Of a stretch of DNA of 64,000 nt, positions 1 to 64,000 are shown one piece after another. Each line of letters starts with the position of its first letter. Position 1 is the first letter of the stretch. The notes under the pieces are model-generated. The model ran no database searches. It was not told the origin of the DNA and saw only the letters and a list, made by a program, of their open reading frames with translations. This DNA comes from Kocuria varians (GTDB lineage: Bacteria > Actinomycetota > Actinomycetes > Actinomycetales > Micrococcaceae): contig NZ_BJNW01000014.1 of NCBI RefSeq assembly GCF_006539885.1, positions 1 to 64,000 of the forward strand. The letters run 5' to 3'. The position numbers and the translations under genes were made by a program.

Positions 1-893
1 GGGTGGTTCAGGTTTGAGGCGGAGAACGTGTCGCAGGCCTTGAGCTCCCCGGTCTGGTAGCCGGTGAGGAACCACGCCTGGCGCTGCGCGGACGTCCCGT
101 GGGTGAAGGACTCCGGATTCGCGCGGCCCCGGGCGGCCTCCTGGATGCGGTCGTCGCCGATGGCCCCGGCCGCCTCAATCGCGTCCGAGAGCTGGGCGCG
201 CGTGATGGGCTGCAGCTGCACCTGACCGCCGGGCTCGGACGCGTGGTGCGCCCACATGCCCGCGTAGCAGTCGGCCTGCAGCTCGGTGCGCACGGCACCG
301 GACGTCGCGCCGTGCGGGTCCTGCTGGGCCCGTCCCAGGGTGCCCTGCAGGTCCTGCACGTGGTGGCCCACCTCGTGCGCCATGACGTACTCCTGGGCCA
401 GGGCGTCCGCGTCCGCGCCGAACTGGGTGCGCAGCTGGTCGAAGAACCCGGTGTCCAGGTAGACCGTGGAGTCCGGCGGGCAGTAGAACGGGCCGGTGGC
501 CGAGGACGCCGTGCCGCTGGACGTGCTGACCGAGCCGTTGAAGAGCACGACCTCCGGCTGGGTGTACTTCTTGCCCGTGGCCTGCGGGAAGTACGAGCCC
601 CAGAACTGGTCCAGGGACTGCACCGTGGCGACCATGCGGCACGAGGTGTCCGAGTTCGCGTCCTCGCCGGTGCGGCAGCGCTGCGCCAGCCCGGAGTCCA
701 CCTGCTGCGTGGCGGCGGTGTCCTGCTCCGAGCCGCCGGTCAGGGCGTCGATACCGTCCTGGCCGAAGAACAGTCCCGCGATCAGCAGCAGCACCACACC
801 GCCCAGTCCGCCGCCCACGGCGATCCCGCGGCCGCCACCGCCTCCGGAGCTCACGCGTCCGGCATTCAGCTGGGAGTTGTCGTTGAAGCTCAT
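1..893 (-). CDS. Neutral zinc metallopeptidase (YpfJ/Zn_peptidase family), C-terminus cut by window edge
   Basis: Reading from an ATG at 893 the frame stays open for 297 codons and runs off the left edge, so the end of the gene is missing. A Gly-rich N-terminus is followed by one membrane anchor (about residues 23-43), then an extracellular domain with HEVGHH at about residues 173-178, the HExxH zinc site of the YpfJ family, and the family's typical ELQADCYAG stretch about 30 residues later. The substrate of this family is not well defined. No good Shine-Dalgarno precedes the ATG. It is transcribed in the same direction as the biotin importer but separated from it by a terminator-like hairpin. 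Family call is firm; role is unknown. Confidence 0.85.
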   Translation of the reverse strand, partial: MSFNDNSQLNAGRVSSGGGGGRGIAVGGGLGGVVLLLIAGLFFGQDGIDALTGGSEQDTAATQQVDSGLAQRCRTGEDANSDTSCRMVATVQSLDQFWGSYFPQATGKKYTQPEVVLFNGSVSTSSGTASSATGPFYCPPDSTVYLDTGFFDQLRTQFGADADALAQEYVMAHEVGHHVQDLQGTLGRAQQDPHGATSGAVRTELQADCYAGMWAHHASEPGGQVQLQPITRAQLSDAIEAAGAIGDDRIQEAARGRANPESFTHGTSAQRQAWFLTGYQTGELKACDTFSASNLNH

Positions 894-1003
894 GGGGGAA
901 GCATAGGGCCAGCGGACGCTCCGGGCGTGGCGCGGGACACCGTGCGGCGCGTGGCGCGGTGAGGGGGAACGGACCCGGCGGCCCACTGGAGCGGGAGGGC
1001 GGC

Positions 1004-1036
1004 GTCGTCGTCACCAGACAGGAGCGTGACGAGGAC
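1004..1036 (-). terminator. Terminator-like hairpin after bioN
   Basis: An 11-bp stem with one mismatch (1004-1014 with 1026-1036) lies just past the bioN stop. Its left arm overlaps a copy of the dispersed GACGACGCCGC motif (999-1009). There is no T tract, as is usual in high-GC actinobacteria. Confidence 0.45.
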
Positions 1037-1066
1037 GGTTCCCGGGGCAGGAATGCCCGGCATGAC

Positions 1067-1765
1067 CTACTCGAGCCCGCGAGCGGCGAGCGCCTCCCCG
1101 GTGCGGTGGGCGTAGTCCACGGTCGCGATGACCGCGGGGGTGACCAGGCGGACCGGGTCGGTGCGCACCGTGCGGGCGGTCGCGGCGTCGCGCAGGCTGG
1201 AGAGGACGCCGAAGAGCCAGGGGACCGAGCGGATCATGAGGGAGACGGCCAGGCCGATGCGCTCGGGGTCCACACCGATGAGGCGCAGAGGGGAGCACAG
1301 CCGCACGAGCCCGTCGACGAGCTGGGGCAGGGGCGTGGTGGTGAGCAGCAGGCGCGTGAGGGTGACGACCGCGAGCAGGGACAGGACGACGTCCGCCGCG
1401 CGGGCCGGGCCGTTGGCGACGACGTGGTAGACCGCGAGGATCGCCACCAGCAGCGCGAGGGGACGCAGCGAGCGGGCCCAGCGCCGCACTCCGAGCCCGC
1501 ACGCGGCAGACAGCACGAACGTGAGCGCGAGGGTTGCCAGGGAGACTCGCCAGTCGCGGGCGATCATCACGCCCAGGCACGCGCCGAGCACGAGGGCCGC
1601 CTTCAGCCAGAGCGGGCTGCGGTGCAGCGGGGAGGTGCCAGGGACGTAGGTGCCGAGCAGGTCGTCGCCGCGGGAGCGGCCGCCACCCCGGCGTCGGCCC
1701 GGGGCGCGGGCCGCGCCCGGCTCGAGCGTGCTGCCCGGTGACGACGCCGCCGCGCCGCCCGTCAC
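1067..1765 (-). CDS. bioN: Energy-coupling factor transmembrane protein of biotin importer (EcfT/BioN)
   Basis: Scaffold T-component that couples the ATPase to the biotin-binding S-component in the cytoplasmic membrane. The 232-residue product has several hydrophobic segments between residues 50 and 150 and a soluble C-terminal part rich in Arg/Ala, as in CbiQ/EcfT proteins. I chose GTG at 1765 because its GTGA overlaps the stop of the upstream ATPase gene, indicating translational coupling; a farther upstream start at 1801 would overlap the ATPase by 40 bases. Codons 5-9 (AAASS) come from a copy of the dispersed GACGACGCCGC motif, so the Ala/Ser/Gly-rich N-terminus before the first membrane span may be a repeat-derived extension. 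It is the last gene of bioYMN. Confidence 0.85.
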   Translation of the reverse strand: MTGGAAASSPGSTLEPGAARAPGRRRGGGRSRGDDLLGTYVPGTSPLHRSPLWLKAALVLGACLGVMIARDWRVSLATLALTFVLSAACGLGVRRWARSLRPLALLVAILAVYHVVANGPARAADVVLSLLAVVTLTRLLLTTTPLPQLVDGLVRLCSPLRLIGVDPERIGLAVSLMIRSVPWLFGVLSSLRDAATARTVRTDPVRLVTPAVIATVDYAHRTGEALAARGLE

Positions 1766-2508
1766 GCGCCCGCCTCCCCGGGGAATCCGCTCGCACACCA
1801 CGCGCGGTACAGCGGGAGCATCCGCTCGGGCGGGCCCTGGTCGATGATGCGGGAGTCGTGCACGACCGCCACGTGCTCCGCCGTGGCGGCGAGGTCGAGG
1901 TCGTGGGTGCTGACGAGCTGCTGCTGGGGGAGGGAGTCGAGCAGCTCGCGCAGCCGCAGCCGGTTGCGCAGGTCCAGGAGGGTGGTGGGCTCGTCGAGCA
2001 CGAGCACGCGCGGCTCCACGGCGAGCACGGCGGCGAGCGCGACGAGCTGACGCTCACCGCCGGAGAGGTCGAACACGCTGTGGTGGGCGCGGGCTTCGAG
2101 TCCCATGCGCCGCAGCCAGGCCATGGCCCGTTCGGTGCGCTCCACCCGGTCCTTCACGCCGCGGCGCAGGGAGAGCTCGATGTCCTCGAGCGGGGTGGGC
2201 ATGAGGATCTGCGAGGCGGGGTCCGTGAAGACGAAACCCACCTGGCGGCGCGCGTCCCGGGGGAACGCCACCGGGTCCACGCTGCCGGTGCGGACCACCC
2301 CTGAGACCGGGGTGACCAGGGCGTTGAACAGCCGCAGGAACGTGGACTTCCCGGACCCGTTGAGGCCCACCACGGCGGTGCGCCGGGCGGTGAACTCGCA
2401 CGAGACCCGGTCCAGGACGGTCACGGGACCGTGGGGGCCGTCCATGGTGACGGTCACGTCCGCGCAGTACAGGGACGCGCGGAGCTCGTCAGGTGGTGCG
2501 TCCGCCAC
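1762..2508 (-). CDS. bioM: Biotin ECF transporter ATPase (BioM)
   Basis: ATP-hydrolysing A-component of the biotin importer, cytoplasmic face of the membrane. The 248-residue protein carries a Walker A site GLNGSGKST near residue 50, the ABC signature LSGGERQ, Walker B VLVLDEPT and the switch His in STHDLD. The GTG start at 2508 follows the bioY stop with no intervening base (TGAGTG), and the 3' end overlaps bioN, so the three genes are a coupled operon. The assignment to biotin rather than cobalt rests on the BioY neighbour. Family and context agree. Confidence 0.92.
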   Translation of the reverse strand: MADAPPDELRASLYCADVTVTMDGPHGPVTVLDRVSCEFTARRTAVVGLNGSGKSTFLRLFNALVTPVSGVVRTGSVDPVAFPRDARRQVGFVFTDPASQILMPTPLEDIELSLRRGVKDRVERTERAMAWLRRMGLEARAHHSVFDLSGGERQLVALAAVLAVEPRVLVLDEPTTLLDLRNRLRLRELLDSLPQQQLVSTHDLDLAATAEHVAVVHDSRIIDQGPPERMLPLYRAWCASGFPGEAGA

Positions 2509-3153
2509 TCAGAGGACCGCGCCCGCCATGCGGGGGAACGCGCGGTGCACGGCCACGGCGATCAGCGCGGCCACCACGACCTTGACCAGGTCCCCGGGGA
2601 TGAACGCGAGGTCCGTGACCACGGCGGCACCCGGTGCGAGCCCGGCGTTGACCATCATGCCCACGATGCCCACCACGTGGGAGAGCACGAGACCGGCGAG
2701 GCCGGCGCCGATCAGCTTCAGCGTGAGACCGCCGCGCCGCTCAGGTGCCGCGGAGGTGGCCCCGAAAGCCGCACCGTCGCGACGTCGTACGCGCTCGCCC
2801 CGCACGCTGCGGTGCGCCAGCGCGCCCACCAGGGCGGCCGCGAACGGGAAGGAGACCAGGTAGCCGGCGGACGGGCCCGCCAGCACCGCGGGGCCGCCCA
2901 CGAAGCCCGCGAAGACGGGCACGCCCAGCAGGCCCACGACCACGTAGAGCAGCAGCGCGAGGAACGCGCGCCGGCCGCCGAGCACCATGCCGGTCAGGAA
3001 CACCGCGAGGGTCTGCAGCGTGATGGGCACCCCGATCGCACCCACGGGGATCGCGGGTGCGAGCGCGAGCACGCACGTGAGGGCCGCGAACACGGCGATG
3101 TTGGCGAGGTCGAAGGAGGTCACGGCGCGGGTTTCCGGCGCGGGAGAAGTCAT
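2509..3153 (-). CDS. bioY: Biotin transporter substrate-binding S-component (BioY)
   Basis: High-affinity biotin-binding membrane protein. The 214-residue product has about six hydrophobic segments and the BioY signature PITLQT near residue 42, followed by a GMVLGGRR turn. A polar, Arg-rich loop around residues 115-140 is longer than in minimal BioY proteins. It heads bioYMN and is divergent from an ABC-F gene. The ATG at 3153 lies only 7 nt after a TAGACT hexamer, so the mRNA is probably leaderless. Having a dedicated importer suggests the cell depends on or salvages external biotin; no bio biosynthesis gene is in view. No BioQ/BirA operator was recognised. Confidence 0.93.
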   Translation of the reverse strand: MTSPAPETRAVTSFDLANIAVFAALTCVLALAPAIPVGAIGVPITLQTLAVFLTGMVLGGRRAFLALLLYVVVGLLGVPVFAGFVGGPAVLAGPSAGYLVSFPFAAALVGALAHRSVRGERVRRRDGAAFGATSAAPERRGGLTLKLIGAGLAGLVLSHVVGIVGMMVNAGLAPGAAVVTDLAFIPGDLVKVVVAALIAVAVHRAFPRMAGAVL

Positions 3154-3160
3154 GGAAGGC

Positions 3161-3166
3161 AGTCTA
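3161..3166 (-). promoter_or_regulatory. -10 element of leaderless bioY promoter
   Basis: TAGACT on the minus strand, then 7 nt, then the bioY ATG. A transcript starting about 7 nt after the hexamer would begin at the start codon itself. No good -35 element is visible. Confidence 0.5.
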
Positions 3167-3383
3167 GTTGGCGGCCTCCGCCCGCTTCCGGAGGTGGGAC
3201 GACGACGCCGCGGCCCGGATTTGCGGGCCCGGGTAGACTGGGCGTGTGCCCCGGATCCACGGGGTTTCTGTCTGCCCCGGGAGGGCCGGACGCCGTGACC
3301 GCGTCACGGACGGCACCGGCCCGCGACCTCGTTCCTCCCGGCGGCACCCCCGAGCGACACCGCCCACGAAAGGCCTTGCACCG

Positions 3384-4982
<1,599 letters not shown>

Positions 4983-4994
4983 CACCCGACCACC

Positions 4995-5039
4995 ACGACG
5001 CCGCCGCGGGGCCCCGTTTTCGGAGCGCCGCGGCGTCGT
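4995..5039. terminator. Bidirectional terminator hairpin between convergent genes
   Basis: Arms 4995-5004 (ACGACGCCGC) and 5030-5039 are perfect complements. The hairpin sits between the ends of the converging ABC-F and alcohol dehydrogenase genes and is built from two inverted copies of the dispersed motif, one of them with a mismatch in its first base. Confidence 0.65.
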
Positions 5040-5087
5040 CGTGCGTCAGCCGTTGTGGGCCAGACGGTGGGGCCCAGGCGTGGTGCG

Positions 5088-6197
5088 TCAGTCCTCGAAC
5101 AGGATGACCTGCCGCACGGCCTGCCCGTCCGCGAGCCGGTCGAAGCTCTCGTTGATCTGGGACAGGGCCACCCGCTCGGAGATCAGCTCCTCGACGGGAA
5201 GCTTCCCCTCGCGCCACAGGTCCAGGTAGACCGGGATGTCGCGCGAAGGAACCGCGGAGCCCAGGTAGGAGCCCACGATGGTGCGCGCCTCGGCGGTGAC
5301 ACCGAGCGGGGCGATCGTGGACCGGGCGTCGGGGGAGGGCAGACCCACCGTCACGGTCGTGCCGCCCGGGGCCGTCGCCGCGACCGCGGTCTCGAAGGCC
5401 CGGGGATGCCCGGCGGCCTCGACCACCACGGCCGCCCGCACGCCGTTGTCCGCCAGCTCCTCGGGGGAGTGGACGGCCGAGGCCCCCAGCTCCGTGGCGC
5501 GTGCGAGCTTCTCGGGATTCGCGTCCACGCCGATCACCGGCCCCTTCTCCAGGGACAGCGCCGTGAGCAGCGCGGCCATGCCCACGCCCCCGAGACCCAC
5601 GACCATCACGGTGTCGCCCTCGCGCGGCCGCCCGGCGTTGAGGACCGCGCCGCCTCCCGTGAGCACGGCGCAGCCCACCACGGCGGCGATCTCCGCCGGA
5701 ACGTCCGCGCCCACGGGCACCACGGACTCACGGCTGACCACGGCGTGGGATGCGAAGCCGGAGACCCCCACGTGGTGGTGGACGTCCTGCCCCGCGCGGT
5801 GCAGCCGCAGCGCCGAGCCCGGCAGCAGACCGGCGTTGTTGGTCTCCGTCCCGGGTGAGCACGGCAGCTTGCCGTCCGTCGCGCAGTTCTCGCACTGCTC
5901 GCAGCGGGGCAGGAACACAGTGGTCACCTGGTCTCCCACGGCCACGTCCGTGACACCCTCGCCCACCTTCTCCACGATTCCCGACGCCTCGTGGCCGAGC
6001 ACCATGGGCAGGGGGCGCGGCCGGTTGCCGTCCACCACCGAGAGGTCCGAGTGGCACACCCCCGCGGCCCGGATCCGGATCAGCAGCTCACCGGGGCCGG
6101 GATCGTCCAGCTCCAGCTCCTGCACGGACAGTGGGCGGGACTCGGCGTACGGGCGGGACAGCCCGCTCTCGTCCAGCACGGCTGCGGTGATCTTCAC
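5088..6197 (-). CDS. Zinc-dependent alcohol dehydrogenase (MDR family, class III-like)
   Basis: NAD(P)-dependent alcohol/aldehyde oxidoreductase of 369 residues. The catalytic-zinc ligands CHSD and GHE (near residues 45 and 67) and the structural-zinc cysteine cluster C-x2-C-x2-C-x7-C (near residues 97-111) are both present, as is the Rossmann motif VVGLGGVG. The GTG at 6197 is preceded by GAAGGAG with 5 nt spacing, which decides it over the in-frame ATG at 6251. An inverted repeat TTCG-N5-CGAA lies at 6217-6229 just upstream and could be an operator. The substrate (alcohol, formaldehyde adduct or other) cannot be told from sequence. It converges with the ABC-F gene. Confidence 0.82.
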   Translation of the reverse strand: MKITAAVLDESGLSRPYAESRPLSVQELELDDPGPGELLIRIRAAGVCHSDLSVVDGNRPRPLPMVLGHEASGIVEKVGEGVTDVAVGDQVTTVFLPRCEQCENCATDGKLPCSPGTETNNAGLLPGSALRLHRAGQDVHHHVGVSGFASHAVVSRESVVPVGADVPAEIAAVVGCAVLTGGGAVLNAGRPREGDTVMVVGLGGVGMAALLTALSLEKGPVIGVDANPEKLARATELGASAVHSPEELADNGVRAAVVVEAAGHPRAFETAVAATAPGGTTVTVGLPSPDARSTIAPLGVTAEARTIVGSYLGSAVPSRDIPVYLDLWREGKLPVEELISERVALSQINESFDRLADGQAVRQVILFED

Positions 6198-6271
6198 GGC
6201 GACTCCTTCGTCACGGATTCGTTTGTCGAACGGGTGGTTCAGACGGGCCACCGGCCTGCGCCGAGCGGGAG

Positions 6272-6315
6272 GACGACGCCGCGGGGCCCCGGGGACGCGG
6301 CCCCGCGGCGTCGTC
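6272..6315 (-). terminator. Strong terminator hairpin made of two inverted dispersed-motif copies
   Basis: A perfect 17-bp inverted repeat (6272-6288 with 6299-6315) around a 10-nt loop follows the SURF1 gene. Each arm begins with an exact GACGACGCCGC. It also precedes the alcohol dehydrogenase promoter region for the opposite side. Confidence 0.75.
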
Positions 6316-6346
6316 GTGGGTCACGCGTCCTGGGCTGCGCCGTGCG

Positions 6347-7321
6347 TCAGCCGCGGCCGCGCTCCTCCAGGGCGTCGAGCAGTGCGTCCTCCTCGTGCTC
6401 GTCGCTCGTGCCGGAGCGGGCCCGCGTGCGCTTGGGGCGGTACAGGGACTTCAGGTGCGCCGGCATGTCGTCGGCCATCTGCAGCTGGCGGATCACGAGG
6501 GACTCGTCCACGTCCCCGATGTAGTTGCCCTCGGCGTCGTAGTAGCGGGCCAGCCGCCGCTCGACCTCCGCGGCGTAGGCGCGGTCCCACTCCACGTTCT
6601 TCACGTGCTGGCGCGCGGAGTAGCCGTAGGCCACGAACACGAGCACGGCGAACGCGTACCACTGCAGCGAGTAGGACAGGTGCGGCCCGTAGGAGACCTC
6701 GGGACGCTCGGCGGCCTGCGGGGTCACGGCCGCGGCGGGGTCCTCGGCGACGAGCTCGCCGTAGCCGCCCGTGGCCAGCTGCGCCCCCCAGCGGGAGGTG
6801 AGGTCCGGAAGGTCGATCGACGCGACCTGGCCCTCCGGGGCACCCCGGTCCAGCGGACCCTGCGAGGGGCGCAGCCGCACCGTGACGTCCACCGTCCCGG
6901 GGGGGGCGGGGGGAACGGTCGAGGGCATGCCGTTGGCGGAGTCGTCCGTGGGGATCCAGCCGCGGTCCACCGCGACCACGGTGCCCTGGTCGGTGCGCAA
7001 CGGCACCAGCACGTCGTAGCCCACGCGGCCGTCGTGCGGTCGGTTACGCACCACCACGGTCTCGTCTGCCAGGTACGTGCCGCGCAGCTGCACGGGGTGC
7101 CACGTCTTGGCGTCGTCGTAGTGCTGGAACAGGGACAGACCCGTCGCGGCGTCGTAGGGGGCGGCGTCGTAGTTGCCCGTGATCTTGGCGTTCTCGGCCA
7201 CCAGGTGGTCGTTGCGGGACATCTGCCACTGCGCCAGGTAGACGCACAGCACGGCCGCCACGCAGGTGAGCACGAACCACCCGATCCACGCGGGCGTGCC
7301 CAGGAACTTGTACTTGCGCAT
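6347..7321 (-). CDS. SURF1 family cytochrome oxidase biogenesis protein
   Basis: Membrane protein thought to help insert heme a into aa3-type cytochrome c oxidase, which is encoded further along this window. The 324-residue product has the SURF1 plan: one N-terminal membrane span (about residues 11-31) ending in QWQMSR, a large extracytoplasmic domain with VVRNRP and VDRGWIP, and a second span near residues 220-240 beginning YSLQWYAFA. A charged cytoplasmic tail of about 80 residues follows, longer than in classic SURF1. The ATG at 7321 overlaps the upstream stop by one base (TGATG), so translation is coupled. Related actinobacterial loci also keep SURF1 near fabG and DUF3099 genes. Confidence 0.87.
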   Translation of the reverse strand: MRKYKFLGTPAWIGWFVLTCVAAVLCVYLAQWQMSRNDHLVAENAKITGNYDAAPYDAATGLSLFQHYDDAKTWHPVQLRGTYLADETVVVRNRPHDGRVGYDVLVPLRTDQGTVVAVDRGWIPTDDSANGMPSTVPPAPPGTVDVTVRLRPSQGPLDRGAPEGQVASIDLPDLTSRWGAQLATGGYGELVAEDPAAAVTPQAAERPEVSYGPHLSYSLQWYAFAVLVFVAYGYSARQHVKNVEWDRAYAAEVERRLARYYDAEGNYIGDVDESLVIRQLQMADDMPAHLKSLYRPKRTRARSGTSDEHEEDALLDALEERGRG

Positions 7322-7746
7322 CACTTGTCGTGCTCCCCGTCGTGGTTCTCGGCGTCGTCGCCGCTTCCCTGGTTGCCGAGTCCCCGACCGGCTGCGCCGT
7401 GGCTGCTCGCGCCTCCGGGGCCGACGCCGCTGCCCTCCCGGGTGCCGGGCCCTGCGGCCCCGGGTACCGCGGCGCCGTCGTCGAACGGCTCCACGCTCTT
7501 CAGGAAGCCGCGCTGACCCAGGAAGTCCGCGAGGTGCTCACGGTGCGCGTCGCACGCGAGCCACGCCTTGCGGCGCTCGGGGGTGTGCACGCGCGGGTTG
7601 TTCCACAGCAGCGTCCAGCGCGCGGGAGCCCGGCAGCCGCGGCGCGAGCACACGGCGCGCGGCGCGACGTCCTCCTCCGAGCGCGAGGGGGTGGGAGAGC
7701 CCGCGGGGCGTTGCGGGTCGAGAGAGCCGAGGAGATCGAGTTCCAC
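7321..7746 (-). CDS. Conserved actinobacterial small protein, function unknown
   Basis: A 141-residue soluble protein read from GTG 7746. The core has paired cysteines (CSRRGC near residue 33 and a later ACDAH) with the conserved run NNPRVHTPERRK and ends in RGFL; this resembles short actinobacterial proteins often labelled acetone carboxylase without experimental support. The Cys/His pattern could bind a metal. After about residue 85 the sequence turns into a Gly/Ala/Ser-rich acidic tail that looks disordered. It is translationally coupled to the SURF1 gene. I do not assign a function. Confidence 0.7.
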   Translation of the reverse strand: MELDLLGSLDPQRPAGSPTPSRSEEDVAPRAVCSRRGCRAPARWTLLWNNPRVHTPERRKAWLACDAHREHLADFLGQRGFLKSVEPFDDGAAVPGAAGPGTREGSGVGPGGASSHGAAGRGLGNQGSGDDAENHDGEHDK

Positions 7747-7818
7747 CGTGTGCGTGTCCTCCCGGGGTCGCGGTGCGGGGCTGGTCGTGCGGTTGTCCGT
7801 GCGGGGTCGTGGGCGTGC

Positions 7819-8202
7819 TCAGTTGCGGCGCGTGGCCGTGTGCGGCGGGCGGGGCAGCTCCCGGGGCGGGCGGTGGACCGTGTACTCGCCGTCCACCACC
7901 ACGGCCTCCGGGTCCGGCTCGTGCTCCTGCGCTTCCGCCGCGGTCGGCAGCTCGGTGCGCTGCGGCGGGGTGTACGCAGAGCCCGCGCGCTGGGAGCGGT
8001 CCGCCCCCTTGTTGGCCAGCAGCACCGCGAACCACGGCAGCAGCGCCGCCCCGAGCAGCAGCAGGATGCGGGCCACCAGGTTGTCGACGAGCACCATGGC
8101 GATGATGCACACCACGCGCAGACCCATCTGGATCGAGTAGACCTTCATCCGCTGGCTCATGTCCGAGGTGTGGGAATCCGCCGCCGAGGTGATCGAGTGC
8201 AC
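7819..8202 (-). CDS. DUF3099 family membrane protein
   Basis: A 127-residue protein with two hydrophobic segments in residues 25-67 (the second ending in a FAVLLAN motif) and a polar, Pro/Glu-rich tail. The conserved opening ITSA....S...D...RM..Y and the LLPWFAVLLAN stretch fit DUF3099, a family of unknown role found next to fabG in actinobacteria. The start is uncertain: GTG 8202 is the first usable codon in frame and gives the family-typical N-terminus, but it has no clear ribosome-binding site. It is divergent from fabG with 255 bp between them. Confidence 0.72.
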   Translation of the reverse strand: MHSITSAADSHTSDMSQRMKVYSIQMGLRVVCIIAMVLVDNLVARILLLLGAALLPWFAVLLANKGADRSQRAGSAYTPPQRTELPTAAEAQEHEPDPEAVVVDGEYTVHRPPRELPRPPHTATRRN

Positions 8203-8457
8203 CTCGGTGGAACCGTTCGGCTGAGCGTGGGATCGAGTGATGGTGAACGTCCTTCGGAGACATCGTCCGCGGGGGCTGCCCCGGGCCCCGGACCGGCCGG
8301 GAGCGCGGTGCCCATTGTCTCACCGTTGCGCGGCGGCCCCAACTGACCGCTACCTGGGAGAGCGCCGCAGGTGGGGCGGCGGTTAGGATGCTGGGAGTCC
8401 AGATCCACGGCCGCGGCCGGATCTGCCGCGACCACCCGCCCACGGAAGGCTTCCCCT

Positions 8458-9183
8458 ATGACCGAGCAGTCCTCGTCCCCCCGCACCGTCCTCGTCACGG
8501 GAGGCAACCGCGGCATCGGCCGCGCCATCGCCGAGGCGTTCGTGGCCGCGGGGGACACCGTGGTCGTCACGTCCCGCTCGGGTGACGACGGGCCCGAGGG
8601 CGCCCACACCGTGCGCGCGGACGTCACCGACTCCGCCTCGGTGGACGCCGCGTTCAAGCAGATCGAGTCCGAGTTCGGCCCCGTGGAGGTGCTCGTGGCC
8701 AACGCCGGCGTCACCAAGGACTCGCTCCTCGTGCGCATGTCGGAGGCGGACTTCCAGGACGTCGTGGACACCAACCTCACCGGCGCGTTCCGCGTGGTGC
8801 AGCGCGCGACCAAGGGGTTCATGCGCCTGAAGCGCGGGCGCATCGTGTTCATCTCCTCCGTGGTGGGCTACACCGGCGCCCCCGGCCAGGTGAACTACGC
8901 CTCCTCGAAGGCCGGTCTGATCGGCATGGCGCGCGCCATCACCCGCGAGCTCGGCTCCCGCGGGATCACCGCGAACGTGGTCGCACCGGGCTACATCGAC
9001 ACCGCCATGACCGAGGAGCTGCCGGAGGAGGTCAAGGAGAACTACCGCTCCATGATTCCCGCGAACCGCTTCGGGCGCACCGCGGAGGTCGCCTCCGCGG
9101 TGAAGTACCTGGCCTCGGAGGACGCCGCCTACATCTCCGGCGCTATCATCCCCGTAGACGGCGGGCTGGGCGTGGGGCACTGA
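8458..9183 (+). CDS. fabG: 3-oxoacyl-ACP reductase (FabG)
   Basis: NADPH-dependent reduction of 3-oxoacyl-ACP in type II fatty acid synthesis, cytosolic. The 241-residue SDR has the cofactor motif TGGNRGIG near residue 15, the NAG motif (LVANAG), the catalytic Ser in ISSVVG and YASSK (Y-x3-K), and ends with the DGGLGVGH tail typical of FabG. I choose ATG 8458 because it gives the usual short N-terminus and GGAAGG lies about 10 nt upstream; the open frame extends further but without similarity. It is followed 44 bp later by a second SDR that occupies the slot where many actinobacteria carry fabI/inhA. Confidence 0.9.
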   Translation: MTEQSSSPRTVLVTGGNRGIGRAIAEAFVAAGDTVVVTSRSGDDGPEGAHTVRADVTDSASVDAAFKQIESEFGPVEVLVANAGVTKDSLLVRMSEADFQDVVDTNLTGAFRVVQRATKGFMRLKRGRIVFISSVVGYTGAPGQVNYASSKAGLIGMARAITRELGSRGITANVVAPGYIDTAMTEELPEEVKENYRSMIPANRFGRTAEVASAVKYLASEDAAYISGAIIPVDGGLGVGH

Positions 9184-9227
9184 CGCCCCTCCCGGACCCG
9201 AGAAGTTCCCCTCGAAGGAGACAACGC

Positions 9228-9983
9228 ATGAGCTCAGTGGCAGGCAAGACGGTCGTCATCACCGGATCCTCGCGCGGCGTGGGCGCGGACACCGCCAAGA
9301 TCCTCGCCGGCGAGGGCGCCAACGTGGTGATCAACTACCGCCAGAAGGCGCCGCGCGCCAACAAGGTGGTCAAGGAGATCACGGAGGCCGGCGGCAAGGC
9401 CGTGGCCGTGCAGGCTGACATCACCGATCCCGAGTCCCGCCGCGGTCTCTTCACGGCCGCGAAGGACGCGTTCGGCGGCGTGGACGTGCTGGTCCTCAAC
9501 GCCTCCGGCGGCATGGAGACGGACCTCGGCGAGGACTATGCGCTCAAGCTCAACCGGGACGCCCAGAACGACACCCTCACCGACGCGCTCGAGCTGCTGC
9601 CCGAGGGCGGGCGCGTGGTGTTCGTGACGAGCCACCAGGCGCACTTCATCAACGACGTCGCGACCATGCCCGAGTACGACGCCGTCGCCCGCTCCAAGCG
9701 TGCGGGGGAGGACACCCTCACCGCTCGCGTGCCCGAGCTCGAGGCGAAGGGCGTGAGCCTGGTCGTGGTCTCCGCGGACATGATCGAGGGCACCGTCACC
9801 GCCACGCTGCTCAACCGTGCGCGCCCCGGTGCGCTGGACGAGCGGCGGGAGGCCGCCGGCAAGCTCTACACGGTCAACGAGTTCGCGCACGAGATCGCGA
9901 AGATGGTCACGGCGGACGTGCCCACCGGCCACGTGGAGCTCGTGGGCGGCGCGGAGGACTTCCTGGCGCAGGCCGGCAAGTAG
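9228..9983 (+). CDS. SDR oxidoreductase with Y-x6-K motif, candidate enoyl-ACP reductase
   Basis: A 251-residue short-chain dehydrogenase with the cofactor motif TGSSRGVG near residue 12 and a well-placed GAAGGAGA ribosome site before ATG 9228. The active site does not follow the usual Y-x3-K: the lysine in EYDAVARSKRAGED is seven positions after the tyrosine (Y-x6-K), the spacing of enoyl-ACP reductases FabI, InhA and FabL. The classical cofactor motif resembles FabL rather than FabI. It sits directly after fabG, where the enoyl reductase lies in related actinobacteria, so I infer an enoyl-ACP reductase or a relative. Alternatively it is a divergent SDR with another substrate. Motif is seen; function is inferred. 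Confidence 0.7.
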   Translation: MSSVAGKTVVITGSSRGVGADTAKILAGEGANVVINYRQKAPRANKVVKEITEAGGKAVAVQADITDPESRRGLFTAAKDAFGGVDVLVLNASGGMETDLGEDYALKLNRDAQNDTLTDALELLPEGGRVVFVTSHQAHFINDVATMPEYDAVARSKRAGEDTLTARVPELEAKGVSLVVVSADMIEGTVTATLLNRARPGALDERREAAGKLYTVNEFAHEIAKMVTADVPTGHVELVGGAEDFLAQAGK

Positions 9984-10012
9984 CACTCCGGGGCGTTGCC
10001 CCTTCTTTCCGA

Positions 10013-10060
10013 GACGGCGACGACGCCGCACGCGAACCGGCGTGCGGCGTCGTCGCCGTC
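10013..10060 (+). terminator. Terminator hairpin after fabG-SDR pair
   Basis: A perfect 21-bp inverted repeat (10013-10033 with 10040-10060) around a 6-nt loop, with an exact GACGACGCCGC in each arm (10019-10029 and 10044-10054). It begins about 30 bp after the SDR stop. Confidence 0.8.
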
Positions 10061-10127
10061 TGTGGTGGGCACCTCCCGGGGGGAGGCGCCGGGTGCAGCG
10101 GTGCTTCCGGCCCCTGAGACGGATCGG

Positions 10128-10157
10128 TTCGAACCGCCCGGACAACTGTGGTAAATT
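10128..10157 (+). promoter_or_regulatory. Probable promoter of tRNA-Leu
   Basis: TAAATT at 10152-10157 in an AT-rich pocket, with TTCGAA at 10128-10133 as a weak -35 candidate 18 nt upstream. Transcription would start near 10164, about 55 nt before the tRNA. Confidence 0.4.
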
Positions 10158-10219
10158 TTCTGTCGTTGCCACGGGCCCACGAGGTTCTTCTCCGGAAGAA
10201 GTTCACGGTTCGGACACCT

Positions 10220-10305
10220 GCGCGGGTGGCGGAATAGGCAGACGCGCTAGCTTGAGGTGCTAGTCCTCGTATTAGAGGGTGGGGGTTCAAGTCCCCCCTC
10301 GCGCA
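10220..10305 (+). tRNA. tRNA-Leu(GAG)
   Basis: An 86-nt class II tRNA. The acceptor stem GCGCGGG (10220-10226) pairs with CTCGCGC (10298-10304) with one G-T pair; discriminator A at 10305. The anticodon stem CTAGC/GCTAG encloses TTGAGGT, giving anticodon GAG for CTC and CTT codons. A long variable arm (about 10265-10280) and a T arm with loop TTCAAGT complete the leucine fold. The 3' CCA is not encoded. A terminator follows at once, so it is a single-gene unit. Confidence 0.95.
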
Positions 10306-10310
10306 CAGAG

Positions 10311-10347
10311 AAGAACCCCGTTCGACCACTGGTCGAGCGGGGTTCTT
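10311..10347 (+). terminator. Rho-independent terminator of tRNA-Leu
   Basis: A 17-bp stem with one G-U type pair (10311-10327 with 10331-10347) around a 3-nt loop, whose last bases and the following TC make a short T run. It begins 5 nt after the tRNA. Confidence 0.85.
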
Positions 10348-10406
10348 TCATGTCTCCGACAGGGCCCCGGCGCACGCCGGGGCCCTGTCATCTCAATGCA
10401 GAGGGG

Positions 10407-11201
10407 TCACAGCCCGTTCGCGTCCGCGCCGTGCTCGGCCTGCTCGGGCGTGAACCCGTCGAACGTGAGCTGCTCGATCAGGCTCTGGCGCGAGAAGCCG
10501 CTGATGTCCAGGTACTCCTTGCCCTTCTTCACCGCCTGCGCCATGTAGTCCGGGGCGGCCGCGTCCACGCCGTGGGCGGCCTGCTCCGGGGTGAAGCCGT
10601 CGTACTGGAGCTGCTCGATCAGACCGCTACGCGAGAACGCCATGACCGAGAGGTAGTCGTCGGCCTTCTTCGCGGCCTGCTCGTCGTAGTCGGTGCTGAG
10701 CTGGTCCACCGCGGCGGTCGCCTCCTGGGTGGTGAAACCCTCGTACTCGAGCTGATGGATCAGCCCCGAGCGGGAGAAGCCGCTGATCGCGAGGTAGTCC
10801 TGCGCCTTGCGCACGGCGCTGTCCTGCGAGACGGACGTGGACCGGTGGCCGCCGTCCTCACCCGCGTCAGCCGCCGACGTCGACCCGCCGGTGGTGGCAC
10901 CGGTGTCGGGCGTGCTCTCTCGTCCGGGCTCCGAGGACGCCGATTCCTCCGACGTGGGGCCCGCGACGCCCACACCGTCCGAACCGGTCGTATCCGTCGT
11001 GGTCGCCTCCGCCACCTGCTGGGTGGTGGCGTCCGTGGCCGGAGCCGCCGACGCCGCGTGCTCGGGCGGGGTGGAGCTCGCGGTCGAGCTCTGCGTGGAC
11101 TGGGGCGGCGCGGCGGGCGCGTTCGTCCCGCACCCGGTGAGCAGCAGGAGGGCGAGGACGCCCCCGGAGAGGACGAGGGAGTGGGAACGGGGGTGTGCCA
11201 A
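10407..11201 (-). CDS. Ltp-family lipoprotein with three Ltp repeats
   Basis: Secreted lipoprotein of 264 residues. A signal peptide ends in the lipobox LLTGC near residue 23, followed by a Ser/Thr/Ala-rich spacer of about 110 residues that would cross the cell wall. Three repeats of about 43 residues follow, each with a FSR(S/Q)(G/S)LI.QL core and (E/Q/F)(Y/F)(E/D)GFT motif, matching the Ltp domain first known from phage TP-J34 superinfection-exclusion lipoprotein. I choose TTG 11201 because GGAAGG lies 7 nt upstream and the signal peptide then has normal length; a GTG at 11216 is also possible but overlaps that GGAAGG. In a chromosomal host gene a phage-exclusion or cell-envelope role is possible but unproven. 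Confidence 0.8.
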   Translation of the reverse strand: MAHPRSHSLVLSGGVLALLLLTGCGTNAPAAPPQSTQSSTASSTPPEHAASAAPATDATTQQVAEATTTDTTGSDGVGVAGPTSEESASSEPGRESTPDTGATTGGSTSAADAGEDGGHRSTSVSQDSAVRKAQDYLAISGFSRSGLIHQLEYEGFTTQEATAAVDQLSTDYDEQAAKKADDYLSVMAFSRSGLIEQLQYDGFTPEQAAHGVDAAAPDYMAQAVKKGKEYLDISGFSRQSLIEQLTFDGFTPEQAEHGADANGL

Positions 11202-11541
11202 GGTGTGGCCTTCCACGAGGAGTGCCGGTCGGGCACCAGAAGAATTGCAAACGGATGTATTTGCTTTCACACATCCTGGCACGACGATCTCCGGGACGAT
11301 GTCCACACAAGCACCCACATCGTTCCCGTGCCGGAGGGCCGAGCACGACGCTGCCCTCGAGGCGGCGCCATCTGATGGCCCGCTGCCCGCCGCAAGTCCA
11401 CGGTCACGCGCCGGGGTCACCGGCACCCGTACGATGACCAGCAGGTGACCCGCGCCACCGAACCGGCGGTGGGGCGTCGTCAGGGCCGGTGCGTGCTGCA
11501 CGGAGCGGTCGTCCACGAACCGAGACCCCCGAAGGTGAGCC
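11202..11541. other. Divergent intergenic region between Ltp lipoprotein and MMPL genes
   Basis: No gene is supported in these 340 bp. An AT-rich pocket at 11240-11276 contains nested inverted repeats (described separately). A TACGAT hexamer at 11430-11435 is a possible -10 for the MMPL gene, and GAAGG at 11531-11535 is its ribosome site. Confidence 0.5.
11247..11276. promoter_or_regulatory. Candidate operator upstream of Ltp lipoprotein
   Basis: Two overlapping inverted repeats in an unusually AT-rich stretch: GCAAA-N8-TTTGC (11247-11264) and GGATGT-N12-ACATCC (11253-11276). They lie 46-75 bp before the lipoprotein start, where a promoter is expected. Confidence 0.4.
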
Positions 11542-13812
11542 ATGCCGAGCAGACCCGCACCCCGATCCGGCGAGCGCGAGGGGACGGTGACCACCCCGGA
11601 GCAGGGGACCGGCGCGGAGCGCGAGCCCGGCGCCGCCGAGGCCGTGCCCGCCCGGGAGAGCAGCCGCTGGGTGCGGTGGCTCGTGCCCGTGGTGCTCGTG
11701 CTCGCGTGGTTCGCCGTGATGGGCGTGGGCGGCACGACCTTCGGGAAGATCTCGGACGTGGTGTCCAACTCGCAGTCGGACTTCCTTCCGGTCTCGTCCC
11801 AGGCCACGCAGGTCCAGGACCGGCTGGGGGAGTTCCAGGACTCGGACGGGCTGCCGGCGATCGTCGTCGTGGAGTCCGGGGAGAAGCTCTCCGAGGCGCA
11901 GCTGGGGAAGATCACGTCCCTCGCCGGATCCTTGAAGGATCTCGACGGGGTCCTGGAGGTCTCCCCGCCCATTCCCTCCGAGGACGGTGAGGCGGTCGAG
12001 GTCGTCGCGCTCGTGGACTCCCAGGCCGAGACGAAGGACGTGGTCGAGGAGATCCGCGACCGCCTTCACTCCGACATTCCCGACGGTCTCACCGTGGCGG
12101 TTTCCGGACCAGCGGGTCTGGTGGCGGACCTCTCCCAGGCGTTCTCCGGCATCGACGGTCTGCTGCTGCTCGTGGCCCTCGTGGCGGTGCTCGTGATCCT
12201 CGTGGTCGTCTACCGCTCGCCGCTGCTGCCGTTCCTCGTGCTGCTCACCAGCGTGGCGGCGCTGTGCGGCGCGATCATCACCGTGTACGCGCTGGCGCAG
12301 GCCGGGGTGATCGACCTCAGCGGGCAGACCCAGGGGATCCTCTCGATCATCGTGATCGGGGCGGCCACCGACTACGGGCTGCTCTACACCGCACGGTTCC
12401 GTGAGGCCCTGCACCACACGCCGTCGCGCTGGACCGCCACCCTCGTGGCGTGGAAGGGCAGCGTGCCCGCCGTCCTGGCCTCCGGCACCACGGTGATCGC
12501 GGGCCTGCTGTGCCTGCTGCTCTCCGAGCTGACCTCGAACCGTGGGCTGGGCCCGGCCACCGCGATCGGCGTCGTCTTCGCGGTCCTCGCCGGGCTCACG
12601 CTGCTGCCCGCCTTGCTCGCGATCTTCGGACGCGCCGCGCTGTGGCCCAAGATGCCTCGAGTGGACGAGAACCCCGAGTCCCACGACGAGGCCATGAACC
12701 CCTACGACCACAAGGGGCTCTGGCCCGCCGTCGCCCGGCTCGTGGACCGCCGCTCCCGCGCCGTGTGGATCGTGTGCACCGTCCTGCTGGCCGGCGCGGC
12801 GGTCGGGGCCACCCAGCTGGACGCCGGTGGCGTGCCGCAGTCCGAGTTCGTCACGGGAAAGTCCGAGGCCCGGGACGGTCTGGCGACCATCGAGCGGCAC
12901 TTCCCGGGCGGCTCCGGGGACCCGGTGTACGTGCTCGTTCCCGAGGACCAGGCCGAGACGTCCGCCTCGACCCTCGCGGCGGACGACGACGTCGACACCG
13001 TGGCCTTCACCGCCAAGGACTCCCCGATCGGCACGCTGCCCTACCCGACCCCGCAGGCCGGCCCGTTCGCCGGGGTGAAGCCCACGCAGAGCCACGGGGA
13101 CGTGCTGCTGCAGGCGACCCTCACGCACGCCTCAGACTCCGAGGAGGCGCAGGACACCGTCAAGCGCCTGCGGGAGGACCTCGCCGCTGACGCACCGGAC
13201 GCGAGGATCGGCGGCACCACGGCCGTCCAGGTGGACACCATCGCCGCCTCCGAGCACGACCGCGCTCTGATCATCCCGGTCATCCTGGCCGTGATCCTGC
13301 TCATCCTCGTGGTCCTGCTGCGCAGCGTGCTGATGCCCGTGCTGCTGATCGCCACCACCGTGCTCTCCTTCCTGGCGGCCCTGGGAGTGGCCACCCTGGT
13401 CTTCACCCTCATGGGCATCAACCAGGCGGATCCCACGGTGCCGCTGTTCAGCTTCGTGTTCCTCGTGGCGCTGGGCATCGACTACAACATCTTCCTGATG
13501 AGCCGGGTGCGCGAGGAGGTGGTCTCGGTGGGCCACCGCGCCGGCGTGCTCGCGGGTCTGATCACCACGGGCGGGGTCATCACGTCCGCCGGGATCGTCC
13601 TGGCGGCCACGTTCGCCGCACTGGGCGTGCTGCCCATCCTGTTCCTGGTGCAGCTGGCGATCATCGTGACCATCGGTGTGCTCCTGGACACCATCGTGGT
13701 CCGCTCCCTGCTGGTCCCCGCACTCGTGCTGGACATGGGTCCGCGTTCGTGGTGGCCCTCGCGCGTGGGCACTCCCGGCCGTCACCGGGCCGGTGCGGCG
13801 CCCGTGGACTGA
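11542..13812 (+). CDS. MMPL/RND family transporter
   Basis: Proton-driven exporter of 756 residues in the cytoplasmic membrane. The sequence shows the two-fold RND repeat: one span near residue 50, an extracytoplasmic domain, then a bundle of five spans (about residues 210-370), repeated in the second half. The proton-relay motifs GAATDYG in the first bundle and GIDYNIF in the second are intact. MMPL members export lipids, siderophores or drugs; the cargo here is unknown. GAAGG at 11531-11535 precedes the ATG by 6 nt. It stands alone, divergent from the Ltp lipoprotein gene, and ends in a hairpin. Confidence 0.87.
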   Translation: MPSRPAPRSGEREGTVTTPEQGTGAEREPGAAEAVPARESSRWVRWLVPVVLVLAWFAVMGVGGTTFGKISDVVSNSQSDFLPVSSQATQVQDRLGEFQDSDGLPAIVVVESGEKLSEAQLGKITSLAGSLKDLDGVLEVSPPIPSEDGEAVEVVALVDSQAETKDVVEEIRDRLHSDIPDGLTVAVSGPAGLVADLSQAFSGIDGLLLLVALVAVLVILVVVYRSPLLPFLVLLTSVAALCGAIITVYALAQAGVIDLSGQTQGILSIIVIGAATDYGLLYTARFREALHHTPSRWTATLVAWKGSVPAVLASGTTVIAGLLCLLLSELTSNRGLGPATAIGVVFAVLAGLTLLPALLAIFGRAALWPKMPRVDENPESHDEAMNPYDHKGLWPAVARLVDRRSRAVWIVCTVLLAGAAVGATQLDAGGVPQSEFVTGKSEARDGLATIERHFPGGSGDPVYVLVPEDQAETSASTLAADDDVDTVAFTAKDSPIGTLPYPTPQAGPFAGVKPTQSHGDVLLQATLTHASDSEEAQDTVKRLREDLAADAPDARIGGTTAVQVDTIAASEHDRALIIPVILAVILLILVVLLRSVLMPVLLIATTVLSFLAALGVATLVFTLMGINQADPTVPLFSFVFLVALGIDYNIFLMSRVREEVVSVGHRAGVLAGLITTGGVITSAGIVLAATFAALGVLPILFLVQLAIIVTIGVLLDTIVVRSLLVPALVLDMGPRSWWPSRVGTPGRHRAGAAPVD

Positions 13813-13815
13813 TCC

Positions 13816-13840
13816 GGCGTCGTTCCGGCACGACGACGCC
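13816..13840 (+). terminator. Small terminator-like hairpin after MMPL gene
   Basis: Arms GGCGTCGT (13816-13823) and ACGACGCC (13833-13840) are exact complements with a 9-nt loop. The right arm is part of an exact dispersed motif copy at 13832-13842. Confidence 0.5.
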
Positions 13841-13957
13841 GCTCGGCGGCTAGGGCGGCGCGCCTCACCGCCCGGGCCGGCCGCGCAACGAGCGGGGGAA
13901 CGCCCCGGAACCCTGCCCCGGCGGCGGCGTCACACGGGACGGTGGCGGCCCCCGCCT

Positions 13958-13987
13958 TTGTGCCCCGTTCCCACCGGCCGGTACACT
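13958..13987 (+). promoter_or_regulatory. Leaderless serB promoter
   Basis: TTGTGC (13958-13963), 18-nt spacer, TACACT (13982-13987), then only 6 nt to the serB ATG. Transcription would start at or next to the start codon. Confidence 0.6.
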
Positions 13988-13993
13988 GCGGCC

Positions 13994-14923
<930 letters not shown>

Positions 14924-15017
14924 ACTCGGGGTCCCTGAGCCCGTGGACAGCCCGGTGGCGGACGCGGTGACCTGGGGCGTCGGTGCGCCGGACTGCGACC
15001 GGACACGGCCCGGGCAC

Positions 15018-15023
15018 TAGAGT
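15018..15023 (+). promoter_or_regulatory. -10 element of leaderless ABC ATPase promoter
   Basis: TAGAGT, then 7 nt, then the ATG at 15031. There is no ribosome-binding site in the gap. Confidence 0.5.
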
Positions 15024-15030
15024 TGCCCTC

Positions 15031-15813
15031 ATGAGTTCAGTTCTGGAATTGGTGGACGTCACGGTCGTCCGCGGCGAGAAGACCCTGTTGGACGCCGTGA
15101 ACTGGACCGTGCAGGACGGCGAGCGCTGGGTCATCCTGGGGCCCAACGGGGCGGGCAAGTCCACCCTGCTCTCGATTGCCGCGGCGCGGTTGCACCCCAC
15201 GCGCGGGATGGTGGACATCCTGGACGAGATCCTGGGGGCGGTGGACGTCTTCGAGCTGCGCCCGCGCATCGGCGTGAGCTCCGGCCCGCTGGCGGGTCAG
15301 ATCCCGCACGCGGAGACCGTGGCGAACGTGGTGCTCACGGCGGCCTACGGCGTGACCGGGCGGTGGCGTGAGGAGTACGACTCCGCGGACGTGGAGCGCA
15401 GCGAGGAGCTGCTGCGGGTCTGGGGCCTGGAGGGTCTGCACGACCGCCGCTACGGCACCCTCTCGGACGGCGAGCGCAAGCGTGTGCTGATCGCACGTGC
15501 CCTGATGACGGACCCGGAGCTGCTGCTGCTGGACGAGCCCGCCGCGGGTCTGGACGTGGGTGGTCGCGAGAAGCTCGTGCAGCGCCTGGACGAGCTCGCC
15601 CGGGACGAGGCCGCACCGGCGATCGTCATGGTCACGCACCACCTGGAGGAGGTCCCGGACGGGTTCACGCACGCGCTGCTGCTGCGTGACGGTGCCATCG
15701 TGGCCGCCGGGCCGGTGGGGGAGGTCATGACGCAGCAGAACCTCTCGGAGACGTTCGGGATGCCCCTCAAGCTGGTGCGCGTGGCCAACCGCTTCGCCGC
15801 GTTCGCGGGCTGA
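15031..15813 (+). CDS. ABC transporter ATP-binding protein
   Basis: A 260-residue single ABC ATPase. Walker A GPNGAGKST is near residue 38, the signature reads LSDGERKR (Asp in place of the usual first Gly), Walker B LLLLDEPAAGLD and the switch His is in VTHHLEE. Its nearest recognised type is the soluble YlmA/ModF-like group that often lacks a partner permease; the next gene is a TSUP carrier, not an ABC permease. The start at 15031 gives the usual N-terminus. The transported substrate, if any, is unknown. Confidence 0.82.
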   Translation: MSSVLELVDVTVVRGEKTLLDAVNWTVQDGERWVILGPNGAGKSTLLSIAAARLHPTRGMVDILDEILGAVDVFELRPRIGVSSGPLAGQIPHAETVANVVLTAAYGVTGRWREEYDSADVERSEELLRVWGLEGLHDRRYGTLSDGERKRVLIARALMTDPELLLLDEPAAGLDVGGREKLVQRLDELARDEAAPAIVMVTHHLEEVPDGFTHALLLRDGAIVAAGPVGEVMTQQNLSETFGMPLKLVRVANRFAAFAG

Positions 15814-15821
15814 GCGCCCCC

Positions 15822-16817
15822 ATGGTGGCAGTTCCCTCCGCAATGCTTCCTGCCGAGCTCTTCGGGTCCGGCAGCGCCATGGGCTTCCAGTGGTGGCAGG
15901 TCCTCCTGATCCTGGTCGCGGGTCTGTGGGCCGGCACGATCAACACGATCGTGGGCTCCGGCACGCTCGTGACCTTCCCGGTGCTGGTCACCCTGGGTGT
16001 GCCCCCGGTGACGGCGTCCATGTCCAACGCCATGGGACTGATCGCCGGCAACGTCACCGGCGCGTGGAGCTACCGCAGCGAGCTGAAGGGCCTGAAGCGC
16101 ACGCTGCTGAAGTTGCTGCCGTGCTCGCTCGTGGGCGGTGTGATCGGCGCCTACCTGCTGCTGCACCTTCCCGAGGAGGTCTTCGGCATTGCGGCTCCGT
16201 TCCTCATCGTGGTCGCCCTGCTCTTCGTCGTATTCCAGCCCCGGCTGCAGGCCGCCGTGCGCGCACGCAAGCAGCGTCAGGCACCGGTGACGGCGGGGGA
16301 GAAGGCCGACGACGCCGTGGCGAGCGCCCCGCGTACGACGGCGGCGGGTGGGGTGCCCGCGGGCAGCAACCCCGTGGCCGCGGCGACTTCCGGCGGCACT
16401 GCCGCTGCGGCGTCGTCGTCCCCCGGGACCGTGGACATGGCGGACGGCGCCCGGCAGCCGGCAGTCCTCTACCTGCTCGTCTTCCTGGCCGGCATCTACG
16501 GCGGGTACTTCGTGGCCGCCCAAGGCGTGCTGCTCGTGGGCATCCTCGGGGTGTTCCTGCTGGCGCCCCTGCAGTCGGCCAACGCCGTGAAGAACGCACT
16601 CGTGGCCGCCGTGAACATCGTGGCGGCCCTGTCCTACGTCTTCTTCGCCTTCGACCGCATCAACTGGTGGGTCGTGCTGTTCATCGCCCTGAGCTCCACC
16701 GTGGGCTCGTGGCTCGGCGCGAAGATCGGCAAGCGGATGTCGCCCGTGGCGCTGCGCACCGTGATCGTGCTCCTGGGACTCGTGGCCCTGGCGAACATGG
16801 TCTCCAAGCTGTTCTGA
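15822..16817 (+). CDS. TSUP (TauE/SafE) family membrane permease
   Basis: Probable exporter of sulfite or organosulfur anions, 331 residues, with two halves of about four membrane spans each (residues 20-145 and 210-330). The first half has the family-like GTINTIVGSGTLVTFP motif and the second GIYGGYFVAAQGVLL. A polar central loop of about 60 residues (150-210) is longer than usual, and a dispersed-motif copy at 16407-16417 encodes its AAASSS run. It begins 8 nt after the ABC gene stop and is probably co-transcribed. The start could also be one of two later ATGs (15843 or 15879). Confidence 0.82.
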   Translation: MVAVPSAMLPAELFGSGSAMGFQWWQVLLILVAGLWAGTINTIVGSGTLVTFPVLVTLGVPPVTASMSNAMGLIAGNVTGAWSYRSELKGLKRTLLKLLPCSLVGGVIGAYLLLHLPEEVFGIAAPFLIVVALLFVVFQPRLQAAVRARKQRQAPVTAGEKADDAVASAPRTTAAGGVPAGSNPVAAATSGGTAAAASSSPGTVDMADGARQPAVLYLLVFLAGIYGGYFVAAQGVLLVGILGVFLLAPLQSANAVKNALVAAVNIVAALSYVFFAFDRINWWVVLFIALSSTVGSWLGAKIGKRMSPVALRTVIVLLGLVALANMVSKLF

Positions 16818-16917
16818 ACCCTCTCGCCGGGCGCTGGTGTGCCGCGTGGCACGCCCCTGTGCGCGCGTCCTGCGCCGCCTCGCACAACCCGTCCTGCTCC
16901 GTCGACTCAGGAACCCC

Positions 16918-17745
16918 GTGACCTCTCCCGCACCCCTGTCCGAACGCATCGTCTGCCTGGAGGACCCCGCCGATCCGCGCGTGGCCGACTACACGGGACT
17001 CACGGACGTCTCCCTGCGCCGCAAGCTCGAACCGGAGCGCGGGCTCTACCTGGCCGAGTCCTCCAAGGTGCTGCGCCGTGCGCTGGACGCGGGGCACGAA
17101 CCCCGCTCCTTCTTCATGGCGGAGAAGTGGCTGGACGGCCTCACGGACGTGCTCGAACGCTACGACGTCCCGGTCTACGTGGGCTCCGACGAGGTGCTCG
17201 AGGGCATCACCGGCTTTCACCTGCACCGAGGGGCCATGGCCGCCATGCACCGCCCGGAGCCGCTGGACCTCGAATCGGTGCTCGCGGCGTCACGGCGCGT
17301 GGCGATCCTGGAGGACATCGTGGACCACACCAACGTGGGCGCCATCTTCCGTTCCGCGGCGGCCCTGGACGTCGACGCCGTCCTGGTCACCCCGCGCTGC
17401 GCGGATCCCCTCTACCGGCGGGCCGTGCGGGTATCCATGGGCACGGTCTTCCAGGTGCCCTGGGTGCGCCTGGAGCACTGGACCGCGGACCTGCAGCGGG
17501 TCAAGGACGCAGGCTTCCTCACGGCCGCGCTGGCGCTGTCCGAGGACGCCGTGACCGTCGACGAGCTCGCCGCGCAGCACCCGGAGAAGCTCGCGCTGAT
17601 CCTGGGCACCGAGGGCCAGGGGCTCTCCGCGGCCACGCTGCACCACGCGGACCGCCACGTCGTCATCCCCATGAGCCACGGGGTGGACTCCCTCAACGTG
17701 GCCGCCGCGAGTGCCGTAGCGTTCTGGGAGACGCGACCGCGGTAG
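16918..17745 (+). CDS. SpoU/TrmH-type RNA 2'-O-methyltransferase
   Basis: SAM-dependent methylation of rRNA or tRNA ribose by a knotted SPOUT enzyme. The 275-residue protein has an N-terminal RNA-binding substrate domain and the three SpoU motifs: NVGAIFRSAAAL, LGTEGQGLS and IPMSHGVDSLNVAAA. I take GTG 16918 because it starts the family-like sequence; the upstream open frame is Arg-rich and unsupported. An AGGA lies just ahead. The exact target nucleotide cannot be told. The gene converges with the subtilase across a terminator. Confidence 0.85.
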   Translation: MTSPAPLSERIVCLEDPADPRVADYTGLTDVSLRRKLEPERGLYLAESSKVLRRALDAGHEPRSFFMAEKWLDGLTDVLERYDVPVYVGSDEVLEGITGFHLHRGAMAAMHRPEPLDLESVLAASRRVAILEDIVDHTNVGAIFRSAAALDVDAVLVTPRCADPLYRRAVRVSMGTVFQVPWVRLEHWTADLQRVKDAGFLTAALALSEDAVTVDELAAQHPEKLALILGTEGQGLSAATLHHADRHVVIPMSHGVDSLNVAAASAVAFWETRPR

Positions 17746-17777
17746 CGCGCTCCCGGCACACGCCGACGATGGCAGAT

Positions 17778-17820
17778 GACGACGGCGGGCGGCCCCCAGG
17801 AGGGACCGCCCGCCGTCGTC
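17778..17820. terminator. Bidirectional terminator between methyltransferase and subtilase genes
   Basis: A perfect 15-bp inverted repeat (17778-17792 with 17806-17820) and a 13-nt loop. The arm reads GACGACGGCGG, a two-base variant of the dispersed motif. Confidence 0.75.
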
Positions 17821-17838
17821 GTTCAGGCAGTTACCGGA

Positions 17839-19947
17839 TCAGCGCGTGGTCCACAGCCCGCGCTGGTGGGTCCAGTGGGCGGTCACCCCGTTGGAGAAGC
17901 GCTGCTGCACCTCGCCGTTCACGGTGTACTCGTCCGTGGTGGGCCAGCCCCAGCCGCGTTCAAGCCCGGCCTTCTTCCACGCGCCCCCGATGGCGCCGCT
18001 CTCCTTGACCGCGTGGGTCCCGGAGGCGCTGCTCCACAGCACCTTGGTCGTGGCGGCACCGTTGCGGTAGACCTGGTAGGAGCCGCCCCGCACGCGGGCC
18101 TCGCCCGTGGCCGGGTAGCCGTAGCCGCGCTCACGGCCCGCGGAGATGAACTTCTTGCCGATCACCGTGGCGTTCTCCACGATGTTCGCGCCGGTCGCGC
18201 TGCTCCAGTAGATGGTGACCTTCCGGCCGTTCTTCACGAACTCCTGGTAGCGCCCGCCGTTCGCGGCGGCGGCCTCGTTCATCACGGGGTTGCCCCACGT
18301 CGCGGCACCGCCGGTGGCACGCCACTTGGCGCCGATGCCTCCGGAGGTGGAGTAGGCGCCCTGCCCGGAGGGAGCCACCGCACGGACGGCGGCCGCGGGG
18401 TTGAGGTTCAGGGAACCGAGCGGTCCACTGGCCGTGGAGGTGATGATCTGCTCGATCCTGGCCGGGGACAGCGACGGGTTGCGCTGCTTCATCATGGCAA
18501 TGGTCCCGGAAACCAGGGGCGTTGCCATGGACGTGCCGTAGAGGTTGCCGTAGGTGGCTGCACCCGGCGTGCTCGTGCCCGCGTTCATGGTGGAGAGCAT
18601 GGGGTTCTGCGCGGTGCCGCCCGGGGCGAGCACGTCCACCACCGCGCCGGTGTTGGAGTAGCTCGCGGTGTGGCCGGTGGTGTCCGAGGCACCCACCACG
18701 ATGGTGTTGCCGCAGTTGGCCGGTGCGGTGCCGCCCGCGTTGACCGCGCTGTTGCCCGCGGCCACGACCACGGGAACGTTGCGGCTCACGGCGGTGTTGA
18801 TCGCGTTCTGCATGGTGGCCCCGCACTCACCGGGGTAGTTCAGGGACATGTTGATCACGGACGCCGGGTTCGCGTTCGCGGGCTGGCCGGCCACGGCCGC
18901 ACCGGAGGACCATGTCACGGCGTCGGCGATGTCCGAGACCCAGCCGTTGGTGCACTTGCCGAGCACGCGCACGGGCAGGATCTTCGCGCCCGGGGCGGCG
19001 CCGGTGATGCCGACGCCGTTGTTCGTCACGCCGGCGGCGAGGCCGGCCACGTGGGTGCCGTGCCACGAGGAGGTGCGGGCCGCCGTGGAGCACTCGCCGG
19101 CCGCACTCCAGTCGCCCTGGTCCTGGGGGTTGGCGTCCCGCAGGTTCCCGTCACGGGAGAGCGCGGTGTCGTTGATGAAGTCACGGCCCGGCAGCACCTT
19201 GGGGTTGAGGTCCCCGTGGGAGGTGATGCCGGTGTCCAGGACCGCGATGGTCTGCCCGTTGCCGCGGGAGAGGTCCCACGCGCCTGGGAAGTCCACCCCG
19301 CTGCTGCTGGGCAGCAGGGTCCACTGGAACTTGGTGTAGGTGTCGTTGGGCATCCAGGACGAGGACGCCAGCCGGTCCGCCTCCGCGTACTCCACAGCGG
19401 GATCCGCCTCGATCTCGGCGACGACCTTCTTCTGCTCCGTCTCGTCCAGCTCACGGTCCAGCTCGATGACGTCCGCCTGCGTGGCGGTGGTCTTCACCCG
19501 GTCGGTGACCTCCGGCGCCTTGGCCTTCAGCGCGTCCCGGGCCGCCTGCTCGACGACCTTCTCTTTGCTCGCCTCGGCGGCGGCGGTGTCGTGGAACTTC
19601 ACGATCACCCGGTTTGACTCCTTGGGCGGGTCGTTCGGCACGGTGCTCGCGGGGGCCTCGGGGCCACTCTCGGGCGCGGCCTGGGCGGGCTGCGCGGAGA
19701 ACGCGAGTGCAGCGGTCACGGCCAGGGGCAGCACGGTGTGGCGCAGCACGCGGGTCAGGGCGGACGGCGACGACGCCGCCGCGGCCACCCGGGCGCCGGC
19801 GGTCGCCGCGGCGTCGTCGTGCGTGGCGCGGGCCGAGCCCTCGCCCGTCCGGGACGCGGTGGCGCGGCGGGTGCGCGAAGTGGACCCGCCCGAGGTGGGC
19901 CGGTGTGAAGTGTGCAGAGGGCAGCGCTGTGACAGGGGTGTGTTCAT
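17839..19947 (-). CDS. Secreted S8 subtilisin-like serine protease with LGFP cell-wall repeats
   Basis: Exported protease of 702 residues. A hydrophobic signal segment ending in QAAP-like residues lies at about 68-92, after an unusually long polar N-terminus; an I9 propeptide follows (RVIVKFHDT...EADRLA), then the catalytic domain with VLDTGIT (Asp), HGTHVAG (His), AAGNS (oxyanion Asn) and GTSMATP (Ser). The last 170 residues hold LGFP-type repeats (GYGYPATGE, GWGWPTTDE), which bind cell wall. The start is uncertain: ATG 19947 lacks a good ribosome site, and a later start nearer the signal peptide is possible. A TAGGAT at 20027-20032 may be its -10. Two inverted dispersed-motif copies (19769-19779, 19808-19818) lie inside the pre-signal coding region. 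Confidence 0.88.
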   Translation of the reverse strand: MNTPLSQRCPLHTSHRPTSGGSTSRTRRATASRTGEGSARATHDDAAATAGARVAAAASSPSALTRVLRHTVLPLAVTAALAFSAQPAQAAPESGPEAPASTVPNDPPKESNRVIVKFHDTAAAEASKEKVVEQAARDALKAKAPEVTDRVKTTATQADVIELDRELDETEQKKVVAEIEADPAVEYAEADRLASSSWMPNDTYTKFQWTLLPSSSGVDFPGAWDLSRGNGQTIAVLDTGITSHGDLNPKVLPGRDFINDTALSRDGNLRDANPQDQGDWSAAGECSTAARTSSWHGTHVAGLAAGVTNNGVGITGAAPGAKILPVRVLGKCTNGWVSDIADAVTWSSGAAVAGQPANANPASVINMSLNYPGECGATMQNAINTAVSRNVPVVVAAGNSAVNAGGTAPANCGNTIVVGASDTTGHTASYSNTGAVVDVLAPGGTAQNPMLSTMNAGTSTPGAATYGNLYGTSMATPLVSGTIAMMKQRNPSLSPARIEQIITSTASGPLGSLNLNPAAAVRAVAPSGQGAYSTSGGIGAKWRATGGAATWGNPVMNEAAAANGGRYQEFVKNGRKVTIYWSSATGANIVENATVIGKKFISAGRERGYGYPATGEARVRGGSYQVYRNGAATTKVLWSSASGTHAVKESGAIGGAWKKAGLERGWGWPTTDEYTVNGEVQQRFSNGVTAHWTHQRGLWTTR

Positions 19948-20173
19948 CGGTGGGGGGGAGACCTTTCGGTGACCGCGACGCGAGGAAGGGGGGATCGTCG
20001 TGGCCTGGGGGGATTGAGCCGGTCCCATCCTAGGGGAAGATCACGGTTTGGTGACGATGCACACGGAGATGTCGTGACGTGTCGATGAACCAGGGACGGG
20101 CAGGAACGGGCCGGGTCCCGGGAGGGAGCTGGAACGTGCCCGGAGCCTGCCCGCAGCGGGCTGGACACGAAGA

Positions 20174-20207
20174 ACGCCCGGTCCCACCGTGCGGTGGGAC
20201 CGGGCGT
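20174..20207 (-). terminator. Terminator of rpmE2
   Basis: A perfect 15-bp inverted repeat (20174-20188 with 20193-20207) with a 4-nt loop, about 20 nt past the rpmE2 stop on the minus strand. Confidence 0.85.
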
Positions 20208-20228
20208 CCGGGGGAGAGGTGCTCCGAC

Positions 20229-20489
20229 CTACTTGGAGGACTTCCCGAAGTTCGCGAAGCGCTGGTTGAAGCGCTCCACGCGGCCGGCGGAGTCCATGAT
20301 GCGCTGCTTGCCCGTGTAGAACGGGTGGGACTCGGAGGAGATCTCGACCTCGATGATCGGGTACTCGTTGCCGTCCTCCCACGTCTCCGTCTTGGAGGAG
20401 GTGGCGGTGGAACGAGTCAGCACGACCTTGCCGGAGGCGAGGTCGCGGAAGAGGACCGGGTGGTAGTCCGGGTGGATGTCAGCCTTCAT
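20229..20489 (-). CDS. rpmE2: 50S ribosomal protein L31 type B
   Basis: Ribosomal large-subunit protein of 86 residues. It starts MKADIHPDY and has [13 protein letters not shown], the hallmark of L31; it has no cysteine at all, so it is the zinc-free type B form. AGAAGG stands 9 nt before the ATG. In many actinobacteria a zinc-binding paralogue exists elsewhere and the type B gene is induced by zinc limitation through Zur; I saw no clear Zur box here. It is a single-gene unit with its own terminator, divergent from the lipoate ligase gene. Confidence 0.95.
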
Positions 20490-20699
20490 GGTGTCAACCT
20501 TCTGTAGGTGCCTGGATTTTGCCAGGCACGGCGTTGCTCGGATGCGGTGCGCTCGGAAGCGGGCACCAAGGCACCAGCATACGCCCGCGCGTGCGGCGGG
20601 GCGAGTCCCGTGCGCTGCGGGTGTGATCGGGGCCGTACCGCGCGGCGTCGGGGAAGCCTACGATCGGGACGAACCCCACGACGAGACGGAGAACGGCTG

Positions 20700-21764
20700 A
20701 TGGGCACGTCGCACGCACACGGTGAGTACAAGGTCCCCGGCGGGAAGCTGGTGGTCGCGGACTTCGACGTCCTGGACGGGCGCCTGGAACGGGTGTCCGT
20801 CAACGGGGATTTCTTCCTGGAGCCGGACGAGGCGCTGGAGCAGATCAACGCCGCGCTGACCGGGCTGCCGGAGGAGACCTCCCCCCAGGAGATGGGGGAG
20901 CGCATCGAGGCCGCGCTGCCACCGGCCACGGTGATGTTCGGTTTCGACGCCCGCGCGGTCGTGATCGCGGTGCGCCGCGCCCTGGCCCGGGCCACGAGCT
21001 GGACGGACCACGAGTGGGAGGTGATCCCCGCGCAGGTGCGTCCCACGCTGGAGAACCTCGCCCTGGACGAGGTGCTGGCCCGGGAGGTGGGCGCGGGACG
21101 CCGCAGGCCCACGCTGCGCTTCTGGGACTGGGACGAGCCGGCCGTGGTGATCGGCTCCTTCCAGTCCGTGGTCAACGAGGTGGACCCGGAGGCCGCCGCG
21201 CGCCACGGGGTGCAGGTGGTGCGCCGGGTGTCCGGGGGCGGGGCCATGTTCATGGAGGCCGGCAACTGCATCACCTACTCGCTCTACATCCCGCAGACCC
21301 TGGTGGACGGCATGAGCTTCAAGGACTCCTACCCGTTCCTGGACGCGTGGGTCATGCAGGGGTTCAAGGACATGGGCGTGGAGGCGTTCTACGTCCCGCT
21401 CAACGACATCGCCACGCCCCAGGGCAAGATCGGCGGGGCGGCCCAGAAGCGCTTCTCCAACGGGGGCATGGTCCACCACGTGACCATGAGCTACGACATC
21501 GACGCGGAGAAGATGAGCGAGGTGCTGCGCGTGGGCAAGGAGAAGCTTTCCGACAAGGGCATCCGCTCCGCGAAGAAGCGTGTGGACCCGCTGCGCCGCC
21601 AGACGGGCATGGCGCGCGAGGACGTGATCGCCGCTCTCTCGCGCACTTTCACCGATCGCTACGCGGCGAGGATTGGTAAGGTCTCAGACAGCGAGCTCGC
21701 CGCGGCCAGGGAGTTGATCGAGCACAAGTTCGGCACCGAGGAGTGGATTCACCGGGTGCCGTAA
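20700..21764 (+). CDS. Lipoate-protein ligase A family protein with N-terminal accessory domain
   Basis: Attaches lipoate (or octanoate) to E2 and GcvH proteins in the cytosol. In this 354-residue protein the small domain that sits at the C-terminus of E. coli LplA comes first (residues about 8-95, with KVPGGKLVVADF and LNGDFF-like VNGDFFLEP), then the catalytic BPL/LplA domain with ENLALDEV, RRVSGGGAMFMEAGN and KIGGAAQKR. The order is thus permuted relative to LplA. GGAG lies about 8 nt before ATG 20700 and TACGAT at 20659-20664 is a likely -10. A hairpin terminates it. Confidence 0.87.
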   Translation: MGTSHAHGEYKVPGGKLVVADFDVLDGRLERVSVNGDFFLEPDEALEQINAALTGLPEETSPQEMGERIEAALPPATVMFGFDARAVVIAVRRALARATSWTDHEWEVIPAQVRPTLENLALDEVLAREVGAGRRRPTLRFWDWDEPAVVIGSFQSVVNEVDPEAAARHGVQVVRRVSGGGAMFMEAGNCITYSLYIPQTLVDGMSFKDSYPFLDAWVMQGFKDMGVEAFYVPLNDIATPQGKIGGAAQKRFSNGGMVHHVTMSYDIDAEKMSEVLRVGKEKLSDKGIRSAKKRVDPLRRQTGMAREDVIAALSRTFTDRYAARIGKVSDSELAAARELIEHKFGTEEWIHRVP

Positions 21765-21802
21765 TAGTATGTGCAAACGCAATCACCACTGCGTCCGCTC
21801 CA

Positions 21803-21839
21803 CCTGGCTTCGGAATGCCGCCCGCATCCCGAAGCCAGG
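21803..21839 (+). terminator. Terminator-like hairpin after lipoate ligase gene
   Basis: A perfect 11-bp inverted repeat (21803-21813 with 21829-21839) with a 15-nt loop in the 124-bp gap before the LCP gene. It might instead lie in the LCP leader. Confidence 0.55.
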
Positions 21840-21888
21840 GATCGGGTGAGCGTCGCATGATGATGACCCCCCAGCCCCGGAGAGCCAC

Positions 21889-22920
21889 GTGTCCCAGCCC
21901 CAGTACGAGTCAGACGCCCACGAGCCCCGCCCGGTGAGGAAGAAGCACACCGGGCGCAACATCATCCTGGTCCTGCTGTCCCTGGTGGTGGTCCTGGCCG
22001 TGGCCGCGGGCCTGTTCATGTGGAACCTGGGCCGCAACTTCGACAACGGGACGGCCAGCCTGGACAACGCGTTCCCGGACGAGTCCTCCCGACCCGCGAA
22101 GGGCTCCGCGGAGGACAGCGGAACCACCGTGCTGCTGCTCGGCTCGGACAAGCGCCCCGAGGGCGTGGACAAGGACGTCACCGGCTCCCGGGCGGACTCG
22201 ATCATGCTGCTGCACATCCCGGAGGACGGCGGGCAGATGTACGTCATGTCCATCATGCGCGACACGTGGGTGGACATCCCCGGCGTGGGCGAGTCCAAGA
22301 TCAACGCGGCACTGGACCAGGGCGGGATGCCCCTGATGGTCCAGACACTGGAGGAGAACTTCGACACCCGCATCGACGAGGTGGCCATGGTGGACTTCGC
22401 CGGGTTTGAGGGCCTCACCGACGCCCTCGGCGGGGTGACTGTCAACGTGCCCGAGACGTTCACCGCCCAGGGCGGGCAGCACTTCGAGGCCGGCCCCCAG
22501 GAGATGAACGGCGAGCAGGCGCTTGCGTTCGTGCGGGAGCGCTACGCGTTCTCCGACGGCGACTACCAGCGCGTGCGCAACCAGCGGGCCTACCTGCAGG
22601 CCATGATGAACAAGCTGCTGAGCACGGGCACCGTCTCCAACCCCGTGAAGCTCAACGAGGTGGTCAAGCAGATCTCCCCGTACCTGACCGTGAGCGACGG
22701 GTTGACCTCCACGTGGATCGCCCAGCGCGCGCCCCAACTGGTGGGTCTCAGTAGCAGCGACATCCACATGTTCACCGTGCCCAACAAGGGCGTGGGAACA
22801 TCCGCGGACGGCCAGTCGATCATCGTCGCCGACGAGGACGCCATGAAGGCGATCGGCAAGGCCATCTCGAACGGCACCCTGGACAGCTACGTCCAGTCGC
22901 TGGACCAGCAGGGCCAGTGA
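21889..22920 (+). CDS. LytR-CpsA-Psr (LCP) family cell-wall polymer ligase
   Basis: Membrane-anchored phosphotransferase that transfers lipid-linked wall polymers to peptidoglycan. The 343-residue protein has a short basic cytoplasmic head, one span (about residues 23-45) and the LCP domain with LLLGSDKR, GSRADSIMLLHI, SIMRDTWVDIPG, KINAA, and QALAFVRERY/DYQRVRNQR, which hold the pyrophosphate-binding Arg and Asp residues. GGAGAG precedes GTG 21889 by 5 nt. The next genes make UDP-ManNAcA and UDP-GlcA, so the polymer may be a teichuronic-acid-like glycan; that link is inferred. Confidence 0.9.
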   Translation: MSQPQYESDAHEPRPVRKKHTGRNIILVLLSLVVVLAVAAGLFMWNLGRNFDNGTASLDNAFPDESSRPAKGSAEDSGTTVLLLGSDKRPEGVDKDVTGSRADSIMLLHIPEDGGQMYVMSIMRDTWVDIPGVGESKINAALDQGGMPLMVQTLEENFDTRIDEVAMVDFAGFEGLTDALGGVTVNVPETFTAQGGQHFEAGPQEMNGEQALAFVRERYAFSDGDYQRVRNQRAYLQAMMNKLLSTGTVSNPVKLNEVVKQISPYLTVSDGLTSTWIAQRAPQLVGLSSSDIHMFTVPNKGVGTSADGQSIIVADEDAMKAIGKAISNGTLDSYVQSLDQQGQ

Positions 22921-22925
22921 CATCC

Positions 22926-22956
22926 GGCGCCCGGGCAGGGAATCCGCCCGGGCGCC
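22926..22956 (+). terminator. Terminator hairpin after LCP gene
   Basis: A perfect 11-bp inverted repeat GGCGCCCGGGC (22926-22936 with 22946-22956) 5 nt past the stop. A GC-rich second structure with a dispersed-motif copy (22995-23005) follows. Confidence 0.7.
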
Positions 22957-23031
22957 GTCGCCTCTCCGGAGGACTACGGCGCCGCGGCGCCGCGGCGGCG
23001 TCGTCCTCCGTGGTCGGTAGTCCCTTTCGGG

Positions 23032-23059
23032 GACAATGGAACCCAAAGGTCGGTATGAT
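23032..23059 (+). promoter_or_regulatory. Probable wecC promoter
   Basis: GGGACA (23032-23037), 16-nt spacer, TATGAT (23054-23059). Transcription near 23066 would leave a leader of about 70 nt, and GAGG precedes the ATG at 23139. Confidence 0.45.
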
Positions 23060-23138
23060 CGTCGGCGTTCCTGCAGACCAGTGCACGAACCACGCGCTGC
23101 CTGAACCGGACGGCGTGACGAGCAGATGAGGTGTGTCA

Positions 23139-24386
23139 ATGAGTGAACCGCTGGAAGTCGTCTTCGTGGGGCTGGGCTACATCGGCCTGCCCACCGCCGT
23201 AGTGATGGCGAACCACGGGGTGCGGGTCCACGGTGTGGACGTCAACGCCTCGGCGGTCGAGCGGATCCAGCGCGGTGAGGTCACCATCGTGGAGCCCGGT
23301 CTGGAGGAGCAGCTGAAGCAGGCCGTGAACAGCGGCCGACTCACCGCCACCACCGAGATGCAGCACGGTGACGCGTTCGTGATCGCCGTGCCCACCCCCT
23401 TCAAGGAGAACCACGAGGGGGACCTGACCTACATCATGTCCGCCGCGGAGTCGATCGCCCCGCAGCTGCGAGGTGACGAGACCGTGATCCTCGAGTCCAC
23501 CTCCCCGCCGCGCACCACGGAGAAACTTGCCGCGAAGATCATGGAGCTGCGCCCCGATCTCTCGCTGGACGGCGAGGACGGCAAGCCCGTGGTGCACTTC
23601 GCGTACTGCCCGGAGCGCATCCTGCCGGGCAAGGCGCTGGAGGAACTGATCACCAACGACCGCATCATCGGCGGCCGCACCCCGGAGGCGGGGCGCCGCG
23701 CCAAGCGGGTCTACGCGTCCTTCTGCGAGGGCGAGTTGCTCGAGACCGACGACGTCACGGCAGAGATGTCCAAGCTCACGGAGAACAGCTTCCGGGACGT
23801 GAACATCGCGTTCGCCAACGAGCTGTCCCTGATCGCGGACAACCTGGGGATCGATGTGTGGGAGCTCATCGAGCTCGCCAACCACCACCCGCGCGTGAAC
23901 ATCCTGCAGCCGGGCCCCGGTGTGGGCGGGCACTGCATCGCCGTGGACCCCTGGTTCATCGTGGCCGCGGACCGGGAGAACTCGAACCTGATCCGCACGG
24001 CCCGCGAGGTCAACGACGGCAAGCCCAAGTGGGTCATCCGCCAGGTCGAGGAGGCCTGCTCGCACATCGAGTCCCCGGTGATCGCGGCACTCGGTCTCGC
24101 GTTCAAGGCGAACATCGACGACCTGCGCGAGTCCCCGGCCATGAACATCACCAAGGATCTCGCCCAGCACGTGAGCCACGCGACCGTGCTGGCCGTGGAG
24201 CCCAACGTCTCCGAGCTGCCGAAGGCCCTGCAGGGTCTGCCCAACGTGGAGTTCGCCGAGTACCAGGACGCCATCGAGCGTGCAGACGTGGTCCTGCTGC
24301 TCGTGGACCACGACGAGTTCAAGGCCCTGCCCGCCGCGGCGCTGAAAGGCAAGGCTGTGGTGGACACCAAGGGGCTGTGGCGCTGA
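23139..24386 (+). CDS. wecC: UDP-N-acetyl-D-mannosaminuronate dehydrogenase
   Basis: NAD-dependent four-electron oxidation of UDP-ManNAc to UDP-ManNAcA. The 415-residue protein has the Rossmann motif GLGYIGLPTA near residue 11, the substrate signature YCPERILPG, the SKLTENSFRDVNIAFANEL-type central helix, the catalytic cysteine in GVGGHCIAVDP, and the C-terminal GLAFKANIDDLRESP. These fit the WecC/CapL subgroup rather than UDP-glucose dehydrogenase. ATG 23139 has GAGG about 8 nt upstream. The substrate would come from WecB, encoded 1.4 kb away on the other strand. Confidence 0.9.
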   Translation: MSEPLEVVFVGLGYIGLPTAVVMANHGVRVHGVDVNASAVERIQRGEVTIVEPGLEEQLKQAVNSGRLTATTEMQHGDAFVIAVPTPFKENHEGDLTYIMSAAESIAPQLRGDETVILESTSPPRTTEKLAAKIMELRPDLSLDGEDGKPVVHFAYCPERILPGKALEELITNDRIIGGRTPEAGRRAKRVYASFCEGELLETDDVTAEMSKLTENSFRDVNIAFANELSLIADNLGIDVWELIELANHHPRVNILQPGPGVGGHCIAVDPWFIVAADRENSNLIRTAREVNDGKPKWVIRQVEEACSHIESPVIAALGLAFKANIDDLRESPAMNITKDLAQHVSHATVLAVEPNVSELPKALQGLPNVEFAEYQDAIERADVVLLLVDHDEFKALPAAALKGKAVVDTKGLWR

Positions 24387-24426
24387 CCACTCCCGCTCTT
24401 CAGGGCGGCGGCCTCGGCACTTTTGT

Positions 24427-25773
24427 CTAGGACCGCCGCCCCAGCGCCAGATACTTCCACCCGGCATCCTGCCACGCCGCCGGGTCCAGCACGTTGCGCC
24501 CGTCGACGATCGTGGGAGTGGCCACCAGCGGGGCGACACGGCGGGGGTCCATGTCCCGGAACTCCCGCCACTCGGTGAGCAGCAGAGTCACCTGTGCACC
24601 GGTGACGGCGGCGTCGAGCGAGTCCACGTAGTCCAGGCGCGGGTAGCGCTGTGCGGCGTTGGCGTTGGCCTGGGGGTCGTAGAGGCGCACGTCTGCCCCC
24701 ATCGAGTGCAGGCGGGCGGCGATGTCCAGGGCGGGGGAGTCGCGGACGTCGTCGGAGTCGGGTTTGAAGGCGGCGCCGAGCACCGCGATCTGCGCTCCGT
24801 GCAGCGTCCCGCCGCACTCGTGGACGACGAGCTGCACCGTGTGCTCGCGGCGGCGCAGGTTGATGTCGTCCACCTCCGCGAGAAACCGCAGGGACTGGTC
24901 CAGCCCGAGCTCGGAGGCGCGGGCCCGCAGGGCACGGATGTCCTTCGGCAGGCAGCCGCCGCCGAAGCCCACACCCGCGTTGAGGAACTTCCGTCCGATC
25001 CGCTCGTCCAGCCCGATCGCGTCCGCGAGCGTGCGGATGTCACCGCCCACGGTCTCCGTGATCTCGGACAGCGCGTTGATGAAGCTGATCTTGGTGGCCA
25101 GGAAGCTGTTCGCGGCCACCTTCACGAGTTCCGCGGTCTCGTAGTCGGTCACGATGAACGGGGTGTCCTCCGCCAGCTGCTGCGCATAGACCTCCCGCAG
25201 CACCGCCTCGGCGCGCCGGCCCCCGGGAGCCGGCCGCGCGGCGTCGTCGTGCTCCACACCCAGCACCATGCGGTCCGGGTGCAGCGTGTCCTCCACCGCG
25301 TGGCCCTCCCGGAGGAACTCCGGGTTCCACGCGAGATCCACGGTCACGCCCGGGGACGACGCCGCCCGCGCCACCTCCCGCAGGCGCGCCGCGGACCCCA
25401 CGGGAACCGTTGACTTGCCCGCAATCACGCAGTCGTGGTCCGCGGCGCGCGCGATCTGCTCCACCGCGGAGTCCACGTAGGTCATGTCCGCGGCGTGACC
25501 GTTGCGCTTCTGCGGCGTGCCCACCCCGATGAAGTGGACGTCACCGAACGCCCCGGCCTCCCCGTACGAGGTGGTGAACCGCACCGCGCCGGTGGCCACG
25601 TGCTTGCGCAGCAGCTCCGGCAGACCGGGCTCGTGGAACGGGACCCGCCCCGCGTTCAGCGCATCGATCTTGGAACGGTCCACGTCCAGACCGAGCACCT
25701 CGTGCCCGAGCTCGGCCATGGCCACGGCGTGCGTGGCGCCCAGGTACCCGGTGCCGATGACGGTCATGCGCAT
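24427..25773 (-). CDS. UDP-glucose 6-dehydrogenase
   Basis: Makes UDP-glucuronate for surface polysaccharide. The 448-residue protein opens with GTGYLGATHA, has the catalytic cysteine C274 in GFGGGCLPKD, and GAAFKPDSDDVRDSP near the C-terminus, the UDP-glucose dehydrogenase versions of these motifs. Two exact copies of the dispersed 11-mer lie inside: one encodes AASSP near residue 137 and one HDDAARPAPGG near residue 175; the second looks like an extra surface loop absent from typical relatives. GGAAGG lies about 11 nt before ATG 25773. The gene converges with wecC and lies 46 bp after wecB in the same direction, probably one operon. Confidence 0.9.
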   Translation of the reverse strand: MRMTVIGTGYLGATHAVAMAELGHEVLGLDVDRSKIDALNAGRVPFHEPGLPELLRKHVATGAVRFTTSYGEAGAFGDVHFIGVGTPQKRNGHAADMTYVDSAVEQIARAADHDCVIAGKSTVPVGSAARLREVARAASSPGVTVDLAWNPEFLREGHAVEDTLHPDRMVLGVEHDDAARPAPGGRRAEAVLREVYAQQLAEDTPFIVTDYETAELVKVAANSFLATKISFINALSEITETVGGDIRTLADAIGLDERIGRKFLNAGVGFGGGCLPKDIRALRARASELGLDQSLRFLAEVDDINLRRREHTVQLVVHECGGTLHGAQIAVLGAAFKPDSDDVRDSPALDIAARLHSMGADVRLYDPQANANAAQRYPRLDYVDSLDAAVTGAQVTLLLTEWREFRDMDPRRVAPLVATPTIVDGRNVLDPAAWQDAGWKYLALGRRS

Positions 25774-25819
25774 GGGTGGGGGATCCTTCCGCGGGGGAGA
25801 CGGGGGGGGCGGGGGCAGG

Positions 25820-26968
25820 TCAGGCCTGCGACTCGAAATCCGCGATTCGCTCGCCCACACCGAACATCTCGGCGATCGCGGCCAGGGAGCGCTCGGCTGC
25901 CCGGCCGTCACCGTAGGGGTTCACGGCGTTGGCCATCTCGCGGTAGGCGGCGTCGTCGTTGAGCAGGCGGTCCACCTCGGTGACGATGCGCTCCTCGTCC
26001 GTGCCGATCAGCTTCACGGTGCCCGCGGTCACCGCCTCCGGGCGCTCGGTGTTCTCGCGCATCACGAGCACGGGCTTGCCGAGGGACGGTGCCTCCTCCT
26101 GCACCCCGCCGGAGTCCGTGAGCACCACGTGCGCCACGGAGAGCATGCGGGTGAACTCGCCGTAGGCCAGCGGCTCGGTGACCACCACGTTGGGCTTGCC
26201 CTCGATGGCGGGCAGCACGGCCTCGCGCACCACGGGGTTGCGGTGGGCGGGCAGCACGATGGTGAGGTCCGGCTCGGCGTCCGCGATCCGCGCCAGGGCG
26301 CGCCCGACGCCGCGCATCGCCTCACCCTGGTTCTCCCGGCGGTGGGTGGTCACCAGCAGCACGCGCTTGCCGGAAGAGGCGATCTCCTCGAGCTGGGGAT
26401 CGGTGAAGGGCAGCTGCTGCTCCACGGTGTGCAGCAGGGCGTCGATCACCGTGTTGCCGGTGACCACCACGTCCTGCTCCGCAATGGCCTCGCGCAGCAG
26501 GTTCTCCTTGGAGGTGCTCGTGGGCGCCAGGTGCAGGGACGTGATCTGCGAGGTGATCTTGCGGTTCGCCTCCTCCGGGAACGGGGAGAAGAGGTCGAAG
26601 GAGCGCAGCCCGGCCTCCGCGTGGATCACCGGGATGCCCCGGTAGAACGCGGCGATCGCGCCGGCGGTGGACGTGGTGGTGTCGCCCTGGACCACCACGG
26701 CGTCCGGAGGAGTCTCCGCGAAGATCTTGTCGAGACCCTCCACGGTGCGCGTGAGCACGCCGTTGAGGGTCTGGCGCGGCTGGATGATGTTCAGATCGTG
26801 GTCCGGGGTGATGCCGAAGATCTCGTTGACCTGGTCGAGCATCTCGCGGTGCTGACCGGTCACCGTGACCACGCACTCGAAGTCGGGGCTGTCCTGCAAA
26901 ACCTTGACGATGGGCGCCATCTTGATGGCCTCCGGGCGCGTGCCGTAGATCGGCATGATCGTGAACAC
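25820..26968 (-). CDS. wecB: UDP-N-acetylglucosamine 2-epimerase (non-hydrolysing)
   Basis: Interconverts UDP-GlcNAc and UDP-ManNAc, feeding WecC. The 382-residue protein shows YGTRPEAIKMAPIV at the N-terminus, VQGDTTT, HAEAGLRSF, LVTTHRREN, TDSGGVQEEAP and MRENTERPEA, all standard for the family. GTG 26968 is preceded by AAGGA with 9 nt spacing and gives the usual N-terminus; the open frame continues upstream without similarity. A dispersed-motif copy (25947-25957) encodes the NDDAAY stretch, where a DxAAY is common anyway. Likely co-transcribed with the UDP-glucose dehydrogenase gene. Confidence 0.93.
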   Translation of the reverse strand: MFTIMPIYGTRPEAIKMAPIVKVLQDSPDFECVVTVTGQHREMLDQVNEIFGITPDHDLNIIQPRQTLNGVLTRTVEGLDKIFAETPPDAVVVQGDTTTSTAGAIAAFYRGIPVIHAEAGLRSFDLFSPFPEEANRKITSQITSLHLAPTSTSKENLLREAIAEQDVVVTGNTVIDALLHTVEQQLPFTDPQLEEIASSGKRVLLVTTHRRENQGEAMRGVGRALARIADAEPDLTIVLPAHRNPVVREAVLPAIEGKPNVVVTEPLAYGEFTRMLSVAHVVLTDSGGVQEEAPSLGKPVLVMRENTERPEAVTAGTVKLIGTDEERIVTEVDRLLNDDAAYREMANAVNPYGDGRAAERSLAAIAEMFGVGERIADFESQA

Positions 26969-27301
26969 TGGGAAACATCCTTGTCTTGGGCCGAGAATGC
27001 ACCGGCACCACGTCTGATGATCATTAACGCGGCCGGGGCCGCTCGTCACCAGTCTAGGGGGACCCCTCCCGTGACACGGCATGACACAGGGGCATCTGTC
27101 CACCATAGTGTTGACACCGATATGTGTCCCGCAGAGCGTTTCCACTAGTCAGACTCATTTACACTGTGTGCATACGAATACAGGATTTGACGCTTGCAAA
27201 CTTCTCGTCAGTAACCGACGTTCCGTCGAACGGGGAGTCAAGCACCGTGGACCGCGGAACGAGACGTTCATTTATCGGTCAGTGACCCGAAAGAGGGCAC
27301 C
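26969..27301. other. Divergent intergenic region between wecB and the 27302 gene
   Basis: No gene supported. The region is less GC-rich than its surroundings and holds several promoter-like words: TTGACA (27111-27116), TACACT (27160-27165), TTGACG (27187-27192), and an inverted repeat GAACG-AGA-CGTTC (27257-27269) about 33 bp before the GTG at 27302. I cannot assign a single promoter with confidence. Confidence 0.4.
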
Positions 27302-28009
27302 GTGGCACGCAACCCGCTGGGGACACGATCCAGCACCCCTCAGGTCTCGGTCCTCGTGGCCTACCGCGACGCCGAGGGCCGGCAGCTGCCGCTTCCCCAG
27401 GCACAGACCCGCGAGAGCTTCACCGGGCTGCAGCTGCTCACGCAGCGCGTACTGGGTTTCGCAGGGGACCTGCTGTCCGGGTTCACCCAGGACTTCACCA
27501 TCATGCAGATGGGCCCCTCCACCTTCCGGATCGAGGTCCGCGCCTCCTCCACCCAGGACTACCGCTTCTTCAGCCGTAAGGCCTTCTACGACCAGCTCGC
27601 GGTCACCGCACTGCTGGACCACCTCACGGACGTGCTCACCAGCGTGGGGACGGCCGGGGTCTACATCGCCAACCACCCGGATGTGACGGTGCGCTACGTG
27701 GAGGACGACTTCGGCCCGTACTACGAGCTGTTCGACCAGGGGCGCGCCGTCCTGGCCGTGGAGTCGGGCCCGTTGGAGAAGCTGCTGCAGCCGGACGGCA
27801 TGGCGGTGCTGCGCGCACTGGTCGCCAACCTCAAGCAGCCGGGGCTGGCCTACGCCACGCTCACGCAGCAGACGCCGGGGCTGAAGTACGTGCGGCGCAC
27901 ACAAGTTTCCACCACGGACGCCCTGCGCCGGTTCGCGGCGGGCGCCCCGCTGCCTCTGACCACGGAGGATCTCGCCGCGGCCCGAGCGCTCAGCGCACCG
28001 TCTTCTTGA
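27302..28009 (+). CDS. Protein of unknown function
   Basis: A 235-residue soluble protein with no motif I recognise, no signal peptide and no membrane segment. The composition is ordinary for the genome, with mixed hydrophobic and charged helices, so I take it as a real gene. GTG 27302 has AAAGAGGG about 5 nt upstream. It overlaps the end of the converging UbiB kinase gene by 20 bp, which leaves no room for a terminator between them. Its promoter region carries a GAACG-N3-CGTTC repeat. Confidence 0.7.
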   Translation: MARNPLGTRSSTPQVSVLVAYRDAEGRQLPLPQAQTRESFTGLQLLTQRVLGFAGDLLSGFTQDFTIMQMGPSTFRIEVRASSTQDYRFFSRKAFYDQLAVTALLDHLTDVLTSVGTAGVYIANHPDVTVRYVEDDFGPYYELFDQGRAVLAVESGPLEKLLQPDGMAVLRALVANLKQPGLAYATLTQQTPGLKYVRRTQVSTTDALRRFAAGAPLPLTTEDLAAARALSAPSS

Positions 28010-29687
28010 CCTTCTTGCCCCGCAGCACCCTGGCCAGGTGGCGCACCCGGTCCACGTTGGAGGACACCGCCAGGTAGCCGCTGAGCGCGCCCACGGTGGA
28101 CATGCCGCCCACGATCAGCGCGGTGTGGTGCTTCTGCCAGCGCTCGGGGTCCGAGGCGATGATGTGCGCGGTGCCGTTGATGGTCGCGGCGATCACGCCG
28201 CCGGCCACCACGTGGTGGCCGATCTTCGCGCTGCTCTTGACCAGCGGTTCCAGCTCGTCGGTGCGCAGGTGCACGTCGAAGCCGCCGCGCTCGAGCACCA
28301 GGATGAACCGGCGGACGTACTCGGGCACGTCAACGCCCATCTGCACGGCGTCCTCCACCGTGGCGCGCAGGCGGTTGAGCAGCACCTCGGGGGAGAGCCG
28401 CTGCATGATGAACCGTTCCGCGTAGGGCTTCACGGAGGAGACGAGGTCGAAGCCGGGGTCCAGTCCCGTGCCCATGGACTCTGCCGTGACCAGCATGCGC
28501 AGCAGCAGGGCGGACTGGCGGGGCAGCTGCAGCTTGTGGTGGCGCAGCACGGAGATCAGGTCCGCCATCAGGGCACCCACCCGCACCTCTTCGAGCGGCC
28601 TGTTGGCGTAGCGGCGCATCATCACCGCCACGTCCTTCTCGATCTCCCGCTTGGCGATCGCGTGCTCGCCGCTGTCCGTGAGACCCAGCAGGCCGGTGGC
28701 GGCACGTCGCGGGTTGTTCTGCACCACGCCCAGCAGCAGCGTGATGAGGTGGTCGCGGAACTCCTCGGTGAGGTTGCCCACCATCCCGAAGTCGATGATC
28801 CCGATCCGCCCGTCCGGCTCCACGAAGAGGTTGCCGGGGTGGGGGTCCGCGTGGAAGAAGCCGTCCTCGAAGACCATCTTGCAGATGGCGTCCGTGGCTT
28901 CCTTGGCGAGCAGGTGGCGGTCGATGCCCTCCGCCTCGAGCGCCTCGTAGTTGTTGATCTTGACCCCGAACATCCGCTCCATGGTCAGCACGCGGGAGGT
29001 CGTGGCGTCCCAGAAGATCTCGGGGATGTGGATCTGCGGGTGGCCCATGAAGTTCTCGGCCATGCGCTGCGCGTTCTTGGCCTCCTGGACGAAGTCGAGC
29101 TCGTCCCGCAGCGACTCGCTGAACTCCTCGACGATGCCCTTGATGTCGTAGTCCTGCGCGGCCGTCCAGTAGCGCGAGACCCAGGTGGCCATTTCCGTGA
29201 GGATCTCCAGGTCCCGGTTGACCTCGTCCGTGACGCCGGGGCGGCGGACCTTCACGATCACCTGGCGCCCCTCGAACGTGGCGGCGTGGGCCTGGCCGAT
29301 GGATCCTGTGGCCACGGGCACGGGATCGATGTGCTGGAGGATCTGCTCCGCCGCGGTGTCAGGCTCCGCCTCGATCATCGCCCGGATCTGCTCCACGGGG
29401 ATGGGCGGGGTGTGGTCCTGCAGCTTCAGCAGCTCCTGGGAGTAGCCCGGGGGCAGCAGGTCCGGGCGCGTGGAGGCGAGCTGACCGAGCTTGATGAAGG
29501 TGGGACCGAGCTCCTCCAGCGCCATCCGCAGGTGCTCGGGCTGGGAGTGCACGGTGTCCGGGTCGACGAGCCGCACGCGTGCCAGGGGAGCGCGCCACTG
29601 GGGCTTCAACCCACCCAGGGCGAATCCGAAGCCGTGCTTCGTGAGCACTTCGACGATCTGGAGGAACCGTTCTCGGCGGGAAATCAT
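27990..29687 (-). CDS. ABC1/UbiB atypical kinase family protein
   Basis: A 565-residue member of the UbiB/ADCK family, linked to quinone synthesis or homeostasis; here the quinone would be menaquinone. It has the KxGQ motif in FIKLGQLASTRPDLLP (near residue 66), the nucleotide-binding VIVKVRRPG lysine, ExD in DELDFVQEA, HADPHPGN and IDFGMVG, and two hydrophobic segments at the C-terminal end. ATG 29687 gives a complete N-terminus. The gene ends inside the converging 27302 gene and begins 17 bp after the HIRAN-like gene, probably one transcript. Confidence 0.88.
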   Translation of the reverse strand: MISRRERFLQIVEVLTKHGFGFALGGLKPQWRAPLARVRLVDPDTVHSQPEHLRMALEELGPTFIKLGQLASTRPDLLPPGYSQELLKLQDHTPPIPVEQIRAMIEAEPDTAAEQILQHIDPVPVATGSIGQAHAATFEGRQVIVKVRRPGVTDEVNRDLEILTEMATWVSRYWTAAQDYDIKGIVEEFSESLRDELDFVQEAKNAQRMAENFMGHPQIHIPEIFWDATTSRVLTMERMFGVKINNYEALEAEGIDRHLLAKEATDAICKMVFEDGFFHADPHPGNLFVEPDGRIGIIDFGMVGNLTEEFRDHLITLLLGVVQNNPRRAATGLLGLTDSGEHAIAKREIEKDVAVMMRRYANRPLEEVRVGALMADLISVLRHHKLQLPRQSALLLRMLVTAESMGTGLDPGFDLVSSVKPYAERFIMQRLSPEVLLNRLRATVEDAVQMGVDVPEYVRRFILVLERGGFDVHLRTDELEPLVKSSAKIGHHVVAGGVIAATINGTAHIIASDPERWQKHHTALIVGGMSTVGALSGYLAVSSNVDRVRHLARVLRGKKVKKTVR

Positions 29688-29704
29688 ACGGGTGGAAGTG
29701 CCCC

Positions 29705-31081
29705 TTACAGTGTGCGGTGCAGGTAGACGGCCATGAAGCCCGTGGCCACGGCCACGATGAGCACGAGCGTGGTGGCCAGCGGCTCCACGCCCAGCAGGAC
29801 CACGCCCAGCACCACAAGGATCGCTGTGAGCACCAGCAGCCCCGTCACGAGCGGCGTCATGCCGCCCACCAGCGTCTTCGCGTCCGACGACGACGCCGCC
29901 CGCGTCCCGGTGCCCTCGCGGGTCTCGCCCGCGGGGACCAGTTCGCCGTCGTGGCCGTCCATGAGCGCGGCCACGCCGCCGTCTGCGGCGGGGGCCTCCG
30001 CGGTGGCGGTGCGGGCCGCGGTGCTGCCGGGGCCGCCAGCGTGGCCCGCACCGGGCGCACCGGTTGAGGCGGCGTCGGTCGGGGAGGCCGCGGTGGAGGC
30101 GGCGGCGCGACGCTGCTCCGTGCCCCGGGAACGCTCACCGAAGAATCGTGCGGCGAAACCGCGCGCGCCGGTGGGGGCGGGGGTGTCCGGGTGGGCGGCC
30201 ACGAAGCCCTTGCGCCACTTCTTGGCGTTGCGGCCGTGGTCCGACTCCACCGCCACGTAGGCCGGGGGGACGTCGAAGTGCTCGGCGTCCGGGAGCAGCT
30301 CGGGGACGTCGTTGGGGAGCTCCTCGAACCACTGTGCCGGCACCTCGGAGGCGCGGACGGATTGCAGGGTCATGGACACCTCGAACGAAGATCCTCGAAT
30401 CGTCCCCCAAACTGCGGTCAGCAGGTCGTGCTCGAACGCGTAGTGGATGATCGGGATGAACTGCTCGGACATCTGGGTGGAGAGCCGGCCCACCTGCTTG
30501 CGCTCGTAGAGCACGTCCACGGTGTCCACGGTGACGCCGTGGCTGTTGCGGACCTTGTTGACCTCCAGGGTGAGGATCACGCGGCCCTCGCCGGAGGCCG
30601 GGACGATCGAGTGCAGGTACTCGGCGAACTCCTGCTCGTCCAGGACCTTGATGGAGGATCCCTGGGGCAGGACGGCGGCCTGGGCGGGGGCGGTGTTCAG
30701 GGGGAAGAGCAGGTCCGGGGGAGCGATGTCGATCACCGCGCGGGAGTCCACCTCCGCCACGCCGTCCTGCCGCAGCAGGTCTGCCTCCAGGTGGAGGGGA
30801 ACCACGGGGGTGTAGCCGGAGGCGATCACGCGGGACAGCGGGTGCCAGTAGCGGTGGGCGTCCTGCGCGCTGAGGTGCGCGACCTTGTTCTCTCCCACGC
30901 GCACCGAGACGGTGCGGGGGTCGAAGGGGTTGTCCGGTTCCGGGACCAGCGCCGCGAGCCCGTGCCAGGTCTGGGCGCGCCCCGCGGAGAGTCCGCCGAA
31001 CACCCGCATGATCTCGGTGTCGTAGAAGTTCTCCGTGACGACGTCCAAGGATCCCCGGTCGTTGAGCGCGTAATCGGTCAT
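29705..31081 (-). CDS. HIRAN-like domain protein with C-terminal membrane anchor
   Basis: A 458-residue protein. Residues about 18-75 (ENFYDTEIMRVFGG... EPDNPFDPRTVSVRVGENKVAHLS) resemble a HIRAN domain, which binds DNA ends or nucleic acids in helicases and nucleases; a central domain of about 200 residues is unrecognised; a long Ala/Thr/Gly/Pro-rich linker (about 330-400) leads to two membrane spans at the very C-terminus (about 405-455). A dispersed-motif copy at 29889-29899 encodes AASSS in the linker. ATG 31081 has GAGGGAG just upstream. A membrane-tethered HIRAN domain is unusual; function unknown. Confidence 0.72.
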   Translation of the reverse strand: MTDYALNDRGSLDVVTENFYDTEIMRVFGGLSAGRAQTWHGLAALVPEPDNPFDPRTVSVRVGENKVAHLSAQDAHRYWHPLSRVIASGYTPVVPLHLEADLLRQDGVAEVDSRAVIDIAPPDLLFPLNTAPAQAAVLPQGSSIKVLDEQEFAEYLHSIVPASGEGRVILTLEVNKVRNSHGVTVDTVDVLYERKQVGRLSTQMSEQFIPIIHYAFEHDLLTAVWGTIRGSSFEVSMTLQSVRASEVPAQWFEELPNDVPELLPDAEHFDVPPAYVAVESDHGRNAKKWRKGFVAAHPDTPAPTGARGFAARFFGERSRGTEQRRAAASTAASPTDAASTGAPGAGHAGGPGSTAARTATAEAPAADGGVAALMDGHDGELVPAGETREGTGTRAASSSDAKTLVGGMTPLVTGLLVLTAILVVLGVVLLGVEPLATTLVLIVAVATGFMAVYLHRTL

Positions 31082-31193
31082 GGTCTCCCTCGCTGTAGCG
31101 CCGGCGGGTGTCCCCCCGCGGCGTGTCCGTCTCATGCTATCCGTTGATCGCGGTGCATCGAGGTTCATCCACTGTGAGGACACCGACCGCGGG

Positions 31194-33854
<2,661 letters not shown>

Positions 33855-33860
33855 GGGCCC

Positions 33861-33866
33861 AGTGTA
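33861..33866 (-). promoter_or_regulatory. -10 element of leaderless pepN promoter
   Basis: TACACT on the minus strand, then 6 nt, then the pepN ATG. The -35 position falls at the edge of the 33884-33932 inverted repeat. Confidence 0.55.
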
Positions 33867-33883
33867 GGCACCGCCGCGCCCAC

Positions 33884-33932
33884 GACGACGCCGCGGGGCG
33901 CGGCTGGCGCGCCGCCCCGCCGCGGCGTCGTC
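33884..33932. repeat. Inverted pair of the dispersed 11-mer
   Basis: Exact GACGACGCCGC at 33884-33894 and its complement at 33922-33932, with further GC-rich pairing between them. The glgC terminator is 120 bp away, so this hairpin lies against the pepN promoter rather than at a gene end. Confidence 0.6.
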
Positions 33933-34055
33933 CCCGGCTGCCGGGAACTCCACCCGCCACGGCCGGTGCGCGAGCCCGGACGCCACAGCCCGGGGCCCCG
34001 GACACCACACCGCAGGCACTCGCGCCGCAGGCACGAAACGCCCCGGACACGGGCA

Positions 34056-34092
34056 GCGCCCCGGCACGGACGACGGGTCCGTGGCGGGGCGC
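34056..34092 (-). terminator. Terminator of glgC
   Basis: A 15-bp stem with one mismatch (34056-34070 with 34078-34092) and a 7-nt loop, 36 bp past the glgC stop. Confidence 0.7.
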
Positions 34093-34127
34093 CGGGGTTC
34101 GGGCGTGAGCCGAGAACGGTGGTGCGG

Positions 34128-35372
34128 CTACTTCTCGAAGCGGTAGTTCTTCGGGGCGATCGTGAGCCCCGAGTCCATGACCGTGAGACCGCGGGCGAGG
34201 TCCTGCTCGCGGTCCAGACCGACGGTGAAGCCCTCCGGGACCACCACGTTCTTGTCCAGGATGCAGCGGTGCACGGTGGCGCCCGCCCCGATCTGGACGT
34301 TCTGCATCAGCACCGACTCCGTCACGCGGGCGTCGTGCTCCACCTTGACCTTGGGGGAGAGCACGGAGGAGCCCACGTGCCCACCCGTGATCAGCACACC
34401 GGGGGAGACGATCGAGTCGAAGGCCACTCCCGCCTGCCCGTTGGGACCGCGCACCGTCCTCGCCGGCGGGGCCATGATCTGGTGCGTGTAGATGGGCCAG
34501 TCGTAGTTGTAGAGGTTGAATACCGGCAGCGGGCGGATCAGGTCCATGTGGGAGTCGTAGTAGGACTCCAGCGTGCCCACGTCCCGCCAGTACTGACGGT
34601 CCCGCTCGGTGGAGCCGGGGACGTCGTTGTTCGTGAAGTCGTAGACCAGGGCCGCACCGCGCTGCGCGAAGTACGGCATGATGTCGCCGCCCATGTCGTG
34701 GTGGGTGTCCGCCTTGCGGTTGTCGCTGCGCAGCGCCTCCACGAGGGCGTCGCGGTCGAAGACGTAGTTGCCCATCGAGGCCAGGAACGAGTTGGGGTCG
34801 TCCGCGAGGGGCGCGGTGGTGTCCGGCTTCTCCACGAACCGGGCGATCCGCGTGGGATCCTGCTCGTCCGTCTCGATCACGCCGAACGACTTGACCATCT
34901 CCATGGGCTGGCGCACTGCCGCAACCGTGGCCTTGGCCCCGGACTCCACGTGCTTCTGCACCATGTTCGAGAAGTCCATGCGGTACACGTGGTCCGCGCC
35001 CACCACCACCACGATGTCCGGATCGGCGTCGTCGATCAGGTTCATGGACTGGTAGATCGCGTTCGCCGAGCCCAGGAACCAGTCCTTGCCGCGACGCTGC
35101 TGCGCCGGCACGGACGTCACGTAGTTGCCCAGCTGCGTGGACAGCCGCCACGTCTCCGAGAGGTGACGGTCCAGCGAGTGCGACTTGTACTGCGTGAGCA
35201 CCACGATCTGCAGGTACCCGGAGTTCACCAGGTTGGACAGCGCGAAGTCGATGAGCCGGTAGCCACCGGCGAACGGCACGGCCGGCTTGGCACGGTCCTC
35301 CGTGAGCGGCATCAAGCGCTTGCCCTCACCGCCGGCCAGCACGATCGCGAGGACCTTCTTCTGACGTGACAT
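34128..35372 (-). CDS. glgC: Glucose-1-phosphate adenylyltransferase
   Basis: Makes ADP-glucose for glycogen and maltosyl-phosphate synthesis. The 414-residue enzyme has the nucleotide motif [13 protein letters not shown], the activator-site [42 protein letters not shown] and SMGNYVFD, followed by the C-terminal left-handed beta-helix with [14 protein letters not shown] is about 7 nt before ATG 35372. It is divergent from glgA with 176 bp between the starts, the usual actinobacterial arrangement. Confidence 0.95.
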
Positions 35373-35536
35373 TCCTACCTCTTACTTCCCGAGCAGGTCA
35401 GGCCCCCAAGGACCCCGACGCGGCGTCGACGTTGACTGGTCGTTGCCGCCATTGTCCACCACGGCGAGCACCCCGCCACCACGCTGTCCGAAGTGTTGCC
35501 GAGTTTTTGCCCCTGCGGCCGCCGTGTGATGTGCAG

Positions 35537-35542
35537 TACGCT
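35537..35542 (+). promoter_or_regulatory. -10 element of leaderless glgA promoter
   Basis: TACGCT, then 6 nt, then the GTG at 35549. No ribosome-binding site is present in the gap. Confidence 0.5.
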
Positions 35543-35548
35543 CACTGC

Positions 35549-36742
35549 GTGCGAGTAGACATCCTGAGCAAAGAATTCCCGCCGGCCATCTACGGGGGAG
35601 CGGGGGTGCACGTGGCCGAGCTCTCCCGCGTGCTCGCACCGCTCGTGGACCTCAACGTCCGCTGCTTCGGGGAGCCGCGCGAACCGGACTTCCACGGCGC
35701 CCACGTCACGGCCTACCCGGTGCCCGCCGAGCTCGACGCCGCCAACGCCGCCGTCCAGACCCTCGGCGTGGACCTCACCATGATCCAGGACATCGAGGGC
35801 GCGGACCTGGTCCACTCCCACACCTGGTACGCCAACATGGGCGGGCACCTCTCCTCGCTCATGTACGACATCCCCCACGTGCTCTCCGCGCACTCCCTGG
35901 AGCCCCTGCGCCCCTGGAAGACCGAGCAGCTCGGCGGCGGGTACCGCATATCCTCCTTCGTGGAGAAGACCTCCTACGAGGCCGCCGCCGCGATCATCGC
36001 CGTCTCGGAGGGCATGCGCCAGGACATCCTGCGCTCCTACCCGAACGTGGACCCGGAGCGCGTGCGCACCGTCCACAACGGCATCGACGTCTCCCAGTGG
36101 CACCGCGACACGGACACCGACGTCCTCGACGAGTACGGCATCGACCCCGAACGCCCCTCCGTGGTCTTCGTGGGCCGCGTGACCCGCCAGAAGGGTGTGC
36201 CCTACCTGCTGCGCGCCGCCCTCCAGCTGCCCCCGGAGGTCCAGCTCGTGCTGTGCGCCGGCGCCGCGGACACCCCCGAGCTCGCCGCAGAGGTCAACGG
36301 CCTCATCGAGCAGCTGCGCCGCGAACGCGACGGCGTCGTACTCATCGAGAAGATGCTCCCGCGCCGCGAGGTCATCCAGATCCTCTCCCACGCCACCGCG
36401 TTCGCGTGCCCCTCCGTCTACGAGCCCCTCGGCATCGTCAACCTGGAGGCCATGGCCTGCGGAGCGGCCGTCGTCGCCTCCGCCACCGGCGGCATCCCCG
36501 AGGTCGTCGTGCACGACGAGACCGGGCTGCTCGTCCCCATCGAACAGGTCACGGACGGCACCGGCACGCCCCTGGACCCCCAGAAGTTCGTCGACGACTT
36601 CGCCGCCGCCCTCACCGAGGTCGTCACCGACCCCGCCCGCGCCCGCCGCATGGGCGAGGCAGGACGACGCCGCGTGGCGGAGCACTTTGCGTGGGAGTCG
36701 ATCGCCGAGCAGACGCTCGAGGTCTACCGCTCGGTGCTCTGA
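35549..36742 (+). CDS. glgA: Glycogen synthase / ADP-glucose glucosyltransferase, actinobacterial GT4 type
   Basis: A 397-residue GT-B glycosyltransferase with KEFPPAIYGGAGVHV at the N-terminus, HSHTWYA, the donor-site VFVGRVTRQKGV and E-x7-E in PSVYEPLGIVNLEAMACG. This is the short actinobacterial type; the mycobacterial counterpart has been renamed GlgM because it mainly makes maltose-1-phosphate from ADP-glucose. I chose GTG 35549 because the family sequence begins there (VRVDILSKEFPP) and a -10 hexamer lies 6 nt before it. The gene overlaps the end of the converging tetR gene by 19 bp. Confidence 0.88.
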   Translation: MRVDILSKEFPPAIYGGAGVHVAELSRVLAPLVDLNVRCFGEPREPDFHGAHVTAYPVPAELDAANAAVQTLGVDLTMIQDIEGADLVHSHTWYANMGGHLSSLMYDIPHVLSAHSLEPLRPWKTEQLGGGYRISSFVEKTSYEAAAAIIAVSEGMRQDILRSYPNVDPERVRTVHNGIDVSQWHRDTDTDVLDEYGIDPERPSVVFVGRVTRQKGVPYLLRAALQLPPEVQLVLCAGAADTPELAAEVNGLIEQLRRERDGVVLIEKMLPRREVIQILSHATAFACPSVYEPLGIVNLEAMACGAAVVASATGGIPEVVVHDETGLLVPIEQVTDGTGTPLDPQKFVDDFAAALTEVVTDPARARRMGEAGRRRVAEHFAWESIAEQTLEVYRSVL

Positions 36743-37374
36743 GCGGCCGCTGCCTGAACCCCTCGGGGTGCGAGCACCCCGCTGAGCAGCGCCTCCACGG
36801 CCTCCACGTACCGGTCGTGCGTGACGTCCGGGTCCGGTGACAGGCTCACCTGCACCATGTAGCCCTGGACGATCCCGATGAAGGCGGGGGCCAGGCGCTC
36901 CGCCAGCGCGGCGGCGTCGCTCTCGGGGAGGCCCCGCTCCGCGGCCAGCCAGGCCCGGAGGTAGGCGGAGAGCTGCGCCCGGGCCTCCTTGAGGATGGCC
37001 AGTGCCGCGCCCTGCATCTCTGGGCGCCGCACGGCCTCGCCCCAGACCTGGACCGGCAGACCGGGGAAGGTGCCGCGCTGGGGGATGTCCTGGACCACGT
37101 AGGCCAGGGCGCGCGCGGGATGGGGGAGCGGGCGCTGCTCGCGCAGTCCCTCGAGCATCCCCAGGCGGTCCCGCATCACGCCGCGGCTGGCGTCCAGGAA
37201 CAGCTCGTCCTTGCCCTTGTAGTAGACGTACACGGCACCGGCCGAGAGTCCCGACTCCGCAATGATGTCCGCCATGGACACGCCCGAGAACCCCTTGCGC
37301 CCGATGCACATGAGCGCGGCGTCCTGGATCCGACGCCGCATCTGTTCCCTGTGCTCTTCGCTGACCTTGGGCAC
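36724..37374 (-). CDS. TetR/AcrR family transcriptional regulator
   Basis: A 216-residue DNA-binding repressor. The N-terminal helix-turn-helix reads SMADIIAESGLSAGAVYVYYKGKDELF (in two halves around residue 40), and a ligand-binding domain follows. GTG 37374 is preceded by GGAGG with 5 nt spacing; an earlier in-frame GTG at 37380 overlaps that site. The gene is divergent from a membrane protein gene, and two related 12-bp sites flank that gene's promoter, so it probably represses its neighbour and perhaps itself. The inducer is unknown. Confidence 0.88.
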   Translation of the reverse strand: MPKVSEEHREQMRRRIQDAALMCIGRKGFSGVSMADIIAESGLSAGAVYVYYKGKDELFLDASRGVMRDRLGMLEGLREQRPLPHPARALAYVVQDIPQRGTFPGLPVQVWGEAVRRPEMQGAALAILKEARAQLSAYLRAWLAAERGLPESDAAALAERLAPAFIGIVQGYMVQVSLSPDPDVTHDRYVEAVEALLSGVLAPRGVQAAAAQSTER

Positions 37375-37390
37375 GTCCACCTCCAAAAAC

Positions 37391-37402
37391 GAATGATCGT
37401 TC
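37391..37402. promoter_or_regulatory. TetR operator candidate, site 1
   Basis: GAATGATCGTTC, a near-perfect 12-bp palindrome ending directly before the -35 hexamer. Its complement GAACGATCATTC matches site 2 at 10 of 12 bases. It also lies in the tetR leader. Confidence 0.6.
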
Positions 37403-37430
37403 TTGACACGGTACCGGACGGGGCCACACT
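37403..37430 (+). promoter_or_regulatory. Promoter of the TetR-controlled membrane protein
   Basis: TTGACA (37403-37408), 16-nt spacer, CACACT (37425-37430). It is framed on both sides by the operator candidates. Confidence 0.65.
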
Positions 37431-37436
37431 CTTCAA

Positions 37437-37448
37437 GAACAAACATTC
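37437..37448. promoter_or_regulatory. TetR operator candidate, site 2
   Basis: GAACAAACATTC, within a larger AAGAA-N6-TTCTT inverted repeat (37435-37450), covering the expected transcription start. It matches the complement of site 1 at 10 of 12 positions. Confidence 0.6.
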
Positions 37449-37467
37449 TTTGTGGAAGGAGTGCGCT

Positions 37468-38718
37468 GTGTCGCACGTCAAGACCCCCGAGCCGCGCCAG
37501 CGGCCTGCATGGACCGAGAGCGTCCGTGCCGCACTGATCGCCACGGTCGTGGTGTCCATCGTCCTGCTGGCGTTCGCGTGGCCCACCGTCACGTCCAAGA
37601 CCGAGAACCTGCCGGTCGCGGTGGTCGGCACGCAGGAGCAGATCGACACCGTCACCGAGAAGATGCCGGAGAACCTCCCGGACATTCACCCGGTCGCGGA
37701 CCGCGAGGACATTGTTAACGGCATCAAGACCCGCGAGGTCTACGGCGGGATCGTGCTGGGCGGTTCACCCGAGATCCTGACCGCCAGCGCCGCGAGCCCC
37801 GTGGCGTCGCAGATGCTCACGAGCATGGGCACCACCATGCAGCGGGGGATCGACCAGCAGGTCATCGAGAAGACCACCCAGGCGCTGCAGAAGATCACCG
37901 GCGCACTGAGCCAGGGCCCGAGCGGTCTCGCAGCCCTGCAGGGCCAGCAGCAGGGCTCCGGCCAGCAGGCCATGACCCCGCCGACCGTGAAGACCACGGA
38001 CGTCGTGCCCCTGTCCGAGGACGATCCGTGGGGGAGCGGCCTCGCCATTGCCGGCCTGCCCCTGACCATGGGCGGCATGATCGGCGGCATCCTGATCTCC
38101 ACGCTCGTCACCGGTGCCCGCAAGCATCTCTTGGCCATCGCCCTCTACGGCATCTTCGGGGGCCTCGCACTGGCCTCGATCATGCAGTCCAACTTCTTCG
38201 CCAACTGGGCCGGCATCGGCCTGGGCATCGCGGCCACGGCGTCCGTGATCGTGGGCCTGAGCTCGCTGATCGGACGCGCAGGACTCGCGGTGGGCGCCGT
38301 TCTGACCATGTTCATCGACAACCCCATCTCCGCCCTGACCTCACCCAAGGAGTTCATCGTCGCGCCCTTCGGGGAGATCGGGCAGTGGCTCGTCCCGGGG
38401 CTGTCCGGCACGCTGCTGCGCGACCTGTCCTACTTCCCGGACGCGAACATCGCGGCCCGGTTCTGGGCCCTGATCGGGTGGGTCGCGCTGGGCGTGGTCC
38501 TCACCCTGCTGGGGCACCACAAGAACGAGTCGTCCATCACGGGCAAGGACGAGCCAGAGCAGCCCATCCTTCATCATGAGCCACGCCACCCGCACACGGC
38601 GCAGCATAGTACCGCCGCGCGCTACGGAGCCACGGGGGAGTCCGTCACCGAGACCCCTGACGCCGATGGCACCGGCACCGCCGATGGCTACGGAGCCAAC
38701 GCGCCGCAGCGCGCATAA
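37468..38718 (+). CDS. Multi-pass membrane protein, ABC-2/YhgE-like, TetR-regulated
   Basis: A 416-residue membrane protein. One span near residues 18-38 is followed by an extracytoplasmic domain of about 150 residues, then about five spans (roughly 185-360) and a polar His/Gly-rich tail. This plan resembles YhgE/Pip and ABC-2 type proteins, but I recognise no diagnostic motif and no ATPase is adjacent. GTG 37468 has an ideal GGAAGGAG 6 nt upstream. The divergent TetR gene and two operator-like sites suggest inducible export of a toxic or stress compound. That function is inference from context. Confidence 0.75.
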   Translation: MSHVKTPEPRQRPAWTESVRAALIATVVVSIVLLAFAWPTVTSKTENLPVAVVGTQEQIDTVTEKMPENLPDIHPVADREDIVNGIKTREVYGGIVLGGSPEILTASAASPVASQMLTSMGTTMQRGIDQQVIEKTTQALQKITGALSQGPSGLAALQGQQQGSGQQAMTPPTVKTTDVVPLSEDDPWGSGLAIAGLPLTMGGMIGGILISTLVTGARKHLLAIALYGIFGGLALASIMQSNFFANWAGIGLGIAATASVIVGLSSLIGRAGLAVGAVLTMFIDNPISALTSPKEFIVAPFGEIGQWLVPGLSGTLLRDLSYFPDANIAARFWALIGWVALGVVLTLLGHHKNESSITGKDEPEQPILHHEPRHPHTAQHSTAARYGATGESVTETPDADGTGTADGYGANAPQRA

Positions 38719-39333
38719 ACTCCGGCCGCACCCGGCACGAGAGCGCGGCGCCGCCGTCAGCGACCAGCACGCACGACGACGCCGCGCCACCCGCCCTCCG
38801 CACCGTCACCTCGGTGGGGAGGGCAGGTTCGTGTGTGCGCTGCGCACCGCGTCGAGTGGGACGAGTGACCGGAAGCAGGGGGCGCCCCCGGGGGCTGAAT
38901 CTGGTGCAGATCCTGTGTGCGGGCGGGGCCCCTTCCGGTCTACTTTACATAATGTACATTATCGGACATTGGGATATCCGCGGTGATGCGCTGATAGACC
39001 ATGATCAGCCGTTGAGAGGTTCGACTCTCAGGAAGCCCCGGCAGCGACGCGACAACAACCTCACACGGCGCCCGAGTTGTCACACGGGTCTCCAACGCGG
39101 GCCGGACGTCGACTGACCGCGCAACGACCACACGCCACTCCGTCCGCCCCGCACATCCGACTGGTACAAACGGTGCGCCGCAGAATGCCACGTGCGAGCA
39201 GATCGTCGTTCGGCGTCCTACTGGTCACCGTCGGCGCGTTCTGTGCGACGTCCATGGTGCGACCCCGCGACATCCGGTTAGATGGATGTGACCTACCGCA
39301 TTCGTGCGTTTCCACCATGTGAAAGGAGCTGGG
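38719..39333. other. 615 bp without a supported gene (decayed accessory strip)
   Basis: None of the short open frames here looks like a protein or has a good start. The stretch contains a dispersed-motif copy (38775-38785), a 14-bp AT-rich palindrome (38949-38962), and two small hairpins at 38991-39008 (CTGAT/ATCAG) and about 39015-39032 (TGAGAG-GTTCGA-CTCTCA) that look vaguely like tRNA arms but do not fold into a tRNA. The next gene is broken, so the strip may be remnant DNA. Confidence 0.5.
38949..38962. promoter_or_regulatory. Perfect 14-bp palindrome ATAATGTACATTAT
   Basis: Twelve of 14 bases are A or T in a genome of roughly 70% GC, and the palindrome is exact. This is the form of a dimeric repressor operator, but no intact regulated gene follows on either strand. 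Confidence 0.5.
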
Positions 39334-39703
39334 ATGGCCCAGTTCATGATCTCCGTCTTTCACCAGCCGGGCGTTCAGAGCGCCGGCGCGGCCTACGGCA
39401 GTGAGGAGGACATGCAGGCGGCGTTCGCGGCCGTCACTCAGTTCAATGCGGACCTGCCAGGCGGCGGGCCAGTGGGTCTACGCCGGGTCACTGACTCCCC
39501 CGGAATCCGCCATCACAGTGGACTCAGCCGGGCCGGTCCCCCTGGAGCCTGACGTCACGCCCGGACCGTTCTCCGTGGCCGCCGCTGCGCTGGGCGGTTT
39601 CTGGATCATCGAGGCCGTCAATCAGGCCGCGGCCCTGGAGCGCGCGACCCAGGCATCGGCGGCGTGCGGCCAGAAGGTCGAACTGCGAGCCCTCGAGGGC
39701 TGA
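39334..39703 (+). pseudogene. Frameshifted YCII-related domain protein
   Basis: GAAAGGAG and ATG 39334 begin a YCII-like protein (MAQFMISVF... FNADL), which loses frame near 39457; the remainder (QAAGQWVYAGSLTPPESA... GFWIIEAVNQAAALERA...VELRALEG) continues in the +1-shifted frame to a stop at 39703. Removing one C of the CC at 39457-39458 restores a single protein of about 122 residues with the family's GPF and GGFWIIE features. The start and ribosome site are intact, so the lesion looks recent, or it is a sequencing error. YCII proteins are small and mostly of unknown function, often near ECF sigma factors. Confidence 0.8.
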
Positions 39704-39725
39704 AGCACCGTCCTCTTGTATTCAA

Positions 39726-39771
39726 CACTCACGTGAGACTCGACACTGTGAACTCAAGTTTCACGTACGAC
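39726..39771. promoter_or_regulatory. Pair of CACGT-centred parS-like half sites
   Basis: CACTCACGTGAGACT (39726-39740) has the 8-bp core TCACGTGA of parS; GTTTCACGTACGAC (39758-39771) keeps the left half. Neither is a full parS. They lie just upstream of the DUF3054 gene and could instead be a local operator. Confidence 0.25.
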
Positions 39772-39790
39772 TCCATATACATACGGAGGC

Positions 39791-39796
39791 TACGAT
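39791..39796 (+). promoter_or_regulatory. -10 element of leaderless DUF3054 gene
   Basis: TACGAT, then 6 nt, then ATG 39803, with no ribosome site in the gap. Confidence 0.5.
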
Positions 39797-39802
39797 CGAG
39801 AC

Positions 39803-40252
39803 ATGAGCACTTCTTCGACCCCCACCCCTGACTCCACGAACCACCGGGCCCCTGAAACACGAATGACTCCCACGGCCGTAGCCCCGGGCCGCGAAACCTC
39901 CCGGTGGCCCCTCTACCTCCTGGCGGACCTTGTCCTCGTAGTGGTCTTCGCGGCCATTGGCCGGGCCAGCCACGGTGAGGATGGGGGCGGGATGTTCCTC
40001 ACGGCGTGGCCGTTTCTCGTGGGCACGCTGGTGGGCTGGCTCGTCTCCCGGGGTGCCCGCTCCCCCGCCGCCCTGTGGCCCACCGGCGTCGTCGTGTGGC
40101 TGGCCACGGAAGTCGTCGGCATGCTGCTGCGCGCTCTGACGGATCAGGGAACCGCGGTGTCGTTCATGATCGTGAGCCTCGTGGTGCTCGGTGTTTTCCT
40201 GCTGGGCTACCGAGCGATCGTCGCCGGTGTGCGACGGGCCCGCCGTCGCTGA
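39803..40252 (+). CDS. DUF3054 family membrane protein
   Basis: A 149-residue protein with a polar Ser/Thr/Pro-rich N-terminus of about 35 residues and four hydrophobic segments. The motif DLVLVVVFAAIGRASH followed by TAWPFLVG and GWL is characteristic of DUF3054, an actinobacterial membrane family of unknown function. It is probably transcribed without a leader. It ends 100 bp before the Lrp-type gene. Confidence 0.85.
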   Translation: MSTSSTPTPDSTNHRAPETRMTPTAVAPGRETSRWPLYLLADLVLVVVFAAIGRASHGEDGGGMFLTAWPFLVGTLVGWLVSRGARSPAALWPTGVVVWLATEVVGMLLRALTDQGTAVSFMIVSLVVLGVFLLGYRAIVAGVRRARRR

Positions 40253-40353
40253 GGCCCGTTAGGTCTTCTCCTCTTACTACTACGCCTGAAAATCCCTGAC
40301 CACCGCGCAGCACCCGCTCGTGGGCCGGGGCCGCCGTCCGGAAAGGAACCCCC

Positions 40354-40635
40354 ATGTTCACCGCCATCGTTCTGATCAAGACCACCTCGGACAGGATCCC
40401 CGAGGTCGCTCAGGAGGTCTCCGACATCCGTGGCGTCACGGAGGTCTACTCGGTGACCGGCGAGTGGGATCTCATCGCCCTGGTGCGCGTGCAGCAGCAC
40501 GAGCGCCTTGCCGACGTGATCGCGGACGAGCTCTCCAAGGTGGACGGGGTGGTCTCCACCAACACGAACATCGCGTTCCGCACCTACAGCACCCACGATC
40601 TCGACGCCGCCTTCGCCCTCGGCATCGACGACTGA
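40354..40635 (+). CDS. Stand-alone Lrp/AsnC ligand-binding domain protein
   Basis: A 93-residue protein that consists only of the AsnC/Lrp effector-binding (RAM) domain, without a helix-turn-helix. It begins MFTAIVLIKTTSDRIPEVAQEV and has the typical VTGEWDLIALVRV and TNTNIAFRTY strands. Such stand-alone RAM proteins may bind amino acids and modulate partner proteins. GGAAAGGAA precedes ATG 40354. It is kept next to trpD and the cytochrome genes in many actinobacteria. A strong terminator follows, shared with the converging trpD. Confidence 0.88.
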   Translation: MFTAIVLIKTTSDRIPEVAQEVSDIRGVTEVYSVTGEWDLIALVRVQQHERLADVIADELSKVDGVVSTNTNIAFRTYSTHDLDAAFALGIDD

Positions 40636-40654
40636 CCTGCCGAGCCCGCGCAGC

Positions 40655-40689
40655 ACGACGCCCGCCCCGAGAACCGGGGCGGGCGTCGT
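40655..40689. terminator. Bidirectional terminator between Lrp-type gene and trpD
   Basis: A perfect 15-bp inverted repeat (40655-40669 with 40675-40689) and a 5-nt loop. The arms begin ACGACGCCCGC, a one-insertion relative of the dispersed motif. Confidence 0.8.
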
Positions 40690-40807
40690 CGTCACTGGTG
40701 GGCCATGACCACCGTATGTGGCACGCCGGGACGGCGGTCAGGGTGCGTCAGCGCCCTCCCGCACCAAGGACAGCGCCCACGCGAAGAGGGACGCCGCAGT
40801 GGCCGCG

Positions 40808-41863
40808 CTACGCCGCGGCGAAGGCCACCCAGCGCGCGAGCACGTCCCGGGCGGCCCCCGAGTCGATGGCCTCCGCAGCTCGCGCCACCGTGGCCGCGAA
40901 GCGTTCTTGGAAGGGTTCGTCCGCTCGTTCGTCCACGGCCACGAGCCCCGCCGCGGCGTTGAGCAGAACGGCATGGCGGACGTGGCCGGGGGCGCCGTCG
41001 AGCACGTCGCGCACCACCCCGGCGTTGTAGGAGGCGTCCCCGCCGCGCAGGTCAGCGATGGACGCCCGCGGCATGCCCAGATCCAGGGGATCCAGCGTGT
41101 GCTCCGTGATGCGGCCGTCCCGGACTTCCCACACGGCGGACGGCGCGGTCACGGTCAGCTCGTCGAGCCCGTCACCTCCGCGGAACACCAGCGCGCGGTC
41201 CCCGCGGTTCTGGAACACGCCGGCCATCAGGGGCGCCAGGGCGGCATCCGCGACGCCGATCGCGGACGCGCCCACGCGGGCCGGGTTCGTGATGGGGCCG
41301 AGGAAGTTGAACGCCGTGGCCACGCCGAGCGCCTTGCGGGCCGCCGCGGCGAAGCGCATGGAAGGGTGGAACGTCTGCGCGAAGAGGAACGTGATCCCGA
41401 CCTCGGAGACGGCCTGCTGGACGCGGTCCACCGGCACGTCCAGCTGCACACCGAGTTCCTCGAGGACGTCTGCGGACCCGGACTTCGACGACGACGCCCG
41501 GTTGCCGTGCTTGACCACGCGCGCGCCGGCGCCGGCGCAGACCAGCGCGGCCATCGTGGAGATGTTGACGCTCGACAGCCGGTCTCCCCCGGTGCCCACG
41601 ATGTCCAGCGCGGGCCCCTCCACCGTGATGGGACGAGCGTGGCGCACCATGGCGTCCGCCAGGCCGTTGAGCTCGGCGACGCTCTCGCCCTTGGTCCGCA
41701 GCGCCATCAGGAAGCCCGCGATCACGGCATCGGGCACCTCTCCCGACATGATGTTGTCCATGGCCCAGAAGGACTGGTCCCAGGAGAGGTCCTGCCGCTG
41801 GCTGAGGGCCGCCAGGAGATCCGGCCACTGGATGGAGGTCCGTGCGTCGTTCGAGGTAGTCAC
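40808..41863 (-). CDS. trpD: Anthranilate phosphoribosyltransferase
   Basis: Second step of tryptophan synthesis, joining anthranilate to PRPP. The 351-residue protein has the PRPP-binding [35 protein letters not shown] and [12 protein letters not shown] with [11 protein letters not shown], all standard. GTG 41863 is preceded by TAGAGT at 7 nt, so the mRNA is probably leaderless and the gene is a single unit outside any trp operon. It is back to back with ctaE; the conserved placement beside the cytochrome genes is seen in other actinobacteria. Confidence 0.93.
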
Positions 41864-41870
41864 GCTGCCG

Positions 41871-41876
41871 ACTCTA
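41871..41876 (-). promoter_or_regulatory. -10 element of leaderless trpD promoter
   Basis: TAGAGT on the minus strand, then 7 nt, then the GTG. Confidence 0.5.
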
Positions 41877-42022
41877 CCGTCCGGCTCGCTGAGGCGCGGA
41901 TCACTCCCCCGGCACCGCCGCGCCCCGGATTCCCGGGGCGGGCGCGCCCCGGTCCGTGCTCGGAACGTCACCCAGATCACGGCGGCGGCGCGCGACACGG
42001 TGCGCGCCGAACGTCGCGGTGG

Positions 42023-42052
42023 TTGGTCCGCCGAGAGTTTTGGCGACATAAT
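42023..42052 (+). promoter_or_regulatory. Leaderless ctaE promoter
   Basis: TTGGTC (42023-42028), 18-nt spacer, CATAAT (42047-42052), then 6 nt to the GTG at 42059. It would drive ctaE and probably qcrCAB. Confidence 0.6.
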
Positions 42053-42058
42053 GTCTCT

Positions 42059-42697
42059 GTGACAACTGCGACTCATACCCCAGCCAAACCGGTGACGGCG
42101 AGCATCACTCGCCCCAACCTCACCTCCGTGGGCACCATTGTGTGGTTGTCCTCGGAAGTGATGTTCTTCGCCGGCCTCTTCGCCATGTACTTCACCCTGC
42201 GCGCCACCTCTCCTGAGGTGTGGCACGAGAACACCGAGATGCTGAACGTGCCCATGGCCACGATCAACACCATCGTCCTCGTGCTCAGCTCGGTGACCTG
42301 CCAGTTCGGTGTCTTCGCGGCCGAGCGACTGCAGCCCCGCCGCACCGGCGGCCTGTTCCAGCTCAGCAAGTGGGGCCTCACCGAATGGTTCGCCCTCTCG
42401 TTCCTCATGGGCGCGGTCTTCGTGTCCGTGCAGGTCTACGAGTACGCGTCCCTGGTCTCCGAGGGCGTCAGCATAGCGGCCAATGCGTACGGCTCCGCCT
42501 TCTATATCACCACGGGCTTCCACGCCCTGCACGTGACCGGCGGCCTCATCGCATTCCTCTTCATCATCGGCCGCGCCTTCGTCGCCAAGCGCTTCGGCCA
42601 CTACGAGGCCACCTCGGCCATCGTGGTGTCCTACTACTGGCACTTCGTCGACGTGGTCTGGATCGTCCTGTTCCTCCTGGTCTACTTCATCAAGTAG
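42059..42697 (+). CDS. ctaE: Cytochrome c oxidase subunit III
   Basis: Membrane subunit of the aa3 oxidase, 212 residues with five hydrophobic spans. Features of subunit III are [18 protein letters not shown], the glutamate-containing span and the final [17 protein letters not shown] 42059 is the first codon giving the family N-terminus (VTTATHT) and it follows a good promoter by 6 nt. It leads ctaE-qcrC-qcrA-qcrB, the order found across actinobacteria, with 57 bp to qcrC. Confidence 0.95.
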
Positions 42698-42754
42698 CCG
42701 GAGCCAGGACCTCACCCATCCAAGTCTCAGAACCGAGTAAAAGGAACGTTTGAC

Positions 42755-43546
42755 GTGAAGGCACTCTCACAAAAGCGCCGCCATCCCATGGCAGCCCTCG
42801 CGCTGCTGGTCATGGCTTTGCTTCTCACCGGTGGACTCTACGCAGTTGCCACAACCACCAACGAAGCGAAGGCCGAGACGACCACCTACTCGGCTCAGGA
42901 CATCGAGCAGGGACAGAAGCTCTTCATGTCCAACTGCTCCACCTGCCACGGCATGAAGGCCCAGGGCACGGACTCCGGTCCGTCCCTGATCGGTGTGGGC
43001 GCATCCTCCGTGGACTTCCAGGTCGGCACCGGCCGCATGCCCATGCAGATGCAGGGCCCCCAGGCGCAGGTCAAGCCGCCGCAGTTCACCGAGGAGCAGA
43101 CCGGCCAGCTCGCCGCGTACGTCGCCTCCCTCGGCGCGGGTCCCAGTGTTCCCGCCGAAGAGTACCTGGACATCTCCAAGGGCAACTCCGCCAACGGCGC
43201 CCAGGTGTTCCTGGTCAACTGCGCGATGTGCCACAATGCGGCCGGCCAGGGCGGCGCCCTGACCCGCGGCAAGTTCGCCCCCTCCCTCATGGGCGTGAGC
43301 GAGAAGCACATCTACGAGGCCATGCAGACCGGCCCGCAGAACATGCCCGTCTTCAACGACGCCAACATCACGCCGGACGAGAAGCGCGACGTCATCACCT
43401 ACCTGAAGACGCTCGACAACAACACCACGGTCGGCGGATTCAGCCTGGGTTCGCTCGGCCCCGTCTCGGAGGGCCTGTTCATCTGGACCATCGGTCTGGT
43501 GGTCGTTATCGGCTTCACCGTCTGGCTGACCTCCCGCTCCGCCTGA
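42755..43546 (+). CDS. qcrC: Diheme cytochrome c subunit of the bc1 complex (QcrC)
   Basis: Carries electrons from the Rieske protein straight to the CuA site of the oxidase, replacing soluble cytochrome c. The 263-residue protein has an N-terminal signal anchor (about residues 12-33), two cytochrome c domains with CSTCH at 61-65 and CAMCH at 156-160, and a C-terminal membrane span. AAGGA is 9 nt before GTG 42755. It is co-transcribed with ctaE, qcrA and qcrB. Confidence 0.96.
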
Positions 43547-43616
43547 GAGCATCCGCCGGCCCCGGGTCGGCACCCCTGACACTATTCACAGCACCAAGAG
43601 AAGAATGAGGGACCAC

Positions 43617-44711
43617 ATGGGCGACCATCGTGATGGCACTCCCCACAAGAGCGGGGCGGTTGTCACCTCGGACGGCGCGGAGCAGGAACAGTTCCCCAAC
43701 CCGGGGCTTCCCCCGCACCGCCCCCGCGTGACCGACGTAGACCCCAAGGCTGCAAAACGTGCGGAGCACCAGGTTCTGATCCTGTTCCTGCTCTCCATGG
43801 TCGGATCAGTCCTGTTCTTCGTGGCCTACTTCGGCATCCGCGTGGACGGCCCCCTGTACGACGCGGTGAACACCGAGCCCACGAGCCAGCTGCGTCTTCA
43901 GAACACGCTGCTCGGTCTTGGCATCGCACTCGGCATGTTCGGCATCGGCATCGGCGTGGTCCACTGGGCCCGCACGCTCATGCCGGATCACGAGATCGTC
44001 GAGATGCGCCACGACATCCGAAGTGAAGAGGATCGCGCCGAAGCACAGAGCATCCTCAACACCATCTACGACGAGTCCGGGGTCAAGCGTCGCCCGCTGC
44101 TGCGCAACACGCTCATCGGTGCCGCCGTGCTGATGCCCCTCCCCTTCGTCGGATTGCTCAAGGATCTCGGCCCCACGGACCTCAAGGTCCTGCGCCACAC
44201 CATGTGGGACGAAGGTGTCCGCCTCGTCCGTGACCCCTCCGGCACCCCCATCAAGGCGTCGGACGTCACCCTGGGCTCCGTTTTCCACGTCGTACCCGAG
44301 AGCCTCAGCAGCCTCAGCCACGAAGACGGCTACCTCAACGAGAAGGCCAAGGCCGTCGTCCTGCTCATGCGCCTGGACCCGGACACGGTCAACGTCTCCG
44401 AGGAGCGCAAGAACTGGAACGTGGACGGCATCTTCGCCTACTCCAAGGTCTGCACCCACGTGGGCTGCCCGATCGCTCTGTACGAGCAGCACACGCACCA
44501 CCTGCTGTGCCCGTGCCACCAGTCCACCTTCGACCTCGTGAACGAGTGCGAGGTCATCTTCGGCCCGGCTTCCCGCCCGCTGCCGCAGCTGCCCATCTCC
44601 GTTGACTCCGACGGCTACCTCGTGGCGCGCAGCGACTTCCACGAGCCCGTGGGACCGACATACTCCCAGCGTGACTTCGCAGTCAAGGAAATGCAGGGTG
44701 AGGGGAACTAA
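43617..44711 (+). CDS. qcrA: Rieske iron-sulfur subunit of the bc1 complex (QcrA)
   Basis: The 364-residue actinobacterial QcrA has three membrane spans (two near residues 55-120 and one near 165-185) before the Rieske domain. The 2Fe-2S ligands are in CTHVGC (279-284) and CPCHQS (298-303). GAGGG stands about 5 nt before ATG 43617; an ATG at 43605 in the same frame is the alternative. Its TAA overlaps the qcrB ATG by one base. Confidence 0.95.
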   Translation: MGDHRDGTPHKSGAVVTSDGAEQEQFPNPGLPPHRPRVTDVDPKAAKRAEHQVLILFLLSMVGSVLFFVAYFGIRVDGPLYDAVNTEPTSQLRLQNTLLGLGIALGMFGIGIGVVHWARTLMPDHEIVEMRHDIRSEEDRAEAQSILNTIYDESGVKRRPLLRNTLIGAAVLMPLPFVGLLKDLGPTDLKVLRHTMWDEGVRLVRDPSGTPIKASDVTLGSVFHVVPESLSSLSHEDGYLNEKAKAVVLLMRLDPDTVNVSEERKNWNVDGIFAYSKVCTHVGCPIALYEQHTHHLLCPCHQSTFDLVNECEVIFGPASRPLPQLPISVDSDGYLVARSDFHEPVGPTYSQRDFAVKEMQGEGN

Positions 44712-46381
44712 TGTCTACTTCGTCAGACTTCGAGTATCGGCCCAGCACCGTCACCGGTCGCATTGCCAACTTCGTGGACACCCGCGTGGGTGCCTCCGCC
44801 ATGGTCAAGGAGTTCGGCCGCAAGGTCTTCCCGGACCACTGGACCTTCATGTTCGGTGAGGTGGCGCTCTACAGCTTCGTCATCCTCCTGCTCTCGGGCA
44901 CGTTCCTGGCATTCTGGTTCGACCCGACCATGACCTCCATGGAGTACAAGGGCAGCTACGTGCCCATGCAGGGCGTGGAGATGTCCGGGGCCTACGCCTC
45001 AGCGCTGAACATCTCGTTCGACATCCGAGGCGGCCTCTTCCTTCGCCAGTTGCACCACTGGTCCGCGCTGATGTTCGTCATGGCGCTGTCCGTGCACATG
45101 CTTCGTGTCTTCTTCACCGGTGCGTTCCGGCGCCCGCGCGAGCTCAACTGGGTCGTCGGCTGCGTGCTCTTCATCCTCGCGATCGTCGCCGGCTTCTCTG
45201 GCTACTCCCTCCCGGACGACGTCCTCTCCGGCAACGGCCTGCGCATCGCTGATGCGATCGCCAAGTCCATGCCGATCGTCGGCACCTACATCTCCATGTT
45301 CATGTTCGGTGGCGAGTTCCCGGGTCACGCGATCATCGGCCGCCTCTACATCGTGCACGTGCTGATCATCCCCGCGCTGATCCTGGTGATGATCGTGATT
45401 CACCTGTTCATGGTCGTCGTCCACAAGCACACCCAGTACCCCGGCCCCGGCCGCACTGAGGACAACGTGGTCGGCTTCCCCGTGGGCCCCATCTACGCGG
45501 CCAAAGCCGGGGGCTTCTTCTTCATTGTCTTCGGCATCCTCGCTGCCATCGCGGGCACCACGACGATCAACGCCATCTGGAACTACGGTCCCTACGATCC
45601 CTCCCCCGTGCAGGCCGGTTCGCAGCCTGACTGGTACATGGGCTTCTCCGACGGCGGACTGCGCCTGATGCCCGGCAACTGGCCGTTCTCCTGGGAGGTC
45701 AGCATCTTCGGCCTCGCGGTTCCGCTGGCGATCCTGTTGCCGCTGATCCCCATGGCTGGCATGTTCGTGGTCATGTTCGCCTGGCCCTGGATCGAGCGAT
45801 GGGTCACCCGCGACGACCGCGTCCACAACATCCTGGACCGTCCGCGCAACGCCCCCTTCCGCACCGCGGTGGGTGCTGCGGGCATCACGTTCTACGCCGT
45901 GCAGATGATGGCCGCCAGCGGTGACCTCATCGCCACGCACTTCCACCTGGCCGTGAACGACGTCATCTACTGGCTGCGCGCGCTGTACTTCCTGGGTCCC
46001 ATCCTGGCGTTCATCATCGTCCGCCGGTTCTGCCTGTCGTTGCAGCGCAAGGACCGTGAGATCGTGCTCCACGGCCGCGAGTCGGGCCGCATCCAGGCCC
46101 TGCCCCACGGCGAGTTCGTGGAGGTCCACGAGCAGCTCGACGAGTACCGTCGCTACAAGCTGGTGGACTTCCAGGACCGTCAGGTGCTCCCCGCCCGTGC
46201 AAATGCCGAGGGCAAGGTCACCGGTACCGAGAAGCTCCGCGGTCGTCTGAGCCGCCTGTTCTTCGAGGACCGCGTTGCTCCGGTCACCCCGGCCGAGCTG
46301 GAGGCCGCTCACGACCACGGTCACCACGCCGAGCCCGCGGGCGTCGGCGCCGGGTCCCCCGGCGGTGAGCTCGAGAAGTAG
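44711..46381 (+). CDS. qcrB: Cytochrome b subunit of the bc1 complex (QcrB)
   Basis: Menaquinol-oxidising membrane subunit of 556 residues. The first four-helix bundle carries the heme-ligand histidines (LHHWSALMFVMALSVHML and later HVLIIPALILVMIVIHLFMV), and the Qo motif here reads PDWYMG in place of PEWY. A C-terminal hydrophilic extension of about 130 residues, typical of actinobacteria, ends in a His/Ala/Gly-rich tail. Start and upstream stop overlap as TAATG. It is the target of bc1 inhibitors such as Q203 in mycobacteria. A very strong terminator follows. Confidence 0.96.
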   Translation: MSTSSDFEYRPSTVTGRIANFVDTRVGASAMVKEFGRKVFPDHWTFMFGEVALYSFVILLLSGTFLAFWFDPTMTSMEYKGSYVPMQGVEMSGAYASALNISFDIRGGLFLRQLHHWSALMFVMALSVHMLRVFFTGAFRRPRELNWVVGCVLFILAIVAGFSGYSLPDDVLSGNGLRIADAIAKSMPIVGTYISMFMFGGEFPGHAIIGRLYIVHVLIIPALILVMIVIHLFMVVVHKHTQYPGPGRTEDNVVGFPVGPIYAAKAGGFFFIVFGILAAIAGTTTINAIWNYGPYDPSPVQAGSQPDWYMGFSDGGLRLMPGNWPFSWEVSIFGLAVPLAILLPLIPMAGMFVVMFAWPWIERWVTRDDRVHNILDRPRNAPFRTAVGAAGITFYAVQMMAASGDLIATHFHLAVNDVIYWLRALYFLGPILAFIIVRRFCLSLQRKDREIVLHGRESGRIQALPHGEFVEVHEQLDEYRRYKLVDFQDRQVLPARANAEGKVTGTEKLRGRLSRLFFEDRVAPVTPAELEAAHDHGHHAEPAGVGAGSPGGELEK

Positions 46382-46411
46382 GCACTATCCCCGGCGCACC
46401 TCGGTGCGTCC

Positions 46412-46467
46412 GCGAAAGGGCCCGTGGAGGCGTGCAGAAATGCACCGCCCACCACGGGCCCTTTCGC
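46412..46467 (+). terminator. Long terminator hairpin after qcrB
   Basis: A perfect 16-bp outer stem (46412-46427 with 46452-46467); inside it GGCGTGCA and TGCACCGCC pair further and close on a GAAA tetraloop (46438-46441), giving nearly 28 paired positions. Confidence 0.85.
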
Positions 46468-46484
46468 TCGCTCTGGGCAGTACC

Positions 46485-46762
46485 GTCTTCGCGGCTCGTG
46501 GGGCACCGACGGGCTCGTCGGTCGGTGCCAGCTCTAAGGGGGCTAAGACACCCCGCTACGCCCCTCAGGGGTCGAACTGGGCGTCGCTGATACGGGTTAG
46601 GACGTCCGGCTCGCCCTCCCAAGTGGGTCTCTCCGGCGCGAAGTCACCCACGCTCGAACACAGCGCCCTCCTCGACGCCCTCAACGAGATTGCCGGTGCC
46701 CTGTCATCGTGATGCGTGCTCCGCAGCGAGACTGCGTGGGGCAGATGGGCTCGGAAGGTGTG
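46485..46762. other. Gene-free stretch between qcrB terminator and dead GNAT gene
   Basis: No coding region with a credible start. A 9-bp inverted repeat GGCACCGAC/GTCGGTGCC (46502-46510 with 46521-46529) is present. The open frame reading across it ends in a peptide-like ALLDALNEIAGALSS, perhaps a remnant tail, but has no start of its own. Confidence 0.4.
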
Positions 46763-47691
46763 TCAGCGCTCGAGGTCGATTCGTGTCTCGGTGCACTGGT
46801 AGCCGGCCCGCTCGAACGCTGCAGCCATCGGCGTGTTCACGGCATCCGTGGTGGCAGTGATCCTGTCAGCTCCGGACGCGGCATGAAAAGCGGTGATGAA
46901 CCCGAGGAGATCGTCGACGTATCCGCGCCCGCGGTGTTCTGGCAGGACCGCCAGATACCCGACGTTGCGGTTCGTCGGGGTGACTGAGGGGATGGCGATC
47001 CCCACGACGGAGCCGTACTCGTCGTACGCGAGGCGTCACCAGTCCCGGTCGCCGGGTCAGGAACGGTAGTAGTCCACCTCGTCTCGCGCCAAGCTCAGCG
47101 CATCGGTGGTGGCCAACTCGCGTCGGGTCATGACGTCGAGGGAGCCGGGCATGACGCGGGCGAAGAGACTGATGAACGTGTCGTCATCAGCTGGCTCAAA
47201 CCGCAGCCGCGAGCTGGGAGGGATGACGGGGGTCACTTGTTTCCACTCGAACTGCCGCCGCTCGTTGTGGTGCCCCAGACCCATGCCCGTGGCCTCTACG
47301 ATCTTCGTGTGGACCTCGTGGGCCACCGCGGCGTCCTCGCGCCAGGCGACGGGGACACGCAGGGTGTGCGGCAACGGGACAGGGATACCGCGAGCGGCCA
47401 GAACGGCGTGGCCGCGCTTAAGAAGCGCGCGGAGGACCTTTGCCGCCTCCGTGTGACCCGCCACGACATCCCACACGTCAAGCGCCAGGGGGGTCTGTTG
47501 GTCCCGCCCCACCACAAGGCCCGGCCGATGACTTGGCCAGCATCGTCGATGGCGACCTGCGACCACTGAGGCCGTAGACGTCCGGCTCCGATCTCGGTCT
47601 CGATCTCGGCAGATGTCATCCCGATCCCGGACGTGGTCGCCATAGTGGCGGCTTCATGCAGCAGCTGTGCGGTGGGCGTTTCGATCCTCAT
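46763..47691 (-). pseudogene. GNAT-family acetyltransferase remnant, one frameshift and two stop codons
   Basis: Reading down the minus strand from ATG 47691: the N-terminal piece (MRIETPTAQLLHEAA... GQVIGRALWWGG) loses frame in a G-rich run near 47510-47525; a second piece (DQQTPLALDVWDVV... DEVDYYRS) continues in another frame to a TGA at 47057-47059; the same frame then meets a second TGA after PGDRDW and goes on as RLAYDEYGSVVGIAIPS... YLAVLPEHRGRGYVDDLL... TPMAAAFERAGYQ to 46763. The last part has the acetyl-CoA motif LPEHRGRGYV of GNAT enzymes. Three lesions show real decay rather than a sequencing slip. It lies between the two halves of the respiratory cluster. Confidence 0.82.
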
Positions 47692-47909
47692 GCTTGAAAT
47701 CATGCCGCACCCCCCCCGAGCCGAGCGCGAGCGAATCCCATGGCTCCGTAGGGAAGGCCGCCAGACCTGGCATCGATCTCACAGCTGAAGAACCCCGGTG
47801 GACAGCATTCCGCGGAAGCGACCGATGACGTGATCATCAGCCAGCTCGGGACTCATGCCTCATGATGCGTGCAAAGGCCGCGCACGCCAGTTGTCACCCC
47901 ACGACAAAA

Positions 47910-47946
47910 ACAGCCCGCCCCATCCATGACGGATGGGGCGGGCTGT
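47910..47946 (-). terminator. Rho-independent terminator of ctaC-ctaD-ctaF
   Basis: A perfect 16-bp inverted repeat (47910-47925 with 47931-47946), 5-nt loop, followed on the minus strand by a TTTTT run, 25 bp past the ctaF stop. One of the few terminators here with a T tract. Confidence 0.92.
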
Positions 47947-47971
47947 GTCGGTGCCGACTGTCAGATCCCGA

Positions 47972-48376
47972 TCAGTGCGAGTACTCCCCGCGGGAGTGCT
48001 CGAAGATCAGGCCCAAAAGACCCAGCAGGGCCACCGGAACGGCCAGGCCCACGATCCACCAGCCGACGGCCAGCGCGGTCACGAACAGCGCGCAACCGAT
48101 GCCGAGCAGCAGGGGCCACCAGCTCCACGGGGAGAAGAACCCGTAGTCGCCGGACATCTCCACGATCTCGCCGTCCTCACGGTCCTCCGGGAGGGTTCCC
48201 CCGGTGGAGCGCTGCACGAGCCAGAGGTAGATCACGAGCATGAAGCTCATGGCCGACAGGGCGAGCAGAGCGGGGAAGCCCGCAAGCTCCTGGAAGTCCG
48301 TCACGTAGCCGTAGATGAACCCGACGATGAGGCAGAAGACCGCCAGCATCAGGAACAGCTTGATGGTTGCCTTCAT
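47972..48376 (-). CDS. ctaF: Cytochrome c oxidase subunit IV, actinobacterial type (CtaF)
   Basis: Small membrane subunit of the actinobacterial aa3 oxidase, 134 residues with four hydrophobic spans arranged as two pairs. The sequence from MKATIKLFL through the acidic middle ([31 protein letters not shown], in pieces) and the end EHSRGEYSH are diagnostic. Its ATG overlaps the ctaD stop by 4 bp (48373-48376), so the two are translationally coupled. A T-rich terminator follows. Confidence 0.95.
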
Positions 48377-50097
48377 CGTGCGTTCCCTCCGGTGGTCCCG
48401 CCCACGAGGGGCTTCTCGGCGTCGAACTGCTGGGTGGAGTAGGCGGAGAGCTCCGGGTGGTGGAGATCAAGCGCCGGACGCTCCGAGCGGATGCGCGGCA
48501 GCGAGGTGAAGTTGTGGCGCGGCGGCGGGCAGGAGGTCGCCCACTCGAGCGAGCCACCGAAGCCCCAGGGATCGTCCACCTCGACCTTCTTGGCATTGCG
48601 GTGCGTCGTGTACACGTTCCAGAGGAACGGAATCATGGAGACGCCCAGCAACATGGAGCCGATGGTCGAGAACTGGTTCATCCAGGTGAAGCCGTCCTCG
48701 GGCATGTAGTCCGCGTAGCGGCGGGGCATGCCGTCCACGCCCAGCCAGTGCTGGATGAGGAAGGTCATGTGGAAGCCGACGAACAACAGCCAGAAGTGGA
48801 TCTTGCCGATGCGCTCGTTGAGCATCTTGCCGGTGAACTTGGGCCACCAGAAGTAAAAGCCCGCGAACATGCCGAACACGATGGTTCCGAAGATCACGTA
48901 GTGGAAGTGCGCCACCACGAAGTAGGTGTCGGACACGTGGAAGTCCAGCGGCGGCGTCGCCAGGATGACGCCCGTCAGACCACCGAACAGGAAGGTGAAC
49001 AGGAAGCCCAGCACCCACAGGATGGGCGTCTCGAACGTGAGCGATCCCTGCCACATGGTGCCGATCCAGTTGAAGAACTTCACACCGGTGGGCACCGCGA
49101 TCATCATGGTCATGAAGGAGAAAAAGCCCAGGGCCACCGCGCCGGTCACGTACATGTGGTGCGCCCACACGGTCACGGACAGCGCCGCGATTGCGATGGT
49201 CGCGAAGACGAGACCCTTGTACCCGAAGATCGGCTTGCGGGAAAACACCGGGACGATCTCCGAGACGATGCCGAAGAACGGCAGGGCCAACACGTACACC
49301 TCGGGGTGACCGAAGAACCAGAACAGGTGCTGCCACAGGATGGCCCCACCGTTCTCCGCGTCGAAGATGTGGCCGCCCAGGCGACGGTCCATGCCGAGCG
49401 CGAAGAGCGCGGAGGCCAGCGGCGGGAAGATCATGATGATCAGCATGGCGGTGATCAGCGCGGTCCAGGTGAACACGGGCATGCGCCACATGGTCATGCC
49501 CGGAGCGCGCATGCACACGATGGTGGTGATGAAGTTGACACCACCGAGGATCGTGCCGAAGCCCTGCAGGCCCAGGCCGAAGACCCAAAGGTCGCCACCG
49601 ACACCCGGACTAAACGTGGTGCTGTTCAGCGGTGCGTAGGCGAACCAGCCGAACGAGGCCGCGCCCTGGGGGGACATGAAGCCGGAGACGGCCACGAGGG
49701 AGCCGAACAGGAAGAACCAGAAGGACAGGGCGTTCAGACGCGGGAAGGCCACGTCAGGGGCGCCCAGCTGCAGCGGAACGATCACGTTCGCGAAGCCGAT
49801 GAACAGCGGGGTGCCGAACATCAGCAGCATGATCGTGCCGTGCATGGTGAAGAGCTGGTTGTACTGGTCCTTCGTCTCCAGGATCTGCATGCCGGGCTCG
49901 AAGAGCTCCGCACGGATGAGCAGCGCCATGACGCCGCCCACGCAGAAGAAGATGAAGGACGAGATCAGGTACATGTACCCGATGGTCTTGTGGTCGGTCG
50001 AGGTGAGCCAGTTGACGATCACCTTGCCCTTGGAGCGTGGGACAACACGGGGTGCGGCGGTAGCCGCGTCGTCCCGCGAGTATTCGAGCGTAGACAT
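48373..50097 (-). CDS. ctaD: Cytochrome c oxidase subunit I
   Basis: Catalytic heme a/a3-CuB subunit, 574 residues and twelve spans. Visible landmarks are the heme a ligand in [11 protein letters not shown], the CuB-site [12 protein letters not shown] with its His-Tyr pair, WAHHMYVTG, the proton-channel region NNT-like PLNSTTF, and the two late histidines in [11 protein letters not shown]. The N-terminal tail contains SRDDAATAA, encoded by a one-base variant of the dispersed motif. It lies 10 bp after ctaC and overlaps ctaF. Confidence 0.97.
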
Positions 50098-50107
50098 TGC
50101 CTATCCC

Positions 50108-50971
50108 CTAGTTGTTGGACGTTGCGTTGAGGTTCGGGTTGCGGTTGTACTCGTCGCCGATGATTCCCGTGTTGCCTTCGTCGCGCAGCTTCTTCATCTG
50201 GGCGTTGTACTCGTCCTTGCTCACGACGGACACGTTGAAGAGCATCTCGGAGTGGTACTCACCGCACAGCTCTGCACACTTGCCGGCGAAGGTGCCCTCA
50301 CGGCCGGTGGTGAAGCTCATGTAGTTGGTGCGGCCCGGGACCATGTCGATCTTCTCGAGGAAGGCGGGGACCCAGAAGGAGTGGATGACGTCGCGGGAGG
50401 AGATCTCGAGCTCCACCTTGCTGTCGGCGGGGAGGTAGAGGGTGGGCAGCGTCTTCTCGACGCCGGTCTCACCGGTGAGGTGCGCCTGCACGCCCTGGTA
50501 GTGGACGTCCTCGTCGAGGTAGTTGAAGTCCCACGCCCACTGCTTGCCGTAGACCTGGATCTTGGTGTCCGGGTTGTCGAAGCGCTCCGTGATGGCGGTC
50601 TGCGCACGGAAGGAGAAGAAGAACAGGCTGACGACCATGGCGATCGGCACGATCGTGTAGAAGATCTCCAGCGGCGCGTTGTAGGCGAGCTGGCGGGGGT
50701 AGCCGGTCTCGTTCTTGCGCCGGCGGTAGGCGACCATGCACCAGAGCATGAGGCCCCACACCAGGAGACCGACGCCCAGGGCGGCAATCCACGAGCCGAT
50801 CCAGAGGTCCATGACCTGGTCGGCGTTGTCGGTGGTGCCCCGTTCGGTGGGCAGGAAGCCAACCTTCGACTGCTCCGAGCACGCGGTGAGCGAGATCGTC
50901 GCCAGGACTGCCACTGCCGAGACCTTGAGCGCTCGGCCGCGGCGGGTGCCGGTTCGAGTTTGCGAACTCAC
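50108..50971 (-). CDS. ctaC: Cytochrome c oxidase subunit II (lipoprotein)
   Basis: CuA-bearing subunit that receives electrons from QcrC. The 287-residue protein has a lipoprotein signal ending in SLTAC, two membrane spans (about residues 55-80 and 100-120), the aromatic patch YGKQWAWDFNY and the CuA motif CAELCGEYHSEM. I prefer GTG 50971 to the ATG at 51007 because GGAAGGG lies 6 nt upstream. It starts the ctaC-ctaD-ctaF operon. Upstream is a perfect 17-bp palindrome over the likely promoter. Confidence 0.95.
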   Translation of the reverse strand: MSSQTRTGTRRGRALKVSAVAVLATISLTACSEQSKVGFLPTERGTTDNADQVMDLWIGSWIAALGVGLLVWGLMLWCMVAYRRRKNETGYPRQLAYNAPLEIFYTIVPIAMVVSLFFFSFRAQTAITERFDNPDTKIQVYGKQWAWDFNYLDEDVHYQGVQAHLTGETGVEKTLPTLYLPADSKVELEISSRDVIHSFWVPAFLEKIDMVPGRTNYMSFTTGREGTFAGKCAELCGEYHSEMLFNVSVVSKDEYNAQMKKLRDEGNTGIIGDEYNRNPNLNATSNN

Positions 50972-51063
50972 AGACGGCCCTTCCTCTTCTGTACGTGGGG
51001 TCGGCATCTGTCCTGCACCGAGGGCAGGCAGGACGCGTCGCCCGTTACTTGTTCTCCGTAGGA

Positions 51064-51069
51064 AGCTTA
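51064..51069 (-). promoter_or_regulatory. Candidate -10 of the ctaCDF promoter
   Basis: TAAGCT on the minus strand, about 93 nt before the ctaC GTG. The matching -35 region falls in the palindrome at 51089-51105. Confidence 0.35.
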
Positions 51070-51088
51070 CCCCTCAGGCCCTCGATGT

Positions 51089-51105
51089 GCTGACACTGTG
51101 TCAGC
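51089..51105. promoter_or_regulatory. Perfect 17-bp palindrome GCTGACAC-T-GTGTCAGC upstream of ctaC
   Basis: Two exact 8-bp arms around one central T, 118-134 bp before the ctaC start and overlapping the -35 position for the TAAGCT at 51064-51069. It has the form of an operator for a dimeric regulator. No regulator gene is adjacent. Confidence 0.6.
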
Positions 51106-51278
51106 GCGCCGTGTCGCCTGCGCACCCGGCTCGGCAGCTGCTCGGCCACGACGCAGCAGCTCGACGAACGCGCGGTCATCTCCTCTGAATCCTCCCTCCC
51201 GGACCCGGTCCGGGGGGGGCCGTGGCGGACCCACCGGGGGTTCAGAGGGACGCGGACGAGGCATGTGACGAAGAGAGG

Positions 51279-51323
51279 CCGAAGGGGTGTGCGCGGCCTT
51301 CGGGCCGACGCACACCCCTTCGG
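51279..51323 (-). terminator. Terminator of erpA
   Basis: A perfect 15-bp outer stem (51279-51293 with 51309-51323) with an inner CGGCC-TTCG-GGCCG closing on a TTCG tetraloop. It starts 12 bp past the erpA stop on the minus strand. Confidence 0.88.
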
Positions 51324-51334
51324 TGCCGCGGGGA

Positions 51335-51703
51335 TCAGTGGAACGAGTCGCCGCACGCGCAGGAGCCCTGCGCGTTGGGGTTGTCGATCGAGAAGCCCTG
51401 CTTGGAGATGGTGTCCTCGAAGTCCACCGTGGAGCCGCTGAGGTAGGGCACGCTCATCTTGTCCACGATGACCTCCACGCCGCCGAAGTCGCGAACGTGG
51501 TCACCGTCGAGGACGCGCTCGTCGAAGTAGAGCTGGTAGATCAGCCCGGAGCAGCCGCCGGGCTGCACTGCGACGCGCAGGCGCAGGTCCGTGCGGCCCT
51601 CCTGCTCCAGGAGGTCGCGCACCTTCTGGGCGGCGTTGTCGGTGAGCAGCACCTCGTGGGTGGGCAGGTCCTGCGTGGTCTCGTTCTCGGTCGTGACGCT
51701 CAT
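51335..51703 (-). CDS. erpA: Iron-sulfur cluster insertion protein (ErpA/IscA type)
   Basis: A-type carrier that delivers Fe-S clusters to apo-proteins. The 122-residue protein has the three conserved cysteines in GGCSG and SCACG, and the usual LTDNAAQKVRDLL opening. ATG 51703 is chosen; a GTG at 51712 in frame would add three residues. Placement between ctaC and a peptidase gene, as a single-gene unit with its own terminator, is common in actinobacteria. Confidence 0.9.
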   Translation of the reverse strand: MSVTTENETTQDLPTHEVLLTDNAAQKVRDLLEQEGRTDLRLRVAVQPGGCSGLIYQLYFDERVLDGDHVRDFGGVEVIVDKMSVPYLSGSTVDFEDTISKQGFSIDNPNAQGSCACGDSFH

Positions 51704-51792
51704 GGTGCTCACTTTCTTTCTTCTACGACCCGGGTCTCACGCCCGGGTGCGGCCGATGCCTTCTGCGACGTCCAACGTCGAGGTCCGGGGAA

Positions 51793-53223
51793 TCATTCCG
51801 CGGGTGAGGAGCCGGGGGACGTCTCCTGCTCCGCGAGTGCGGAGAGCACGAGGGCCTCCGCGGTGACGGCGTGCAGGAAGTCCTCGATGTGCAGGGACTC
51901 GTTGGCGCTGTGGGCCCGGGTGTCCGGGTCCTCGATGCCGGTGATGAGGATCTGCGCCTCAGGGTACGCCTCGGTGAGGGTCGCGGTGAAGGGGATGGAG
52001 CCGCCCATGCCCGCGGTCACGGCGGGGCGGCCCCACGCCTCCTCGAAGGCCCACAGGGCGATCCGGGAGCTCACGGCGTCCGTGTCCGCGCGGAAGGACT
52101 GCCCGGTCTCCTCCAGGTGGAAGGTCACGTGCGCACCGAAGGGAGCGTGCTCCTCCACGTGCCTGCGCAGCGCCTCCCCCGCGACCTTCGGGTCCTGCCC
52201 GGGAGCGATCCGCAGGCTCAGCTTGGCCCGGGCCGTGGCGGCGATGGTGTTGGAGGCCTTGTCCACCTCCGTGACGTCGATGCCCGTGACCGAGATGGCC
52301 GGCTGGGTCCAGATCCGCGAGGAGATGGAGCCGCGCCCGGCCAGCCGAACGCCGTCGAGCACGCCCGCGTCCGCGCGGAACCGGGCCTCGTCATAGTCGA
52401 CGTCCGTGTGGTCCTCGCTCAGCAGGCCCTCGACGGCCACGGCACCGTCGTCGTCGTGCAGCGTGGCGATCAGGCGGGAGAGGACGGTGGGCGCGTCCAG
52501 GATCGGTCCCCCGAACATCCCGGAGTGCACGGCGTGGTCCAGGACCGCGACCTCCACGATGCCGCCGACGACGCCGCGCAGGCTCGTGGTCAGCGCCGGC
52601 ACCCCGACCTCCCAGTTCGCGGAGTCGGCGATCACGATGACGTCCGCGGCGAGCTTGTCGCGGTGGGCCGCGAGGAACGCCTCGAAACCGGGCGAGCCGG
52701 CCTCCTCCTCGCCCTCGACGAAGACGGTGATGCCGAGGCCCGGCTCGCTGCCGTGCTGGGCGAAGAACGCGCGCAGGGCGCCCACGTGGGCCATCACGCC
52801 GGCCTTGTCGTCCGCGGCACCACGCCCCCAGAGCCGACCGTCCTTCTCGACGGCCTCGAACGGCTCGGTCTCCCACAGCTCCCGCTTTCCGGGGGGCTGC
52901 ACGTCGTGGTGAGCGTAGAGCAGGATCGTGGGGCGCCCGGGTGCCGCGGCCTTGCGGGCGACGACGGCGGGGTGCCCGGGCCTGTCCTCGGAGTCGGTGG
53001 GGGCGCGCAGCACCTCGACCCCGTCGAAGGGCAGCTCGCGCAGCAGCCCGGCGACGGCCTCCGCGCTGCGGTCGAGGTCTGCGGCGTCGAAGGAGTCCCA
53101 CGCGATCCCCGGAATGGCCACGAGGGCACCGAGGTCCTCCAGCAGGGCTGCGCGTGAGTCGACGACGCTGCGGCGCAGGGCCTCGACGGTTTCGGAACCG
53201 GGTCGGGTGAAGTCTGTGCTCAT
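51793..53223 (-). CDS. M20 family dipeptidase/metallopeptidase
   Basis: Di-zinc peptidase of 476 residues, cytosolic. Metal ligands are in YAHHDVQPPG (His, Asp), GRGAADDKAGV (Asp), the catalytic GEEEAGSPG (Glu pair), and a late AHSANE histidine; a dimerisation lid domain with HSGMFGG lies between. These fit the M20 dipeptidase (carnosinase-like) group. ATG 53223 has TATGGT at 7 nt upstream, so it may be leaderless. An exact 11-mer (52567-52577) in this gene encodes ordinary conserved sequence (RGVVGG). Confidence 0.9.
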   Translation of the reverse strand: MSTDFTRPGSETVEALRRSVVDSRAALLEDLGALVAIPGIAWDSFDAADLDRSAEAVAGLLRELPFDGVEVLRAPTDSEDRPGHPAVVARKAAAPGRPTILLYAHHDVQPPGKRELWETEPFEAVEKDGRLWGRGAADDKAGVMAHVGALRAFFAQHGSEPGLGITVFVEGEEEAGSPGFEAFLAAHRDKLAADVIVIADSANWEVGVPALTTSLRGVVGGIVEVAVLDHAVHSGMFGGPILDAPTVLSRLIATLHDDDGAVAVEGLLSEDHTDVDYDEARFRADAGVLDGVRLAGRGSISSRIWTQPAISVTGIDVTEVDKASNTIAATARAKLSLRIAPGQDPKVAGEALRRHVEEHAPFGAHVTFHLEETGQSFRADTDAVSSRIALWAFEEAWGRPAVTAGMGGSIPFTATLTEAYPEAQILITGIEDPDTRAHSANESLHIEDFLHAVTAEALVLSALAEQETSPGSSPAE

Positions 53224-53230
53224 GCATCCC

Positions 53231-53236
53231 ACCATA
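53231..53236 (-). promoter_or_regulatory. -10 element of leaderless M20 peptidase gene
   Basis: TATGGT on the minus strand, then 7 nt, then the ATG. Confidence 0.4.
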
Positions 53237-53292
53237 GTCACGCGCACTGGACGCCCGCCGGTCAAGCGGGCCGGCACCCGCGGGATCTCCGT

Positions 53293-53298
53293 TAGGCT
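53293..53298 (+). promoter_or_regulatory. -10 element of leaderless DUF3043 gene
   Basis: TAGGCT, then 6 nt, then the GTG at 53305. Confidence 0.5.
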
Positions 53299-53304
53299 GG
53301 TCGG

Positions 53305-53937
53305 GTGTTTGGACGCAAGAAGGCAGATCAATCCTCGGGTTCCACCGCCGTGCGCGCAGCGGCCGTGAAGGACTCCCCCGCACCCTCCGCCCACGGGGCA
53401 CAGGGCCGCGACGGCCACTCCCCGCAGGCCAAGAAGGGCAGGCCCACGCCCACCCGCAAGGAGCAGGAGGCCGCGCGGCGTCGTCCGCTGATCCCGGAGG
53501 ACCGCAAGGCCGCGAAGGCCGAGTCCAAGCTGGCCGTGCGTGAGCAGCGCAAGGTGGCCCAGGCCGGCATGGCGGCCGGCGACGAGCGCTACCTCGGCCC
53601 GCGCGACGCCGGGCCCCAGCGCCGGTTCGCCCGCGACTGGGTGGACTCCCGCTTCAACATCGGCGAGTACGTGCTGATCTTCCTGCTGCTGATCTTCGTG
53701 CTCATGTGGCTGCCCGTGCAGTCCGTGGCCCTGACCCTGATCTGGATCGTCTACGGCTACATCCTGCTCTGCGTCCTCGACGCCGTGATCATGACCACGC
53801 GGATGCACGCGGCCATGCGCCGCAAATTCGGAACGGTCCAGCGCGGCACCCGCTGGTACGCCGCCATGCGCACGTTCACCATCCGCCGCCTGCGCCTTCC
53901 CAAGCCCCAGGTGCGCCGGGGTGAGCGTCCCGCCTGA
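53305..53937 (+). CDS. DUF3043 family membrane protein
   Basis: A 210-residue protein: FGRKK start, a basic Lys/Arg/Ala-rich cytoplasmic region up to about residue 105 with TPTRKEQEAARRRPL, the conserved RRFARDWVDSR, two membrane spans (about 118-160), and a basic tail. This is DUF3043, found throughout actinobacteria; its function is unknown. It is divergent from the M20 gene and, like it, probably leaderless. A dispersed-motif copy (53475-53485) encodes the conserved ARRRPL stretch. Confidence 0.88.
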   Translation: MFGRKKADQSSGSTAVRAAAVKDSPAPSAHGAQGRDGHSPQAKKGRPTPTRKEQEAARRRPLIPEDRKAAKAESKLAVREQRKVAQAGMAAGDERYLGPRDAGPQRRFARDWVDSRFNIGEYVLIFLLLIFVLMWLPVQSVALTLIWIVYGYILLCVLDAVIMTTRMHAAMRRKFGTVQRGTRWYAAMRTFTIRRLRLPKPQVRRGERPA

Positions 53938-53955
53938 GGTCGCCGCACCCCGTAG

Positions 53956-53995
53956 GACGAGGGCCGGTCCACCGCGCGGTGGACCGGCCCTCGTC
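53956..53995. terminator. Bidirectional terminator between DUF3043 gene and pyrD
   Basis: A perfect 18-bp inverted repeat (53956-53973 with 53978-53995), 4-nt loop, followed by TTT on the plus strand. Confidence 0.88.
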
Positions 53996-54072
53996 TTTGC
54001 CCGTGTGCTCGTGGGTACGCCGCCCGCATCGCCGCGGGGATGGGCTTCCCACGCGGTCGCGCCGAGGACGCC

Positions 54073-55164
54073 TCAGCGGCCCCGAGGGGCCAGGCGCGCG
54101 AGACCGCGGTTGATCCGTGCCGCCCAGAACGGGCCCTCGTAGAGGAATGCGGTGTACCCCTGCACGAGCGAGGCCCCGGCGTCGAGCCGTTCCTGCACGT
54201 CCTGCGCCGTGGTCACTCCCCCCACCGACACGAGCACGAGCCTGTCCCCTACGTGCTCGCGCAGCAGGCGCAGCACTTCGAGGGAACGACGGCCCAGCGG
54301 CGCGCCGGAGAGCCCGCCCGCGCCGTCCGCCGCGACCTCCTCCGCCGGGGTCCGCAGCCCCAGGCCTTCGCGGGCGATCGTCGTGTTGGTGGCCACGATC
54401 CCGTCCAGGCCGAGGTCCAGGGCGAGGTCCGCCACCGCCAGGACGTACTCGTCCGCGAGGTCCGGGGCGATCTTCACGAGCAGCGGCACGCGGCGGGACG
54501 TCACCCGGTCCGCTTCCTCCCGCACCGCGGCGAGCAGGGGTCGCAGGGAGTCGAGCTCCTGGAGCTGGCGCAGCCCCGGGGTGTTCGGAGAGGACACGTT
54601 GACCACCAGGTAGTCCGCATAGGGCGCGAGCACGCGGGTGCTGCTCACGTAGTCCTGCGCGGCGTCCTCGAGACCCACGACCTTCGTCTTGCCGATGTTC
54701 ACGCCGATCACCGGGCGGGCCCTGCCCGTGCGGGCGGCCTCCTGGGCCAGGCTCTGCAGCGCGGCGACCACGCGCGGCGCCACGGCCTGCGCCCCGTCGT
54801 TGTTGAAGCCCATGCGGTTGATGACGGCACGGTCCTCCACCAGGCGGAACAGCCGCGGGCGGGGGTTGCCGGGCTGGCCCTGTCCGGTCACGGTCCCGAT
54901 CTCCACGTGGCCGAAACCCAGGTTCGTGAGGGCGTGGGTGCCGGTCGCGCCCTTGTCGAAGCCGGCCGCCAGGCCGAACGCGGACGGGAACGTCAGCCCC
55001 ATCACGCGCACCTCGCCGCCGATGGCCGGTGCCGTGAGGCGGCTCAGCACACGGCCGATGCCGCAGCGGTGGGCCAGCTTGATGCCCGCGAAGCCGAGGG
55101 TGTGGGCCAGCTCGGGGTCCATCCAGGAGAAGGCGAGCTTGAAGAAGGTGGGATACACGCGCAT
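54073..55164 (-). CDS. pyrD: Dihydroorotate dehydrogenase (quinone), class 2
   Basis: Membrane-associated pyrimidine enzyme passing electrons to menaquinone. The 363-residue protein has the class 2 amphipathic N-terminus (FKLAFSWMDPELAH), AGFDKGA, the GTVT FMN region, NRMGFNNDG, NIGKTK, the catalytic serine in VNVSSPNTPGLR, and SVGGVTTAQDV. ATG 55164 is preceded only by a G run. A parS-like site lies 129 bp upstream. No other pyr gene is in view. Confidence 0.95.
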   Translation of the reverse strand: MRVYPTFFKLAFSWMDPELAHTLGFAGIKLAHRCGIGRVLSRLTAPAIGGEVRVMGLTFPSAFGLAAGFDKGATGTHALTNLGFGHVEIGTVTGQGQPGNPRPRLFRLVEDRAVINRMGFNNDGAQAVAPRVVAALQSLAQEAARTGRARPVIGVNIGKTKVVGLEDAAQDYVSSTRVLAPYADYLVVNVSSPNTPGLRQLQELDSLRPLLAAVREEADRVTSRRVPLLVKIAPDLADEYVLAVADLALDLGLDGIVATNTTIAREGLGLRTPAEEVAADGAGGLSGAPLGRRSLEVLRLLREHVGDRLVLVSVGGVTTAQDVQERLDAGASLVQGYTAFLYEGPFWAARINRGLARLAPRGR

Positions 55165-55292
55165 GCCCCCCAGTTTTCCACACGGGTGACGGGGCCGAGC
55201 GGCGGGGACTCGCGGGGCGCGGGTGGTGGATGACGCCGTGTGCATCTGTCGAACGGTGCATGGGTCACCACCATGGGCCACCCATAAATTCA

Positions 55293-55308
55293 TGTTTCAC
55301 GTGAGACT
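55293..55308. promoter_or_regulatory. parS-like ParB binding site
   Basis: The 16-mer TGTTTCACGTGAGACT matches the parS consensus TGTTTCACGTGAAACA at 14 positions. It lies in a 196-bp intergenic stretch between pyrD and uppS that is more AT-rich than the genome; a half-like GTTTCACC follows near 55325. Confidence 0.5.
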
Positions 55309-55360
55309 TGGGGGATAAATATCACGTTTCACCTTCAACTTGGATCCACCCCGGTGACCG

Positions 55361-56155
55361 TTACCCCTCGTGCGGGCTCGCCGGGACTCGGTCTACGGCT
55401 CCCCCGTACCGGCGGTCCCGGTCCACATAGTCCTCGACGGCGCGCCACAGCACCCGACGGTCCATGTCCGGCCACAGCGCGTCCAGGAAGACCATCTCCG
55501 CATAGGCGGACTGCCACAGCATGAAGTTGGATAGCCGCTGCTCTCCCGAGGACCGCAGAAACATGTCCACGTCCGGAAGCTCCGGCTCGTCCAGGTAGCG
55601 CTGGACGGTGGCCTCGGAGATGGAGCCCGGCTTCAGGCGACCCGCCGCGGCGTCTCGAGCCATCGCGGCCGCAGCGTCTGCGATCTCCGCGCGGCCCCCG
55701 TAGTTCACGCACATCGTGAGGGTGATGACGTCGTTGTCCCGGGTCTCCTGCTCGGCCGTCTCAAGGCGTTTGATCACCGAGTTCCAGAGCCTGGGACGCC
55801 GGCCGGCCCACCGCACCCTGATCCCCCACTCCTGGAACGTGGGCAGCTGGCGGGCCATGACGTCCCCGGTGAAGTTCATGAGGAAGGCGACCTCCGCGGG
55901 GGATCGCTTCCAGTTCTCGGTGGAGAACGCGTAGGCGGAGACGTACGGAATGCCGAGGTCGATCGCGCCGGCCACGACGTCCATCAGCGCCCGCTCACCA
56001 GCGCGGTGTCCCTCGGTGCGGGGCAGGCCCCGCTCGTTGGCCCACCGGCCGTTTCCGTCCATCACCAGGGCCACGTGCTCGGGCAGGTCGGAGCGGTTCA
56101 GACGCGGGGCGGTGGCTCCGCTCGGGTGCAGGGGCGGCGGGGAGAAACGGTTCAC
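55361..56155 (-). CDS. uppS: Isoprenyl (polyprenyl) diphosphate synthase, cis type
   Basis: Builds the undecaprenyl (or a shorter Z-prenyl) diphosphate carrier for wall synthesis. The 264-residue enzyme shows MDGNGRWA with the catalytic Asp, [19 protein letters not shown], the late [11 protein letters not shown] and LWPD. Actinobacteria often have two such enzymes with different chain lengths; which one this is cannot be told. GTG 56155 follows CAGGAT by 6 nt (rc of 56162-56167), a possible leaderless start. It lies 92 bp after recO. Confidence 0.92.
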
Positions 56156-56247
56156 GCGGGGATCCTGTCGAAGCGACGATGGGTGTCTCCCCCACCCTAG
56201 AACTTCCGGGGCTCGACCGGCGCCGCGCCCGACCTGCGGAGCGGGTC

Positions 56248-57006
56248 TCAGTCCCCCGCGCGCTCCACGAGTGCCAGGGACCTGACGGTGCGCTCCATGT
56301 GCCACTGGACGTAGGCGGCCACGAGACCGGCGGCCGCGCGTGCGGTCCGGGGATGGGCGGCGTCGACGACGGTCCAGTCGCCGCGCAGCAGCCCGTCCAG
56401 GAGGACGAAGGTGGCGGCGTCCGGTGCCGCGGAACCCGGCGGGCGGCACTGCGGGCACACGGCTCCGCCGAGGGCCGCTGAGAACGAGCGGTGGGGACCG
56501 GGAGCGCCGCAGCGGGCGCAGTCGACGAAACTGGGCGACCAGCCCGCGAGGGAGACCGCCCGCAGCAGGTAGGAGTCGAGGATCCGCCCGGGCTCGTGCA
56601 GTCCGCGTGCCACCGCGGAGAGCGCCCCGGTCAGCAGCCGGTAGTGCTGGGCGGCGGTGTCGTAGTCGTCCGCGGTGAGCTTCTCCGCGGTCTCTGCCAT
56701 CGCGGCCGCAGCGGTGTAGCGGTCGTAGTCCGCCACGATGCGCTCCCCGTAGGAGCGGCGGCCCACCGCCTGGGAGACGATGTCCAGCGTGCGCCCGTGG
56801 ACGAGCTGCACCTGCGCCACGTTGAACGGTTCCAGCCGGGCGCCGAAACGCGACGTGGTGCGCCGCACGCCCTTGGCCACGGCCCGGACCTGCCCGTGCT
56901 CCGCGGTCAGGAGGATCACGATCCGGTCCGCCTCCCCCAGCTTGTACGTGCGCAGCACCACGGCGTCGTCGCTGTAGGAACGCGAAGCGAAGGTTGAACG
57001 AGCCAC
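56248..57006 (-). CDS. recO: DNA repair protein RecO
   Basis: Loads RecA at gaps in the RecFOR pathway. The 252-residue protein has the OB-fold N-terminus ([22 protein letters not shown]), a helical middle and a zinc-binding pair of cysteine knuckles CARCG and CPQC. GTG 57006 follows CACAAT at 6 nt, so it may be leaderless. It shares its direction and probably some transcription with uppS, a pairing seen in other actinobacteria. Confidence 0.93.
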
Positions 57007-57012
57007 GGAGTC

Positions 57013-57018
57013 ATTGTG
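57013..57018 (-). promoter_or_regulatory. -10 element of leaderless recO promoter
   Basis: CACAAT on the minus strand, then 6 nt, then the GTG. Confidence 0.45.
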
Positions 57019-57074
57019 CCACCAGCCTCGGACACGGCCGCGCCGCCGGCCCACGACAAGGACGCGGACCGGCA

Positions 57075-57102
57075 ACGACGCCCGCCGGCGCCGCGGCGTC
57101 GT
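57075..57102 (-). terminator. Terminator-like hairpin after leuA
   Basis: ACGACGCC (57075-57082) pairs with GGCGTCGT (57095-57102); the loop can pair further. The right arm is part of an exact dispersed-motif copy (57093-57103). It lies 130 bp past the leuA stop. Confidence 0.45.
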
Positions 57103-57229
57103 CGGCCCCTTGCACGCCACCCCTCTCCCACACCACGGACCCTCGCCGCCGTCGATCGGAGCTCGGACAGGCAACGGCCCCCGCCCTCACGAGGAAGACC
57201 GGGGCCGCAGGAGGATCAGAACCGACGCA

Positions 57230-59114
<1,885 letters not shown>

Positions 59115-59168
59115 GTGATCCAACGTACCACCCGGTCCGACGGGCACCCGCGCGTTACGAACGGCGGC

Positions 59169-60851
59169 TCACTCGTCCGCGGTGGCCTGGCACGTGAACT
59201 GCTCGGCGGTCTGGCCCTGGAGGTCGTCCGGGAGGCTGGAGTTCTGGTCCATCTTCTCGCCGCTGCGGAAGTCCTGCCCAACGGCCACCTCCACGCCCTG
59301 CACGTCGTAGGACGCGGTGAGCTGGCTCGAGGGGATGTTGAGCAGCTCGGCGACGTCGTCCGCCGCCAGTGCCCAGCTGGGGTTGTAGAAGATCTGCGTG
59401 GCCGCCAGCTGCGCCCCGGAGGACTCGGTCTTCGCCTGGTCGTACCCTGCCTTCTCGAGCACAGAGACGAGCTGGCTGTCCCGGCCGCCGGTCTCCGATC
59501 GGTTGCTCACGGCGATCGGCACGATCTTCGGGTCCAGGGCCGGTGCGGTGGAGCTGGGGCTCGCGCTCGGCGCGGCGGAGGGCGACGTCGCCGCAGCACC
59601 CGGGTGGGCCGCGCCGCCCGACGCACCGGACGAGGGCGTGGCGGACGCGGAGGCATCCTCGGGGTCCGTGACCGAGACGTCCTGGCGCAAGGTGGTGAAG
59701 AGCTTCTCCGCCTTGGCGTCGTCGAGCTGCAGCCGGTTCGGGTTCTCCGGGTACTCCTCCGTGGGAACGGTCACGAACGCGATCTTGCCCGGGTCGATGC
59801 CCTTGAGGGTCCCGGCGATGCCCACGAGCGTGGGGATGGAGGTCAGGCCCTCGTCCACGTGCAGGTTCTGGGTCATTACCTCGGCGATGTGGTAGAGCTC
59901 CGGCAGGTTGGTGAGGGTGCCGTCCTTCTGGATCTTGCGGGTCAGGGAGGCGAGGAACGACTGCTGCGAGCGGATACGGGACTCGTCCCCGCCGTTGCCG
60001 AACGCCGCGCGGGACCGCAGGAACGCCAGCGCCTGCTCGCCCTCCACGCTGGAGATCCCGGCGGGCAGCTTCAGCCCGGACTTGGGGTCGTCCACGGCGT
60101 TGTTGACGCAGACCTCCACGCCACCCACGGCGGAGGAGAGCTCCTTGACCGCGTTGAAGTCCGCGAGCATGAAGTGGTCGATGTTCACGCCGGTGAGCTT
60201 GTTGATGGCCGCCACGGTGCAGCCGGGACCGCCGCGCTCCACGGCGCTGTTGAGCATGTCCTTCTGCGCCGGGTACACCTTGCCGCTCTTCGGATCGGTG
60301 CACTGCGGGATCTCGACCATGAGGTCGCGCGGGAAGGAGACCACGGAGACGGCATCGCGCTTCTCGGTCACGTGCACGAGCATCATGACGTCCGTGCGGC
60401 CCTCGGCGTCGTCCTCGCTGCCGTACTCCGAGTTGCCGGTGCCGCTGCGGGTGTCCGAGCCCATGACGAGGATGTCGAGCGGACCGTCGTCCACGGCGTC
60501 CGCACCGTCCGAGAGGTTCAGGGGGCTGGACTGCAGGTTGCCCGTGAGCCACAGCGCCGCGATCCCGCCGATGCCTATGGCCGCGATCAGCGCGAGCACC
60601 ACGAGGATGACGGTGACCTTGCGGGCGGAGGCGCGGTGCTCGCGTGCCCGGTGGTGGCGCCCGGTCTGGGCGAGGTCGAAGGGCTCACCCTCCCGGTCGG
60701 TGCGGCGCGCGGGGTGCGCGGCCCAGGGGGCCTGGCTCTCCTGCGCGCGGCGTCCGCGACGGGGTATTGGGCTGCGATCCACCGGTGACGTCTCCTGGGG
60801 GTCTTCCTCGGGCTGGGGCGATCCGGGCGCGTACCGGGACCGCTTGGTCAC
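59169..60851 (-). CDS. LytR-CpsA-Psr (LCP) family protein with LytR C-terminal domain
   Basis: Second LCP ligase of the window, 560 residues. A basic, Pro/Arg-rich cytoplasmic head of about 75 residues precedes one span (about 78-102), then the LCP domain (VMGSDTRSG, GRTDVMMLVHV, SFPRDLMVEIP, KLTGV, QALAFLRSR and ESRIRSQQ), a long Ala/Ser/Pro linker (about 400-440) and a LytR_C domain near 445-540 (KIVPIAVSNRS... YDVQGVEVAVG). GTG 60851 is 38 nt after the era stop, so it may be the last gene of the phoH-ybeY-era transcript. Differences from the 21889 protein suggest another polymer or regulation. Confidence 0.9.
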   Translation of the reverse strand: MTKRSRYAPGSPQPEEDPQETSPVDRSPIPRRGRRAQESQAPWAAHPARRTDREGEPFDLAQTGRHHRAREHRASARKVTVILVVLALIAAIGIGGIAALWLTGNLQSSPLNLSDGADAVDDGPLDILVMGSDTRSGTGNSEYGSEDDAEGRTDVMMLVHVTEKRDAVSVVSFPRDLMVEIPQCTDPKSGKVYPAQKDMLNSAVERGGPGCTVAAINKLTGVNIDHFMLADFNAVKELSSAVGGVEVCVNNAVDDPKSGLKLPAGISSVEGEQALAFLRSRAAFGNGGDESRIRSQQSFLASLTRKIQKDGTLTNLPELYHIAEVMTQNLHVDEGLTSIPTLVGIAGTLKGIDPGKIAFVTVPTEEYPENPNRLQLDDAKAEKLFTTLRQDVSVTDPEDASASATPSSGASGGAAHPGAAATSPSAAPSASPSSTAPALDPKIVPIAVSNRSETGGRDSQLVSVLEKAGYDQAKTESSGAQLAATQIFYNPSWALAADDVAELLNIPSSQLTASYDVQGVEVAVGQDFRSGEKMDQNSSLPDDLQGQTAEQFTCQATADE

Positions 60852-60888
60852 GATACGCCCCGCGCCTCGGTGCTGGGTGTGGGGCGGC

Positions 60889-61962
60889 TCAGAATCCGAG
60901 CTTGGAGAGCTGCTTGGGATCGCGCTGCCACTCCTTGGCGACCTTCACGTGCAGGTCCAGGTAGATCCTGGTGCCCAGCAGCGACTCGATCTGCCCGCGG
61001 GCCTGCGTGCCGATCTCCCGCAGCCGCGCCCCGCGCTTGCCGATCACGATCGCCTTCTGCGACGAGCGCTCCACGTACACGCTCGCGTGGACGTCGAGCA
61101 TGGGGTTGTCCGCGGGCCGGCCCTCACGCTCGGAGACCTCGTCCACAACCACGGCCAGGGAGTGCGGCAGCTCGTCGCGCACGCCCTCCAGCGCGGCCTC
61201 TCGGATCAGCTCGGCCATCATGGTGATCTCGGGCTCGTCCGTGAGGTCGCCCTCCGGGTACAGGGGCGGAGACTTGGGCATCAGGGACACCAGCAGCTGG
61301 GCCAGCTCCTCCATCTGGTAGCCGTCCGTGGCGCTCACGGGGATCACGTGCGCCCAGCCGGCGTCGGCCTCCTCGGCGCCGGACGTGGCGCCCGCGCCGC
61401 TCCCCCCGGCACCCCGGGAACCCTTGCCGCCCGACGACGCCGCCTCGCGCCGTCGGCGCCGCGCCTCACGGTGGGCGCGCTCCTCCCCCACGACCTCGCG
61501 GCCCAGCTCGCTCACGGCGATCAGCTGCTCCGCGAGCCGGTCCCCGGGGACGAGGTCCGCCTTGGTGACGATGGCGACCACGGGGGTGCGGCCCACGGCC
61601 GCCACGACCTGCTGCGCGATGAACTTGTCGCCGGGGCCGACCTTCTGGTCCGCGGGGACGCAGAAGCCGATCACGTCCACCTGTCCGAGCGTCTCGGCCA
61701 CGACGTCGTTCAGGCGCTGGCCCAGCAGCGTGCGCGGCCGGTGCAGACCCGGGGTGTCCACGAGGATCAGCTGACCGTCCTCGCGGTGCACGATGCCCCG
61801 GATGGTGTGCCGGGTGGTCTGCGGCCGGTTGGAGGTGATCGCGACCTTGCGGCCCACGAGCGCGTTGGTGAGCGTGGACTTGCCCACGTTGGGGCGCCCC
61901 ACGAACACGGCGAAACCGGCCCGGAAGTCCGGATCGTGCTCTGCGGTGAGATCCTGCGTCAT
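60889..61962 (-). CDS. era: GTPase Era
   Basis: Ras-like GTPase with a KH domain that assists 16S rRNA and 30S maturation. The G motifs are GRPNVGKST, the switch T in PQTTRH, DTPG, TKAD and SAT; the C-terminal KH domain has IVIGKRGARLREIG. The protein is 357 residues, about 55 longer than usual: between TKAD and SAT lies an Arg-rich, then Gly/Ser/Ala-rich insert (about residues 160-205) that contains AASSGG encoded by an exact dispersed-motif copy (61433-61443). It stands in the conserved phoH-ybeY-era block; the usual CBS-domain (CorC-like) gene between ybeY and era is absent. Confidence 0.95.
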   Translation of the reverse strand: MTQDLTAEHDPDFRAGFAVFVGRPNVGKSTLTNALVGRKVAITSNRPQTTRHTIRGIVHREDGQLILVDTPGLHRPRTLLGQRLNDVVAETLGQVDVIGFCVPADQKVGPGDKFIAQQVVAAVGRTPVVAIVTKADLVPGDRLAEQLIAVSELGREVVGEERAHREARRRRREAASSGGKGSRGAGGSGAGATSGAEEADAGWAHVIPVSATDGYQMEELAQLLVSLMPKSPPLYPEGDLTDEPEITMMAELIREAALEGVRDELPHSLAVVVDEVSEREGRPADNPMLDVHASVYVERSSQKAIVIGKRGARLREIGTQARGQIESLLGTRIYLDLHVKVAKEWQRDPKQLSKLGF

Positions 61963-62074
61963 GCTGTGTCCTCGCTCGTACGGTGGGTCGGGGGATGTGC
62001 GGCACTCTGCCGGAGCAGCGCGCCGTGCGCCGGGCTTCCGTGCCGCGGGCGGTGGATCACGCGCTGGTCTGCGC

Positions 62075-62581
62075 TCATGCCATGGTCTCCACGGGGGCGT
62101 CGCGGCCCAGGAACTCCTCGAGCAGGGCGCGCTGTGCGGTGAACATGCGGGTGCGCTCGTCCTCCTCCGCGTGGTCGTGGCCCAGCAGGTGGAGCAGCGA
62201 GTGGGCGGTGAGCAGGCAGAGCTCGTCCTGGGTGCTGTGTCCCGCGGCCTGCGCCTGGCGCTCGGCCACCGGCGGGCACAGCACGACGTCCCCCAGGACA
62301 CCCAGGCTCGGCTCCTCGGCGGTGCCTTCGCGCAGCTCGTCCATGGGGAAGGACATCACGTCCGTGGCGCCGGGGAGGCCCAGCCACTGCACGTGCAGCT
62401 CGGCCATCTGCTCCTCGTCCACCACGGCGATGGAGACCTCCGTGTCGGGGTGCAGGTGCCACCGGGTGAAGGCGAGCGCCACGAGTGCCTCGAGCTGCTC
62501 GGTGTCTACGGCGCGGTAGCACGCGGGAAGCTGCGCGAGCTCCCCGGCCGTGTCCCACGGCAGGTCGAAGGACACGCTCAC
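62075..62581 (-). CDS. ybeY: rRNA maturation endoribonuclease YbeY
   Basis: Zinc-dependent RNase for 16S rRNA processing and ribosome quality control. The 168-residue protein has the metal motif HSLLHLLGHDH (H-x3-H-x5-H type) near residue 128 and the conserved LGLPGATDVMSFPMDE. GTG 62581 overlaps the phoH stop as GTGA, so the two are translationally coupled. A 112-bp gap leads to era. Confidence 0.94.
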   Translation of the reverse strand: MSVSFDLPWDTAGELAQLPACYRAVDTEQLEALVALAFTRWHLHPDTEVSIAVVDEEQMAELHVQWLGLPGATDVMSFPMDELREGTAEEPSLGVLGDVVLCPPVAERQAQAAGHSTQDELCLLTAHSLLHLLGHDHAEEDERTRMFTAQRALLEEFLGRDAPVETMA

Positions 62582-63696
62582 CGCGCATCCCCCTCCGGCA
62601 TCCCCTGGTGCCCGGTGTCCCGGTGCTGGGCCGCCGCACGGCGGTCCTCCTTGCGGTGGGCGCGCTCCACACGGTGCCGGTTGGTGGTGTCGAACTGGTC
62701 GTAGGCGGCGACGATCTCCCCCACGAGTTCGTGGCGCACGACGTCTTCGGCCGTCAGCTCGCAGAAGGCGATGTCGTCGATCTTCCCCAGCACGTGCTGC
62801 ACCTGGCGCAGCCCGGACTTCGTGGAACCGGGCAGGTCCACCTGGGTGACGTCACCCGTGACGACGATGCGCGAGCCGAAGCCGAGGCGGGTGAGGAACA
62901 TCTTCATCTGCTCGGGCGTGGTGTTCTGCGCCTCGTCCAGGATCACGAAGGCGTCGTTGAGGGTGCGCCCGCGCATGTACGCGAGCGGGGCGACCTCGAT
63001 GGTGCCGGCGTCCATGAGCCGCGGGATGGACTCGGGGTCCATCATGTCGTGCAGGGCGTCGTAGAGGGGGCGCAGGTAGGGGTCGATCTTGTCGTTGAGG
63101 GAACCCGGCAGGAAGCCCAGCCGCTCCCCCGCCTCCACCGCGGGACGCGTGAGGATGATCCGGTTGACCTCCTTGGCCTGCAGGGCGCGCACCGCCTTGG
63201 CCATGGCCAGGTAGGTCTTGCCTGTGCCGGCGGGACCGATGCCGAAGACCACCGTGTGCTCGTCGATCGCGTCCACGTACGTCTTCTGGTTCACGGTCTT
63301 CGGGCGGATGGTGCGCCCGCGCGTGGAGAGGATGCTCGTGGACAGGGCGCTCGCCGGGCGCACCTGCTGTGACTCGCGCATCATGCGGGACACGCGCAGC
63401 ACCGTGCGCTCGGTGATCTCCGTGCCCCGCAGGGCCATGGCCAGCAGCTCCTCGAGCAGCGACGCCGCGAGCCGTGTGTCGAGAACGGGGCCCTCCAGGG
63501 CGACGTCGAGGTCGCGCACGGTCATGCGCACCGCGGGGAACTCGCCTTCCAGGAGTCTCAGCGTGTGGTCGGACTGTCCCAGGCACCGCACGGCGGTGTC
63601 TCGGTCCGGCATGTGCACGGTCACACGGGTGCGTTCGCTGGGTGCAGTGGTCAGTGGTGCCATCCCCTCGGGTTGCTGCGCGGATTGGTGCGTCAT
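62578..63696 (-). CDS. phoH: PhoH-family ATPase
   Basis: A 372-residue PhoH-like P-loop protein, usually linked with YbeY in RNA metabolism. An N-terminal KH-like part (about 30-95) precedes the ATPase domain with Walker A GPAGTGKTYLA (near residue 155), TRPAVEAGERLGFLPG and Walker B FVILDEAQN, then VTGDVTQVDLP. ATG 63696 is preceded by TAGGCT at 8 nt and no ribosome site, suggesting a leaderless mRNA at the head of phoH-ybeY-era. The last 45 residues are polar. Confidence 0.92.
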   Translation of the reverse strand: MTHQSAQQPEGMAPLTTAPSERTRVTVHMPDRDTAVRCLGQSDHTLRLLEGEFPAVRMTVRDLDVALEGPVLDTRLAASLLEELLAMALRGTEITERTVLRVSRMMRESQQVRPASALSTSILSTRGRTIRPKTVNQKTYVDAIDEHTVVFGIGPAGTGKTYLAMAKAVRALQAKEVNRIILTRPAVEAGERLGFLPGSLNDKIDPYLRPLYDALHDMMDPESIPRLMDAGTIEVAPLAYMRGRTLNDAFVILDEAQNTTPEQMKMFLTRLGFGSRIVVTGDVTQVDLPGSTKSGLRQVQHVLGKIDDIAFCELTAEDVVRHELVGEIVAAYDQFDTTNRHRVERAHRKEDRRAAAQHRDTGHQGMPEGDAR

Positions 63697-64000
63697 CGGG
63701 CACCAGCCTACCGGTCCGCTCCGTCACGCTCCGGTCCACAGCGCTTTTCCGCCCAGGGCACCTCCCTGTTCACGGGTTCGACCCCCGACGTGGGTTTCGA
63801 TCCGGTAACGGTCTGCTCCGGGAGAGCCTGCGGGTTAGCGCGTGCCACTGCTCGTCGGTATGTTGTGGAGCCGATAAAATCTCCCGCGCCGTCGCCGTGA
63901 CGGCCGCGTGGGAGTGGAGCACGGCGACGAGCACGAGGATCGCAGAGCAGCACGCATCAGAGACGGAGCAGAGAGGGAGGGCGAGAGCCGCGTGAGACCG
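63697..64000. other. Right-end intergenic stretch
   Basis: No gene is supported in these 304 bp. On the minus strand TAGGCT (63705-63710) is the likely phoH -10. On the plus strand TAAAAT (63875-63880) in an AT-rich pocket could be the -10 of a gene beyond the edge; a GTG at 63992 after GA-rich sequence might be its start, but too little is visible. Confidence 0.4.

Follow-up and report, generated by a model that had tools for sequence, protein, structure and literature searches.

Only two families, the Neisseriaceae and the Pasteurellaceae, were known in 2025 to discriminate their own DNA by short uptake words, which are about 9 to 12 nucleotides long in both, according to the available part of a recent report (PMC12616744). 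In the accessible text of a study of the Neisseriaceae words (DUS), these occupy permissive sites, form pairs in terminators, and combine an invariant core with dialects that follow phylogeny (PMC3630211). Excerpts of further work place the density of uptake words in Neisseria and Haemophilus at one per kb (PMC5397411) and describe the use of islands with aberrant DUS content to find ICEs (PMC7371117). Here, our sequence comparisons suggest that an 11-mer, GACGACGCCGC, probably serves the Kocuria rhizophila-marina-salsicia-carniphila clade as a DNA-uptake sequence.

The window, by which we mean the whole 64-kb stretch of Kocuria varians DNA that was analysed (NZ_BJNW01000014.1), holds 25 exact copies of the 11-mer on both strands. 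A preliminary description of this DNA had listed 24, all with correct starts, and had missed the one at 36663 (+). Its chance expectation of 0.2 copies per window was too low: 100 dinucleotide shuffles of the window gave a mean of 0.54 and a largest count of 3, and a rough scaling from the synonymous shuffle of a larger sample gives a codon-aware expectation of about 3. With genes assigned by a rough purpose-made caller, 13 of the 25 copies lie outside and 12 inside genes, which agrees with the 13 intergenic and 11 genic copies first described once the missed copy is counted. Single copies outside genes are found at 999..1009 (-), 3201..3211 (+), 5030..5040 (-, flanking genes convergent), 13832..13842 (+, about 20 bp past the stop of an MMPL-family gene), 22995..23005 (-), 38775..38785 (+), and 57093..57103 (-, downstream of the LeuA-like gene 57230-58984(-)). 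Single genic copies are read in the Ala-Ala-Ser-Ser frame in CDS 1067-1765(-) (1740..1750, +), CDS 15843-16817(+) (16407..16417, -), CDS 24427-25773(-) (25355..25365, +), CDS 29705-31081(-) (29889..29899, +), and CDS 60889-61962(-) (61433..61443, +); in the Asp-Asp-Ala-Ala frame in CDS 24427-25773(-) (25238..25248, -) and CDS 25820-26968(-) (25947..25957, -, placed outside genes by a simpler caller); in the Arg-Arg-Arg frame in CDS 35606-36742(+) (the copy absent from the earlier list, 36663..36673, +); and in the Gly-Val-Val frame in the peptidase M20 CDS 51793-53223(-) (52567..52577, +). One more (53475..53485, -) lies within the predicted CDS 53365-53937(+), a gene call that is unsure.

The other copies form four inverted pairs, each with the first copy on the forward and the second on the reverse strand. 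Three are intergenic hairpins, namely, 6272/6305 (6272..6315, folding z -4.1), 10019/10044 (10019..10054, convergent genes on either side, z -8.0), and 33884/33922 (33884..33932, downstream of a GlgC-like gene, z -4.9). The fourth, 19769/19808 (19769..19818), is located within a subtilase gene, upstream of the catalytic domain, and its folding was not significant (z -1.6). The many copies that the preliminary description placed in terminators as inverted pairs therefore number 6 of 25.

The whole genome (2.84 Mb) contains 823 copies of GACGACGCCGC (418 and 405 by strand), a density of about one per 3.5 kb. The reversed word, by comparison, occurs 16 times (7 and 9), and a codon-permuted control word 32 times. 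In an 816-kb sample, it is the most over-represented 11-mer (209 observed, 11.8 expected, z 56), while the best unrelated 11-mer among words seen at least 15 times reaches a z of 11 and the highest-count permuted control, GCCGACGACGC, occurs 29 times against the 209 of the motif. GCCGACGACGC has the same CG spacing as the motif and can overlap with the motif in its extended form. Intergenic copies number 41 against 0.68 expected in a 464-kb sample of the same genome and 40 against 0.46 in a sample of G013, a complete motif-rich Kocuria chromosome; after synonymous shuffling, the corresponding figures for coding copies are 81 against 19.8 and 93 against 26.3. The excess is thus about 60-fold between genes and about 4-fold within them, and the genic share of copies, in both orientations, is 65-69% (81/125 and 93/134, respectively). 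The background check suggested in the preliminary description therefore gives a count far above the Markov, synonymous-codon, and codon-permuted expectations, and confirms that the repeat is real and stronger than first stated.

Counts in 27 Kocuria genomes split cleanly into 12 motif-rich (335-823) and 15 motif-poor (15-141) genomes, with species of similar G+C differing about tenfold. The ten motif-rich genomes that were placed on a tree form one clade, that of Kocuria rhizophila-marina-salsicia-carniphila. Motif positions turn over between relatives: 7 of 23 alignable sites were identical at orthologous positions in the G013 sample (2.2 expected from the flanks), as were 0 of 6 in K. salsicia, the nearest relative by GlgC. 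One candidate dialect word, CGACGACGGCG, is present 1088 times in a single genome, an abundance that may be partly codon-driven. Among Kocuria, most motif-poor genomes have more of it (23-394 across the nine listed) than do motif-rich genomes (47-172, likewise across nine listed). No close inverted pair occurs among the 50 places listed for G228 in the dialect survey, and the 100 places listed for G208 are all on the forward strand, so that pairs could not appear there. Surveys of k-mers in small samples of other genera gave hints of related words; seven genomes with just 0.2-6.5 kb were left out (G219, G227, G029, G037, G040, G173, and G090), and the rows for G104, G166, and G236, where the share called intergenic was 0.66-0.98, went unused because the gene caller failed on several samples that were small or low in G+C.

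Mismatch variants of the motif show tolerance chiefly at positions 1, 2, 5, 8, and 11, and these counts point to a strict CG-n-CG-n-CG core that barely varies. The flanks are near background, apart from a slight preference for GAC immediately upstream and for G four bases downstream. A dispersed repeat of the REP or MITE type was rejected, as no sequence is conserved well beyond the 11-mer. A near-fixed core with tolerant spacers resembles protein recognition, and the motif might be the binding site of a clade-specific chromosome-organising, segregation, or global regulatory protein; every one of the 21 stretches sampled from the G013 chromosome contains copies, and the spacing of copies in the genome of the window is random. 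We nevertheless consider such a site unlikely, since about two thirds of the copies are genic, neither clustering at ori or ter nor polarity was seen in the sampled G013 stretches, and hairpin pairs would be unexpected.

It is considerably less probable that the motif acts in recombination or chromosome translocation as a signal of the Chi or KOPS type. Densities of Chi include about one copy per 3.5 kb, a range into which the motif falls, and the motif is absent from one foreign island described below. However, inverted pairs are unexpected for a signal of this kind, and the replichore check proposed in the preliminary description revealed no strand bias in the sampled stretches of G013, with forward and reverse copies at 38/39 in the first half and 31/26 in the second (dnaA at base 1, terminus assumed halfway).

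Part of the copies do form inverted, terminator-like pairs 3' of genes. Close pairs number 12 against 3.2 by chance, every one of them inverted, and a full complement is present within 60 nt at 12 of 41 intergenic sites in the genome of the window and at 4 of 40 in G013; descriptively, copies are also shifted mildly towards gene ends. This is what would be seen if the word were a terminator-seeding element that spreads by making good hairpin stems 3' of genes. Most copies, however, are single and genic, occupying tolerant coding sites as well as intergenic ones, for which such an element would be insufficient, and a stem requires no fixed 11-mer, so that we give this explanation very little weight. 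Although the sense Asp-Asp-Ala frame alone supplies about 17.5 of the 19.8 expected coding copies and motif-poor Kocuria still hold some copies, the view that the motif merely follows from a high G+C content and from codon usage (Asp-Asp-Ala-Ala, Ala-Ala-Ser-Ser) is refuted, and deserves next to no credence, in view of the intergenic and coding excesses, the mere 32 copies of the codon-permuted word, and the tenfold difference between species of like G+C.

A putative conjugative element of 49.8 kb, which carries a relaxase, has 0 copies where about 13.6-14.7 are expected (n = 1 island). A ParB-like identity considered for one protein of this island was dropped, there being no Pfam match. The presence of hundreds of copies in one Kocuria branch, together with their absence from the inserted element, suggests that the word probably marks DNA as "self" for uptake. 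The uptake signal suggested in the preliminary description thus gains support from counts beyond all backgrounds and from the lack of replichore polarity. In the mechanism that we propose, the word would be bound by a protein of the cell surface, most probably one associated with the pilus, such as a Tad minor pilin, the pilus would pull word-bearing DNA in, and ComEA and ComEC would hand it on into the cell; recombination of preferentially imported kin DNA would then maintain and spread the word by molecular drive.

In this proposal, the motif would probably be read by a component of the Tad pilus. The genes comEA-comEC are present on the contig of the window, and a tad (Tad/Flp pilus) cluster is present in G013. 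A ComEC domain and TadE were each found in 26 of the 27 Kocuria genomes, and as both are equally common in motif-poor genomes, the competence machinery does not track the motif. Identity of TadF to the G013 copy is 72-84% in the other 11 motif-rich genomes and 41-57% in 13 of the 15 motif-poor ones, with none found in the other 2. For the motor ATPase TadA, the values are 79-89% in 10 of 11 motif-rich and 70-81% in 12 of 15 motif-poor genomes, the remaining Kocuria having paralogues or pieces only. TadF separates the two groups, which TadA hardly does, and may be regarded as a candidate receptor, as a lead only; the same pattern would result from pilins evolving fast on a single branch of the tree. 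No description of natural transformation in Kocuria was found in the accessible literature, and the available text of one study judges the competence set of K. rhizophila 301 incomplete or highly divergent (PMC13388538). These points weigh against the uptake reading, as do the failure of competence genes to track the motif, the turnover of motif positions between relatives, and the comparatively low density.

These results raise the possibility, a rather doubtful one when all its parts are taken jointly, that uptake sequences evolved independently a third time, in the Micrococcaceae, which would be their first occurrence in Gram-positive bacteria, with a Tad/Flp pilus component recognising CG-n-CG-n-CG and dialects acting as species barriers. 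Within this tentative reading, the dialect would be set by the single base that separates the second CG step from the third, a C in the Kocuria clade studied here and perhaps a G in several other genera. If true, another phylum would provide a third example of self-tagging, probably relying on another pilus type, and the trait would have arisen repeatedly; the word of this system seems to have risen within a single genus, and the system would permit a direct test of coevolution between uptake words and receptors. These bacteria might also become easier to engineer if donor DNA carried the word.

Micrococcus luteus, a member of the same family as Kocuria, likewise has comEA, comEC, and tad genes, and its transformation is Flp/Tad dependent, as given in the accessible part of the report (PMC6370729); the four texts searched by term contain no mention of an uptake sequence in this species. 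The Pasteurellaceae words (USS) follow the same logic and have the same length as that of Kocuria, as far as the available text of PMC12616744 describes them. The word itself differs, uptake discrimination is established there whereas in Kocuria it is proposed, and the receptor is, in the excerpts available, a predicted type IV minor pilin. The DUS of the Neisseriaceae have a CTG core in place of CG-n-CG-n-CG, and their host is not an actinobacterium. They are read by the minor pilin ComP, whereas in Kocuria a search that covered Tad/Flp found genes of that pilus. They are also more numerous, with 2245 and 3269 copies in two genomes against 823 (PMC3630211, in part), and the Kocuria density lies below the one per kb of Neisseria and Haemophilus (PMC5397411, in part). 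The DUS and the Kocuria motif are alike as short words with hundreds of copies on both strands, in coding and intergenic DNA, with inverted pairs 3' of genes, a near-fixed core, and restriction to a clade (PMC3630211, in the text available), and with an island that lacks the host word (PMC7371117, in the excerpt available). On the sequence points tested, dialects aside, the Kocuria motif matches the uptake sequences of Neisseria and Haemophilus.

The motif GACGACGCCGC occurs 25 times in the window, with the two strands carrying 13 and 12 copies; the preliminary description had rightly placed it on both strands, at a total one copy too low (24). Its expectation of about 0.2 copies per 64 kb was also too low, as 100 dinucleotide-preserving shuffles of the window gave a mean of 0.54 and a maximum of 3. 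The window belongs to contig 14 of the Kocuria varians genome. This whole genome (2,843,576 bases in 48 contigs) harbors 418 + 405 = 823 copies, and the reversed word, counted as a control, is found 7 + 9 times. Among 11-mers occurring at least 20 times in 464 kb of this genome, GACGACGCCGC is the most over-represented (125 copies, where an order-4 Markov model predicts 6.9). In 816 kb there are 209 copies against 11.8 expected (z = 56), and the best unrelated word, among those with at least 15 occurrences and no seven-base stretch in common with the motif, reaches a z of 11. The triplet-permuted control GACGCCGACGC is present 32 times in the whole K. varians genome and 14 to 65 times in other Kocuria genomes, save for two with 7 and 8, and a second permutation, GCCGACGACGC, is present 29 times in the 816 kb in which GACGACGCCGC is present 209 times.

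The 125 copies in the 464 kb are divided into 81 genic copies, 41 intergenic copies and 3 at gene edges, with genes called by a script of our own rather than by a standard gene finder. Intergenic copies were expected at 0.68, and coding copies, when synonymous codons were shuffled, at 19.8. The related complete, motif-rich chromosome G013 resembles this, with 40 intergenic copies against 0.46 expected and 93 coding copies against 26.3 by synonymous shuffling in 440 kb. Asp-Asp-Ala or Ala-Ala-Ser is encoded by 59 of the 81 coding copies in K. varians and by 83 of the 93 in G013, and most coding copies in the window likewise encode one or the other; 44 of the 81 lie off the Asp-Asp-Ala frame, where 2.3 were expected. 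The excess thus stands over Markov, synonymous-shuffle and permuted-word expectations, and a whole-genome count close to that expected from composition and codon usage, which the preliminary description had named as refuting its reading, is not what was found.

The boundaries of the 11-mer are sharp, with a weak preference for GAC immediately 5'. When words overlapping an exact copy are set aside, one-mismatch words changed at position 1, 2, 5, 8 or 11 occur at 1.7 to 11 times the Markov background, whereas those changed within the CG steps (positions 3-4, 6-7 and 9-10) are mostly near or below it, the clearest exceptions being position 10 in K. varians (18 against 4.7) and position 3 in G013 (12 against 5.8). 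This is the pattern that selective recognition of CG-n-CG-n-CG would leave. Coding copies seem to lean mildly toward gene ends. Neighboring copies within 60 bp number 12 pairs in 816 kb against 3.2 expected; all 12 are inverted and 11 share one order, and in G013 four inverted pairs have one order and three the other. Apart from close pairs, spacing is random (CV 1.06). Three inverted pairs in the window form strong intergenic hairpins; the folding of a fourth, inside a gene, is indistinct from that of shuffled sequences.

Copy numbers divide 27 Kocuria genomes into 12 with 335 to 823 copies and 15 with 15 to 141, with none in between. Motif-rich genomes include K. salsicia (471), K. rhizophila TA68 (626), K. 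tytonicola (628), K. tytonis (516), K. marina (633 and 538), K. carniphila (543) and two Kocuria sp. genomes (335 and 337). The window gene at 34128-35372 encodes a GlgC-like protein that is 96% identical to its K. salsicia counterpart and 92 to 95% identical to the proteins from K. rhizophila, K. tytonicola, K. tytonis and K. marina, which places the organism in Kocuria. In a GlgC tree that takes in 9 of the 15 motif-poor Kocuria and leaves out motif-rich G001 and G013, as judged by pairing genomes with named records that have the same copy number, these nine motif-rich genomes and the window form a single clade with support of 98/99. At the sampled locus, G+C content is only about 64% in K. 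carniphila and the two relatives closest to it, which rules out G+C content as the driver of the motif.

In 227 genomes from other genera of the family, GACGACGCCGC reaches at most 193 copies. Other dispersed words were observed. G244, from another genus (L162-L165), carries CGAGGTGGCA, often as GCGAGGTGGCA, 16 times in 80 kb against 0.4 expected, and 15 of 16 copies of its 9-mer GAGGTGGCA are intergenic by rough gene calls. In G083 of the same genus (L151-L154), AGGACGACGCC and AGGACGCCGCC occur 8 and 6 times in 80 kb (0.09 and 0.2 expected) and are possibly related to the G244 word. CGACGACGGCG is present 1088 times in G208, 948 times in G228 and 685 to 778 times per genome in genus g19 (reversed controls, 16 to 32); it may be a G dialect or partly a product of codon usage. 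The main contig of G236 (L200-L201) has GTTTCACGTGAA and TTTCACGTGAAA 14 times each within its first 40 kb, along with words resembling TTATCCACA; since we take these words to be parS and DnaA-box consensus sequences, a parS cluster close to the origin is probable. In G020 (L145-L148), words that overlap one another around AGGCGCGGGGA and CGCGGGGAGCA (21 to 23 copies in 80 kb) probably represent a CRISPR array, and mostly intergenic words such as ACGGCACAGGAC in G152 (L192-L193; 13 times in 40 kb) may be a tandem repeat or array.

Contig 1 of K. varians includes 52.6 kb without any GACGACGCCGC. Most of this is a putative integrative conjugative element at 25591-75378 (49.8 kb; L032-L034), read as such from its gene content and delimited from a large serine recombinase gene to the next chromosomal-looking gene. 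It also encodes a TrwC-type MobF relaxase (70% identical to a Microbacterium plasmid-encoded protein), an M23 peptidase and one or more MFS transporters. The surrounding rate predicts 13.6 to 14.7 copies in the element against the 0 found (P about 1e-6); its own composition predicts 0.6. The longest motif-free gap in the window, at 38.8-52.6 kb, appears to differ in kind, consisting of conserved genes with little tolerant sequence; genes for cytochrome bc and an aa3-type oxidase, with subunits identified by Pfam, lie at 39000-52500.

Of the K. varians copies alignable with the G013 sample, 7 of 23 are identical, where flanking identity predicts 2.2; against all relatives the figure is 8 of 34 (4.4 expected), against K. 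salsicia 0 of 6, and when the copies of relatives are looked up in K. varians, 8 of 33 are identical there (3.3 expected). Mean identity is 73% over the 80 bases surrounding each of the 23 sites aligned with G013, compared with 83% for aligned DNA. Judged from these alignments, copies therefore sit in variable DNA and are somewhat better kept than their surroundings, yet often replaced.

A polar signal for recombination or chromosome translocation, such as Chi or KOPS, is unlikely because copies in G013 (2,697,540 bases; dnaA at base 1 by Pfam DnaA domains) are balanced between strands: forward against reverse copies stand at 38 against 39 over the first half and at 31 against 26 over the second, as sampled in 21 spread stretches totaling 440 kb with the terminus assumed halfway; the replichore polarity that the preliminary description had named as pointing to such a signal is not seen. 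At the level of sequence, GACGACGCCGC displays the hallmarks of uptake sequences that were examined, dialects apart, and is a candidate uptake word; there is at least one finding that each of the alternatives does not fit.

A text search of the open-licence literature gave no match to GACGACGCCGC itself, and among the papers listed for Micrococcus luteus, Kocuria or Actinobacteria, including those on Kocuria competence and transformation, none was seen to describe an uptake sequence in this group. In the portions of M. luteus and review papers covered by a term search, an uptake sequence was mentioned for Neisseria only. In Veillonella, one paper describes a bias for DNA source and no word of at least 10 bp at 100 copies or more (PMC5397411).

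The K. varians comEA gene (SLBB and helix-hairpin-helix domains) adjoins comEC 13 to 17 kb past the window end on the same contig. In G013 the cluster tadA-tadB-tadC-pilin-tadE-tadF is present; Pfam backs the TadA-type ATPase and TadE, the others, including a TadF with no Pfam match, being named by order and likeness. Of the 27 Kocuria genomes, 26 have a ComEC domain and 26 have TadE, both being lacking in the same 76%-complete genome, and motif-rich and motif-poor Kocuria cannot be told apart by whether they carry these genes. TadF is 72 to 84% identical to the G013 copy in motif-rich genomes and 41 to 57% in motif-poor genomes where found, a separation that TadA sequences do not show; this divergence could serve as a lead to a receptor, not as a test. 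For K. rhizophila 301, one paper describes a partial set of competence genes whose completeness is doubted (PMC13388538). M. luteus, a member of the same family as Kocuria, likewise has both comEA and comEC, and its transformation requires Flp pili (PMC6370729).
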